A DNA stretch of 41,975 nt. Origin: Candidatus Neomicrothrix sp. UBA7388 (lineage in GTDB: Bacteria > Actinomycetota > Acidimicrobiia > Acidimicrobiales > Poriferisodalaceae). The notes beneath the pieces are model-generated. The model made no database searches. It saw only the letters and a program-made list of their open reading frames with translations, and was not told where the DNA came from. This document shows, one piece after another, positions 1 to 41,975 of this stretch. Location of the stretch: NCBI GenBank assembly GCA_002470695.1, contig DKNM01000106.1:1-41975 (forward strand), given 5' to 3'. Numbering within the stretch: the first letter of the stretch is position 1; each line of letters starts with the position of its first letter. Position numbers and translations under genes: made by a program.

Positions 1-23
1 TGGAACTGGCATCGTGGCGTGGA

Positions 24-1457
24 ATGAACAAGAGCGACTCCCCTGGACTTTTCCGCGGCTGGATAGTCCTAGCGGGCTTATTCGTGACAATGGCCGTCAC
101 TTCAGGCCTCGGTTTTTATGCGCAAGGCGTCTTTTTGGATGCGCTGGTCGTTGAACAAAGTTTCAGCGTTACTGTGGCCGGCGCTGGCACAGGCGTTTTC
201 TTCGCCACTTCCGGCATAGCCGGTTATTACGCCGGAGGACTACTCGCAGCGTTCGATGCTCGTCTTGTAATGGCCGTCGGTTCTTTAATTGGCGCAATTG
301 GCCTAGCGCTCCTAGGTCAAGTGCGAGACGAACTGCAAATGTTTGGCGTCATGATCATTTTCGGAATCGGCTTTGCGCTAACAAGTCTCGTTCCAAGCTC
401 TGCAATCGTGACTCGATGGTTCGTTCGGAAACGCTCAGTTGCACTTTCAATCGCATCCAGCGGCCTGTCGCTTGGCGGAATTGTTTTTACTCCACTAGTT
501 GCCACTGTCATTGACGCTGATTCGTTGATTTATTGGGGGCCAAGACTCGCGATCTTCTTTCTCGTGGGGATGCTTCCTGCAGTTCTATTTTTGATTTACC
601 CAGCACCTGAGCCACTGGGCTTGCGACCCGATGGCGACCCACCACTGCAATCCGGAGAGCCGCCACCTGCACCTGCCGGCACGAGCTTCAAAGCTGCAGT
701 GAGGTCACGCTATTTTGTTTTGTTGTCAGTCACATTCATCCTTGTTATGGCAGCTCAAGTAGGCGCTATCCAACACACATTCAAACTGACGAAGGATCGC
801 ATAGACATCGAAACAGCGCGCACAGCGTTGATGGTGCTAAGCGGGACAAGCGTTGTTGCAAGGATTCTCGGAGGCATCGCTGCAATAAAAATCCCAGTAA
901 CCCGACTTACTGCAATTCTTATTGTTGTTCAGACTGCGGGAATAGCTGTTCTGGGCGTGGCAGATAACAGAACTATGATTTTCATCGGGACAGTGATATT
1001 AGGCACTGCTATGGGAAACCTATTGATGTTCCATCCGTTACTCCTAGCAGAAGCGTTCGGGGTCAAGGACTACCCAAGAATTTATGGACTGGGGTCCTTG
1101 TTAATGATTTTGGGAGTCGGCAGCGGACCGTTCCTGGTCGGCCTCATAAGGGATACTTCCGACTACCAGGCCGCCTTTACAACTTTGGCCGTGTTAGCAC
1201 TCTTTGGTCTCATTTTCTTGGCTATTTCGGGTAAGCCACCCCAGCTAAGTGCTGTCAGTAATTTGGGCGAGAATAAGTCGTCAAGGTTTGCCGACGTGAA
1301 TGCCGAAAGCAAAAAAACGTTAACCCCTCCACACCAACTTGATCAGCCGAGTGCAGGTCAAAAACGGAGGGTCGCCGTCGTCGACAGAGGTTCGGTTATG
1401 ACAAGCCGAGCTGCTCCACCCCGGGAATTATCGGTTCCAACGATTGAGCGCTCATAA
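24..1457 (+). CDS. MFS transporter (monocarboxylate/OFA-like)
   Basis: A 477-residue membrane protein with about twelve hydrophobic segments in two sets of six (about residues 10-205 and 228-400), joined by a Pro-rich loop near 205-225. This is the major facilitator pattern, and the N-terminus (RGWIVLAGLF) resembles MCT/OFA-type carriers of organic acids. It should sit in the inner membrane; the substrate is unknown. About 70 hydrophilic, Arg/Lys/Pro-rich residues follow the last helix, an unusually long cytoplasmic tail. The ATG at 24 overlaps a TGA (25-27), so it may be translationally coupled to a gene upstream of the window; a farther-upstream start cannot be excluded. The downstream gene is convergent. 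Confidence 0.85.
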   Translation: MNKSDSPGLFRGWIVLAGLFVTMAVTSGLGFYAQGVFLDALVVEQSFSVTVAGAGTGVFFATSGIAGYYAGGLLAAFDARLVMAVGSLIGAIGLALLGQVRDELQMFGVMIIFGIGFALTSLVPSSAIVTRWFVRKRSVALSIASSGLSLGGIVFTPLVATVIDADSLIYWGPRLAIFFLVGMLPAVLFLIYPAPEPLGLRPDGDPPLQSGEPPPAPAGTSFKAAVRSRYFVLLSVTFILVMAAQVGAIQHTFKLTKDRIDIETARTALMVLSGTSVVARILGGIAAIKIPVTRLTAILIVVQTAGIAVLGVADNRTMIFIGTVILGTAMGNLLMFHPLLLAEAFGVKDYPRIYGLGSLLMILGVGSGPFLVGLIRDTSDYQAAFTTLAVLALFGLIFLAISGKPPQLSAVSNLGENKSSRFADVNAESKKTLTPPHQLDQPSAGQKRRVAVVDRGSVMTSRAAPPRELSVPTIERS

Positions 1458-1549
1458 GACGAACCGCATAGCCGGCCGATCTAAAAGCGAAAATTGCTGC
1501 GACGGTAATTTCTTTTCATAAAAACCCTTGAGCTAGTCGCCGTCCCGGT

Positions 1550-2731
1550 TTACAACGCCGATGAGATAACTGCTGCTGCAGCGGCGGAGCCGGAACCACC
1601 AACCGGTGCCTTCATTTTAGTTAATACTGCTTCAATAGTTCCTATCGTTCCCAAGACCATAGGGGGATTGAGATGCCCCATATGTCCTATACGAAAAGCT
1701 CTACTTACGAATTCGTCTAAGCCAATTCCCAAAGTCAGCCCTGCTTCAGTTTCAGCGACTCTCCTTAGCTCGCTTGCGTCAACGTCTCCTGTGAGGACCG
1801 TCGTTACGGAATTGGACCTCGACCTAGGGTCAGCGATATTAAACGAAAGCCCATTTGGGCAACTCCATGCTTCGACAGCTGCTCTAACCGCGGACGCTAG
1901 TATCTCGTGTCTTTTCCAAACATTATCGATGCCTTCTTCAAAGAGCATGTCAAGCGCTTCGCGCATCGCCCAAAGGTGTTGGATAGGCGGGGTTCCACAA
2001 TAAATCTGGTAGTGCTGACCTGGGTTAGCTCGAGGTTCCCAATCAAAGTACCCAGTCCGAAGATCAGCACTGGCATGCGCGTGGAGCGCTTTTTCGCTCG
2101 CAAACACAAATCCGAGGCCTGGCGGTACCATGAGACCCTTCTGGGTCGCAGCAACAGTTATATCGACACCCCACTCATCATGCTCATAAGGTTCGCATCC
2201 CAGTGAAGCAATGCAGTCGACCATCAGTAGAGCCGGATGATTGGCCGCGTCCATTGCTGCTCGAATCGCGGGAATATCATTTCGTACAGATGTCGCGGTG
2301 TCGACCTGAACAACCATAATCGCGGAAATCTCGTGCCCTATATCGGCCTTTAGTCGCTCCTCAAGGCCTTCAACGCTAACCGCTTCAGGATCGGCGCCCG
2401 GCAGTACCTCAGCTTTGACCCCAGAAACCGCAGCCATTTCGCCCCAGCCAACAGCAAATGTTCCGGACTCAAGTACAAGTACCTTGTCGCCACGGGACAA
2501 CGTGTTACTAATCGCCATCTCCCATGCGCCATGACCATTGGAGACACTTATGAACACAGGTTGTTCCGTACGAGCAATTTTTTTCAGATCGTCCTGAACA
2601 CTAAATGAGACATCAATAAGTTCGCCTTCGTAAATATTTGGCATAGGACGATGCATTGCTGACAACACGCGGTCGGGAATGACCGAAGGGCCAGGAATTG
2701 ACACCATTGGACGACCGTGACTCAACGACAT
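1550..2731 (-). CDS. Class V aminotransferase (serine/alanine-glyoxylate aminotransferase family)
   Basis: A 393-residue PLP enzyme of the alanine-/serine-glyoxylate aminotransferase family. The N-terminal PGPSVIP, the SNGHGAWE loop (residues 64-71), the PLP-ring Asp in VDCIAS (D172) and the Schiff-base lysine in AATQKGLM (K198) are all in family order. The expected role is amino-group transfer to glyoxylate or a similar keto acid in the cytosol. The C-terminus ends in a Gly/Ser/Ala-rich tail (GGSGSAAAAAV) that looks dispensable. It is divergent from a class III aminotransferase, with 146 bp between them, so the two may handle related amines. The exact donor and acceptor cannot be told. Confidence 0.88.
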   Translation of the reverse strand: MSLSHGRPMVSIPGPSVIPDRVLSAMHRPMPNIYEGELIDVSFSVQDDLKKIARTEQPVFISVSNGHGAWEMAISNTLSRGDKVLVLESGTFAVGWGEMAAVSGVKAEVLPGADPEAVSVEGLEERLKADIGHEISAIMVVQVDTATSVRNDIPAIRAAMDAANHPALLMVDCIASLGCEPYEHDEWGVDITVAATQKGLMVPPGLGFVFASEKALHAHASADLRTGYFDWEPRANPGQHYQIYCGTPPIQHLWAMREALDMLFEEGIDNVWKRHEILASAVRAAVEAWSCPNGLSFNIADPRSRSNSVTTVLTGDVDASELRRVAETEAGLTLGIGLDEFVSRAFRIGHMGHLNPPMVLGTIGTIEAVLTKMKAPVGGSGSAAAAAVISSAL

Positions 2732-2745
2732 TGCGATACCTCAAC

Positions 2746-2758
2746 TAACCATAGGTTA
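2746..2758. promoter_or_regulatory. 13-bp palindrome in divergent aminotransferase promoter region
   Basis: TAACC-ATA-GGTTA is a perfect inverted repeat 15 bp upstream of the class V aminotransferase start and in the space shared with the class III gene. It could be an operator, but short palindromes arise by chance and no regulator gene is adjacent. Confidence 0.25.
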
Positions 2759-2877
2759 TTGCCGATCCTCGAAGCGTACCCTCAGCAGCCGCTGGACCTG
2801 CAAAGATGTTGTGAGTTCACTGGTCGGCGCGTTCGGTTCTAAGGTGGGGCCACGATGCGAGGAACAAAGGGGGAACA

Positions 2878-4092
2878 ATGAGCGACGCACTCCTGCATGG
2901 ATTTAGCTTTCCTAGTAAAGGAGAGTCTGACTACATCAACATTGTCAGCGCTAAGGATTGCACGTTAATAGACAATCGAGGCAAACAATATATAGATGGA
3001 ATGGCGAGTCTTTGGTTGTGTCAGATAGGTCACGCGAACGCAACCGTTGTCAACGCAATAAAGACCCAGCTCGACCAACTTCAGACCTACAACACATTCG
3101 ACCCATTCACTAATACCCCCGCCAGTGAAGCGGCTGATGCAATCAGAAAAGTCAGTCCCCACCCTCATGGAAGAGTCTTTCTCGGGTGTTCCGGGTCCGA
3201 AGCCGTGGACAGCGCATTAAAGTTTGCACGCTTATTTCATCAACGACGCGGAGACCACGAGCGACAAATAATAATTCGTCGGACGTCCGGCTACCACGGA
3301 GTTAACGTTGGTGGAACCAGTGTTCAAGGAATCGAAGCAAACCGAATCGGCTGGGGTGACTTATTACCTCACGTCATAGAAATACCGAACGACGACATTG
3401 AGGAAGCTGCAACTCTGTTCGCGAAACACGGATCTCAAATCGCGGGAGTTATTTGCGAACCTGTCCAGGGAGCGGGCGGCGTCATCATGCCCCCTGACGG
3501 CTACCTTGCCGGGTTACGGAGGCTGTGCGACCAGCATGGCTCCCTACTGATATTCGACGAAGTGATCTGCGGTTTTGGCAGAACCGGACAGTGGTTCGCA
3601 AGCCAAACCTTTGACGTTACGCCCGACATGTTGACCTTCGCCAAGGGAGTTACATCTGGCTACGTACCGTTATCGGGTGTCATACTCTCCGAAGAGTTGG
3701 CAAATGAGCTCACTGATGACGAGACCGTAAAACTGATGCATGGGTATACATACTCTGGACATCCCACAGCTTCGGCCGCAGCAATCGCCAATCTCGAAGT
3801 AATAGAGAATGAAGCTCTCGTTGCTCGATCCAGACATATCGGACAAAAAATGGAATCCGGATTCGCTGCTCTACTCGGGGACGGCACTATCGAAAGCTAC
3901 CGAGGTATTGGCGGTATATGGGCCTGTGAAATTGGTGAGGATTCAATAGCCGCAAGAAACAACATGATCGACAAAGGCGTTGTTTGTCGGGGCATAGGCC
4001 AAGCTCTTGCTTTCTGCCCGCCGCTAATTATCAGCGATTCTGAGATCGGGACCATCTTCGACACGCTTAGTGAGGTTCTTGAAGCGAGGTAA
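2878..4092 (+). CDS. Class III aminotransferase (omega-amino acid/amine:pyruvate type)
   Basis: A 404-residue fold-type I PLP enzyme. Visible are the phosphate-binding GCSGSEAVDSAL (103-114), SGYHG (137-141), the PLP-ring Asp in IFDEVICGFGRTG (D227) and the Schiff-base lysine in FAKGVTSGYVPLSG (K256). This is the omega-transaminase pattern (beta-alanine, taurine, putrescine or similar amine with pyruvate or glyoxylate as acceptor); substrate not determinable. The start follows a purine-rich ribosome site (AAAGGGGG) a few bases before ATG 2878. It is divergent from the class V aminotransferase and convergent with chorismate mutase. Confidence 0.88.
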   Translation: MSDALLHGFSFPSKGESDYINIVSAKDCTLIDNRGKQYIDGMASLWLCQIGHANATVVNAIKTQLDQLQTYNTFDPFTNTPASEAADAIRKVSPHPHGRVFLGCSGSEAVDSALKFARLFHQRRGDHERQIIIRRTSGYHGVNVGGTSVQGIEANRIGWGDLLPHVIEIPNDDIEEAATLFAKHGSQIAGVICEPVQGAGGVIMPPDGYLAGLRRLCDQHGSLLIFDEVICGFGRTGQWFASQTFDVTPDMLTFAKGVTSGYVPLSGVILSEELANELTDDETVKLMHGYTYSGHPTASAAAIANLEVIENEALVARSRHIGQKMESGFAALLGDGTIESYRGIGGIWACEIGEDSIAARNNMIDKGVVCRGIGQALAFCPPLIISDSEIGTIFDTLSEVLEAR

Positions 4093-4119
4093 CGAGGAAC
4101 TCGCCAATTACCGGCTTAT

Positions 4120-4407
4120 CTAGCTGGGCTCTTCGGCGATACGTTCATGGTGGTGAATCACCTCATCGATGATGAATCGCAGAAACTTCTCCGAAAATTC
4201 AGGGTCTAAGCCAGCTTCCTCCGCCAGGTTACGAAGGCGTTTAACTTGTTGCGCCTCGCGGCCAGGGTCGGCAGCGGGCATTCCCGCCTGCGCTTTGTAG
4301 TGCCCGACAGCCTGAGTAATTCGAAATCGTTCTGCGAGCATATGAATCAGCGCAGCGTCTATGTTGTCGATGCTCTGCCTGTATTGGGCAAGTTGATCGT
4401 CACTCAT
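4120..4407 (-). CDS. Chorismate mutase, AroQ class
   Basis: A 95-residue all-alpha protein matching the AroQ fold. The E. coli-type active-site residues are in place: R10, R27, K38, D47, R50 and E51, with the spacing of R11, R28, K39, D48, R51 and E52 of the E. coli P-protein mutase domain. It converts chorismate to prephenate for Phe/Tyr synthesis in the cytosol. It is a stand-alone mutase with no fused prephenate dehydratase or DAHP synthase, and no other aromatic pathway gene lies nearby. It stands convergent with the aminotransferase and divergent from the acetyltransferase. Confidence 0.85.
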   Translation of the reverse strand: MSDDQLAQYRQSIDNIDAALIHMLAERFRITQAVGHYKAQAGMPAADPGREAQQVKRLRNLAEEAGLDPEFSEKFLRFIIDEVIHHHERIAEEPS

Positions 4408-4506
4408 CGTTTAAGTTTCTAGTCGCTGAGCAGCCAGCCAGCATTCGTTTAATGAAGATCCTTAAACTTTGTCCGAAATTCACATCCCATGGGTGAGGCC
4501 ACAGCT

Positions 4507-5004
4507 ATGACAAAAGTAAGTATTCGCTTTGCAGAATCGACTGATGCGGAAACAATTTTTGACTTTATTAATGCACTTGCGGAATACGAACGCGAACCAG
4601 ACGCAGTTGAAACAACCATTTCCACAATTCGGAAACAGTTAGATTCGACGCCCGCACCATTTGAATGCCTTATTGCGGAAAGCAAAGACGGGCCACAAGG
4701 CTTCGCTCTTTTTTTTCACAACTATTCGACCTGGCGAGGCAAGCAAGGGATTTATCTTGAAGATCTATTCGTTCCGGAACAACATCGCGGTCAAGGCATC
4801 GGTAAATTACTACTCGCTACGTTGGCCAAAATTGCCGTGGAACGCGATTGTCCACGACTTGAGTGGTCAGTTCTGGATTGGAATCAACCCGCTATCGACT
4901 TTTACGAATCACTTGGAACAACAGTTATGCGCGACTGGCTCCCGTGCAGAATTGATGACATCAACCTCAGCGAGATAGCGCTTCAGGGAACTACGGTCAG
5001 TTAG
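4507..5004 (+). CDS. GNAT acetyltransferase, spermidine/spermine N1-acetyltransferase-like
   Basis: A 165-residue GNAT protein. Motif A is EQHRGQGIGKLL (about 91-102), preceded by IYLEDLFV and followed by WSVLDWNQPAIDFYESLG. This combination closely resembles the SSAT/thialysine acetyltransferase group, which acetylates polyamines or lysine-like small amines with acetyl-CoA. I chose ATG 4507 because GGTGAGG lies 8 bases before it; an in-frame ATG at 4489 would add six residues and lacks a clear site. The next gene begins two bases after the stop, so the two are probably cotranscribed. Substrate is inferred from resemblance only. Confidence 0.8.
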   Translation: MTKVSIRFAESTDAETIFDFINALAEYEREPDAVETTISTIRKQLDSTPAPFECLIAESKDGPQGFALFFHNYSTWRGKQGIYLEDLFVPEQHRGQGIGKLLLATLAKIAVERDCPRLEWSVLDWNQPAIDFYESLGTTVMRDWLPCRIDDINLSEIALQGTTVS

Positions 5005-5006
5005 CG

Positions 5007-6194
5007 ATGACAGACGAATACACTCTCAAAGGGAAAGTTGCCGTCGTAGGTGTCGGAGAAACGACGTACTTCAAACACGGGCAATCCCCAGATCCAGAAT
5101 TCGTGTTGGTTCTTAAAGCGATCCTTGCGGCATGCGAAGACGCAGGACTAGATCCAAAAGAAATCGACGGATTCTGCTCATATTCTAATGACCGAAATGA
5201 TCCCCCTCGAATTGCTAACGCGCTCGGTATTCCTGAGCTTAGGTACTCAAATATGCAATGGACCAGCGGCGGAGGCGGAGCGGCAGGAGCGGTCCAAAAC
5301 GCAGCTGCCGCGATAGTTTCGGGGTCTGCTAACGCAGTTGTTGCTTATCGGGGACTAGCTCAGGGGCAGTTCGGACGCTTCGGGCGCAGCGGCGGATCTC
5401 GACCCATAAGCGGACCAGCTGCGTACACATTGCCATACGGAATGATGAGCGCCGCCCAGATGTATGCGATGAGGACCACGAGATTCATGCACGAATATGG
5501 AGTTGGAAGAAGTGCAATGCGGGCGATTGCTATGGCCTGCTATCACCACGCTCAAAACAACCCAAGAGCGGTGATGCAAGGCCGCACTTTGGACGAGGAG
5601 ACCTACGACGCTTCGCGTTGGATTACCGAACCATATCGACTCTTCGATTGCTGCCTCGAGAATGACGGTGCCGCAGCAATCATTGTTACTCGGACCGATC
5701 GAGCACGCGACCTCGCTAAGAATCCCGTAGTTATTTTAGGAGCCCAACAAAGTGGTGGTCATCGCTCAGGCGCTACCGCAGAAAACATGACCGACTACGT
5801 GACCTCAAGCTTTAAGCCCGCAGTTAAACACCTGTACCAGCAAGCAGGGGTGACACCGAGCGACATCGACGTAGTGCAAAGCTACGAAAACTTCACCGGT
5901 GGAGTGGTTATGAGTCTCATTGAGCACGGGTTATGCACATATGAAAATGCTGATGAGGTCCTTACATTTGACAACTTGCGTGCCGACGGAGGAAGTTTGC
6001 CTCTCAATACAAGCGGCGGAAACCTAGCTGAGTGCTATATGCATGGCTTAGGCCTCCAAATCGAGGCCGTTCGGCAACTTCGCGGAGAATCACCCAATCA
6101 AGTTCCAGGTGCCAAAGTCGCGCTCGCCAATGCAGGTCCGATGGTGCCTGTCGCGTCCACAGCCCTTTACGGCACCGAGGAGGCACTCGGATGA
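5007..6194 (+). CDS. Thiolase-like/lipid-transfer protein (SCP-x/Ltp2 type) lacking the thiolase Cys
   Basis: A 395-residue thiolase-superfamily protein. The fold markers are present (KVAVVGVGETTYFKH at 9-23, ACEDAGLDPKEIDG, CLENDGAAAIIVT, SGGNLAECYMHGLG), but where a true thiolase carries its nucleophilic Cys the sequence reads WTSGGGGAAG (85-94). It therefore probably does not do classical thiolysis; Ltp2-like retro-aldolases acting on CoA thioesters are the nearest described case. Its ATGA stop/start overlap with the DUF35 gene matches the usual pairing in which both proteins form one complex. The gene follows the acetyltransferase by two bases. Confidence 0.85.
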   Translation: MTDEYTLKGKVAVVGVGETTYFKHGQSPDPEFVLVLKAILAACEDAGLDPKEIDGFCSYSNDRNDPPRIANALGIPELRYSNMQWTSGGGGAAGAVQNAAAAIVSGSANAVVAYRGLAQGQFGRFGRSGGSRPISGPAAYTLPYGMMSAAQMYAMRTTRFMHEYGVGRSAMRAIAMACYHHAQNNPRAVMQGRTLDEETYDASRWITEPYRLFDCCLENDGAAAIIVTRTDRARDLAKNPVVILGAQQSGGHRSGATAENMTDYVTSSFKPAVKHLYQQAGVTPSDIDVVQSYENFTGGVVMSLIEHGLCTYENADEVLTFDNLRADGGSLPLNTSGGNLAECYMHGLGLQIEAVRQLRGESPNQVPGAKVALANAGPMVPVASTALYGTEEALG

Positions 6195-6640
6195 GTCGAT
6201 CAACTGACGAAGCCCATCTACCCGGATTAAGACAACCAGTTGCAGCAAATGACGGGCTCGATGCTCCATTTTGGGAAGGGACTAAAGATCATGAGCTCAA
6301 AGTGCAGCAATGCGACGACTGTGGCACTCACCAATGGGGCCCTGAATGGATGTGCCACTCGTGTAACTCCCTGGCCGTTAGCTGGGTCACGATTGAGCCA
6401 GTTGGTGAAATTTATAGCTGGCAACGCCCCCACCACCCAGTGCACAGCGCACTCTCAGACCGCGGCCCCTACATCATCGTCCTAATCGAATTGCCTCACG
6501 CCAGCGGAATTCGCATGGTCGGCAATCTACTCGGCGATCCAATGCAGACCATTGAGATTGGTGCACCGGTATCAGCAGTATTTGAAGATCGTCAAGGTGA
6601 TCCAAATTTCACTTTGGTTCAATGGGAAATAGCTGACTAG
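6191..6640 (+). CDS. DUF35 Zn-ribbon/OB-fold protein, thiolase partner
   Basis: A 149-residue protein with a rubredoxin-like zinc ribbon (C41-x2-C44 ... C55-x2-C58, in CDDCGTHQWGPEWMCHSC) followed by a beta-rich OB fold. Such ChsH2/DUF35 proteins act as subunits of thiolase-like aldolases or acyl-CoA hydratases. The start ATG 6191 overlaps the TGA of the thiolase gene (ATGA), which decides the start; the frame is open farther upstream, but that part lies antisense-free inside the thiolase gene and has no family sequence. The N-terminal PVAANDGLDAPFWEGTKDHELKVQQC is typical of the family. Confidence 0.88.
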   Translation: MSRSTDEAHLPGLRQPVAANDGLDAPFWEGTKDHELKVQQCDDCGTHQWGPEWMCHSCNSLAVSWVTIEPVGEIYSWQRPHHPVHSALSDRGPYIIVLIELPHASGIRMVGNLLGDPMQTIEIGAPVSAVFEDRQGDPNFTLVQWEIAD

Positions 6641-6823
6641 TCATTACCGCCGAACTCCCAAAATTGCTTTTCGCCTAGGACCTTTGAACAAAAGGCGCTC
6701 CTCTGCACAACCTTTAGCATTTGGCGCTCGAAACCCAGACTTCACAATTCGGATATCTAATAGAAAAGTGTCGAGCGTAATCTTTTAACTCGATGACCAA
6801 ACAAAGTTAAGGAGAGCGGCTTA

Positions 6824-6960
6824 TGAGAAAAAAAGAAACTTATAGGCTTCAACAAATAAGCCAAAGAGTTAAAAACCCTCATAATTGGCAGACTTTTCTT
6901 TGGGATCCCGAACTTGAGCGAAAACGTGCCAATGCCTGGTTGCAGAGCTACTTCCGATAG
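6824..6960 (+). CDS. Small Lys/Trp-rich ORF (about 45 residues) with possible -1 slippery site
   Basis: A strong ribosome site (AAGGAGAG, 6810-6817) precedes ATG 6824. By my count of the A-run the ATG frame (MRKKKLIGFNK) stops after 11 codons, while the -1 frame is open to TAG 6958-6960 and reads ETYRLQQISQRVKNP...WLQSYFR, basic and tryptophan-containing like a real small protein. The junction is A-AAA-AAG (6829-6835), a classical -1 slippery heptamer. A 5-bp hairpin (GGCTT 6845-6849 / AAGCC 6858-6862) starts 9 bases later. Either frameshifting or slippage joins the frames, or the homopolymer is one A short in the sequence (or in my reading), in which case this is a plain 45-residue ORF. No family recognised. 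Confidence 0.45.
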
Positions 6961-6982
6961 CTAGCTATTCTTTCCAAAAAGC

Positions 6983-7013
6983 AGTGACGGCCGGCATAGA
7001 ACCGACCGTCACT
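6983..7013 (-). terminator. Intrinsic terminator after the Dyp peroxidase gene
   Basis: A 12-bp stem with one mismatch (AGTGACGGCCGG 6983-6994 against CCGACCGTCACT 7002-7013) and a 7-base loop. On the minus strand it is followed by GCTTTTT, giving a U-tract, and it lies 25 bases past the peroxidase stop. It may also serve the small plus-strand ORF in front of it, though that side has no good U-tract. Confidence 0.7.
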
Positions 7014-7038
7014 TGCTTAACTAATAACTGAAGTCAAC

Positions 7039-7968
7039 TCAACCAGTTATTGCATCCAAGGTCTCTTCGCTTGGAGCGAAGTAAAAGGATCCCGACGCAG
7101 GGTTCGAATAATCCGTGATGGCATCCCGGACGCCATTCGCATCGTCGAGGCCGTACATCAAACGAAGGCGCTCCCTCAAAGGGGCCTGATCCTTACAAAA
7201 GGCCATGAAGTAGAGGCCAACGGTGCCATCGTGAAAGGCATACGGAGTTGAGCGACGTGCGATCTCATTCCGCTTCGATGAACTTTCATTTCCATGATTT
7301 CCATCTTCGCGAAGCTCCACGTGGCTCAGATGGCTGTAAGCCTCTTGTCCATCTGTCTTGTCGGTTTCTGGGAGCTTTTTACGGCCAAAATTCTTTTCTT
7401 GCTGATCAACCGACAGCGCATTCCAGGAATCGAGGTCGTGAACCCATCGCTGAGCGATGATATGACTGCCACCAGCGCCAGGATCACCCTCGGCAACAAC
7501 GGCAACCGCAGGCTGATCTTCATCAGCGGGGTTACCGGTACCGTCTTTGAAGCCCGTCATATCCCATGAGTCTCCATAGATGAAGGTAGGAGTTTCGCGA
7601 GCTACGGCCATGTGACCTTCGAGAGCCGAACGCGCTTCGTACTGCGCTTTCCAAACCTTGTCTTTGTCGTCATGATTCAACCAAAGAAGAAGCTCTTCTT
7701 GGGTTCCTTTAGCTTGACGTCCTGATCCATCGTCAGACTCAACGGTTTGATAAGCCTGAAAATCTTCAGGCACATCGTCAGTTAGCTCTGGCAAGAGGCC
7801 AGGGCCAAATCCAAGAGTGAGGTTGATTTCGTCAGCTGCGCATGCGGCCCGAAGGTCATTCAGTGCTGATTTGATCACATTCAAGTCCGCACCCTCAGTG
7901 CGGCTCAAATGCACGTACCACTGATTCTGACCCATCCCATTAAAAATGGCTCTTTGAGGTGTCGCCAT
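7039..7968 (-). CDS. Dyp-type heme peroxidase
   Basis: A 309-residue dye-decolourising peroxidase, near the usual length of the YfeX-like bacterial class. The signature GFKDGTGN (139-146) holds the catalytic Asp D142; SHVEL (H216) is the likely heme ligand, and RRSTPY (about 238-243) supplies the distal Arg. It uses hydrogen peroxide to oxidise varied substrates in the cytosol, sometimes inside encapsulins; no encapsulin gene or obvious cargo tail is seen. No signal peptide. AAGGAG lies five bases before the ATG (complement of 7974-7979). It is divergent from selenoprotein A, so the two may respond to oxidants together. Confidence 0.92.
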   Translation of the reverse strand: MATPQRAIFNGMGQNQWYVHLSRTEGADLNVIKSALNDLRAACAADEINLTLGFGPGLLPELTDDVPEDFQAYQTVESDDGSGRQAKGTQEELLLWLNHDDKDKVWKAQYEARSALEGHMAVARETPTFIYGDSWDMTGFKDGTGNPADEDQPAVAVVAEGDPGAGGSHIIAQRWVHDLDSWNALSVDQQEKNFGRKKLPETDKTDGQEAYSHLSHVELREDGNHGNESSSKRNEIARRSTPYAFHDGTVGLYFMAFCKDQAPLRERLRLMYGLDDANGVRDAITDYSNPASGSFYFAPSEETLDAITG

Positions 7969-8024
7969 CTGTACTCCTTCGTGCTTTTAGAGATGTACTG
8001 GATCGTAGGCTACTGGGCGGCGCT

Positions 8025-8054
8025 TTGACAGACCAAGCCAAACAAATCTTTGAT
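8025..8054 (+). promoter_or_regulatory. Candidate sigma-70-type promoter for selenoprotein A
   Basis: TTGACA (8025-8030) is a perfect -35 hexamer, with an 18-base spacer to TTTGAT (8049-8054, four of six matches to the -10 consensus). It lies about 30 bases before ATG 8087, giving a short leader. The TTGACA and the position support it; the weak -10 keeps confidence moderate. Confidence 0.4.
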
Positions 8055-8086
8055 GAATCGTTGGATTAAATGCCAAGATACAAGTC

Positions 8087-9136
8087 ATGCCTACTTACGT
8101 AACCGAGTTACCTCTTCGATCTGATCTCGACGAAGCTCACGCTCAACTGACGCACCGTTGGGCTGCGACTGGCACCTGGTGGTCAGGTGCAGAGCGTCTA
8201 GCAATAGTGGCAGAGGTTCGCACAGCCTTAGATTCGCCGCGGCTGGCGCCATGGGACGCGCCAAGTCAAATAGAAGGAATGATCTCAACGGGCCATATTT
8301 TGCCGGATCCAGCGATAGACGCGATCTGGCGCCTCACAAATCATCCAGGGACAATCACAGCTGAATGGCACGCAGCAATCATTGGAGGCGGATTGCATCC
8401 CGAGGCCTATGTTGAGCTCGTTGCGGTAGTCGCCCAAGCTAACGCCGTCGACAGATTCGCAGATGCCCTAGATTTGAGTCGAATTAGCTTACCGGACCCT
8501 TCCCCAACAGAACCGCCAAAGCATGGGGCGGTTCCCACCGCCATAACCTCTCATTGGGTCCCAACGGCAGAAATTAAGGGACCCAACGTACTCAAAGCCT
8601 TGAGCGCTGTGCCCTTTGAGAACGAGTCTTTGAGTCTGCTTTCTTCAGCTCAGTATGTTCGTTTAGGGGATCTTCTTTCAGACCTTTCTTCCGATCAAAA
8701 TTCTCTCAGTCGCATGCAGGTCGAGGTCATCGCAGCGAGAACATCAAAACTTAACGAGTGTTTTTACTGAACGACTAGCCACGCTTTTCTGCTCGGTCTG
8801 AGCGGAAGAAATCAAGATTCTGAGGTCAGTTTCGAAGCAGTCGACAACTCGGACTCTGGCGACGGAGGAGTAAGGCATGGAGCGCTACTCTCACGGCTAT
8901 CTGAAGCAATTTTTAACCGAGATAAAGATGAGCTTGCCGCAGTCAAGGATGAAGTAATACGAATTGCCGGTGCAGATGTTCTGGTTGATGCTGTAGCCGT
9001 GTCAGCAAATTTTCACATGATGACCAGGATCGCGGACGGAACTGGGACTCCCTTAGACGCCGGAACGATAGAACCCTCCGCCGAGATTCGCGACCTAATA
9101 GGCGTAAATGGCTTCACCTCTCGACGGGAAGCTTAA
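8087..9136 (+). CDS. AhpD/CMD-like selenoprotein A (in-frame UGA at 8768-8770 = Sec228)
   Basis: A naive reading stops at TGA 8768, giving 227 residues ending LNECFY. The same frame continues open to TAA 9134-9136, for 349 residues. Read through, the junction is ECFY-U-TTSH, matching the CxxCxxxH redox motif of AhpD with Sec for the second Cys (C225, U228, H232), preceded by LSRMQVEVIAARTSKLNE as in that family. The C-terminal SANFHMMTRIADGTGT recurs in paralogue B. Residues 1-130 look like a second, degenerate AhpD-type half (GTWWSGAERLAIVAEV) without a redox pair. Likely a thiol/selenol peroxidase or reductase in the cytosol. A SECIS-like hairpin follows the UGA. The 3' end overlaps the convergent MFS gene by 23 bp. 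Confidence 0.9.
8785..8809 (+). promoter_or_regulatory. Bacterial SECIS-like hairpin of selenoprotein A
   Basis: TTTTCTGCTC (8785-8794) pairs with GAGCGGAAGA (8800-8809) in a ten-pair stem with two G-U wobbles, closing the five-base loop GGTCT (8795-8799). The loop begins 25 bases after the UGA, inside the usual bacterial range, and GGUCU is the core of the E. coli fdhF SECIS loop that SelB binds. The element lies within the coding sequence, as bacterial SECIS elements do. Confidence 0.8.
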
Positions 9137-10523
9137 GCTTATTGTCAAACGTTGTTCCCATGGTCAACGTCAACCCAATCATTGCAAGCAGGCCAGATAA
9201 GCCGACGACCTCGGCAAAGGTAGGAACAAAGACTTCTGGGGCTGTTAGCTCTTCTATACCCAATGCATCTGATCTTCGTTTTCGAAGACCCACAAAGGCT
9301 GTATTCCAGATAGCAAGTCCCGCCACAAGTCCAGCTGTTCTAGTCATCTGAGTCATGCCTCCAGCAACACCCTGTTGAGATCGAGGAATACTCCCCATAA
9401 CAAAGCTCATGTTCGGGACTTGGAAGCTACCCAAACCGATTCCAACAATAGCTAGCGCAACAACAAGGAAGAGCGTTGAGGTCTCGGCGCCAGCCCGACT
9501 GAAAAGTAGAAGTCCTAAGCCCTGCGAGAAAAGCCCAAAGCGGCTTAATCCCAACAATCCAAACTTGGTTACATATTTTCCGGCAAGCCACGCTGCAAGC
9601 GCAGTGAAGGTAGGAGTTATTCCTAGGAGTAGGCCGCCTTCGATTGAATCTTGGCCCCTGACATCGACCAGTAGATAGGGGCCTAAAAACCAAATACTAA
9701 ACATCGAGGCATTGGCTAGGGCATTCAAAACGTTCGCTCGCGCGAATCCCGCTATTCGAAATAATGCGATATCTATTAGTGGCTGGTCGGCTTTTCTCTC
9801 AATGATGACAAATACAAATAAAACGATGGCTGCAGTCGCTATTAGAGCGATAGTGACTGGAGCGAACCACCCCCAGTCCAGCCCCCGACTAGCAACAAAA
9901 AGGGTCAAACCAAGTCCCAAAGCGAGAGTCAGCGCTCCCGCGAGATCTAAAGGCTGCTCATTCTGCTCTTTTGGCCGACGAGCAAGACCACAAGATAAAG
10001 CGGCAAATAGCAAAAGCACTGAGTAAGGAACTCTGAAGAGATATACCGAAGGCCAGCCCCATTTCAGAAGGAGGAGCCCTCCTATCGGAGCTCCCATTGC
10101 AAGTCCCGTTGCACTGAACATCGCATAAAGGCCAAGTGCTCTTGGTTGCTTTTCATGGGATACCGAGAGCGTTACCAACGCAGGGCTCGTTCCCAATATC
10201 AAAGCCATTGCGACACCCTGAAGAACACGCGAAATTAGAAAGAGCCCGAAACTAGGCGAAGCAGCACACGCTACAAACGCGAAAATTTGAGTAACCGTAC
10301 CTATCAGCATGACGCGGCCATGACCGTAGCGATCGCCGAGTCTTCCAGCCGGAAGCAGCAGCACCGAATAGGTCAGCACGAAGCTAACTACCACCCACTG
10401 GATTTGAGCCACATCAATATCGAAAGATGCCGTTATGTCTGGAAAGGCGATGTTTACCGACGTGTCTAGACCACCAAGCAGCCCACCCATACAAGCAACA
10501 ACGACAACGGCCCGCCTATTCAC
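9114..10523 (-). CDS. MFS drug-efflux transporter, 14-TM DHA2 (EmrB/QacA) type
   Basis: A 469-residue protein with about fourteen hydrophobic segments. The N-terminal GGLDTSVNIAFPDI (motif D-type region of DHA2 pumps), WVVVSFVLTYSVLLLPAGRLGDRYG (motif A: GRLGDRYG) and the LGTSPALVTL...GLYAMFSATGLAMGAPIGG segment (motif C-like) fit proton-driven efflux of hydrophobic compounds. It acts in the inner membrane; the substrate is unknown. It lies four bases after the SRPBCC gene and is likely in one transcript with it. The last seven codons overlap the 3' end of selenoprotein A on the opposite strand. Confidence 0.87.
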   Translation of the reverse strand: MNRRAVVVVACMGGLLGGLDTSVNIAFPDITASFDIDVAQIQWVVVSFVLTYSVLLLPAGRLGDRYGHGRVMLIGTVTQIFAFVACAASPSFGLFLISRVLQGVAMALILGTSPALVTLSVSHEKQPRALGLYAMFSATGLAMGAPIGGLLLLKWGWPSVYLFRVPYSVLLLFAALSCGLARRPKEQNEQPLDLAGALTLALGLGLTLFVASRGLDWGWFAPVTIALIATAAIVLFVFVIIERKADQPLIDIALFRIAGFARANVLNALANASMFSIWFLGPYLLVDVRGQDSIEGGLLLGITPTFTALAAWLAGKYVTKFGLLGLSRFGLFSQGLGLLLFSRAGAETSTLFLVVALAIVGIGLGSFQVPNMSFVMGSIPRSQQGVAGGMTQMTRTAGLVAGLAIWNTAFVGLRKRRSDALGIEELTAPEVFVPTFAEVVGLSGLLAMIGLTLTMGTTFDNKLKLPVER

Positions 10524-10527
10524 CGAA

Positions 10528-11004
10528 TTATTTTTCCGCTGCCGCCTTCATAGCTTGGAGTGTTGCGGAGATACTTTCCTTGGCATTGGCCGCCCGGAAT
10601 TGCACTTCGTCATCTCCGTGCTCAATCATCAAGGGCGACAAATTCATCAAAGCCCATGATTCGGTCAAAAGGGTTCCAGAATTAGTTTCCTCTAGGTCAT
10701 AACGCCAGTGGGCGAGATTCATCGCTGTGCCACCTGTTACGAACGCAAAGGTGGTGTTTTCTTGACGTTCGATTATCTCGACGAGCGCCTTCCACTCATC
10801 CTCGCCAATGCGATTGATGCCCACAAACTCATCACCGACTTGACCGGTACCAGGAATGCCATCCTCATTTTTTCTCCAGTAGCCGCCCGTATTTTCCGAA
10901 CTCCACTCGCCATAACGTTCCATCGCGGTAACCATGGCCCAAACATGGGCAGGGGTGGCATTGATTTCAATTGACTCGGAATGGGTCATGATTGGTTCAC
11001 TCAT
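10528..11004 (-). CDS. SRPBCC (START/Bet v1-fold) family protein
   Basis: A 158-residue protein with the polyketide-cyclase/SRPBCC pattern: SIEINATPAHVWAMVTAMERYGEWS near the N-terminus, a beta-rich centre (FVTGGTAMNLAHWRYDLEE, TLLTESWALM), and a long C-terminal helix (ANAKESISATLQAMKAAAEK). Members bind hydrophobic ligands in a deep pocket; here the ligand is unknown. The ATG at 11004 or the Met at residue 6 (10989) could be the start. It sits directly upstream of the efflux pump and downstream of the epoxide-hydrolase-like gene, all on the minus strand. Confidence 0.8.
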   Translation of the reverse strand: MSEPIMTHSESIEINATPAHVWAMVTAMERYGEWSSENTGGYWRKNEDGIPGTGQVGDEFVGINRIGEDEWKALVEIIERQENTTFAFVTGGTAMNLAHWRYDLEETNSGTLLTESWALMNLSPLMIEHGDDEVQFRAANAKESISATLQAMKAAAEK

Positions 11005-11057
11005 AAGCCGAAGTCTTACAGCATCTGCGTAAAGGCGCTATCCAACCCGCATGAGTT

Positions 11058-12008
11058 TTAAACGAAGTCCTTCAAAAATTCTAAAATCAGACGATTCGTT
11101 TCGGCTGTTGCTTCAAGCTGCACCCAGTGCCCCGGTCCCTCAATAACATTCACTGACCGTAAATCATCGAAGTGTTCTTCTCCAACCCGCCCGCCTGTCA
11201 TCTTTCGAACAGGATCTTTAGATCCTGTAATAAAGATGGCCGGCTGAGCAATCTTTTTACCCTTTAACTCAATCGTGTCGCTGAGAAAGCGCGGAATATT
11301 TCTATACCAATTCAGTCCGCCGCGAAATCCTGACTCGTTGTAAGCACTTACGTAGTAATCGAGATCTTCTTCAGTCATCCAATGCGGCAATGCATCAGGA
11401 GGTTTCGGGGCCGCATCGAGCATTCGCTTTTTACCTTGTTGATCAACGGGATCACCTGCATCTCCTGAAGCCGCAACGTGGATAGTGAACAGCGACTTAC
11501 GGACGTCCTCTTCTAGATGAGCTTCCGCTTCACCTACGTTTTCACAAAAGTAAGCCCAGTAGAAAAAGTGATCACCCCAAAATTGTTGGGTGCACCAAGC
11601 AGGATCGAGATTTCGACCATAGGGAACAGACATTCCCACTACGGCACGCACTCGGTCTGGGTACAGAAGTGCGACATTCCATCCGACCAGAGCACCCCAA
11701 TCGTGGATCATAAGAGCGTATTCGTCGTAACCAAGTGCAGTGGCAAGACCGTCGATGTCGGCAGCCAAGTCCCGCACGCCGTAATTTTCGATATCCGGCG
11801 GAGACTCACTAAACCCGTAGCCGCGTTGATCGGGCACGCACACCCTCCACCCTTGGGCGATTAACGGGTCAATTTGATGGCGCCACAGGTACCAGCATTG
11901 AGGCCAACCGTGCATGAGTATGATGAGCGGTCCATCGCCTTCAATAACGCAGCGCAACCTCACTCCGTTTGTCTCTAGTACCTCGAAGTTCCTGTCTGCC
12001 AAAGTCAT
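11058..12008 (-). CDS. Alpha/beta hydrolase, epoxide hydrolase-like
   Basis: A 316-residue alpha/beta hydrolase. The oxyanion-hole motif HGWP (33-36), the nucleophile elbow HDWGALVG (D103, Asp as in epoxide hydrolases and haloalkane dehalogenases rather than Ser) and the C-terminal His in EGPGHWVQLE are present. Epoxide hydrolysis is the best guess; a fluoroacetate- or haloalkane-type dehalogenase is possible. I use ATG 12008 because AGAGG precedes it by about seven bases and family similarity begins there; an upstream in-frame ATG at 12044 would add twelve residues and overlap the promoter of the divergent crotonase. Confidence 0.85.
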   Translation of the reverse strand: MTLADRNFEVLETNGVRLRCVIEGDGPLIILMHGWPQCWYLWRHQIDPLIAQGWRVCVPDQRGYGFSESPPDIENYGVRDLAADIDGLATALGYDEYALMIHDWGALVGWNVALLYPDRVRAVVGMSVPYGRNLDPAWCTQQFWGDHFFYWAYFCENVGEAEAHLEEDVRKSLFTIHVAASGDAGDPVDQQGKKRMLDAAPKPPDALPHWMTEEDLDYYVSAYNESGFRGGLNWYRNIPRFLSDTIELKGKKIAQPAIFITGSKDPVRKMTGGRVGEEHFDDLRSVNVIEGPGHWVQLEATAETNRLILEFLKDFV

Positions 12009-12059
12009 CGCAACCTCTTCTCTCGTCGCGAATAAGCTTCGCACAGCTACTGTGCCCCT

Positions 12060-12872
12060 ATGACTTATGAATCAATCTTGTGCGAAGTGGATCAAGGCGT
12101 TGCGCTAATCACGTTGAACCGACCGGAGCGCCTGAATGCGTGGAACACTCAAATGGCAGCAGAACTGGGCACAGCGCTAGCGACTGCGCAAACGGATAGT
12201 CAAGTACGAGCGGTGGTAATCACGGGGGCCGGTCGGGCGTTCTGCGCCGGCCAAGACCTCTCGGAGGGCGAAGATACCTTCGTCGATCGCCCAAATGCGA
12301 ATCCGCATGAACAAGGAACGCCCCAAACGATGCCGTGGGATTTAACCAAACCGGTTGTTGCGGCGATCAACGGACACGCTGTCGGCGTAGGACTGACATT
12401 CCCCCTGACTTGCGACATCCGGTTCGTCGCAGAGGACTCGAAATTGCAATTCGCGTTCGTTCGGAGAGGTATCGCGCCTGAACTAGGTTCGACAAAGCTC
12501 CTAAGTCGGATGGTGGGACTCCAAGTAGCAAGTGACCTATTAATGTCGGGCCGCTTCTTTTCCGGCGTCGAAGCAGCAGAAATTGGTCTTGCAGCGCGTG
12601 CTGTTCCATCATCAGATGTTCTTGATGTAGCACTGGACTGGGCGCGGGACGTGGCTATGAACACTGCGCCAGTATCAGTTGCCGTAACCAAAAGAATGAT
12701 GTGGGAAAATTTGCGACCCGAAATCGATGACACCTTTCAACAAGAGTTGCGCTTGATTCCATGGCTTGGAAGCCAGCCAGATGCCGCCGAAGGAGTCATG
12801 CACTTTATTGAGAAGCGAAGCCCTAGTTGGTCAGGCGATGTCAATACAGACATGCCCGAGATGAAATTTTAG
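12060..12872 (+). CDS. Enoyl-CoA hydratase/isomerase (crotonase) family protein
   Basis: A 270-residue crotonase. The oxyanion/CoA-binding GAGRAFCAGQDL (56-67) and NGHAVGVGLTFPLTCDIRFV (104-123) are clear. Of the two catalytic acids of true hydratases, only the second seems present (E141 in RRGIAPELGST), while the first position is Gly (VGVGLT). A single Glu is more typical of enoyl-CoA isomerases and related reactions than of hydratases. It probably acts in breakdown of an acyl-CoA intermediate. Divergent from the hydrolase gene with only about 50 bp between starts. Confidence 0.87.
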   Translation: MTYESILCEVDQGVALITLNRPERLNAWNTQMAAELGTALATAQTDSQVRAVVITGAGRAFCAGQDLSEGEDTFVDRPNANPHEQGTPQTMPWDLTKPVVAAINGHAVGVGLTFPLTCDIRFVAEDSKLQFAFVRRGIAPELGSTKLLSRMVGLQVASDLLMSGRFFSGVEAAEIGLAARAVPSSDVLDVALDWARDVAMNTAPVSVAVTKRMMWENLRPEIDDTFQQELRLIPWLGSQPDAAEGVMHFIEKRSPSWSGDVNTDMPEMKF

Positions 12873-12896
12873 AAAGGGCTCGCTCTCTATCGAATT

Positions 12897-13007
12897 TCAG
12901 AGCAATGCGAGCGTGGTTATTAGAACGATAGCGACGCCTGCGAGCGCGCCTCCAAGCCCAAGGAACACAGCGATCATTGCCGGTACCAGCGAATTTTCGT
13001 CTTCCAC
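12897..13007 (-). CDS. 36-residue single-pass membrane peptide
   Basis: Too short for usual callers. GTG 13007 is preceded by a near-perfect GAGGAG (13012-13017) at five bases. The peptide has an acidic start (EDENSLVP) followed by one uninterrupted hydrophobic stretch (MIAVFLGLGGALAGVAIVLI, then TTLALL), ending at TGA 12897-12899. The Gly-rich helix and the outside-acidic start suggest a one-pass membrane peptide. No known family is recognised. It is convergent with the crotonase (24 bp) and divergent from the acyl-CoA dehydrogenase. Confidence 0.6.
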   Translation of the reverse strand: MEDENSLVPAMIAVFLGLGGALAGVAIVLITTLALL

Positions 13008-13138
13008 GTCAGCTCCTCAGATCTGCGTAACTCGCAACACCATAGCCGATCGAGATTCTCATTCCATTCGCAGAGCATGGTGTCCCGTTCTTGTGGAAAT
13101 ATTTCTGTTAACGCTCTCTTCTGAAGGGGAATCAAAAA

Positions 13139-14395
13139 GTGGATTTCGATTACAACGAAAAGACGCTCGAGCACAAAGAACGACTTGAGACATTTATGGA
13201 GGCACACGTTTATCCCGCAGAGGCTGAACACCACGCTTTCATTGAAAATTCCGAGAACATGTGGAAGCAACCACCAATAGTTGAGGACCTAAAAGCAAAA
13301 GCGCAAGAAGCGGGCATCTGGAATTGGTTTCTTCCAGCAGAGTACGCAGAGTGGAGTCCGGGATTCACCAATCTAGAGTTTGCCCCACTAGCTGAGGTTA
13401 TGGGCCGGGTCCCGTGGTCCTTCGAAGTCTTCAATTGCTCGGCGCCTGATAGAGGAAACATGGAGGTGCTAGCAAAATACGGAACGGCGGAGCAACAAGA
13501 CCAGTGGCTGCGTCCGCTGATGGAAGGTCGTATTCGCTCTACCTATGGCATGACGGAGCCACAAGTTGCCTCTTCAGACGCAACAAACATGGAGCTTCAA
13601 ATTGATCGCGACGGCGATCATTACATTCTTAATGGGCGCAAGTGGTGGAGCAGCAACATTTTTCATCCACTCTGTGAGTTCGTAATTACAATGGGCGTCT
13701 CGAATCCAGATAACCCGCGTCACCAGCGTCACTCGATGGTAATTGTTCCGAAAGACACCCCGGGCTTAGAGATAGTTCGACCGCTATCAGTATTTGGAAA
13801 TTTTCACTCACCAGCAGGTCACGGTGAACTCGCATATCACGACGTTCGCGTACCCGTCGACAACATTATTTTGGGCGAGGGACGCGGTTTCGAAATTGCT
13901 CAAGGGCGTCTCGGACCAGGACGTTTCCAGTACGCAATGACCAACGTCGGGATGGCACAAAGAATGCTTGATCTAATGTGCGTACGAGCTGAACAGCGAG
14001 AAGCGTTTGGCACCAAGCTGAGGGATTTCTCCTCCGTGCGGCAAGATATAGCGCGAGCGCGGTGCGCAATCGAGCAAGCGCGGCTCCTTGTTTTAAAGGC
14101 GGCTGCCGAGATGGACAAATCAGGCGCCAAGGGAGCACGGGATTATATTTCGATGGTGAAAATCGTAGGGCCGAAACTTGCCCACGACGTGGCGGAGCGC
14201 GCTATGCAGATATTCGGCGGCAAAGGAATTAGCGGCGACACTCCGATCGCCGAAATGTACGTCATTGGTCGTCTGATGCGAATCGCCGACGGCCCAGATG
14301 AAGTCCATATGAATCAGCTAGCCAAACTCACGATGGCGCAAGCCGAATTGACTCGCCAAAACGGAGAGGGCGGCGTCACTTGGTATGGCGACTGA
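13139..14395 (+). CDS. Acyl-CoA dehydrogenase (ACAD10/11-like)
   Basis: A 418-residue flavoprotein. The middle domain has STYGMTEPQVASSDATNM and NGRKWWSSN, and the C-terminal domain has LMCVRAEQREAFG (FAD contact) and IFGGKGISGDTPIAEMY, then LMRIADGPDEVHMNQLAKL; ADGPDEVH is typical of the ACAD10/11-type branch and holds the probable catalytic acid. It oxidises an acyl-CoA to the enoyl-CoA, passing electrons to ETF. The start is GTG 13139, with AAGGGGA (13124-13130) at about eight bases. The following LLM gene starts 15 bases after its stop, so they are probably cotranscribed. Confidence 0.9.
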   Translation: MDFDYNEKTLEHKERLETFMEAHVYPAEAEHHAFIENSENMWKQPPIVEDLKAKAQEAGIWNWFLPAEYAEWSPGFTNLEFAPLAEVMGRVPWSFEVFNCSAPDRGNMEVLAKYGTAEQQDQWLRPLMEGRIRSTYGMTEPQVASSDATNMELQIDRDGDHYILNGRKWWSSNIFHPLCEFVITMGVSNPDNPRHQRHSMVIVPKDTPGLEIVRPLSVFGNFHSPAGHGELAYHDVRVPVDNIILGEGRGFEIAQGRLGPGRFQYAMTNVGMAQRMLDLMCVRAEQREAFGTKLRDFSSVRQDIARARCAIEQARLLVLKAAAEMDKSGAKGARDYISMVKIVGPKLAHDVAERAMQIFGGKGISGDTPIAEMYVIGRLMRIADGPDEVHMNQLAKLTMAQAELTRQNGEGGVTWYGD

Positions 14396-14410
14396 TCGAT
14401 AGGAACAGCA

Positions 14411-15430
14411 ATGACTAACTTCGTAATCGACGGCGCTACCACGGCTTCTTCGCCTGACGGGTGTGCCTCTGAGGCCATGGCGTTTGAGCAAATGGGCTTG
14501 GACGCTGCCTGGACTTTTGAGGCCTCTCACGACCCTTTTCTTCCGCTGGCGCTCGCTGCTCACCAAACAGACAGCATTCAACTTGGCACCGCAATAGCAG
14601 TCGCGTTTGCTAGAAACCCCATGACCTGCGCAGTCACGGCGTGGGATTTGCAGCGCCTATCAAACGGCCGCTTTATCTTGGGATTGGGAACTCAGATAAA
14701 GCCACATATCACGAAGCGGTACAGCGAGAACTGGTCGCAGCCCGCCGCGAGAATGAAGGAATATATTGCTGCGCTGCACGCTATTTGGGACAACTTTCAG
14801 ACAGGCGAGAAGCTGGACTTCCGGGGCGAGTTTTATACCCACACACTGATGACTCCATTCTTTAGCCCAGGTCCACTTGAGGTAGATCGGCCCCAGATTT
14901 ATGTGGCTGGCGTTGGGCCAAAGATGGTTGAGATAATCGGCGAATCAGCTGATGGATTCTTTGTTCATCCGTTCCACACACCTGACCATATGGAAGCAGA
15001 AACGCTTCCCGTGTTGCGAACCGCCGCAGAGTCAGCGGGTCGAGAAGCGAAAGATGTCACGGTGGCGTGTCTCACGATTGTTGCTATGGGTCGGGACGAT
15101 GCAGAAGTGGAAGATGCGCGCAGCAAAGCGGCAGCTCAACTGGCGTTTTATGGTTCAACTCCTGCTTATGCGGGTGTTCTCGATTTTCACGGTTACGAGA
15201 ACCTCCAACCCGAACTGAATCAGCTCTCAAAGCAAGGCGACTGGAAGAAAATGACAACCAGGATCGATGATGATCTCGTTGATCTTCTCTGCGTGTCGGG
15301 CACTCCAGCGGAGGTTGGCGCGAAACTGAAAGACCGCAACCAGTTCGCGGACCGGTCAACAATGATGTTTTATGGCGCGCCGCCAGACCCCGACGCCATC
15401 GCTGACACAGTCAAAGCTGCCCGCAGCTAA
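14411..15430 (+). CDS. LLM-class oxidoreductase, F420-dependent (MSMEG_2256-like)
   Basis: A 339-residue luciferase-like (beta/alpha)8 barrel protein. AFEQMGLDAAWTFEASHDPFLPLALAAHQTDSI, GTAIAVAFARNPM, LSNGRFILGLGTQ and GPKMVEIIGESADGFFVHPFHTP follow the F420-dependent subgroup usually called the MSMEG_2256 family. The cofactor is therefore probably F420 rather than FMN, but this is family knowledge only. The position after an acyl-CoA dehydrogenase suggests a role in the same catabolic unit. Substrate unknown. AGGAAC precedes ATG 14411. Confidence 0.83.
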   Translation: MTNFVIDGATTASSPDGCASEAMAFEQMGLDAAWTFEASHDPFLPLALAAHQTDSIQLGTAIAVAFARNPMTCAVTAWDLQRLSNGRFILGLGTQIKPHITKRYSENWSQPAARMKEYIAALHAIWDNFQTGEKLDFRGEFYTHTLMTPFFSPGPLEVDRPQIYVAGVGPKMVEIIGESADGFFVHPFHTPDHMEAETLPVLRTAAESAGREAKDVTVACLTIVAMGRDDAEVEDARSKAAAQLAFYGSTPAYAGVLDFHGYENLQPELNQLSKQGDWKKMTTRIDDDLVDLLCVSGTPAEVGAKLKDRNQFADRSTMMFYGAPPDPDAIADTVKAARS

Positions 15431-15540
15431 CACACCCAGCCTTAAATTCACCGGCAAAAATTCTCGGCTAGGTCGCTGCCTCGTTTCGAGGAACTACTCG
15501 GACAGCCAAAAGAGAGACAGTGAGAAGCTAACCAGGTTCA

Positions 15541-15651
15541 GTGGCTGCTACCTCCAAAGACCTCATCGAGTTCGATGTCTGGAAACACGCCGCCGACATC
15601 ATTGAAACGGCAAAAGAACCACTCCTCATACGCCTCCAGTCGAAGAAATAA
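15541..15651 (+). CDS. Possible 36-residue ORF in the gap between two LLM genes
   Basis: GTG 15541 opens MAATSKDLIEFDVWKHAADIIETAKEPLLIRLQSKK, ending TAA 15649-15651, with only AGG four to five bases upstream. The composition is helical and charged like a real peptide, but no family is recognised and the ribosome site is weak. The rest of the 271-bp gap 15431-15701 holds nothing I can identify apart from the terminator-like hairpin at its right edge. It may be a remnant of a longer gene. Confidence 0.25.
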   Translation: MAATSKDLIEFDVWKHAADIIETAKEPLLIRLQSKK

Positions 15652-15674
15652 TCGGACAGGTAAACAATCCAACC

Positions 15675-15706
15675 GCTGATCAGCGATTGAGTTTTCGCTG
15701 TTCAGC
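15675..15706 (-). terminator. Hairpin at the end of the minus-strand LLM gene
   Basis: GCTGATCAGCG (15675-15685) and CGCTGTTCAGC (15696-15706) form an 11-bp stem with one mismatch and a ten-base loop. The stop codon of the LLM gene (TGA, 15702-15704) lies inside the stem. On the minus strand the stem is followed by GGTTGGATTGTTT, only weakly U-rich, so a terminator is likely but not certain. Confidence 0.5.
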
Positions 15707-16685
15707 TAAGACCGGCAGCTTTCGCGAACATTTCCATTTCTCGTTCTATGTCGCCCATCGGTTGATAGGCAATCTCTGTTATACCGTGTGACTCAAGTTC
15801 ATCTATGCGGTCTTTGACCTCGGCTTCGGGCAGAGTGAACGGTGAAAGAAACATCGAGTCACCAACAACGACTTCCCGGTCTATGTCGTTGAGATGCGTC
15901 AAGTGGCCTGAATGGACATGAAGGTGACGTTCACCTTCAGGGACTTTTTCTACGAGCTCTCTGAACTGTTGGGCGTTGGGCAATGTTTCTAACCGTTGAT
16001 CATTTTGTTCTAAGAACGCGTGGTACGCAACGCTCACCCATGGTCCCGCTGTTTCGATCACTCGCGGAGAGTCGACTGTTTCATCTCCACTCATAACCGC
16101 TCCGCTTGTCAACAAGATGACGTCATCAAGTTTTTCATAATTGGCATCGGGACGAGGTCGCGAAGTGAAAACACCACACCCTATTCCGGCTGCAGTATCC
16201 AATCCTCTAGGGCCATTAACACCTAAGATCCACGGCACTTCAATCGGTCGATCTGGCGCCTGGCTATCCCAGTGCAGCATTGCAGCCGACTTGCCATCAA
16301 CAATGATCGTCTCGCCTCTCAATAGCGCTCGTACTTGTTCGATCATTTCTGGGAATTCGGCCCATTTGAGAGGTTTTTGACCCATTGCACGTCGACCGGT
16401 AAACCCGGTTCCAGCGCCGATGATCACACGCTCCTCACCCACTAAATCGACAAGAGTAGCTATGGCAGACGCAGTCACCATTGGGTGACGCAGAGACGGG
16501 ATCAGAACTCCTGGACCGAGCTTGATTCGATGGGTGCGTTTCGCCGCCAACGCCAGAATCATCCATACGTCTAACTGAAGGGCTGGCGTGTCATACACCC
16601 AAGCCGTTTCGTAACCAAGTTGTTCAGCAAGCTCAATATGGGTAGGAGTTTCGGGAATGGGTGGAAAAGCAACAGAGATCCTCAT
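15702..16685 (-). CDS. LLM-class flavin/F420-dependent oxidoreductase
   Basis: A 327-residue luciferase-like protein. ELAEQLGYETAWVYDTPALQLDVWMILALAAKRTHRIKLGPGVLIPSLRHPM, ERVIIGAGTGFTG and the C-terminal RIDELESHGITEIAYQPMGD are the expected strand/helix signatures of the (beta/alpha)8 barrel. It is related to methylene-tetrahydromethanopterin reductase-like proteins; cofactor and substrate are not determinable. Its ATG at 16685 lies inside a 14-bp perfect inverted repeat, an unusual setting for a start codon. It is downstream of the unrecognised gene 16736-17374 on the same strand. Confidence 0.82.
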   Translation of the reverse strand: MRISVAFPPIPETPTHIELAEQLGYETAWVYDTPALQLDVWMILALAAKRTHRIKLGPGVLIPSLRHPMVTASAIATLVDLVGEERVIIGAGTGFTGRRAMGQKPLKWAEFPEMIEQVRALLRGETIIVDGKSAAMLHWDSQAPDRPIEVPWILGVNGPRGLDTAAGIGCGVFTSRPRPDANYEKLDDVILLTSGAVMSGDETVDSPRVIETAGPWVSVAYHAFLEQNDQRLETLPNAQQFRELVEKVPEGERHLHVHSGHLTHLNDIDREVVVGDSMFLSPFTLPEAEVKDRIDELESHGITEIAYQPMGDIEREMEMFAKAAGLS

Positions 16686-16721
16686 CCCACTAGTTCAGCA
16701 CGAAACGGGGATGAGGATCTC
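16675..16721 (-). promoter_or_regulatory. 14-bp perfect inverted repeat covering the LLM start codon
   Basis: GAGATCCTCATCCC (16675-16688) and GGGATGAGGATCTC (16708-16721) are exact inverted copies separated by 19 bases. On the minus-strand transcript the second arm contains the start codon (ATG at 16685-16683) with the preceding GGG, so a hairpin would hide the start site. Translational control of the LLM gene, or coupling to the gene upstream, is a natural reading; a terminator for the upstream gene is an alternative, but no U-tract follows. Confidence 0.55.
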
Positions 16722-16735
16722 GGCCACACTAATTA

Positions 16736-17374
16736 CTATGCGATTCGGCGTGCCATCGTCTGCAAATTGCTTGATGCCTCAAATAGCGACTCCGACTCAG
16801 TCTGGAGCGAATTAAGGGCTTCAATAGCAAATACCTCGGGCGGCTGGCGCTCTTCATATTGGGCAATCGATTCGTAGTACATGAGAAGGGCGAAAGTGGC
16901 ACCGCCTTCTCCGAGACTGGTCATCAAACCCGCTGTGGGTGTACCTGCCAGTCCGTTTGCCATATCGCAGAAGCGTTGAGACCAATCCATTGCTTGCGGA
17001 ATATTGCTATACGCCGCCTTAGCTACGTTGCTAAAGAGAAAGTCCATCGGTTCAGCTGGCATATTTGCGGAGCCCGCAATTGGGGTCATTATGTTGTCCT
17101 GCGCAGGCGACGCCATCATGCCGGCAGTTGAGCCGACCATCTCAAGATACGCCTGGTCCGCCAATATCTCCGTCTGAACCTCAACAAAAGACGACCAATT
17201 ATCAACTCTAGTACTGACAGCCACGGTGCCTAAAGGCATTCCCATCATGCCCTGCCATCCGTACCAAGTTAGGTCGGTGTTTGAGTTCAAATGCCCCACA
17301 ATCTCAGCTGTTTTACCTAGGCCGTCGAAAACACACTCTGGTTTTAACTGGATCATTCGCTGAAAAATTTTCAT
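16736..17374 (-). CDS. Conserved-looking hypothetical protein, dimeric-barrel-like
   Basis: A 212-residue protein from ATG 17374, which GGTGG precedes by a few bases; the in-frame ATG at 17392 has no ribosome site. No signal peptide or membrane segment is evident. Repeated features include WYGWQGMMGMPLGTVAVSTRVDNWSSFVEVQTEILADQAYLEMV in the first half and MYYESIAQYEERQ in the second, arranged like two ferredoxin-like halves of the NIPSNAP/dimeric alpha-beta barrel type. This is a fold guess from pattern only; no function is proposed. It is upstream of the LLM gene and may be cotranscribed. Confidence 0.7.
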   Translation of the reverse strand: MKIFQRMIQLKPECVFDGLGKTAEIVGHLNSNTDLTWYGWQGMMGMPLGTVAVSTRVDNWSSFVEVQTEILADQAYLEMVGSTAGMMASPAQDNIMTPIAGSANMPAEPMDFLFSNVAKAAYSNIPQAMDWSQRFCDMANGLAGTPTAGLMTSLGEGGATFALLMYYESIAQYEERQPPEVFAIEALNSLQTESESLFEASSNLQTMARRIA

Positions 17375-17467
17375 TGCCACCACATCTTTCATTTATCGGA
17401 TGTCGAGCAATCTAGTGCAACGTTTTATGGAAAAACTAAACAGCAGGAGTCAACAAGAGACAAATCT

Positions 17468-18085
17468 TCAGAGAGTCTCCTCGCGGCCAAGAAATGCTAC
17501 CGCTGTGCCGATACCAGCTGATTTGTTCACAGTCGCTATCCGTCGGTGAGGTTGAAGCGCCGGCTTTACTTCCCCGATTAGGTCTCCCAAGTAGTTTTTT
17601 GTTGCATCAATATCGTTGACGACGATTACCAAGCCCCACAATTCCCAGTTTTTTGAATGATCTTGTTTCACAGGACCGATGAGCTCTAATTCAAAATCTC
17701 CCATCCGAGGCGCTACTCTCAATAATTTCCGGTTTTCCGGCCCGAAGGGCTTTCCTGAATCCACTGTTACTCCAGCGGCAATTAGAGCCTGTCTACCGAG
17801 TTCAAATTCCGGAACCATTAAAACAAGGTGGTGAAGAGCGACAGCACTATTTGTGTGCACGGGGCCTGCAGGTGGAACGGGCGATTCAATGATGGTTGTG
17901 GTTATGGGCCCAAAAGTGCTCTGTTCTGCGTCTCGCATTGCCCATCCGTGAATACCGGGTGGACCATCACGGAAAACAATTTCGGTTGTGCCAATGCGAC
18001 AGCGATCTTCTTCGATAGTGAATCCGAGTTCACGCCATGGATGCTGTGCGTCACCTGAGTACAGTTCAGCGACTGATGGGCTCAT
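17468..18085 (-). CDS. VOC (glyoxalase/bleomycin resistance) family protein
   Basis: A 205-residue protein with the two-module beta-alpha-beta-beta-beta pattern of the vicinal oxygen chelate fold. The clearer module has ALHHLVLMVPEFELGRQALIAAGVTVDSGKPFGPENRKLLRVAPRMGDFELELIG, with the metal-type His after AVAL and Glu in FELELIG. The C-terminal half has LWGLVIVVNDIDATKNYLGDLIGE. Reaction unknown; VOC enzymes include isomerases, epimerases, dioxygenases and resistance proteins. It lies downstream of the DUF805 gene across a 154-bp gap that contains hairpins. Confidence 0.75.
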   Translation of the reverse strand: MSPSVAELYSGDAQHPWRELGFTIEEDRCRIGTTEIVFRDGPPGIHGWAMRDAEQSTFGPITTTIIESPVPPAGPVHTNSAVALHHLVLMVPEFELGRQALIAAGVTVDSGKPFGPENRKLLRVAPRMGDFELELIGPVKQDHSKNWELWGLVIVVNDIDATKNYLGDLIGEVKPALQPHRRIATVNKSAGIGTAVAFLGREETL

Positions 18086-18225
18086 CGGATTTTTTCAGTC
18101 TGCGCAGGAACAATTGCTTTCGTTAACGGAAGAACGCAAAGCAGCCTGTTTAGTCGAAAGGCGAATTTTAGAGTTTCACAGTCGGAGGACTCTCCTCCAT
18201 GGCGAAACAATTCTTCCGTGTGCTT

Positions 18226-18244
18226 CATAGGGTCAAACCCTATG
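18226..18244 (-). promoter_or_regulatory. Perfect 8-bp inverted repeat with 3-base loop
   Basis: CATAGGGT-CAA-ACCCTATG, overlapping the stop codon of the DUF805 gene (TAG at 18242-18240). A second tight repeat, GGAGGA-CTC-TCCTCC, is at 18184-18198. With no U-tract neither is a clear intrinsic terminator; they may stabilise or separate the DUF805 and VOC messages. The rest of the gap 18086-18239 shows nothing else. Confidence 0.35.
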
Positions 18245-18641
18245 AGATCGCAGTTGCGGGAGGGCCCCATTCGTTGGCTTCATTCGAGCTTGGTTGAACC
18301 CACCAATAGAGCAGAGGAATAACCCCAACGACAGTAAGCATCAGCCACATCCACTTTCCGCTTCGACCAATGTCATGGAGACGCCTCACACCCAATGCAA
18401 TCGAGGGGCAGAGGTACGCCAGGAAATAAATTATTTCAAGCGGACCTGCCTGGTTGGAATTTATGTCCCAGATAGATGCAGAAATCCCGCCAAGAATGAA
18501 GGAAACGATGAATGAAATCAGCGCGGGCCACCAGTACGCAGGCCTCGAAGACCGGGATTGAAAGTCCGTATATTGTCGCCATGAATCAAAGTAATAGTGC
18601 AACGTAGTCCCAAATTCGATTAGAAGTTCGACTTCAGACAA
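18240..18641 (-). CDS. DUF805 family membrane protein
   Basis: A 133-residue membrane protein. The start has the family's FDSWRQYTDFQSRSSRPAYWW, then a helix (ISFIVSFILGGISASIW), then the hallmark LGVRRLHDIGRSGKWMWLMLTVVGVIPLLYWW and the closing NEWGPP. This matches DUF805 (YhaH/YhaI-like) with about four membrane spans. The biochemical role of the family is not established. It is upstream of the VOC gene on the same strand and divergent from a crotonase. Confidence 0.88.
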   Translation of the reverse strand: MSEVELLIEFGTTLHYYFDSWRQYTDFQSRSSRPAYWWPALISFIVSFILGGISASIWDINSNQAGPLEIIYFLAYLCPSIALGVRRLHDIGRSGKWMWLMLTVVGVIPLLYWWVQPSSNEANEWGPPATAIS

Positions 18642-18767
18642 GCATTAGTTGATCAAAACTTCAAGAACCTCAACTCAACCTGATCAGCCGCTGCAGGACA
18701 TACACAAAGCTAGATCCCACTTACTCTTCTCTATGAAACGACCACTAAACCGTGAAATGATGCGTGT

Positions 18768-19553
18768 ATGACTGATTCAGTAGTTTGCCAAGACCACGGG
18801 CGCGTACGGGTAATTAAAATTAACCGTCCTCAAGCTCTTAACTCAATGAATAACTCCGTTTTTGGCGGGATAAGAGATGCTCTTGCCGATGCTGAAAGCA
18901 ATGATTCGATAGCGGTCGCAATAGTCACCGGCGAAGGGCGAGCCTTTTCCGCTGGTCAGGATCTGCAAGAAATGCAAGACGGGCTTTCGAACAGCGAAGG
19001 AGGGGATCACCAATTCCCTTCCATGTTGAAACAACTAACTGAATTCAAGAAACCGTTAGTTGCAGCCGTCAACGGCCTCGGCGTTGGCATCGGGATGACA
19101 TTTTTGGCTCACTGTGACTTAGTTTTTATGTCTAGCGACGCACGCCTCAAGACTCCTTTCCCACAACTGGGCTTAGCTCCTGAGGCTGGAAGTAGTTATA
19201 CGTTTGCAACGAGAATGGGTTGGCAGAATGCCGCTTATGTTTTGATGTCAGGTCGATGGTTTTCCGCGCAGGAGTGCCTCGAAATGGGTCTAGTTTGGAA
19301 AGTTTGCGAACCCGAGGACTTAATGGATAAAGCACTAGAGGTGTCTCAGGAACTTGCCGTTAATCCAATTCCCTCACTCATAGCTACAAAAGAATTGTTG
19401 ATGGCGCCTGGCCGGCCTGAGAAGGCGTGGGCGGCGCATAAGAGAGAAAATGGCGCATACGCGAAGTTGCTGGGAGCACCAGCAAATACTGAGGCAGTAG
19501 CTGCGTTCATCGAAAAGCGTGAACCAGATTTTTCTTCAATAGAAGGCATTTAG
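18768..19553 (+). CDS. Crotonase family protein, enoyl-CoA isomerase-like
   Basis: A 261-residue crotonase. GEGRAFSAGQDL and NGLGVGIGMTFLAHCDLVFMSSDARLKTPFPQLGLAPEAGSSYTF are the oxyanion and active-site regions. The single Glu in APEAGSS corresponds to the catalytic Glu of delta3,delta2-enoyl-CoA isomerases (PECI-type), while the first hydratase Glu is absent (GVGIG). Isomerase activity on unsaturated acyl-CoA is therefore favoured. It resembles the crotonase at 12060 in this respect. The stop is seven bases from the convergent CaiB stop. Confidence 0.87.
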   Translation: MTDSVVCQDHGRVRVIKINRPQALNSMNNSVFGGIRDALADAESNDSIAVAIVTGEGRAFSAGQDLQEMQDGLSNSEGGDHQFPSMLKQLTEFKKPLVAAVNGLGVGIGMTFLAHCDLVFMSSDARLKTPFPQLGLAPEAGSSYTFATRMGWQNAAYVLMSGRWFSAQECLEMGLVWKVCEPEDLMDKALEVSQELAVNPIPSLIATKELLMAPGRPEKAWAAHKRENGAYAKLLGAPANTEAVAAFIEKREPDFSSIEGI

Positions 19554-19560
19554 GGGCTAA

Positions 19561-20781
19561 CTATTTATCCCGTGCCCATCGAGGAGGCCGGCTGCTGATC
19601 ACTTCGTTCGATTCCAATTCATCTAATTCCTCGGAACTTAAATGCAGGAATTCTTTCAGCACTTCGCGGTTGTGTTGCCCTCGATAACCAATACTCGGTT
19701 CGAGACCGGCGTCTGCTCCGGCGAAGCGCCAAGGCGATTGCGGAACACTGATCACTCCTCCGCCACCTGTTTCAACATCAACGAAAGCGCCCCGCTCCTC
19801 CGCCCATTCAGTTGATGCAAGCTCTGTTACTGAGCGAACTTCCGCAGCGATAACTGCTCCCGGTCCAATAGCTAGCTCCACTGAGGCCGCGTCTTCGAAG
19901 GTGGCTACGAATTCAGCAAGAATCTCAGTCAAAGCCTCCCGATTCGCAACCCGGTCCTCAATCAAGGCGAATCGGGGATCCTCCGCTAAGTCGGGCCGTT
20001 CCATTGCCTCGATCATGTAACGAAAACCGTCATTCGTAGTGATGTCAGTGGTGATGTTGACATATCGACCGTTGGCCATTCGCAAGACCGGCGACCAATT
20101 CTGACCACCTTTAAATCCGATAGTAGGATCTTCGCCCGTCATTTCAATAGCTGCGAGATCGTTAACCATCAAAGTGCTTTCAGCCATGGAAACCTCAACT
20201 CTCTGAGCTTCACCAGTCCGACTGCGGAGGTGAATGGCAGCCAGCACAGCACCGAGTGCGTGAAGTCCCGTGCAGGTGTCTGAATGAGAGACGGGATCGT
20301 TCTGTGGAACATCTCCTCGACGCCGGGCGACCATTTCCGTCAAGCCAGCTTCAGCGTGAATCGCGGAGGCAAACGCGCCTTGAGCTGATCGAGAATTGTC
20401 GTGCCCCCAGCCACTTACCGAGCCCATTATTATCTGCGGGTTGACTTCACGCAGGGTCTCAAAGTCGATTCCCAAACGCGTCATAACGCCGGGCCGATAG
20501 TTCTCAAGAACGATGTCAGCACGCGGAACTAGTTGAAGGAAAATTTCGCGGCCGGCATCGGAATGCAAATCGATTGAGATGCATTCCTTACCTGCGTTGT
20601 ACTGAGTGAAATATGGCGACATCCCATCGACTCGAGGCACTAAAAGGCGCGTTAGGTCGCCGTCGGGCGGTTCAATTTTTATTACGCGTGCTCCTAGGTC
20701 ACTGAGAAGTCTGCCGCATATTGGGCCTGCGAGAGCCCTTGTTAAATCCAGAACCAATAGGTCCGATAATGGCTTTTCCAT
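19561..20781 (-). CDS. CaiB/BaiF family (family III) CoA-transferase
   Basis: A 406-residue CoA-transferase. The N-terminus has LVLDLTRALAGPICGRLLSDLGARVIKIEPPDGD, followed by GKECISIDLHSDAGREIF, ADIVLENYRPGVMTRLGIDFETL and IMGSVSGWG; D168 in HSDTCTGLHALGAVLAAI is where the family's catalytic Asp forms the anhydride. It moves CoA between acyl groups, probably activating an organic acid for degradation. The length equals the family norm. No strong ribosome site precedes ATG 20781; a 7-bp inverted repeat lies 30 bases before it. Confidence 0.9.
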   Translation of the reverse strand: MEKPLSDLLVLDLTRALAGPICGRLLSDLGARVIKIEPPDGDLTRLLVPRVDGMSPYFTQYNAGKECISIDLHSDAGREIFLQLVPRADIVLENYRPGVMTRLGIDFETLREVNPQIIMGSVSGWGHDNSRSAQGAFASAIHAEAGLTEMVARRRGDVPQNDPVSHSDTCTGLHALGAVLAAIHLRSRTGEAQRVEVSMAESTLMVNDLAAIEMTGEDPTIGFKGGQNWSPVLRMANGRYVNITTDITTNDGFRYMIEAMERPDLAEDPRFALIEDRVANREALTEILAEFVATFEDAASVELAIGPGAVIAAEVRSVTELASTEWAEERGAFVDVETGGGGVISVPQSPWRFAGADAGLEPSIGYRGQHNREVLKEFLHLSSEELDELESNEVISSRPPRWARDK

Positions 20782-20811
20782 ATGACCGAAAGTTAGCTCT
20801 CATGACGATGC

Positions 20812-20837
20812 TCGTGCAGACGCTCATCCATGCACGA
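20812..20837. promoter_or_regulatory. 7-bp inverted repeat upstream of the CaiB gene
   Basis: TCGTGCA (20812-20818) and TGCACGA (20831-20837), 12 bases apart, in the 254-bp gap between the CaiB start and the end of the MFS gene. It could be an operator or a weak terminator of the MFS transcript. Nothing else in the gap 20782-21035 can be assigned; a TTG-start ORF there is discussed among the rejected items. Confidence 0.25.
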
Positions 20838-21035
20838 AGCGTTTGCCCGAGCGATCAATAGGGCCCGGCTTTAAGGAGAGGTGGTTTGAGCGGAGCTGAT
20901 CCCAAAGCGCCAATCGTTCGAAATCTGGCGAACAAGGTTGATCGTCATTATCAAGAAACGAATTCGGTAAGAGCACCATTAATTGTTGGTCTCCGTTCTC
21001 GTCCCCATTCTTGGATCCTAGTTCGAGCCGTAAAC

Positions 21036-22325
21036 TCACACAGGCTCGAGGTCGAAGACGGTGGGTTCGCGCCGTTTCGAGTTCAATGCGCTTGCCTCCC
21101 CCGATCGACCAACCAGTTTTTTGCTGGGCTGATCTGTCCCAAAATCAACGGGCTGCGTAGAAGCGGTAAACAACACAATCGCACCCAACATTGCCATTGA
21201 GAAGACTGCCCCTACTGGGATGATGCGCAAACTTGAAATATCAGCTAGAAAACCGACGATTGGAGGTCCAACGAGACTTCCGAACCCTGAGTAGAGAAAG
21301 AGCATCCCGGTCACGGCCCCGATGCCTATCAGCCCGAAATAAAATGCGACGACATCGCCGGCAAGCGCCACAAACCCGCCATATGTGAGTCCGAGTAGCG
21401 CGGCAAAGATAACTAGAAGGACATATCTACCGTTGCTAATCAACCAAAAGAAGTAAGCCACAGGTTGCGCAACTAACGCAATTTGCAACAACCGGATCGA
21501 ACCTAGTTTTCCAGCCACAGCAGTAAGGATGAGCCTGCCAAGAATGCTGGATGCTCCAACGACGCTCATTAACAAGGCCGCTCGAGCTGGAGCTATGCCG
21601 TCGTCTTCGGCAAATTTAATAATGAATGCGAAGGAACCCATCAAAGCCATCGACATAAGGCCAAATGCAATCGAGATAACTTTAAATTCTCTTGTTCGCA
21701 TCACCCGTCGAACGTGACCGCTAGGCCCACCCGGTGCTTGCGCTGGTGATCGGCGAATCATTAAGAGTCCAAACACGAAGCAGGTAGCCGATATCGCCGC
21801 CAATATGCGGTAGCTATTGCGCCAACCCTCGGTCTCTATTATCGCCTTCGCAAATGGAACCAGAAATAATGTGCCAAGACCTGATCCGGTCACCGCTACG
21901 CCTTGCGCGAGAGCCCGGTATTTTTCGAAAAAGGTAACGACCGTCGCGAACAACGGCGAGCAAAAGATTCCCCCGCCCAGCCCACATCCGACTCCATAGA
22001 AAATGTAACCCTGCCATATTGCGGTGACGAAAGAAGTTGCTAGTAGACCGCAGCAGAACAAAGTCCCGCCGGCGATGAGGAGAGGACGTGGCCCGTATCG
22101 ATCTCCCCAACGACCCGAGATAGCACCGAAACCAAAGAACAGGAACATCGAGAGTCCGAAGACAATCGAAGTTGGGCCGAGTTTTGTGTCGAATTCTTCT
22201 CCCATTGAAGTAACGAAAGCTCCAAAGGTGTAGAGAACCCCAAAAGCCACTCCGTTTGCTATCGATACACCGATCGCAACGATCCAGGCTCTTGGAGTGT
22301 CAAAATGGTCATTAACTTCCGTCAT
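21036..22325 (-). CDS. MFS transporter (OFA/monocarboxylate-like)
   Basis: A 429-residue, twelve-helix transporter. PRAWIVAIGVSIANGVAFGVLYTFGAFV, ISGRWGDRYGPRPLL (motif A-type RWGDRYGPR) and CGLGGGIFCSPLFATVVTFFEKYRALAQGVAVTGSGLGT resemble oxalate/formate and monocarboxylate carriers. Residues RRSPAQAPGGPSGHVRR mark the central cytoplasmic loop. Likely uptake or export of a small organic acid across the inner membrane. It is separated from the CaiB gene on the same strand by 254 bp, and divergent from the carboxylesterase gene. Confidence 0.85.
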   Translation of the reverse strand: MTEVNDHFDTPRAWIVAIGVSIANGVAFGVLYTFGAFVTSMGEEFDTKLGPTSIVFGLSMFLFFGFGAISGRWGDRYGPRPLLIAGGTLFCCGLLATSFVTAIWQGYIFYGVGCGLGGGIFCSPLFATVVTFFEKYRALAQGVAVTGSGLGTLFLVPFAKAIIETEGWRNSYRILAAISATCFVFGLLMIRRSPAQAPGGPSGHVRRVMRTREFKVISIAFGLMSMALMGSFAFIIKFAEDDGIAPARAALLMSVVGASSILGRLILTAVAGKLGSIRLLQIALVAQPVAYFFWLISNGRYVLLVIFAALLGLTYGGFVALAGDVVAFYFGLIGIGAVTGMLFLYSGFGSLVGPPIVGFLADISSLRIIPVGAVFSMAMLGAIVLFTASTQPVDFGTDQPSKKLVGRSGEASALNSKRREPTVFDLEPV

Positions 22326-22463
22326 GTCAAGTTCATCGTAAGTCAGTAATGCCGCTTCGGCGCCTTAGAGAGCAACCAATATTTGTTATTCATCTATCTA
22401 CCTCAGCAGAAGTGCTTTATTGTCCGTAACGTAAGTGGAGACGAATTCAAGTGGAGCAGACCT

Positions 22464-23105
22464 GTGGAACCGAAAGAAAGCTTGCTTCGGGTTAACGCTG
22501 TTGGCTCTCTAGGACCTGGAGATCGGCTATTAGTTCTCCTGCACGGTTACGGTGCGGACGAAAATGATCTTGCTCCCCTTGTTCAACACATTGATCCGGA
22601 TGGTCGCTTTACATCGGTCTGTTTTCGGGCCCCTATCGATCTAAACCCCTTCGGAGCTGCTTGGTATGAACGAGGCGCCGACGGCGATGTTGACGAGCAA
22701 TTGTTTAAGTCCTCTGTGGGCGCTATTGATCGCACAACTGATGCTGTTTGTGAGGCAGGGGGATTCCATCGCTCAGAAATGGTCTTCATTGGTTTTTCTC
22801 AAGGTTGCGCTATGACATTAGCTGTGGGCCTGGGCAGTGAAATCAGCGTTCGGCCGGCGGCCATGGCGTGCCTATCCGGCATGCTTCAGAAAATCCCTGG
22901 CTATACCTACGATTTAGCGGCCGTGTCCGAGATCTTGGTGCAGCACGGCACGCTGGATCCTATGGTCGACATTGATCGCGGTCGGCAAATCAAGGAAGCT
23001 TTGGCCGGGGCTAACAACCCGCCGAATTATTTTGAGTATCCGATGGGGCATGAAATCTCGAATTCTTCGCTGTTCGATTTGCGTGATTGGCTTACCACCG
23101 TTTAA
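22464..23105 (+). CDS. Carboxylesterase/phospholipase (YpfH/EstB-like alpha/beta hydrolase)
   Basis: A 213-residue hydrolase of the acyl-protein-thioesterase/carboxylesterase group. The opening HGYGADENDLAPLV, the Ser elbow GFSQG, the Asp in HGTLDPMVDIDRG and the His in MGHEIS make a complete Ser-Asp-His triad. GTG 22464 is chosen because GGAG (22453-22456) is seven bases upstream and family similarity starts there; a longer TTG-initiated frame begins at 22383. It cleaves short-chain carboxylic esters or thioesters in the cytosol. The convergent MFS gene ends one base after it. Confidence 0.85.
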   Translation: MEPKESLLRVNAVGSLGPGDRLLVLLHGYGADENDLAPLVQHIDPDGRFTSVCFRAPIDLNPFGAAWYERGADGDVDEQLFKSSVGAIDRTTDAVCEAGGFHRSEMVFIGFSQGCAMTLAVGLGSEISVRPAAMACLSGMLQKIPGYTYDLAAVSEILVQHGTLDPMVDIDRGRQIKEALAGANNPPNYFEYPMGHEISNSSLFDLRDWLTTV

Positions 23106-23106
23106 G

Positions 23107-24396
23107 TCACGGACGACTTAGGTTGAAAACCTCGGGGCGTCTGTTGTCGGGCAAGTTCTCTAAATCGATCTCGACCTCTGTCTGAGTACGATCACTCTGG
23201 CGCAGGTGGAGGCTTTCTGGTCGGATTCGAAGAAATACCGTCATCAACAGCGCGCCACTCGTCACTGATATTGCTACTGCTGTTGAGGGCCCTAAGACTT
23301 CAGCAATTTCTCCTACCACCAACATTCCTATCGGCAGCACTCCAATAGCGCTGCTCAACAAACCAAGTGCTCGACCTCTTCGGTCCTCGGAAACAGCGTC
23401 CATCACCAAAATTGCTTGGGTCGAAGCAAACAGTCCCATTCCCAAAGCAGCTAATGCTAGGAAGCCTGCAGAAAGTACATAAGTGGGCGCAAGAGCGAAA
23501 CCAATCATGAAAACAAAAGCAACATAAGATCCTGTTACGTAGAGCAAACCTCGTCGTCTCGGCTGGTATCGCGCTACACCCAGGGAGCCTGCAAACATTC
23601 CGATACCAAGCATGGCTGCTAACAAACCGAGAAGCGCCGGGCCGACATCGAATTTCCCTCCCACTACTTGGAGCAAGGGGCTGGAAGAGAAATAGAAAAA
23701 GTTCACGAAAGCAGTAACGCCAAGAATAGAGATCAGGCTCTTCTCGGTTCGCAACATCTGGACGCCTTCAAAAAGCGCTCGAAGACCTCCACCTACTGCA
23801 GCTTGGTTGCGACTTTGCATACGCGGGACAGCAGTGAATGCCGATAGCGAAATAATTTGCAGAGAGCCCATGACAACTAAAGCCCAGCCGACTCCAACCC
23901 CTTGAATGAGCGAACCGCCTGCGAATGCGCCAAAGGCCAGAGCTACGGCAGTTCCGCTCGATTCCAAAGCTAGTGCATTGTCAATTTTTTCCGGGCCTAC
24001 AACGTCGTAGACGATAACCCGACGACCGACCATGTCGAACACCCAACCAACGCCAGTTAGGAATAGGACGGGATAAATCATCCAAAGACGTAAAGCGCCA
24101 CTCAACTCCACGACTCCCAGAATTATTAATCCAGGAATGGTAATTAGAAATTGGATAATGACCATACGGCGACGATCAAAGCGATCAGAGACCCAACCCC
24201 CAATAAGCCCTCCGAAAAGCAAAGGTGACCAGAGAGCGACCCCAGCTAGTTGGACCATGCGAGCGGATCCGGTCAAATCATTTGCGATAAAAGGGCCGAT
24301 AAAGGACACACCCCACCTCGATAGATTCCACGTCCAACCGGAGGCGAAGATCAGAGGAAAGTATCTGACTTTGAGAGCGTCGAAGGTAGTTCCCAC
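23107..24396 (-). CDS. MFS exporter (EntS/MFS_3-like)
   Basis: A 429-residue, twelve-helix transporter. NLSRWGVSFIGPFIANDLTGSARMVQLAGVALWSPLLFGGLIGGWVSDRFDRRRMV has the motif A-type WVSDRFDRRR, and the general pattern resembles EntS-like exporters. The start is GTG 24396, placed immediately after the TAG stop of the SDR gene (24397-24399), which suggests translational coupling. The C-terminal 30 residues are charged. Likely exports a small hydrophobic product; the substrate is unknown. Confidence 0.82.
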   Translation of the reverse strand: MGTTFDALKVRYFPLIFASGWTWNLSRWGVSFIGPFIANDLTGSARMVQLAGVALWSPLLFGGLIGGWVSDRFDRRRMVIIQFLITIPGLIILGVVELSGALRLWMIYPVLFLTGVGWVFDMVGRRVIVYDVVGPEKIDNALALESSGTAVALAFGAFAGGSLIQGVGVGWALVVMGSLQIISLSAFTAVPRMQSRNQAAVGGGLRALFEGVQMLRTEKSLISILGVTAFVNFFYFSSSPLLQVVGGKFDVGPALLGLLAAMLGIGMFAGSLGVARYQPRRRGLLYVTGSYVAFVFMIGFALAPTYVLSAGFLALAALGMGLFASTQAILVMDAVSEDRRGRALGLLSSAIGVLPIGMLVVGEIAEVLGPSTAVAISVTSGALLMTVFLRIRPESLHLRQSDRTQTEVEIDLENLPDNRRPEVFNLSRP

Positions 24397-25116
24397 CTAG
24401 CGATGCATGCCGCCATCTACGGTGAACTCTTGCCCAGAGCAATAGCTGGAGTCGTCCGATGCAAGGAAAAGCGCAACCGCTGCCACTTCCGAAGGCTCAG
24501 CTTCTCTTCCTAGAGGAACAGCACGCAACATGCGGTCCTTATCGAATTCTGATGTCATGTCTGTGTTAATCAGCCCTGGGTGAATCGAGTTCACGCGAAC
24601 GTTATGGCGACCTAGCTCTAGCGCAGCGATTTTGCTCATACCGCGCACCGCCCATTTACTGGCTCCATATGCCATCGACGCGAAGGTCGCTTCCAACCCA
24701 GCAACGGAACTTATGTTCACGATTGACCCTGACTCTTGCTTGATCATTTGTGGAGCGACAGATCTCATGCCGTAAAAGACACCCGTCTGGTTTATCGCGA
24801 TTGTCTGGTCCCATATCTCGTCGCTTGTATTTACCAGTCGAGCACCGCGGAGAATCCCTGCATTATTTATCAGTACATCGATTCGGCCATGGCGAGAAAT
24901 CACATCATTGACTACAACTTCCCATGATTCTGCCGATGCAACATCGTGCACTAGAAAATCCACACCGAGTGAAGCCGCTAACTGTCCGCCGTCGTCTTCT
25001 AAGACGTCTGTGATAACGACTTGGGCTCCCTCGCTATGGAACATCTCTGCTTCGGCCGCCCCCTGCCCCCGAGCGCCTCCAGTGATGATCGCTACTTTGC
25101 CTTCTAAACGTCCCAT
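24397..25116 (-). CDS. Short-chain dehydrogenase/reductase (classical SDR)
   Basis: A 239-residue SDR. TGGARGQG (12-19) is the nucleotide-binding motif, NNAG is present, catalytic Ser is in NISSVAG and the Tyr/Lys pair in YGASK. The C-terminus CSGQEFTVDGGMHR is typical of 3-oxoacyl-ACP reductase or hydroxysteroid-dehydrogenase-like SDRs. It oxidises or reduces a hydroxyl/keto group with NAD(P). It is divergent from an HsaA-like monooxygenase and precedes an exporter with back-to-back stop/start, so it may work on the same compound. Confidence 0.9.
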   Translation of the reverse strand: MGRLEGKVAIITGGARGQGAAEAEMFHSEGAQVVITDVLEDDGGQLAASLGVDFLVHDVASAESWEVVVNDVISRHGRIDVLINNAGILRGARLVNTSDEIWDQTIAINQTGVFYGMRSVAPQMIKQESGSIVNISSVAGLEATFASMAYGASKWAVRGMSKIAALELGRHNVRVNSIHPGLINTDMTSEFDKDRMLRAVPLGREAEPSEVAAVALFLASDDSSYCSGQEFTVDGGMHR

Positions 25117-25134
25117 AACTCCCCCAATGAAAGA

Positions 25135-25147
25135 TTGCTGCCAGCAA
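25135..25147. promoter_or_regulatory. 13-bp palindrome between SDR and monooxygenase genes
   Basis: TTGCTG-C-CAGCAA is a perfect palindrome 19 bp upstream of the SDR start and about 76 bp before the chosen monooxygenase start. A shared operator is plausible; chance occurrence cannot be excluded. Confidence 0.3.
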
Positions 25148-25222
25148 CCCTACCGATGAGAGCGCGTAAGAATCTCATTGGTTGTTGGCTTAGTGGCCTT
25201 CCACTTCTCTAGGGTATGTAGT

Positions 25223-26362
25223 GTGAATCTTGCGACCGTGATTGACGGCATCCACTCAGTAGGCCCAGCATGGGAGAAACGGTCGGCTATGGCTGACGAG
25301 GCTGGCTGCATTGATACGGAAAACGCGGCTGATATCCGATCTATCGGCGCAGCGCGCTTACTGCAACCAAATGATTTCGGCGGAGCCCAGTCCACCATCG
25401 AAAATCATATGCGAGCTGTTGCTGCAGCGGGAGAATACTGCATGGCAACCTCTTGGTGTCTTGCTGTGTGGAGCGCTCACGGGTGGATGCTTGCACAAAT
25501 GCCGTTGGAGGGGCAGAACGAAATTTGGTCCGACCCCACCAACCTTGTCAGCGCTTCGATCGTGCCGAAAAATCATTTCCGCCAGGAGGGAGATGACGTA
25601 ATAGTTTCAGGTCGCTTCGGGTTCGGTTCGGGTTGCGATCACGCTCCTTGGCTAAGCGTCGGGGGCCTACTGGAGGGAGACCAACCGTCGCCAGTTATAT
25701 GTGCGCTGCCTGCAGAAGACGTAATTATTGATCACAAGTCGTGGAACGTTGTCGGGCTTCGCGGCACCGGAAGCAAAGACCTGGTCGTAGCAGAGGAGGT
25801 GGCGGTTCCATCTCACCGTGTCTTACACGTGAGCCAAACGATGACTCGCCGTGCCCCTGGACAGTTGCATTACGGCGGTCCCCTGTACACATGCCCATGG
25901 AGGACTACCGCAATTTTGGTTCTGGCTGCGCCGGTAATAGGAGCCGCAAAAGCTGCTGTTCGTCGGTTTCAGGAACGGATTGATGACCATTTTCTCGTTG
26001 CGCTTGCAAGCACACAACGACACGACCCAGCAGCCGGTTATCGGCTAGCTGAGTCAACGGCCGAAATTCAAGCTGCGGAACTTCTTCTATATGATGCCGC
26101 AGCCCGATTGGACCAACTAGGCGGTGTCGAAGAAGTTGATCCGGTGCTCAATGCTTCAATAATTAGAGATTGTGGTTGGGGCGTTCGCTCTCTAGCGAGA
26201 GCAGTTGACAGGCTCTACGAGGCGAGCGGCGCGAACGCAATGCGGGAAGACGAGCCTATTCAACGAATTTGGCGCGATGTGAATGCCGCCCGCTCGCATG
26301 CAATTTTGACTTGGGACCACGCCGCCAACATGTACAGCAAGGCGTTGCTAGAAAACATCTAG
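25223..26362 (+). CDS. Acyl-CoA-dehydrogenase-fold flavin monooxygenase, HsaA/HpaH-like
   Basis: A 379-residue protein resembling the group D flavin-dependent monooxygenases (HsaA, the steroid-ring hydroxylase, and its relatives). Visible are ISLGA-type early segment (ARLLQPNDFGGAQST), ATSWCLAVWSAHGWMLAQMP, VSGRFGFGSGCDHAPWLSVGGL, WNVVGLRGTGSKDLVVAEEVAVPSHRV and the C-terminal RDCGWGVRSLARAVDRLYEASGA. Such enzymes use reduced FMN/FAD and O2 to hydroxylate phenolic or similar rings. GTG 25223 is chosen, with AGGG near 25211; the open frame begins at 25178. Substrate unknown. Confidence 0.8.
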   Translation: MNLATVIDGIHSVGPAWEKRSAMADEAGCIDTENAADIRSIGAARLLQPNDFGGAQSTIENHMRAVAAAGEYCMATSWCLAVWSAHGWMLAQMPLEGQNEIWSDPTNLVSASIVPKNHFRQEGDDVIVSGRFGFGSGCDHAPWLSVGGLLEGDQPSPVICALPAEDVIIDHKSWNVVGLRGTGSKDLVVAEEVAVPSHRVLHVSQTMTRRAPGQLHYGGPLYTCPWRTTAILVLAAPVIGAAKAAVRRFQERIDDHFLVALASTQRHDPAAGYRLAESTAEIQAAELLLYDAAARLDQLGGVEEVDPVLNASIIRDCGWGVRSLARAVDRLYEASGANAMREDEPIQRIWRDVNAARSHAILTWDHAANMYSKALLENI

Positions 26363-26508
26363 CCGTCAGGGTTTGACAAGATTTTGTTACGAACCCAATT
26401 CCCCAATTCGAAGTTATTCGTCTGCCCATTTTGGGGCTAATTCATTAAGGCCGTATAGATCGTTACAGATCCGACTACGCTCTCCTCTAGATAGCTACTC
26501 GTATAGCA

Positions 26509-27732
26509 ATGAGCGGCCTGGGGGAATGGCTAATGGGGACTCCGGATAGACCTGAAGTTGATAACTGGGAAACAGACTTTGATCATCTGCACAATGACTA
26601 TGCGGCAGATCCCTATCCAATCTGGAAGGAAATGCGCGAGGGTGGATGCCCGGTAGCTCATACGGACCGTTTTCATGGGGTCTATTTGCCTACTCGACAT
26701 GAGGACATCTCCGCCATCGCACATGACACCCAACACTTCTCCTCGAAATCGGTGTTAGTTAACGACATGCCGGCAGCAGAAATAGGTAACTTCAGCAGTC
26801 CGCCCATAACTTCAGACCCACCGGATCATCAAGATCATCGAAGGGCTCTCTTGCCAGCTTTTTCGCCTAAAGCAATCGAGAAGTGGATACCGATTACAAG
26901 AGATATTTGCAATGAATTGATTGATCAATTCATCGACAACGGGTCCTGCGATGCAAGCGCCGACTACGCCCAGCACATACCGGTAAAAGTAATCGCTCGG
27001 ATGATCGGTATACCTGAAGAGGATGGAGATCTCTTCCGCGAGTGGGTTCACGACTTACTCGAAGTTGGGCCTACTGACCTTCACGTTGCTCAGCGGGCAA
27101 CAAAGGATGTTTTCTCCTATTTCAACGATTATTTGAAGGCGCGCCGGGCAGACCCTCGTGACGATATTGTCACGTATTTTCTCGAGTCCGAGGTCGATGG
27201 CGAAAAGATGGATGATGGCCAAATTCTCGGCGGACTCTTCCTCCTTTTGCTCGCCGGAATAGATACGACTTGGAGTTCGATCGGTTCCTCCCTTTGGCAC
27301 TTAGGACAGCATCCCGAGGACCGGCTCCGTCTTTCTCAAGATGATTCGGCATTTGACGCCGCTGTTGAAGAGTTTCTGCGGTTTTATTCGCCTGTCACCA
27401 TGGCCCGAGTCGTCACAGAGGAAGTCGAGGTGTCGGGAACAACCCTATGCCCTGGCCAGCGAGTCTTGTTGCCCTTTGCCTCAGCAAACAGAGACACAGA
27501 GTTCATGGCGGATGCCGAGACTTTCAAAATCGATCGAGAAGTGAACCGTCATTCTGCTTTCGGGTTAGGAATTCATAGGTGCCTTGGATCGAACCTGGCG
27601 CGAATGGAAATCAAAGTCGCGCTTGAGGAGTGGTTTCGCAGAATCCCCAGTTTTGAGTTGCATGACCCCAATTCAGTTTGGTGGTCGAGAGGTCAAGTAC
27701 GTGGCCCTCGGCGTATCCCACTGCGTTGGTGA
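26509..27732 (+). CDS. Cytochrome P450
   Basis: A 407-residue soluble P450 with no signal anchor. The oxygen-binding I-helix motif AGIDTT (249-254), the ExxR pair in EEFLR (E288, R291) and the heme-ligand loop FGLGIHRCLGSNLARME (C358) are intact, and the typical SDPPDHQDHRRALLPAFSP helix is near 102-120. It needs a ferredoxin and reductase partner; none is in the window. It lies next to an LLM enzyme and an HsaA-like oxygenase, suggesting oxidation of a hydrophobic compound. No good ribosome site precedes the ATG; family and substrate not determined. Confidence 0.93.
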   Translation: MSGLGEWLMGTPDRPEVDNWETDFDHLHNDYAADPYPIWKEMREGGCPVAHTDRFHGVYLPTRHEDISAIAHDTQHFSSKSVLVNDMPAAEIGNFSSPPITSDPPDHQDHRRALLPAFSPKAIEKWIPITRDICNELIDQFIDNGSCDASADYAQHIPVKVIARMIGIPEEDGDLFREWVHDLLEVGPTDLHVAQRATKDVFSYFNDYLKARRADPRDDIVTYFLESEVDGEKMDDGQILGGLFLLLLAGIDTTWSSIGSSLWHLGQHPEDRLRLSQDDSAFDAAVEEFLRFYSPVTMARVVTEEVEVSGTTLCPGQRVLLPFASANRDTEFMADAETFKIDREVNRHSAFGLGIHRCLGSNLARMEIKVALEEWFRRIPSFELHDPNSVWWSRGQVRGPRRIPLRW

Positions 27733-27768
27733 TCTCTTTTATTACTCCGTTGACGAAAGACTAGTTCC

Positions 27769-28647
27769 ATGAACATTGGTTTATTTACCCCGTTACGTTC
27801 ACCGGTTGCAAGCCCCGAGTTTCTCAAGGAGTTCGGGCAAAAGGCCGAAGCGATAGGTATTCACTCATTTTGGTTGGGTGAGCATGTTGTTCTGTTCGAT
27901 GATTACGAATCTCGTTATCCGGGTTCCAGTGATGGAGTTTTTAGATTTCCGCAAGGTTCAGGCCTAATGGACATGGTAAGCAGCATTGGTTTTTTAGCTG
28001 CGTGCACTTCCAAACTGCGTCTAGGCACCGGAATTTGTATTCTGCCCCAAAACAACCCGGTGTACGCTGCTAAGGAGTACGCGACCCTCGACTTTCTCTC
28101 GAATGGGCGTCTTGATTTCGGCGTTGGAGTTGGTTGGAGTTGGGAAGAGTTCGAGGCCTGCGGCGCACCATGGTCAAACCGAGGTAAGCGCTGCGACGAA
28201 TACCTCGAAGTCATTAACACCCTGTGGAATGACGAGCTGAGTTCTTTTTCCGGGGAAATGTACGATCTGCCAGAGTGCCGTATGCATCCGAAACCGGTTC
28301 AAGAAGGAGGTATCCCAATCTGTGTCGGTGGTCACTCCGACGCAGCATTACGTCGGACAGCGCGTTTTGGACATGGTTGGTACGGAATTAATCTTTCGCC
28401 GGACGAAAGTCGGGAAATGATCCTTCGCTTAGCGACTTTTCTAGAAGCAGAGGGCCGTTCAATTGAAGAACTCGACATTCATGTCGGAGCGGTGAATGAC
28501 CAAATGGACGCTTCGATGGTTGAGGCATACGCAGAAGCCGGCGTGACGCAATTGCTAATACCGTTTTTGAGGCAAGGCACTAAGCACCTTGACGCGAATC
28601 TAGAGGCAATTCAGCCCTTTATTGAGGTCGCCGACAGTATTACTTGA
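27769..28647 (+). CDS. LLM-class F420-dependent oxidoreductase (TIGR03619-like)
   Basis: A 292-residue luciferase-like barrel protein. KAEAIGIHSFWLGEHVVLFDDYESRYP, RLGTGICILPQNNPVYAAKEYATLDFLSNGRLDFGVGVGWSWEEFEACG and IPICVGGHSDAALRRTARFGHGWYG match the actinobacterial F420-dependent subgroup often labelled TIGR03619. It closely resembles the LLM protein at 31224 in these segments. It starts 36 bases after the P450 stop, so it is probably in the same transcript. The last eight bases overlap the convergent RmuC gene. Confidence 0.85.
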   Translation: MNIGLFTPLRSPVASPEFLKEFGQKAEAIGIHSFWLGEHVVLFDDYESRYPGSSDGVFRFPQGSGLMDMVSSIGFLAACTSKLRLGTGICILPQNNPVYAAKEYATLDFLSNGRLDFGVGVGWSWEEFEACGAPWSNRGKRCDEYLEVINTLWNDELSSFSGEMYDLPECRMHPKPVQEGGIPICVGGHSDAALRRTARFGHGWYGINLSPDESREMILRLATFLEAEGRSIEELDIHVGAVNDQMDASMVEAYAEAGVTQLLIPFLRQGTKHLDANLEAIQPFIEVADSIT

Positions 28648-29869
28648 ACTCGGATTCAGAGGACACGTCCATATCCTCTGCAACCTCTAATTCTCTGGCA
28701 GTCAAGGCTCTAGTGGAGGTTTCGATGGGCTTCACTTCAGGGAGTTCAGCGCCAGAGACACCTAGCTCGGAGAACCTTCTCAGGGTAGGTAGGACTCTGC
28801 TTTCAACGCTGCCTATCATTTCGTTGTACGCCCTAGCGGCAGATTCCAAACCCCTTCCGGTCTTGGCCATAGCTGAAAGCGTTGTACCAACACGTTGGTG
28901 CAGCTCCCGACCCTGTTCTTCAACTCTTTCCGCATTTTCTGCAAGTTGAGTAGTTTGCCAGCCTCGGGCAATTGTAAGTAAGAGCGCCATAAGGCTCATC
29001 GGGGATGCAATCACTACTCGCTGACGCATTGCCTCATCAACCAATCCTGGCTCCGATCTCAAGGCATCAGCTAAGAACGATTCTCCGGGGACGAACATCA
29101 CTACAAAATCGGGGGCGTCGTCAAAAAGCGCCCAGTAGCGCTTGTCAGATAATGACTTCACGTGTGACTGAAGAGCCTTTACATGGCTCCGCAATTCAGC
29201 TTCGCGCGCCGTTGTTTCTTCTAACTCCTGCATTCTCAGATATGCAGACAAAGGTACTTTCGAGTCAACGACAAGAAATGCCCCGTTGGGGAGCCGCACC
29301 GTTAAATCGGGGCGGAGCACCCCATCATCGCTCATGGCGGAGGCTTGTTCCGAAAAGTCACAAAAGGAGGCCATCCCGGACAAGTCAATAATATTCCGCA
29401 GTTGGTTCTCACCCCATGCCCCTCGAGCAGCAGGCGACTTCAAAGCCCCAGCAAGGGCACCGGTTCGACTATTTAATTCATTTATTTGATCGATCAGACT
29501 TTCTTTTAGCGCGTCAAACGAGCCCTTATTTTTTTCATACGTGGATCTCAAATCGCCGACGGAGGTTTTTAACTGATCCATTTGTTCAGCTACGGGCCGA
29601 AGGAGGCTCTTGGTTTGCTCCTCCAGCGTGCGGCTGCGTTGATCAATCAGTTGACCTGCTAATTCGTTGTTCGTTTGAAGAGCAGCTTGAGCGGCCCTAG
29701 CAACTTGCGCGTCTACAGCTTCCTTCACCGCAGTAACTAATCCATCGGTATCAATTCGGTCGGGGACATCCCGCGCTTCAGGGACTTGACTTCGAAGACG
29801 CAATTGACTCACAAGGTAACCAACGACAGCAGCAAGAATCGAGATCACAACGATGAAGATGATGGTCAT
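28640..29869 (-). CDS. rmuC: RmuC family DNA recombination protein
   Basis: A 409-residue protein. An N-terminal membrane anchor (IIFIVVISILAAVVGYLV, about 3-20) is followed by a long coiled-coil region (about 45-135) and the RmuC core (GAWGENQLRNIIDLSGM, FLVVDSKVPLSAYL, DFVVMFVPGESFLADAL, VIASPMSLMALLLTIARGWQTTQLAENA). RmuC proteins limit inverted-repeat-driven rearrangement and carry a restriction-endonuclease-like fold. It is a housekeeping gene in an otherwise catabolic region. Clear assignment. Confidence 0.92.
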   Translation of the reverse strand: MTIIFIVVISILAAVVGYLVSQLRLRSQVPEARDVPDRIDTDGLVTAVKEAVDAQVARAAQAALQTNNELAGQLIDQRSRTLEEQTKSLLRPVAEQMDQLKTSVGDLRSTYEKNKGSFDALKESLIDQINELNSRTGALAGALKSPAARGAWGENQLRNIIDLSGMASFCDFSEQASAMSDDGVLRPDLTVRLPNGAFLVVDSKVPLSAYLRMQELEETTAREAELRSHVKALQSHVKSLSDKRYWALFDDAPDFVVMFVPGESFLADALRSEPGLVDEAMRQRVVIASPMSLMALLLTIARGWQTTQLAENAERVEEQGRELHQRVGTTLSAMAKTGRGLESAARAYNEMIGSVESRVLPTLRRFSELGVSGAELPEVKPIETSTRALTARELEVAEDMDVSSESEFK

Positions 29870-29912
29870 TACTACATGGTGGCATCAGGCTGGGACATCA
29901 GGTGTCGATCTC

Positions 29913-31133
29913 CTAATCAATTATGCCGGCCCGCCGCAACTCGTCTAGCTGCTCTCTCGTAACTCCTACCTGCTCAAGAATTTCGTCAGTGTGTTGGTTC
30001 GGGAGGGGGGCACCGTGTCTTACGCCGACCGGCGTACGGCTGAACTTGGCAGCAGGTCCTGTGAGAAGGGCAGTAGATCCGTCAACTAGCTTCGTCTCTT
30101 GAAGTAAATCGCGTTCAAGGACATGCGGGTCAACTGCAGCGTCAGCGAAGCTATTCACGGCAGAAATGACTATCCCAGCGGCATCAATCGCCGAGACCAC
30201 TTCGTCCTGACTGCGTTCGCGGCACCATTCTGCCACCAACGCATCAACTGCTGATCGATGCTCAACTCGATTCTCATTGGTCGAATAACGGGGATCGTGT
30301 CCGAGTTCCGGTCTACCCAAAACTTCGGTCAGTCGAACCCAATGAGAGTCGAGAATTAGCGCCAAGAAAACGTATCCGTCGTCACACTCGTAGCAATTAG
30401 TTGGGGCGCACACCATGACCTCGCTACCCCATCGCTGAAGTGACTCGCCCGCTGCCCCGAGAGCTAGGTAGCCGTTGGACTGATAAATGATGGAGTCTAG
30501 AAGCGATACATCGACGTGTTGTCCCTCGCCTGTCGCGTCTCGGTGATGCAAAGCCGCGAGAACACCTAAGGCACCATGCAGGCCAGATAAGTCGTCAGCT
30601 AGGAATGTCGGAGCTTTAGTCGGAGGGCCGTTCTTATCTCCGTTCAGCGCCATCCATCCGCTATGTGCCAGAGCTCCTGGATCATATCCAGGCCGATCGG
30701 AATGAGGGCCAAACTGACCCCACCCGCTAACGGACAGATATACAATGTCGGGCTTAACTATTTGGCAGTCGCCGTAGCCGACACCCCAACTATCCAAGGT
30801 GCCCGGTTTGAAATTTTCGACCACAACATCAGCGGAACCAACCATCTGCAAGAAAGCTTCTGCACCTTCCGGTGTGCGAAGATCAATCGCAACGCTTCGC
30901 TTATTCCTGTTCACTGTCTCTTCTGCAAACGATCGGGAGAAGCCTATATGAGGCTTCCATTGCAGTCCTTGGTCGCCAGGCATAGCAACCCGAATTACGT
31001 CGGCGCCATAGTCGGCCAAAAGACACGAAGCCATCGGACCGGCCCAAGCAGTAGTTGCGTCGATAACGCGAACGCCTGCAAGGGGCCCCGAAAGATCACT
31101 TCGGGCATTCCTGTAAAATTCCCCCTTGTCCAT
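29913..31133 (-). CDS. CaiB/BaiF family (family III) CoA-transferase
   Basis: A 406-residue CoA-transferase from ATG 31133, matching the usual family length; an in-frame GTG at 31241 would add 36 residues and overlap the divergent LLM gene, so I did not use it. GVRVIDATTAWAGPMASCLLADYGADVIRV, NRNKRSVAIDLRTPEG, ADVVVENFKPGTLDSWGVGY and YLSVSGWGQFGPHSDRPGYDPGALAHSG are family blocks; the catalytic Asp is probably D181 (ADDLSGLHGALGVLAAL). It probably activates an acid for degradation. It is distinct from the CaiB at 19561. Confidence 0.88.
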   Translation of the reverse strand: MDKGEFYRNARSDLSGPLAGVRVIDATTAWAGPMASCLLADYGADVIRVAMPGDQGLQWKPHIGFSRSFAEETVNRNKRSVAIDLRTPEGAEAFLQMVGSADVVVENFKPGTLDSWGVGYGDCQIVKPDIVYLSVSGWGQFGPHSDRPGYDPGALAHSGWMALNGDKNGPPTKAPTFLADDLSGLHGALGVLAALHHRDATGEGQHVDVSLLDSIIYQSNGYLALGAAGESLQRWGSEVMVCAPTNCYECDDGYVFLALILDSHWVRLTEVLGRPELGHDPRYSTNENRVEHRSAVDALVAEWCRERSQDEVVSAIDAAGIVISAVNSFADAAVDPHVLERDLLQETKLVDGSTALLTGPAAKFSRTPVGVRHGAPLPNQHTDEILEQVGVTREQLDELRRAGIID

Positions 31134-31223
31134 AACCCAAGGGTAGATACAAGAAGTGGACTCGTGCAGCGCGAACTGCGCAATATCTTCTAGGGTCACG
31201 TCGCAGCAGACGAAAGGGCCGAA

Positions 31224-32150
31224 ATGGAATTCGGTGTTCACTTACCCGACGCAGGGCGAGATCCAAGTCGAGACGCAATGATTAGGATCGCAACCGCGGC
31301 TGAAGAACTTGGCTATAGCTCAGTCTGGTCTAGCGACCACATAGCATGGCCCGACCCAGCAACGCTGCAATCCAAGTATCCGTATGCCGACGACAACAGT
31401 GGCTTCCCTGAAGCTGGTAGCGCGTGGTTGGATTGCATCGGAACGCTCCAGTTCGTAGCAGGCATAACTGAAAGAGTGCTACTGGGAACAACCGTTTTGA
31501 TTTTGGGTTATCGAGGCGCTGTGCAGCAGGCAAAAGGTTGGGCGACCTTGGATCATCTTTCTAACGGTCGAGCCATCATGGGTGTCGGTGTTGGATGGAT
31601 GCAGGAAGAGTTTGAAGCAATAGGCCGACCGTGGGACAACCGCGGCGCTCGAGCCGACGAAACACTAGAAGTATTTCGCGCCTTATTCAGCGAGGGATTA
31701 GCCAGCTACGAAGGTAGGTGGACGCAATTTCAGAACATAGGTTTCAGCCCGAAGCCCGTTGATAATCACATTCCGGTATGGGTCGGGGGTCACTCTCAGG
31801 CAGCTTTTAAGCGTACTGCCCGGTTCGGAGACGCTTTCCATTCAGCGTTTGCTCCTCCCGCGCTCCTCGCCGAGCAATGGAAAACAGTGGAAAGTGAGTG
31901 CGAAACCATCGGCCGCGATTCATCTGAGCTGTCTCTAACGAGTCTTTTCAGATTGAACTTCGACGGCGGCGATTTGGAACAGGGTGAAGTCGGCGGGAGT
32001 AACGAGGAAGTAATTGATCAGGTCGGCCAATACTCTGACGCTGGTCTGGAACACGCAGCCTTTTTTGTATTGGGTCGCGGGACCGAAGGTCGACTCGAGG
32101 CAATTCAACGCTTTTCTGAGGAGATTGCCCCACACTTTCCCGCCACTTAA
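31224..32150 (+). CDS. LLM-class F420-dependent oxidoreductase (TIGR03619-like)
   Basis: A 308-residue luciferase-like barrel protein. TAAEELGYSSVWSSDHIAWPDPATLQSKYPY, LLGTTVLILGYRGAVQQAKGWATLDHLSNGRAIMGVGVGWMQEEFEAIG and IPVWVGGHSQAAFKRTARFGDAFH are the signatures of the same subgroup as the gene at 27769. AAAGGG lies about six bases before ATG 31224. It is divergent from the CaiB gene and convergent with selenoprotein C, 20 bp away. F420 use is inferred from the family; substrate unknown. Confidence 0.85.
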   Translation: MEFGVHLPDAGRDPSRDAMIRIATAAEELGYSSVWSSDHIAWPDPATLQSKYPYADDNSGFPEAGSAWLDCIGTLQFVAGITERVLLGTTVLILGYRGAVQQAKGWATLDHLSNGRAIMGVGVGWMQEEFEAIGRPWDNRGARADETLEVFRALFSEGLASYEGRWTQFQNIGFSPKPVDNHIPVWVGGHSQAAFKRTARFGDAFHSAFAPPALLAEQWKTVESECETIGRDSSELSLTSLFRLNFDGGDLEQGEVGGSNEEVIDQVGQYSDAGLEHAAFFVLGRGTEGRLEAIQRFSEEIAPHFPAT

Positions 32151-32170
32151 AAGTCACTCGCCGGCCCTAT

Positions 32171-32728
32171 TTAGGAATCAAAGATCCACGGTTCTGTAGA
32201 AACCCCGAGTCCGTCAGCAATACGATTCGCGTAGGCGTAGTAGGCAGTTACTTCAGCTATATCAAGAATATCGCGGTCGCTGAATCCAACTGATCGAAGG
32301 TTGTCGATATCCAAAGCACTCATAGCTGCCGGCTCATGAGTTAACTTAACCGCATATTCAAGCATGGCCATCCTTTCGGGACTCAGCGGGGCTGACCGCC
32401 AGTCGGCTTCAACGGCTTCAGCTAGTGAATCATTCTTAAGTAGGTGGCGCAGACCGCGCCGGTGATGCTCAATTCAATAGTGGCAGTCATTTTCGACACT
32501 TACCACCAAAGCAACGAGCTCACGTTCTACCTTGCGAAGGCTGCGTGTACCGGCCATCGCCGAACGATAAACGGCGTCATGTGCCGCCAAACCCCTGGGG
32601 TTAAGCGAATGAATCGACATTATGTGGTCGATCCGCCCATAACTCTTATCGACAACCATTTCATGAAGGGGCGCAAGATTTACGTCGCCCTCCCAGTCGT
32701 CATCAGGAACTATTTGAATCCATGCCAT
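32171..32728 (-). CDS. AhpD-family selenoprotein C (in-frame UGA at 32476-32474 = Sec85)
   Basis: A naive reading stops after 84 residues (...VSVENDCHY). The frame stays open past the TGA to a stop at 32171-32173, giving 185 residues. With Sec read in, the site is DCHY-U-IEHH (C82, U85, H89), which is the N-x-CHYCxxHH-type motif of the AhpD/peroxidase-related CMD family with Sec in place of the second Cys. The N-terminus (MAWIQIVP, IMSIHSLNPRGLAAHDAVYRS, LRKVERELVALVVSVEND) and C-terminus (AEVTAYYAYANRIADGLGV) are both good family matches, which favours one protein. Its start is 64 bp from the divergent start of selenoprotein B. Confidence 0.92.
32446..32460 (-). promoter_or_regulatory. Bacterial SECIS-like hairpin of selenoprotein C
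   Basis: On the minus strand GGCGC (32460-32456) pairs perfectly with GCGCC (32450-32446), closing the loop GGTCT (32455-32451). The loop begins 19 bases past the UGA, inside the bacterial SECIS range, and has the same five bases as the loop in gene A and the E. coli fdhF core. Confidence 0.78.
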
Positions 32729-32792
32729 AGCAATATCGTGTCGCGCTGTAGGAAGCTACGGTGTTATAGCTGGAAAATCATTGAGGAAAACT

Positions 32793-33911
32793 ATGACCAC
32801 GACCCCAGGTGCCCTAATCAAATCGTCGCACAATAGTTCCAGCGTTTCTGTCCGAGCCGATCTTACTTCCGCCCATATCGAAGTGTGGGAGGCACTTGCT
32901 AGTCCTGGAACATGGTGGACTGGTCATGAAAGGCTAGCTATAGCTCAAATTATTCGAATCGCTATCGAGGAAGAACAGCCCGTTCCGCCGTGGGAAAGTG
33001 CCTCTTCGCTCGGACGGCTCACCGAGACAGGGCCTCTGTCAGCGGAACTCCAAGATGCTATCTATCGCTTGGCGGCGCACGCGGGAACGCTGACCGAGGA
33101 TTGGTATTCAAGGCTTCGAGACGCAACAGCTATTACGCCAGAACAATGGGTAGAAGTTATCGAAATCGCTGCGAGCGTTGTCTCCGTCCTTCGATTCGCT
33201 GAGGTACTCGGGCTCGAGAAGCCAGATTTTCCTCCCGCCATTGGAGGTGAGCCATCGAGAAAAACGCAACCTTCTAAGCCTGCCAAGCATCATTGGGTAC
33301 CCGTTGTACATCTTGAAGAGATGACAGAAGAGTTAGCCCCCTACTACCAGGGATTAACGATTCTGCCACCAGTAGTACGCGCCCTGAGTTCCGTCCCATC
33401 TGCAATGGCGGCCTTATTTCTACTCTCGAGCGCACAATACATTCCAATGCAAGAAATGGCCGACTTAAACTGGTCCCGGGGAACTCTGTCTCGCCGCCAA
33501 ATCGAATTTGTCGCCGGACGTCTTTCGGCGCATCGAGAGTGTTTTTATTGAACTGCGGCGCATTCAATGATGCTCCGTGCGAGTAGCTCCGTAAACGATA
33601 TGGAAGTCGATCTCAATGCAATCCAAGGTGAGGCTATAGATAGCTCTGCCGTAGTCGCTGCATCTGCTCTCGCGAACTTGGTCGATGCTTCCGTGAATAA
33701 CCTCGAAAATCTCGACGCTGCGCGAGCGGAGCTGGTGGACGCTACTGATGAAGCTACTTTGGTTGATGCAGCAGCGGTAATTGCAAATTTCGAAATGATG
33801 ACAAGAATCGCTGACGGGACTGGTACAAGACACACATCAGATCGAATGGAATCAATGGCCGACATAACTACTGCGATGGGTCTTCACGACTTCATCTCAG
33901 CCCGGAGGTAA
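32793..33911 (+). CDS. AhpD/CMD-like selenoprotein B (in-frame UGA at 33549-33551 = Sec253)
   Basis: The frame from ATG 32793 stops at TGA 33549 after ...LSAHRECFY, but stays open in the same frame to TAA at 33909-33911: 372 residues in all. The join reads ECFY-U-TAAH, with C250, U253 and H257 in CxxCxxxH spacing. The C-terminal AAVIANFEMMTRIADGTGT recurs in paralogue A. The N-terminal half (GTWWTGHERLAIAQII) looks like a degenerate second AhpD-type unit without a redox pair, again as in A. GAGG (32783-32786) is six bases before ATG 32793; a TTG at 32781 lies in frame but is less suitable. Divergent from selenoprotein C. Confidence 0.9.
33571..33585 (+). promoter_or_regulatory. Bacterial SECIS-like hairpin of selenoprotein B
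   Basis: TGCTC (33571-33575) pairs with GAGTA (33581-33585) in a five-pair stem with one G-U, closing loop CGTGC (33576-33580). The loop starts 25 bases after the UGA, the same distance as in paralogue A, and the GU at loop positions 2-3 is kept. The stem is shorter and weaker than the other two. Confidence 0.55.
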
Positions 33912-33928
33912 TTCCACAGCAAATGAAG

Positions 33929-34708
33929 TTAGTCGTCACCCCAGTTGCGAACACCCTCATCAAAGTAGCTAGTGCGAGCAGTTCTCGAGTTGTCGCTTTT
34001 ACCCATATATCCGACGGCCAGATGATCCATGTGTTGGATCGCCCGCCCCAGAGGCATTGCCAGAGCATTAATTGACGCCTTGGTCACTGTTACGGGCACT
34101 GGAGGTTGTTTTAATACTTCGGCCGCTAATCTTTCGCCTGCCGAAACTAAATCCCCGTCGTCTGCAACCGTGTCTGTGAAGTAACCGAACTGTTGCAACT
34201 CTGCAAGGCCATAACTCCTGCCAAGAATTAGCATTTCTTTTGCGTGATGGGGGCCGACGAGGTTCACGAGAGCAGGCATCGAATGCCAGGTGAGATTAAA
34301 ACCGATACTCACTTCGTTGAGTGTCAAACTGACTGATGGGCTACCCACACGAAAATCACATGCGGCCGGTAAAACGGCTCCACCACCAATCATGTAACCG
34401 TGACAAAGCGCTATTGAGATTGCGTTCATGTGCATAAGGGCGTCATACATGCTGGCTCCATGCTTGGACCCCAACATTGCCTCTTGAGAACTAAACCTTG
34501 GCTGTTTCATATCGGCGCCAGAACACAGCGACTTCCCCTCTCCTCTCAAGATCACTGCGCGAACGGAGGGATCAGCGTCAAGAAAACGGATAGCTTGATG
34601 GAGGTCGGAAACTAACTCGGCATTGACGGCGTTATGTACCTCCGGACGATTAAGCACGAGATGACGGATGGCGCCATCTCCTTCAACTTTTACTGTCTGA
34701 AATTCCAT
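33929..34708 (-). CDS. Crotonase family protein
   Basis: A 259-residue crotonase. GEGKSLCSGADM and CHGYMIGGGAVLPAACDFRVG give the oxyanion-hole regions. Both canonical hydratase acids appear absent (GGGAVLP instead of GGGxEL; NEVSIGFNLTWHSMPAL without the second Glu), so it may catalyse a non-hydratase reaction such as isomerisation, ring cleavage or C-C bond cleavage, or have a shifted active site. It lies 17 bp after selenoprotein B on the opposite strand (convergent) and is divergent from an SDR. Confidence 0.83.
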   Translation of the reverse strand: MEFQTVKVEGDGAIRHLVLNRPEVHNAVNAELVSDLHQAIRFLDADPSVRAVILRGEGKSLCSGADMKQPRFSSQEAMLGSKHGASMYDALMHMNAISIALCHGYMIGGGAVLPAACDFRVGSPSVSLTLNEVSIGFNLTWHSMPALVNLVGPHHAKEMLILGRSYGLAELQQFGYFTDTVADDGDLVSAGERLAAEVLKQPPVPVTVTKASINALAMPLGRAIQHMDHLAVGYMGKSDNSRTARTSYFDEGVRNWGDD

Positions 34709-34792
34709 GATGCGAGTCTTCCAGAGAGTTGGGCAACTCGCTCAACCTTCGGGTTCTAATATGCCCATGGACTTACTTTGAGAGGAGCCACT

Positions 34793-35566
34793 GTGAGCTA
34801 CGAAGCATTTGACCTCACCGGAAAAGTAGCCGTCGTTACAGGCGGAAATGGAGGAATTGGCTTGGGCTTCGCCCGAGCTCTTGCCGCCGCCGGTGCCGAT
34901 GTAAGCATCTGGGGCACTAATCCAGAAAAAAACGCAGCCGCTGAAAAGGAGTTGCAGGCGATTAATTCATCGGCTTCAGCCGTGCAATGCAACGTGGCTG
35001 AGGAAGCCCAGGTTGAAGAGTGCATGGCTTCCGTAATCGAAAGATACGGTCGAATTGACGGGTGTTTCCCCAACGCTGGGATTGGGACCCAAAACCAAAA
35101 GCCTTTTTTCGAGCATTCGAATGAAGACTGGCATTCCGTTTTAGATGTGAACCTCACCGGCGTTTTTTTCACGCTCCGGGCCGCTACGCGACAAATGGTT
35201 GAGCAGGGCGAAGGGGGCTCGCTGGTACTTACCTCCAGCGGCACAGCCATTCAGGGATCAGCTAAAGGTCAAGCCTACGCGGCAAGTAAAGGAGCGATGC
35301 TTGCCATGATGATGGGACTTTCTGTTGAAATGGCTCGGTACGGCATCACCTCAAATGCAATAATTCCGGGTTGGATCGAAACGGATATGACCGCCGGTTT
35401 GTTCGGTTGGGACAAGTTCGTGGACAACGTGATGCCAAGAATTCCAATGCGTCGATGGGGACAACCGGACGATTTCGGAGCAATTGCTGTTTACTTAATG
35501 AGCGAAGCGAGCCGTTGGCATACTGGCGATGTCATAAAAATTGACGGCGGATTCAGTATCTTCTAG
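34793..35566 (+). CDS. Short-chain dehydrogenase/reductase (classical SDR)
   Basis: A 257-residue SDR. TGGNGGIG (16-23) binds NAD(P), NAGIG and the Ser/Tyr/Lys set in TSSGTAIQG ... YAASKGA are present, and the C-terminal WHTGDVIKIDGGFSIF is typical. GTG 34793 is chosen because AGAGGAG (34781-34787) is five bases upstream; a TTG at 34778 would add five residues. The stop TAG overlaps the GTG start of the AlkB-like gene, so the two are translationally coupled. Substrate unknown. Confidence 0.9.
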   Translation: MSYEAFDLTGKVAVVTGGNGGIGLGFARALAAAGADVSIWGTNPEKNAAAEKELQAINSSASAVQCNVAEEAQVEECMASVIERYGRIDGCFPNAGIGTQNQKPFFEHSNEDWHSVLDVNLTGVFFTLRAATRQMVEQGEGGSLVLTSSGTAIQGSAKGQAYAASKGAMLAMMMGLSVEMARYGITSNAIIPGWIETDMTAGLFGWDKFVDNVMPRIPMRRWGQPDDFGAIAVYLMSEASRWHTGDVIKIDGGFSIF

Positions 35567-36204
35567 TGAATTCACGGTCCTCTCATTCTCAAGAAGAACT
35601 CTTCAACTTCGGTTCGGTGGAAACTCTGGATCTCCCAGGCGCAGAAATCGAGCTACATCAGCAAATCTGGTCACGCTCTCAAGGGGATACCTTGTGCGGC
35701 CTCCTGATCAAAGAACTCAACTGGCGGCAAGACAAAATTAGTATGTTCGGTCAGACACACGATGTTCCTCGGCTGAACGCATGGTACGGAGACGCTGACT
35801 GCTCATACAGCTGGTCAGGCATAACCATGACTCCGAATCCGTGGAATTCGACACTTCGAGATATCCGGGAAAAAGTGAACGGAGTCGCATCTGAACAATT
35901 CAATTCTGTGCTGGCTAATTTTTATCGCGATGGCAATGACAAAGTTGATTGGCATGCTGACGATGAAGAAGTCCTTGGGCAAGCGCCGGTTATCGCTTCA
36001 GTAAGTCTGGGCGCTACTCGCAAATTCCGCATCAGGCGCAAAGATCGCTCTGAAAAGGCGACAGATATCTTTCTGAGATCTGGCGATGTTTTGGTGATGC
36101 GAGGCCTAACGCAACTTTTATGGGAGCACGAGGTACCGAGATCTAAGAAAGTTAAGGAGCCGCGAGTGAACTTGACCTTCAGAAAGGTTGCCCTGACCAA
36201 GTGA
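35566..36204 (+). CDS. AlkB-like 2OG-Fe(II) dioxygenase (ALKBH2/3 type)
   Basis: A 212-residue dioxygenase. The iron ligands are H130 and D132 in DWHADDE and H188 in LLWEHEV, and the 2OG-binding RxNxTxR motif is RVNLTFR (R200, N202, T204, R206). The LARNFY-like LANFYRDGNDKVDWH segment and PRLNAWYGD match the ALKBH2/3 group, which repairs alkylated bases in single- and double-stranded DNA. GTG 35566 shares a base with the TAG of the SDR gene. The role as a DNA repair demethylase is inferred from the family. Confidence 0.88.
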   Translation: MNSRSSHSQEELFNFGSVETLDLPGAEIELHQQIWSRSQGDTLCGLLIKELNWRQDKISMFGQTHDVPRLNAWYGDADCSYSWSGITMTPNPWNSTLRDIREKVNGVASEQFNSVLANFYRDGNDKVDWHADDEEVLGQAPVIASVSLGATRKFRIRRKDRSEKATDIFLRSGDVLVMRGLTQLLWEHEVPRSKKVKEPRVNLTFRKVALTK

Positions 36205-36253
36205 ATCTGACTTTCTGGCTCCTTTTGGATTTCATGCAGGCAAATAAATCTCG

Positions 36254-36841
36254 ATGATTCTGCGGGCTGTCCGACTTGCTATCGGTCTCGTTTTGTTCGG
36301 GGTCGGGTTATCGCTCGTTATTTTGGGTGATTTCGGCCTACCGCCATGGGACATATTTCATCAGGGGATGGCGGAGCAAACATGGCTGACGATCGGGACA
36401 GCCATGATTCTCGTTGGTGTCGTCCTTCTCGTTATCTTGCTTTTTCTGAAAGAGCCTTTAGGCATCGGGACAGTCGCCAACGTCTTGGCCATCGGGCTAG
36501 TGGTCGACGTTTCGCTTGAGCTAGGCGGGAACCCGAGCAATGAGGCGGTCAGAATTATTTGCACATTTCTTGGGCCGATCGTCGTAGCTATCGGTTCAGG
36601 TTTCTATATCGGTGCCCGCTTGGGGCCAGGTCCACGAGACGGTCTTATGACGGCACTTGATCGGCGCGGGGTCGCTATATGGAAAGCTCGGACACTCATT
36701 GAAGGGGCCGCTTTAGCTTGCGGCCTAGCTATGGGTGGCACGATTGGTTGGGGGACAGTCTGGTTTGTCGTATCAATTGGTCCAGCAGTCCAGTTTTTTT
36801 TAGGAAAGTTAGACACACAGGCCAAAGAGCCGGAAAGCTAG
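36254..36841 (+). CDS. YczE/YitT-like integral membrane protein
   Basis: A 195-residue protein with about five hydrophobic helices. LAIGLVLFGVGLSLVILGDFGLPPWDIFHQGMA, ILLFLKEPLGIGTVANVLAIGLVVDVSLEL and FYIGARLGPGPRDGLMTALDRRGV are highly characteristic of the YczE/YyaS/YitT-related family of small inner-membrane proteins. The biochemical role is not established. It is 50 bp after the AlkB-like gene on the same strand and convergent with the FAD oxidoreductase. Confidence 0.85.
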   Translation: MILRAVRLAIGLVLFGVGLSLVILGDFGLPPWDIFHQGMAEQTWLTIGTAMILVGVVLLVILLFLKEPLGIGTVANVLAIGLVVDVSLELGGNPSNEAVRIICTFLGPIVVAIGSGFYIGARLGPGPRDGLMTALDRRGVAIWKARTLIEGAALACGLAMGGTIGWGTVWFVVSIGPAVQFFLGKLDTQAKEPES

Positions 36842-36869
36842 GGACGCAAAGTCTGGGGAATAGATTGCG

Positions 36870-38015
36870 TTAGGCAAAAACGGGTTCGAAATGACTCGTT
36901 GACAAGGCGTCGCTCCATCCTTCAGAGCGAAATAAAGTCGACGCGAGTCGTCCTATTTCGTCGCTGCTCTTTGCGGCGGACCCACAACCCCCAATTGCAG
37001 CAGCTACACCTTCTTCGACCCAGCCGATATAGGGATGATCGGAAGCGGTGTTAGTCACCACGCAAGGCTTTTGCGCCCAACTTTCTATTTGCACGTTGGG
37101 TAGCAAACTCATGAGCGAATTCTTTAGGGCATCAACCTCGGTTGGGTCTCCGTCGCCCTGAAACCATTTCGTAAGTTCTTTTTGGGAAACGGGCACGGAG
37201 TTGCGAAGCGAGCCACCAATCTTCAATGCAACTCTGCCATCTCGATATTGCAGGGGCGGCACCCAGTAAATTTCGTCAAGTCGCTCATCGGGTGGATCGA
37301 CGCAAATCAGACTCGGAAGCGCGGGATCGAAAGGAATTTCAGCCGTGACCGTTGTACGCTGCATTCTTTGCAGATCAAGCGCATGAGTAAGCAACTCAGA
37401 GCCAAATGCTCCGGTAGTTAAAAGCATGCGACGGGCACCGCAAGATCCCCATTTCCCAATGACCTCGTAGCCTGATCGTGTTTTCTTTCGAGAAGACGCT
37501 GGATGGTTCACGATCGTTGCCCCCGCAGTCTTGGCGAGGGCTGTTTGAGCCTCAACTAATCGTCTCGGATTGATATAGCCCGCCGGTTCGCCCTCGTAAA
37601 GAACGGGGTGTCCATTGTCTAGGGAAATACCAGTTTTTTCTAAAACCCACTGGACTTCTGATGCCCTAGCGTTCCCGCCGGCGATCTCAGAATTTTTAAT
37701 CCACTCGGTGGCCTTCGGAGATGACGTGACAAGTCCACAGGGATTGTGGAATGAGATACCCGATCTTGCGGCAATATCCGGATACCGCTCAATGGACCGA
37801 GCTGCCAATTGTGACCAGATGGCAGTGCGACCGGCGACGCGGGTTATTCGACCTTCGTCCGGATGGCTACAAAAGGGGCCCGAGCTGGCCCTGCGATCGA
37901 AGGGCTCATCAGGGCCAATAAGGACTACTTTTATTCCTGATTCAGCAAGATGGCGCGCCGCCGCAGCACCAATCAGTCCCCGTCCCACGACTGCAACGTC
38001 ATAAAGGTCAGGCAT
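36870..38015 (-). CDS. FAD-dependent oxidoreductase (DAO/sarcosine-oxidase-like)
   Basis: A 381-residue flavoprotein. The N-terminal Rossmann motif VAVVGRGLIGAAAARHLAESGIKVVLIG binds FAD (GxGxxG), and the C-terminal half (PYIGWVEEGVAAAIGGCGSAAKSSDEIGRLASTLF) has the second FAD-contact region of the D-amino-acid-oxidase family, closest to sarcosine/N-methyltryptophan oxidases. It oxidises an amine or amino acid with O2 or another acceptor. RidA lies 18 bp upstream on the same strand, which fits an enzyme that releases imines. Confidence 0.85.
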   Translation of the reverse strand: MPDLYDVAVVGRGLIGAAAARHLAESGIKVVLIGPDEPFDRRASSGPFCSHPDEGRITRVAGRTAIWSQLAARSIERYPDIAARSGISFHNPCGLVTSSPKATEWIKNSEIAGGNARASEVQWVLEKTGISLDNGHPVLYEGEPAGYINPRRLVEAQTALAKTAGATIVNHPASSRKKTRSGYEVIGKWGSCGARRMLLTTGAFGSELLTHALDLQRMQRTTVTAEIPFDPALPSLICVDPPDERLDEIYWVPPLQYRDGRVALKIGGSLRNSVPVSQKELTKWFQGDGDPTEVDALKNSLMSLLPNVQIESWAQKPCVVTNTASDHPYIGWVEEGVAAAIGGCGSAAKSSDEIGRLASTLFRSEGWSDALSTSHFEPVFA

Positions 38016-38033
38016 AGTAATGAGAAGAGTTCT

Positions 38034-38420
38034 CTAACTCAGAATCGCCTGCGCGCGAATTTCCACCACCGCTCCTGGCATAGCAAGCTCCGTGCAGCCA
38101 ATGGCAGTCCAGGCGGGATACGGTTCTTTAATCAATTCGTCTTTGACGGCAATAAAGTCTCGCAAATGCTCTCGCATACCGATGTGGTAGCTGGTCAATT
38201 CAACAACGCTCGACAAATCACCGCCGGCCTCGAGCAGAACCGCTTCGACATTCTGAAAGGCGAGCCGAAATTGTTCGACTAAATCCTCTGGGCATTTCCC
38301 CGACCCATCCATGCCTACTTGTCCGGACATAACCAATAGGTTCCCGGCTTTGACACCTGGGGCGAAGTGAAAATTGTCATACATGGCCTGCTGTGAGGCG
38401 GGAATTATGCGATCGCTCAT
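38034..38420 (-). CDS. RidA family enamine/imine deaminase
   Basis: A 128-residue RidA/YjgF/UK114-like protein. The family landmarks are LLVMSGQVGMDGSGK, QFRLAFQNVEAVLLEAGGDLSSVVELTSY and the C-terminal PGAVVEIRAQAILS with its conserved Arg. RidA proteins hydrolyse reactive enamines/imines formed by PLP and flavin enzymes. The gene sits immediately upstream of the FAD amine oxidase and probably clears its product. Confidence 0.88.
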   Translation of the reverse strand: MSDRIIPASQQAMYDNFHFAPGVKAGNLLVMSGQVGMDGSGKCPEDLVEQFRLAFQNVEAVLLEAGGDLSSVVELTSYHIGMREHLRDFIAVKDELIKEPYPAWTAIGCTELAMPGAVVEIRAQAILS

Positions 38421-38508
38421 CGCTGCACAGTAGCTGTAGTAGAGGTCTCAGTTCCGGATAGACGGCGTTTCTCTAGAATTTTGCTATCAAGCCCTTACTA
38501 CGTTATTT

Positions 38509-39528
38509 CTAGGAACGCATTTCGGCGACCAACTCAAAAAGTGGTTCATAAGCACCCACGCCAGTAGGTTCCTCTCGCTGAGCTACACGCATCATGACTA
38601 TCTCGTCGACGATTCCCTGGTACTCCGCTATCCGGTGGACACATTCGGAAGGGGTGCCACTAATTGTCAACGTATCAACAAGCTCCTCGGGGACAACCGA
38701 TATTGCCTCAGCAGTTCTTCCCTGCGGCATTAAATCGCTCAAGATATCGGCGGTTTCGGCAAAACCCTGTTGGCGCATTTGTGAGTCGTAGTAAGGATGA
38801 GGTACCGGGTGGAAGAGCCCGCACACCGCTGCTTTCGCAGCTTCGCGGGCCAGTTCCGAGTCGCGGTTAACGCTGACTAGGGCTCCCATAGGAAAAGTGA
38901 GTGCTGAACTTTTGCGCCCGACCGATTCCGCCGCTGCGAACGCGTTCGGCCGAACTGTGTCGCGCATGAAATCGACAGAGGCCATAATGCCGACGCCAAT
39001 ACCATCACTTACCTCAGCCGCAACGCGCATCATCTTTGGGCCCGACGCCGAGAGGTACACGGGAAGTGAGTCGCGGTAGGGCGAAAAGCTTGCTCGCCAC
39101 TTCTTCATCTGATGCACGGGTCCTTCAAATGAAACTCGTGAGCCAACGGGGGCCGCGATCACTTCGCGCACGATTTGGATGAAGTCGCGCATTGGCTGGA
39201 GGGCTTTGGAAGAGTCCACTCCCATATACCAGTCGTTGAAGTGGACGTTCCCCGTACCGACGCCTAATACGAATCGACCCCCACTCATTTCGTCTAAATC
39301 TCGAGCAGTCAAGCCAGTTATCCATGGCGAACGGGCAAATGCATTCACGACATATGTCCCAACTTGAACTGAATCTGTCGCCGCAATCACAGCTGCAGCT
39401 TGTGTTACAGCACTTCGACCTGCTTCGGCGAGCATCACAGAGCTCGCTCCCGCCGCCTCCATTTCTTTGGCCACCGTAACTACGGATTCAAAGTTTGGCT
39501 CAAATCCAAGCAAAGGTCCTATGCGCAT
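38509..39528 (-). CDS. LLM-class F420-dependent oxidoreductase (methylene-H4MPT-reductase-like)
   Basis: A 339-residue luciferase-like barrel protein. EMEAAGASSVMLAEAGRSAVTQAAAVIAATDSVQVGTYVVNAFARSPW, MSGGRFVLGVGTGNVHFNDWYMG, LPVYLSASGPKMMRVAAEVSDGIGVG and LVDTLTISGTPSECVHRI follow the F420-dependent pattern. It resembles the gene at 14411 (GPKM and NPM/SPW region) more than the genes at 27769/31224. Substrate unknown. It is divergent from the TPP enzyme. Confidence 0.83.
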   Translation of the reverse strand: MRIGPLLGFEPNFESVVTVAKEMEAAGASSVMLAEAGRSAVTQAAAVIAATDSVQVGTYVVNAFARSPWITGLTARDLDEMSGGRFVLGVGTGNVHFNDWYMGVDSSKALQPMRDFIQIVREVIAAPVGSRVSFEGPVHQMKKWRASFSPYRDSLPVYLSASGPKMMRVAAEVSDGIGVGIMASVDFMRDTVRPNAFAAAESVGRKSSALTFPMGALVSVNRDSELAREAAKAAVCGLFHPVPHPYYDSQMRQQGFAETADILSDLMPQGRTAEAISVVPEELVDTLTISGTPSECVHRIAEYQGIVDEIVMMRVAQREEPTGVGAYEPLFELVAEMRS

Positions 39529-39636
39529 AATTCGCCACCCCTATTCGACATTGCAATCGGAACACAGCCAACCTGTTGGCCCATTAAAGCACGCCTTTCC
39601 GAGGCTTTACTTTTTGACTTCGTGGACAAAAACTTT

Positions 39637-39684
39637 CTTAGGTGATTAGCTGCATGCAAGTTTAATTAGTGGGAACCACCTAAG
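39637..39684. promoter_or_regulatory. 8-bp inverted repeat in the LLM/TPP-enzyme divergent region
   Basis: CTTAGGTG (39637-39644) and CACCTAAG (39677-39684) are exact inverted copies 32 bases apart, with the palindrome TGCATGCA (39651-39658) nested inside. The site lies in the 213-bp divergent gap, 58-105 bases before the TPP-enzyme start. An operator or a leader RNA structure is possible; nothing else is seen in the gap except the AGGAGG ribosome site at 39729-39734. Confidence 0.35.
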
Positions 39685-39741
39685 CGCTTTGTTCGCTGCG
39701 AGAAGACAGCCTACGTCGCGCATCAAGCAGGAGGATGTCAG

Positions 39742-41379
39742 ATGTTAGGACATGACGCCGTCGCACAAGCATTAGTGGATCATGGGGTGGACACCGTGTT
39801 CGCAGTTCTCGGCGATGGGAATCTCTTCATTGGGGAAAATCTGCAACGTCAACACGGCACTAACCTGATCGGAGCGACGCATGAAGCCAACGCCGTTTGC
39901 ATGGCAGAAGGATGGGCTAAAGCGTCAGGAAAGCTCGGCGTAGCGTCAGTGACCCACGGTCCAGGTTTGACGAACACAATTACTGCCCTTGTCGAAGGTG
40001 TTAAAAACGAAACTCCAATGTTGGTGGTGGCAGGTGACACTCCGGTTGAGAACGAGCAGCATTTGCAAAACCTTGACCAACACGCTTTGGTCACTGCAAG
40101 CGGCGCTGGGTTTCAGCCAGTCCGCAACGCCGAAACTATTGCCGAAGACGTATCTACGGCTATTCGACGCGCCCATTCGGAGCGTCGGCCAATAGTGCTC
40201 AACGTCCCCTTAAATATTGAATGGGACGAAGTCGAGTATGTATCTCGACCCCCCCTCAATCCTTCCCCTGTACGCCTGGCACCAGATCCTGATCAACTAG
40301 ATACCGCACTCGGAATCATTGCCTCTTCGACTCGACCATTAATTCTCGCAGGGAGGGGTGCTGTTAAATCCGGCGCCAAGGACGCATTGCTACGCCTAGG
40401 TGAAACCCTCGGTGCTCCCCTAGCAACCTCTTTGCTTGGAACCGGTTACTTCGAAGGCGAGCCTTTCAACTTAGGCATCCACGGCACTCTTAGCCACGAA
40501 GTTGCAGGCGAAACACTTGCGATAGCTGATTGTGTGATCGCATTCGGTGCCTCCCTCAATTTCTTCACAACCGACTACCAGACCCTCTTAGCTGGAAAGC
40601 GAGTCGTTCACGTTGACATCGATGCCCGTCACATTGATCGGCATGTCACGGTCGACGCTGGCGTTGTGGGAGATGCAGCAGTCGTCGCCAGCGCGATGAA
40701 CGACCTGCTCAATGAAGCGGAGCATAAAGCTTCTTCGTTCAGAACGAATGAGCTCAAGTCACGCCTCGAAGCATTCGATCCAGCGCAAGCATTTGAGGAC
40801 AAGAGTTATCAGGGAGCCGTCGACCCTCGAACTTTAACCCGGCGATTGGAGGCAGGACTACCGAAGGAACGTCAAGTAGTCGTGGATGCCGGGCGCTTCA
40901 TGCTGGATGCGCTGACAATGTCGGTTCCCAAGCCCGAAAACCTTGTAACAAGCCATGGATTCGGTGCAATTGGATTAGGAATGTCAACCGCAATTGGGGC
41001 AGCGGTCGCCCGACCAACACTACCCACGATTGTTTGCATCGGTGACGGCGGTTACATGATGGGAGGCTTGACTGAGTTGTCAACAGCAGTCCATCTAGGA
41101 CTGGATCTGATAGTCATTGTTTATAACGATGGCAGCTACGGAGCTGAGCACATACAACTTGTAACGAAGGGAATGGATCCCACGGCTTCACTCCACGAAT
41201 GGCCTGATTTTTGCGCCGTAGCTGAAAGCATGGGGTGCCAAACCATGAGAATCGAATCGTTGGACGATATTGATGCAGCTATCGATGTGGTCAAAAACAG
41301 AACACCCGGCCGACCTGTGTTAATCGAAGCACGAACAGATCCCGATGTCGTATCTACCATTTACGGCCATCATCGATGA
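39742..41379 (+). CDS. Thiamine-pyrophosphate enzyme (acetolactate synthase/benzoylformate decarboxylase-like)
   Basis: A 545-residue three-domain TPP enzyme. The catalytic Glu is E48 in ATHEANAV, the FAD/middle domain follows, and the TPP/Mg site is GDGGYMMGG ... YNDGSYG about 30 residues later. This layout is shared by acetolactate synthases, benzoylformate decarboxylases and other 2-keto acid decarboxylases/ligases; the specific reaction is not clear. A perfect AGGAGG lies seven bases before ATG 39742. The stop overlaps the start of the next gene (ATGA), suggesting cotranslation. Confidence 0.88.
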   Translation: MLGHDAVAQALVDHGVDTVFAVLGDGNLFIGENLQRQHGTNLIGATHEANAVCMAEGWAKASGKLGVASVTHGPGLTNTITALVEGVKNETPMLVVAGDTPVENEQHLQNLDQHALVTASGAGFQPVRNAETIAEDVSTAIRRAHSERRPIVLNVPLNIEWDEVEYVSRPPLNPSPVRLAPDPDQLDTALGIIASSTRPLILAGRGAVKSGAKDALLRLGETLGAPLATSLLGTGYFEGEPFNLGIHGTLSHEVAGETLAIADCVIAFGASLNFFTTDYQTLLAGKRVVHVDIDARHIDRHVTVDAGVVGDAAVVASAMNDLLNEAEHKASSFRTNELKSRLEAFDPAQAFEDKSYQGAVDPRTLTRRLEAGLPKERQVVVDAGRFMLDALTMSVPKPENLVTSHGFGAIGLGMSTAIGAAVARPTLPTIVCIGDGGYMMGGLTELSTAVHLGLDLIVIVYNDGSYGAEHIQLVTKGMDPTASLHEWPDFCAVAESMGCQTMRIESLDDIDAAIDVVKNRTPGRPVLIEARTDPDVVSTIYGHHR

Positions 41380-41975
41380 GCGCAGATGTAATAGAACTGC
41401 TTGATACGTACGTAGGTATGCCGGACACGATGCAGGGCGGCTATGTAGCGGGCATAGCTGCGGGAAGTTCCGACGGGCCGGTGCGAGTTCGAATACGCAA
41501 AGCTACGCACCCGGGGCAGCACTTAACTCGGGTCCAAGACAACGATTCGGTTCAACTTTTTCGAGACAGCGAACTAGTTATGAGCGTTGTCCCGGACGCA
41601 CTTCATGTCACTCCACGCTCTCCCCTACCACGCGAAGCTATCGATGAAGCTGTAGCGCGCCCTATGGCATGGGAACCGCCCTACCCCACTTGTATCGGCT
41701 GCGGTCATGAGGTCGATGGCCTTGGTGTCGAGATCCGCCCATTCGGAGATGGGAAGCACGTCGTCGGTCTATGGTCCCCTGCCCCTCAATGGGCGGACGA
41801 TAAGGGAGTTATTCCTCGAGAGTTTGTCTGGACTGCATTCGACTGCGTAACCGCATACGTTCTCTTCGTAGATCCACCAAAAATTTCGGGAGGCGGCGCA
41901 GTTACGGGCAACATCGCCGCCGAGTTTTTCGATGATGTGATGGTCGGAGAGAAATATCGATTCCAGTCATGGCGG
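41376..41975 (+). CDS. Hotdog-fold thioesterase-like protein, truncated by window end
   Basis: At least 200 residues, running off the window. The start ATG 41376 overlaps the TGA of the TPP enzyme. After an N-terminal region there is CIGCG at about 116-120, then REFVWTAFDCVTAYVLFVD and VTGNIAAEFFDDVMVGEKYRF, which look like the helix and the later strands of a hotdog domain (acyl-CoA thioesterase superfamily). The Cys pair is unusual and may bind metal. A product-releasing or CoA-related role near the TPP enzyme is speculative. Confidence 0.65.
   Translation, partial: MSADVIELLDTYVGMPDTMQGGYVAGIAAGSSDGPVRVRIRKATHPGQHLTRVQDNDSVQLFRDSELVMSVVPDALHVTPRSPLPREAIDEAVARPMAWEPPYPTCIGCGHEVDGLGVEIRPFGDGKHVVGLWSPAPQWADDKGVIPREFVWTAFDCVTAYVLFVDPPKISGGGAVTGNIAAEFFDDVMVGEKYRFQSWR

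Follow-up and report, generated by a model that had tools for sequence, protein, structure and literature searches.

In-frame UGA codons in three AhpD-related genes of an Acidimicrobiia genome are very likely read as selenocysteine

What do three UGA codons mean that break off AhpD-related reading frames on one contig, at the very position of the active site? The window analysed here is that entire contig, 41,975 nucleotides of Candidatus Neomicrothrix sp. UBA7388, whose genome assembly of 2.31 Mb in 144 contigs is 91% complete. An earlier note on this DNA had proposed that selenocysteine (Sec) replaces the second Cys of the AhpD CxxCxxxH motif in three products, here called A, B and C. This reading is strongly supported by the sequence evidence: the UGAs themselves, the conserved frames beyond them, the Sec machinery of the genome, Cys-containing homologues, conserved hairpins and, in the family of A and B, frozen synonymous sites. 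It is very likely (probability about 0.9) that the UGAs are read as Sec by way of predicted SECIS-like hairpins, giving AhpD-fold proteins with the pattern Glu-x11-Cys-x-Tyr-Sec-x3-His that would reduce peroxides.

Reading frames across the UGA codons

The three genes were followed through their UGA codons (Table 1). Gene A runs through codons 1–227 up to ...NECFY, where UGA is next, and 121 further codons lead to its stop at 9134–9136; B reads ...RECFY, UGA and 119 further codons to the stop at 33909–33911; C reads ...NDCHY, UGA and 100 further codons to the stop at 32173–32171. All three read-through frames close at TAA or TAG. UGA directly after C-x-Y and a His four residues on were found where the earlier note had placed them, and the family C-termini it had recognised in the continuations are present as well, RIADGTG regions closing A and B and an RIADGLG region closing C. 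By profile scores, the read-through products align to their family models across the UGA.

TGA is the terminal codon of 15 of the 40 window genes listed, A, B and C among them. Beyond the TGA of the other twelve, the frame stays open for 1–57 codons in 11; in the twelfth, an acyl-CoA dehydrogenase gene (13139–14395), it is open for at least 300 codons, at which the count was stopped, and continues without a frame change into the gene that follows. These mostly short extensions rule out chance read-through of A, B and C. The claim of three independent continuations that could not be chance thus stands as regards chance, but not as regards independence: A and B are paralogues within a single family, C is from a second one, and the genes thus amount to two families, not three independent cases.

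Table 1. Coordinates of the genes, putative Sec codons and predicted hairpins in the window
Feature	Position	Strand	Details
Gene A, predicted NF041238-family selenoprotein	8087..9136	+	349 residues read through; E213, C225, Y227, U228, H232; ATG 8087; translation and family score
Putative Sec codon 228 of A, in-frame UGA	8768..8770	+	
Predicted SECIS-like hairpin of A	8785..8809	+	10-bp stem, pentaloop GGUCU
DyP-type peroxidase gene, divergent neighbour of A	7039..7968	-	Pfam PF20628; 118 bp between starts
Gene B, predicted NF041238-family selenoprotein	32793..33911	+	372 residues; E238, C250, Y252, U253, H257; ATG 32793
Putative Sec codon 253 of B, in-frame UGA	33549..33551	+	
Family hairpin core in B	33571..33585	+	TGCTC-CGTGC-GAGTA; another fold has lower energy in B's own 39-51 nt
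Gene C, predicted TIGR01926-family selenoprotein	32171..32728	-	185 residues; E70, C82, Y84, U85, H89; ATG 32728
Putative Sec codon 85 of C, in-frame UGA	32474..32476	-	
Predicted SECIS-like hairpin of C	32446..32460	-	GGCGC-GGTCT-GCGCC

Family membership and earlier descriptions

Against NCBIfam NF041238 (curated equivalog cut-off 175), product A scores 337.1 and product B 336.5 bits with nearly the whole model covered, and both have its CFYU(T) site and downstream His. Product C scores 137.9 bits against TIGR01926 (curated cut-off 81.8). AhpD proper (TIGR00777) gave no match for A or B at E <= 1, and 17.1 bits for C against a cut-off of 191.95.

Both families are already catalogued as selenoproteins. 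The available text of the 2005 Sargasso Sea survey (PMC1088965) has two CxxU selenoproteins, 'hypothetical protein 1' and 'AhpD-like', which a 2026 review (PMC13188914, available text) maps to NF041238, the family of A and B, and to TIGR01926, the family of C; the review enters NF041238 (AhpD_rel_CFYUT) as a CxxU selenoprotein. AhpD-like 1 and 2 are listed in the accessible part of PMC2398784, together with adjacent selenoprotein genes in other pairings. With both families in print, the finding is real but of a known kind: A and B have the CFYUT site of NF041238 and show no difference of kind from it, and C differs from the TIGR01926/AhpD-like (COG2128) selenoproteins only in its divergent pairing with B. 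New detail lies in the gene arrangement, the RNA hairpin, the near-total use of Sec in the class sample and the architecture. In the selenoprotein literature searched, mainly outside subscription journals, neither the C–B nor the DyP–A pairing was found, and no paper was found on Acidimicrobi selenoproteins or selenocysteine. Judged by title, work on selenocysteine in marine actinobacteria held nothing on these genes, and work on selenoproteins with DyP-type peroxidase dealt with microbial peroxidases.

Active site, gene neighbourhood and proposed function

AhpD-like peroxide reducers have a five-residue proton relay, E-x11-C-x-(H/Y)-C-x3-H (PMC3141380, available text). Its residues E, C, Y/H, C(U) and H are present at fixed spacing in A, B and C. 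Mycobacterium tuberculosis AhpD and P. aeruginosa PA0269, as described in the same text, share the AhpD fold and this spacing; A, B and C differ from them by the putative Sec for the second Cys and B, by its model, also by having two AhpD-like halves. In the mechanism that we propose, SelB would use the hairpin downstream of the UGA, and Sec would come to stand at the position of AhpD's second Cys, beside the proton-relay His. The Sec would attack a hydroperoxide, the first Cys would resolve the attacked Sec as a selenylsulfide, and an external thiol reductant would clear the latter.

Genes C and B are divergent, with starts 64 bp apart on opposite strands, and of 16 close B loci 14 keep the pair with its neighbours, one is without C and one is cut by a contig end. 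The pair of A and the DyP-type peroxidase gene occurs in 23 of 36 A-type loci (23 of the 80 loci kept in the contig scan described below), and the peroxidase gene is sometimes the sole window neighbour found. Genes of the A type and the B type lie on one contig in seven MAGs. In the 40 loci that belong to neither the conserved A group nor the conserved B group, no neighbour cluster was seen in more than seven loci, and those seven were from one Acidimicrobiia subgroup; the gene's own pieces and an ORF antisense to the gene were set aside in this count. The window also carries, among others, two acyl-CoA dehydrogenases, three enoyl-CoA hydratases, two CoA-transferases, five luciferase-like monooxygenases, a P450 and four MFS transporters. 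The DyP–A and C–B pairings amid acyl-CoA, luciferase-like monooxygenase and P450 genes would fit a role in removing the peroxides that oxidative catabolism generates.

The proteins might instead, with Sec inserted all the same, be thiol-disulfide adaptors or Bmp8-like reductive dehalogenases serving the neighbouring catabolic pathway; the recoding step is common to both accounts, and the debrominase Bmp8 differs from the preferred reading of A, B and C in its reaction. The retained five-residue pattern of AhpD-like peroxide reducers argues against such a function, as does the position of A beside a peroxidase gene in 23 loci. We regard this alternative as unlikely, though with a chance too large to be neglected, and peroxide reduction by Sec, which we infer for all three products, as the preferred function.

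Selenocysteine machinery and SECIS-like hairpins

That the window holds no selA, selB, selC or selD, as the earlier note had observed, is borne out, and a search of the genome located all four genes, the mark of a bacterium that makes selenoproteins, on other contigs. The selA and selB genes are adjacent on contig C14, a tRNA-Sec with anticodon UCA is on contig C10, and selD, which has an in-frame TGA of its own, is on contig C16. At E <= 1e-50, selA was found in 44 of the 45 genomes of the window's class that carry the A/B family, against 201 of the 296 class genomes overall; the genome without a match among the 45 is G234 alone, and genome G247, whose family gene has Cys at the site, does have selA.

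Hairpins were assessed by folding and pair counts, in place of a dedicated SECIS predictor. After each of the three UGAs a hairpin was predicted with a G in its apical loop, in agreement with the range of 16–37 nt past the UGA given in the literature consulted. For the A/B family we compared 83 sequences: A, B, the genome's fourth copy and the 80 loci. The core begins at the 20th nucleotide past the UGA and consists of TGCTC, a five-base loop with G second, and an arm GAGYR or GGGYR. Its five pairs are formed in 82 or 83 of the 83 sequences, and all 83 have G as the second base of the loop. Synonymous sites in this hairpin are frozen: in the 5' arm all 82 Leu codons are CTC (30% of Leu codons elsewhere in the same genes), and in the 3' arm all 79 Ser codons are AGY (32% elsewhere), three more rows having Gly. 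When the arms were slid, pairing dropped from 0.94 to 0.22–0.49. Covariation was counted on 78 distinct rows: two-sided changes occur in 24 cells, where shuffling gives 7.0 and none of 500 shuffles reaches the observed count; tallied by pairs, two-sided changes do not exceed the shuffles (413 of 500), and additional pair types exceed them only slightly (41 of 500). RNAalifold on its own retains the five core pairs.

The predicted hairpin of C lies 14–28 nt past the UGA. Its loop, GGTCT, is the same in the window and in 14 of 14 loci, and A has the same loop. The stem exchanges are from G-C to G-U, with A-U in two loci, and one or two outer pairs are broken in some rows. Plain folding energy was unremarkable for A and C, the minimum of B's own sequence is a different fold, and a free-energy hairpin scan was weak for B, SelD and a Prx-like ORF.

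If UGA stood for Cys or Trp and not for Sec, through a suppressor tRNA or a variant genetic code, the residues seen in homologues would find an explanation: at the U position, the best 120 of 323 C homologues have by motif 22 Cys, 6 Trp, 1 Leu and 1 Arg. A complete Sec machinery with tRNA-Sec(UCA) speaks against this, as does the termination of 12 other listed window genes by UGA; furthermore, the hairpin accompanies the UGA form, and its pairing is gone in the one Cys form seen in the A/B family (G247). We consider it highly improbable beside a reading as Sec.

Conservation of the UGA and Cys forms

Contigs of one genome per species, from 84,980 species, were scanned with a pattern that ended at ECFY, and the best 80 of 230 relatives were kept. 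The codon after ECFY is TGA with the frame continuing in 80 of these 80, nearly always as T-x-x-H. One more ECFY, in locus L037, is followed by CTG and was rejected as a chance match. By their titles the 80 loci are mostly from Acidimicrobiia, and also from Deltaproteobacteria/Myxococcota, Binatia, Thermoanaerobaculia and Woeseia, the UGA being kept across several phyla. At the C site TGA is found in 14 of 14 syntenic orthologues. Since all these loci come from other assemblies, sequencing error at the UGAs is excluded.

That the UGAs are true stops, with the truncated proteins as products and decayed remains downstream, is how gene callers treat 43 of 45 listed B homologues, closing them at CFY, and it can be dismissed almost entirely, since UGA with an open frame beyond it is kept in all 80 loci, the differences between B's frame 3' of the UGA and those of four orthologues fall mainly on third codon positions (0.60–0.66, against 0.24–0.31 at first and 0.13–0.15 at second positions), H257, F333, R338, A340 and G344 (B numbering) are invariant in 55 of 55 aligned A/B-family members, and the read-through chain of B is modelled with confidence.

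Above the cut-off, the A/B family is present in 45 of 296 genomes of the window's class with 50 genes, 49 having one TGA and a single one, in G247, having Cys and reading CFYC. In a phylum sample 4 of 396 genomes match (E <= 1e-25), all of them of the window's own class. For the TIGR01926 family in the 296 class genomes, among 150 matches listed, 99 have one TGA and 51 have none. Homologues with Cys at the U position, as expected for a Sec site, are found in both families. Cys forms may be under-seen, since the protein search for B homologues scored only the 7,995 candidates with most words in common, and of 230 relatives in the contig scan the 80 closest to the query were retained. Some are reported for the A/B family by the 2005 survey (PMC1088965): in its table, the Sargasso set of hypothetical protein 1 has 4 Sec and 7 Cys sequences, against 49 to 1 in our class sample. 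According to the available text of that survey, Sec forms are generally rarer than Cys forms, and the almost purely Sec A/B family of this class could thus be used to test cleanly under which conditions Sec resists replacement.

Many database records cut genes of both types at the UGA. None of the 45 listed B homologues is full-length; among the best 120 of 323 C homologues, 86 are fragments that start just past the site, two end before it and two are of another kind. The catalytic residue is thereby missing from the records.

Two-half architecture and the N-terminal CxxC

In its model, B is a fused AhpD pseudo-dimer: a single chain comprises two halves of AhpD fold, and only the C-terminal one keeps the site. 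By kinship A would have the same layout; the product of C is the ordinary one-domain form. A profile comparison of B's halves gave E 0.00039 with a probability of only 35%, so that duplication in B rests mainly on the models. Bacterial fused AhpD dimers are described with Cys in the literature consulted, in contrast to the putative Sec of B.

The model of B resembles Sestrin in its two AhpD-like domains in one chain. The live site would be in the C-terminal half of B, whereas it is in Sesn-A, the N-terminal domain, of human Sestrin2 (PMC4674687, available text); Sestrin has its redox Cys in the N-terminal and a DDYDY hinge in the C-terminal domain, and B has a C-terminal site and no DDYDY. By sequence, Sestrin identity was rejected: the Sestrin profile PF04636 matched 0 of 55 family members at E <= 1, and none of the 10 PDB sequence matches at E <= 10 was a Sestrin.

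Of the loci whose title does not name Acidimicrobiia, 25 of 27 have a CxxC in the N-terminal half, at the place matching the C-terminal site; of those whose title does, 1 of 53 has it. One alignment shows this CxxC in 19 of 45 rows. Neither A nor B has it. It is a tentative and rather doubtful idea that NF041238 is a bacterial Sec counterpart of the Sestrin layout, in which the N-terminal CxxC would feed electrons to the C-terminal CxxU in an intrachain relay; the A/B lineage would have lost the donor, keeping one live and one dead half as in Sestrin, and the third family copy of this genome appears to have both centres. If it were true, NF041238 would be a natural series of a two-site redox relay becoming a one-site pseudo-dimer, and a comparison of its forms with two centres and with one would allow the origin of Sestrin-like pseudo-dimers to be tested.

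The tree places the A and B lineages, both without the CxxC, in one group of 53 rows (support 100/98) that includes two Myxococcota rows. A single loss of the N-terminal CxxC is allowed by it and not proved: two changes are needed once the long-branched Cys form is counted in, rooting is by midpoint, and the bootstrap had not converged. The third family copy is seemingly split over contig ends, with an N-terminal TCELCIER on contig C140 and a C-terminal NECFYUTAAH on contig C121.

Further predicted selenoproteins in the genome

The selD gene of the genome to which the window belongs (locus L018, contig C16) carries an in-frame TGA, with the read-through context SHGAGUACKLGP, so that selD itself is probably a further selenoprotein. 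On contig C122, the peroxiredoxin-like ORF of locus L118, assigned by eye, is a probable additional selenoprotein; no clear hairpin was found when this ORF was folded by free energy. Besides the UGA-bearing C, the genome has a Cys-form TIGR01926 paralogue, located near this ORF.

Features on contig C122 and in the window
Feature	Location	Strand	Remarks
Peroxiredoxin-like ORF in locus L118	G000:C122:4482-6000 (locus)	+	LSPGUTKQ; label by eye
TIGR01926 paralogue	G000:C122:5721-6251		stop-free; Cys at the CxxU position (SCMYCVVAH)
ORF, 218 aa	window 16736-17392	-	no Pfam match
ORF, 195 aa	window 36254-36841	+	no Pfam match

Homologues and distribution

Among the 120 listed of 323 database homologues of C, Sec/Cys is replaced by Trp in six (P0047, P0049, P0050, P0051, P0060 and P0151), by Leu in P0048 and by Arg in P0061, reflecting either another translation code or genuine replacements. 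The A-type group of the tree includes two Myxococcota copies (L093 and L103), a placement that suggests transfer between phyla.

In the class sample, the genomes of genus g66 are each only about 0.6-1.1 Mb; among the matches listed, selA and a TIGR01926 gene with an in-frame TGA are often retained in these very small genomes, an apparent persistence of Sec use through genome streamlining.

A Pfam search of the two window ORFs gave zero matches; the 195-aa ORF has a counterpart near B in 14 loci.
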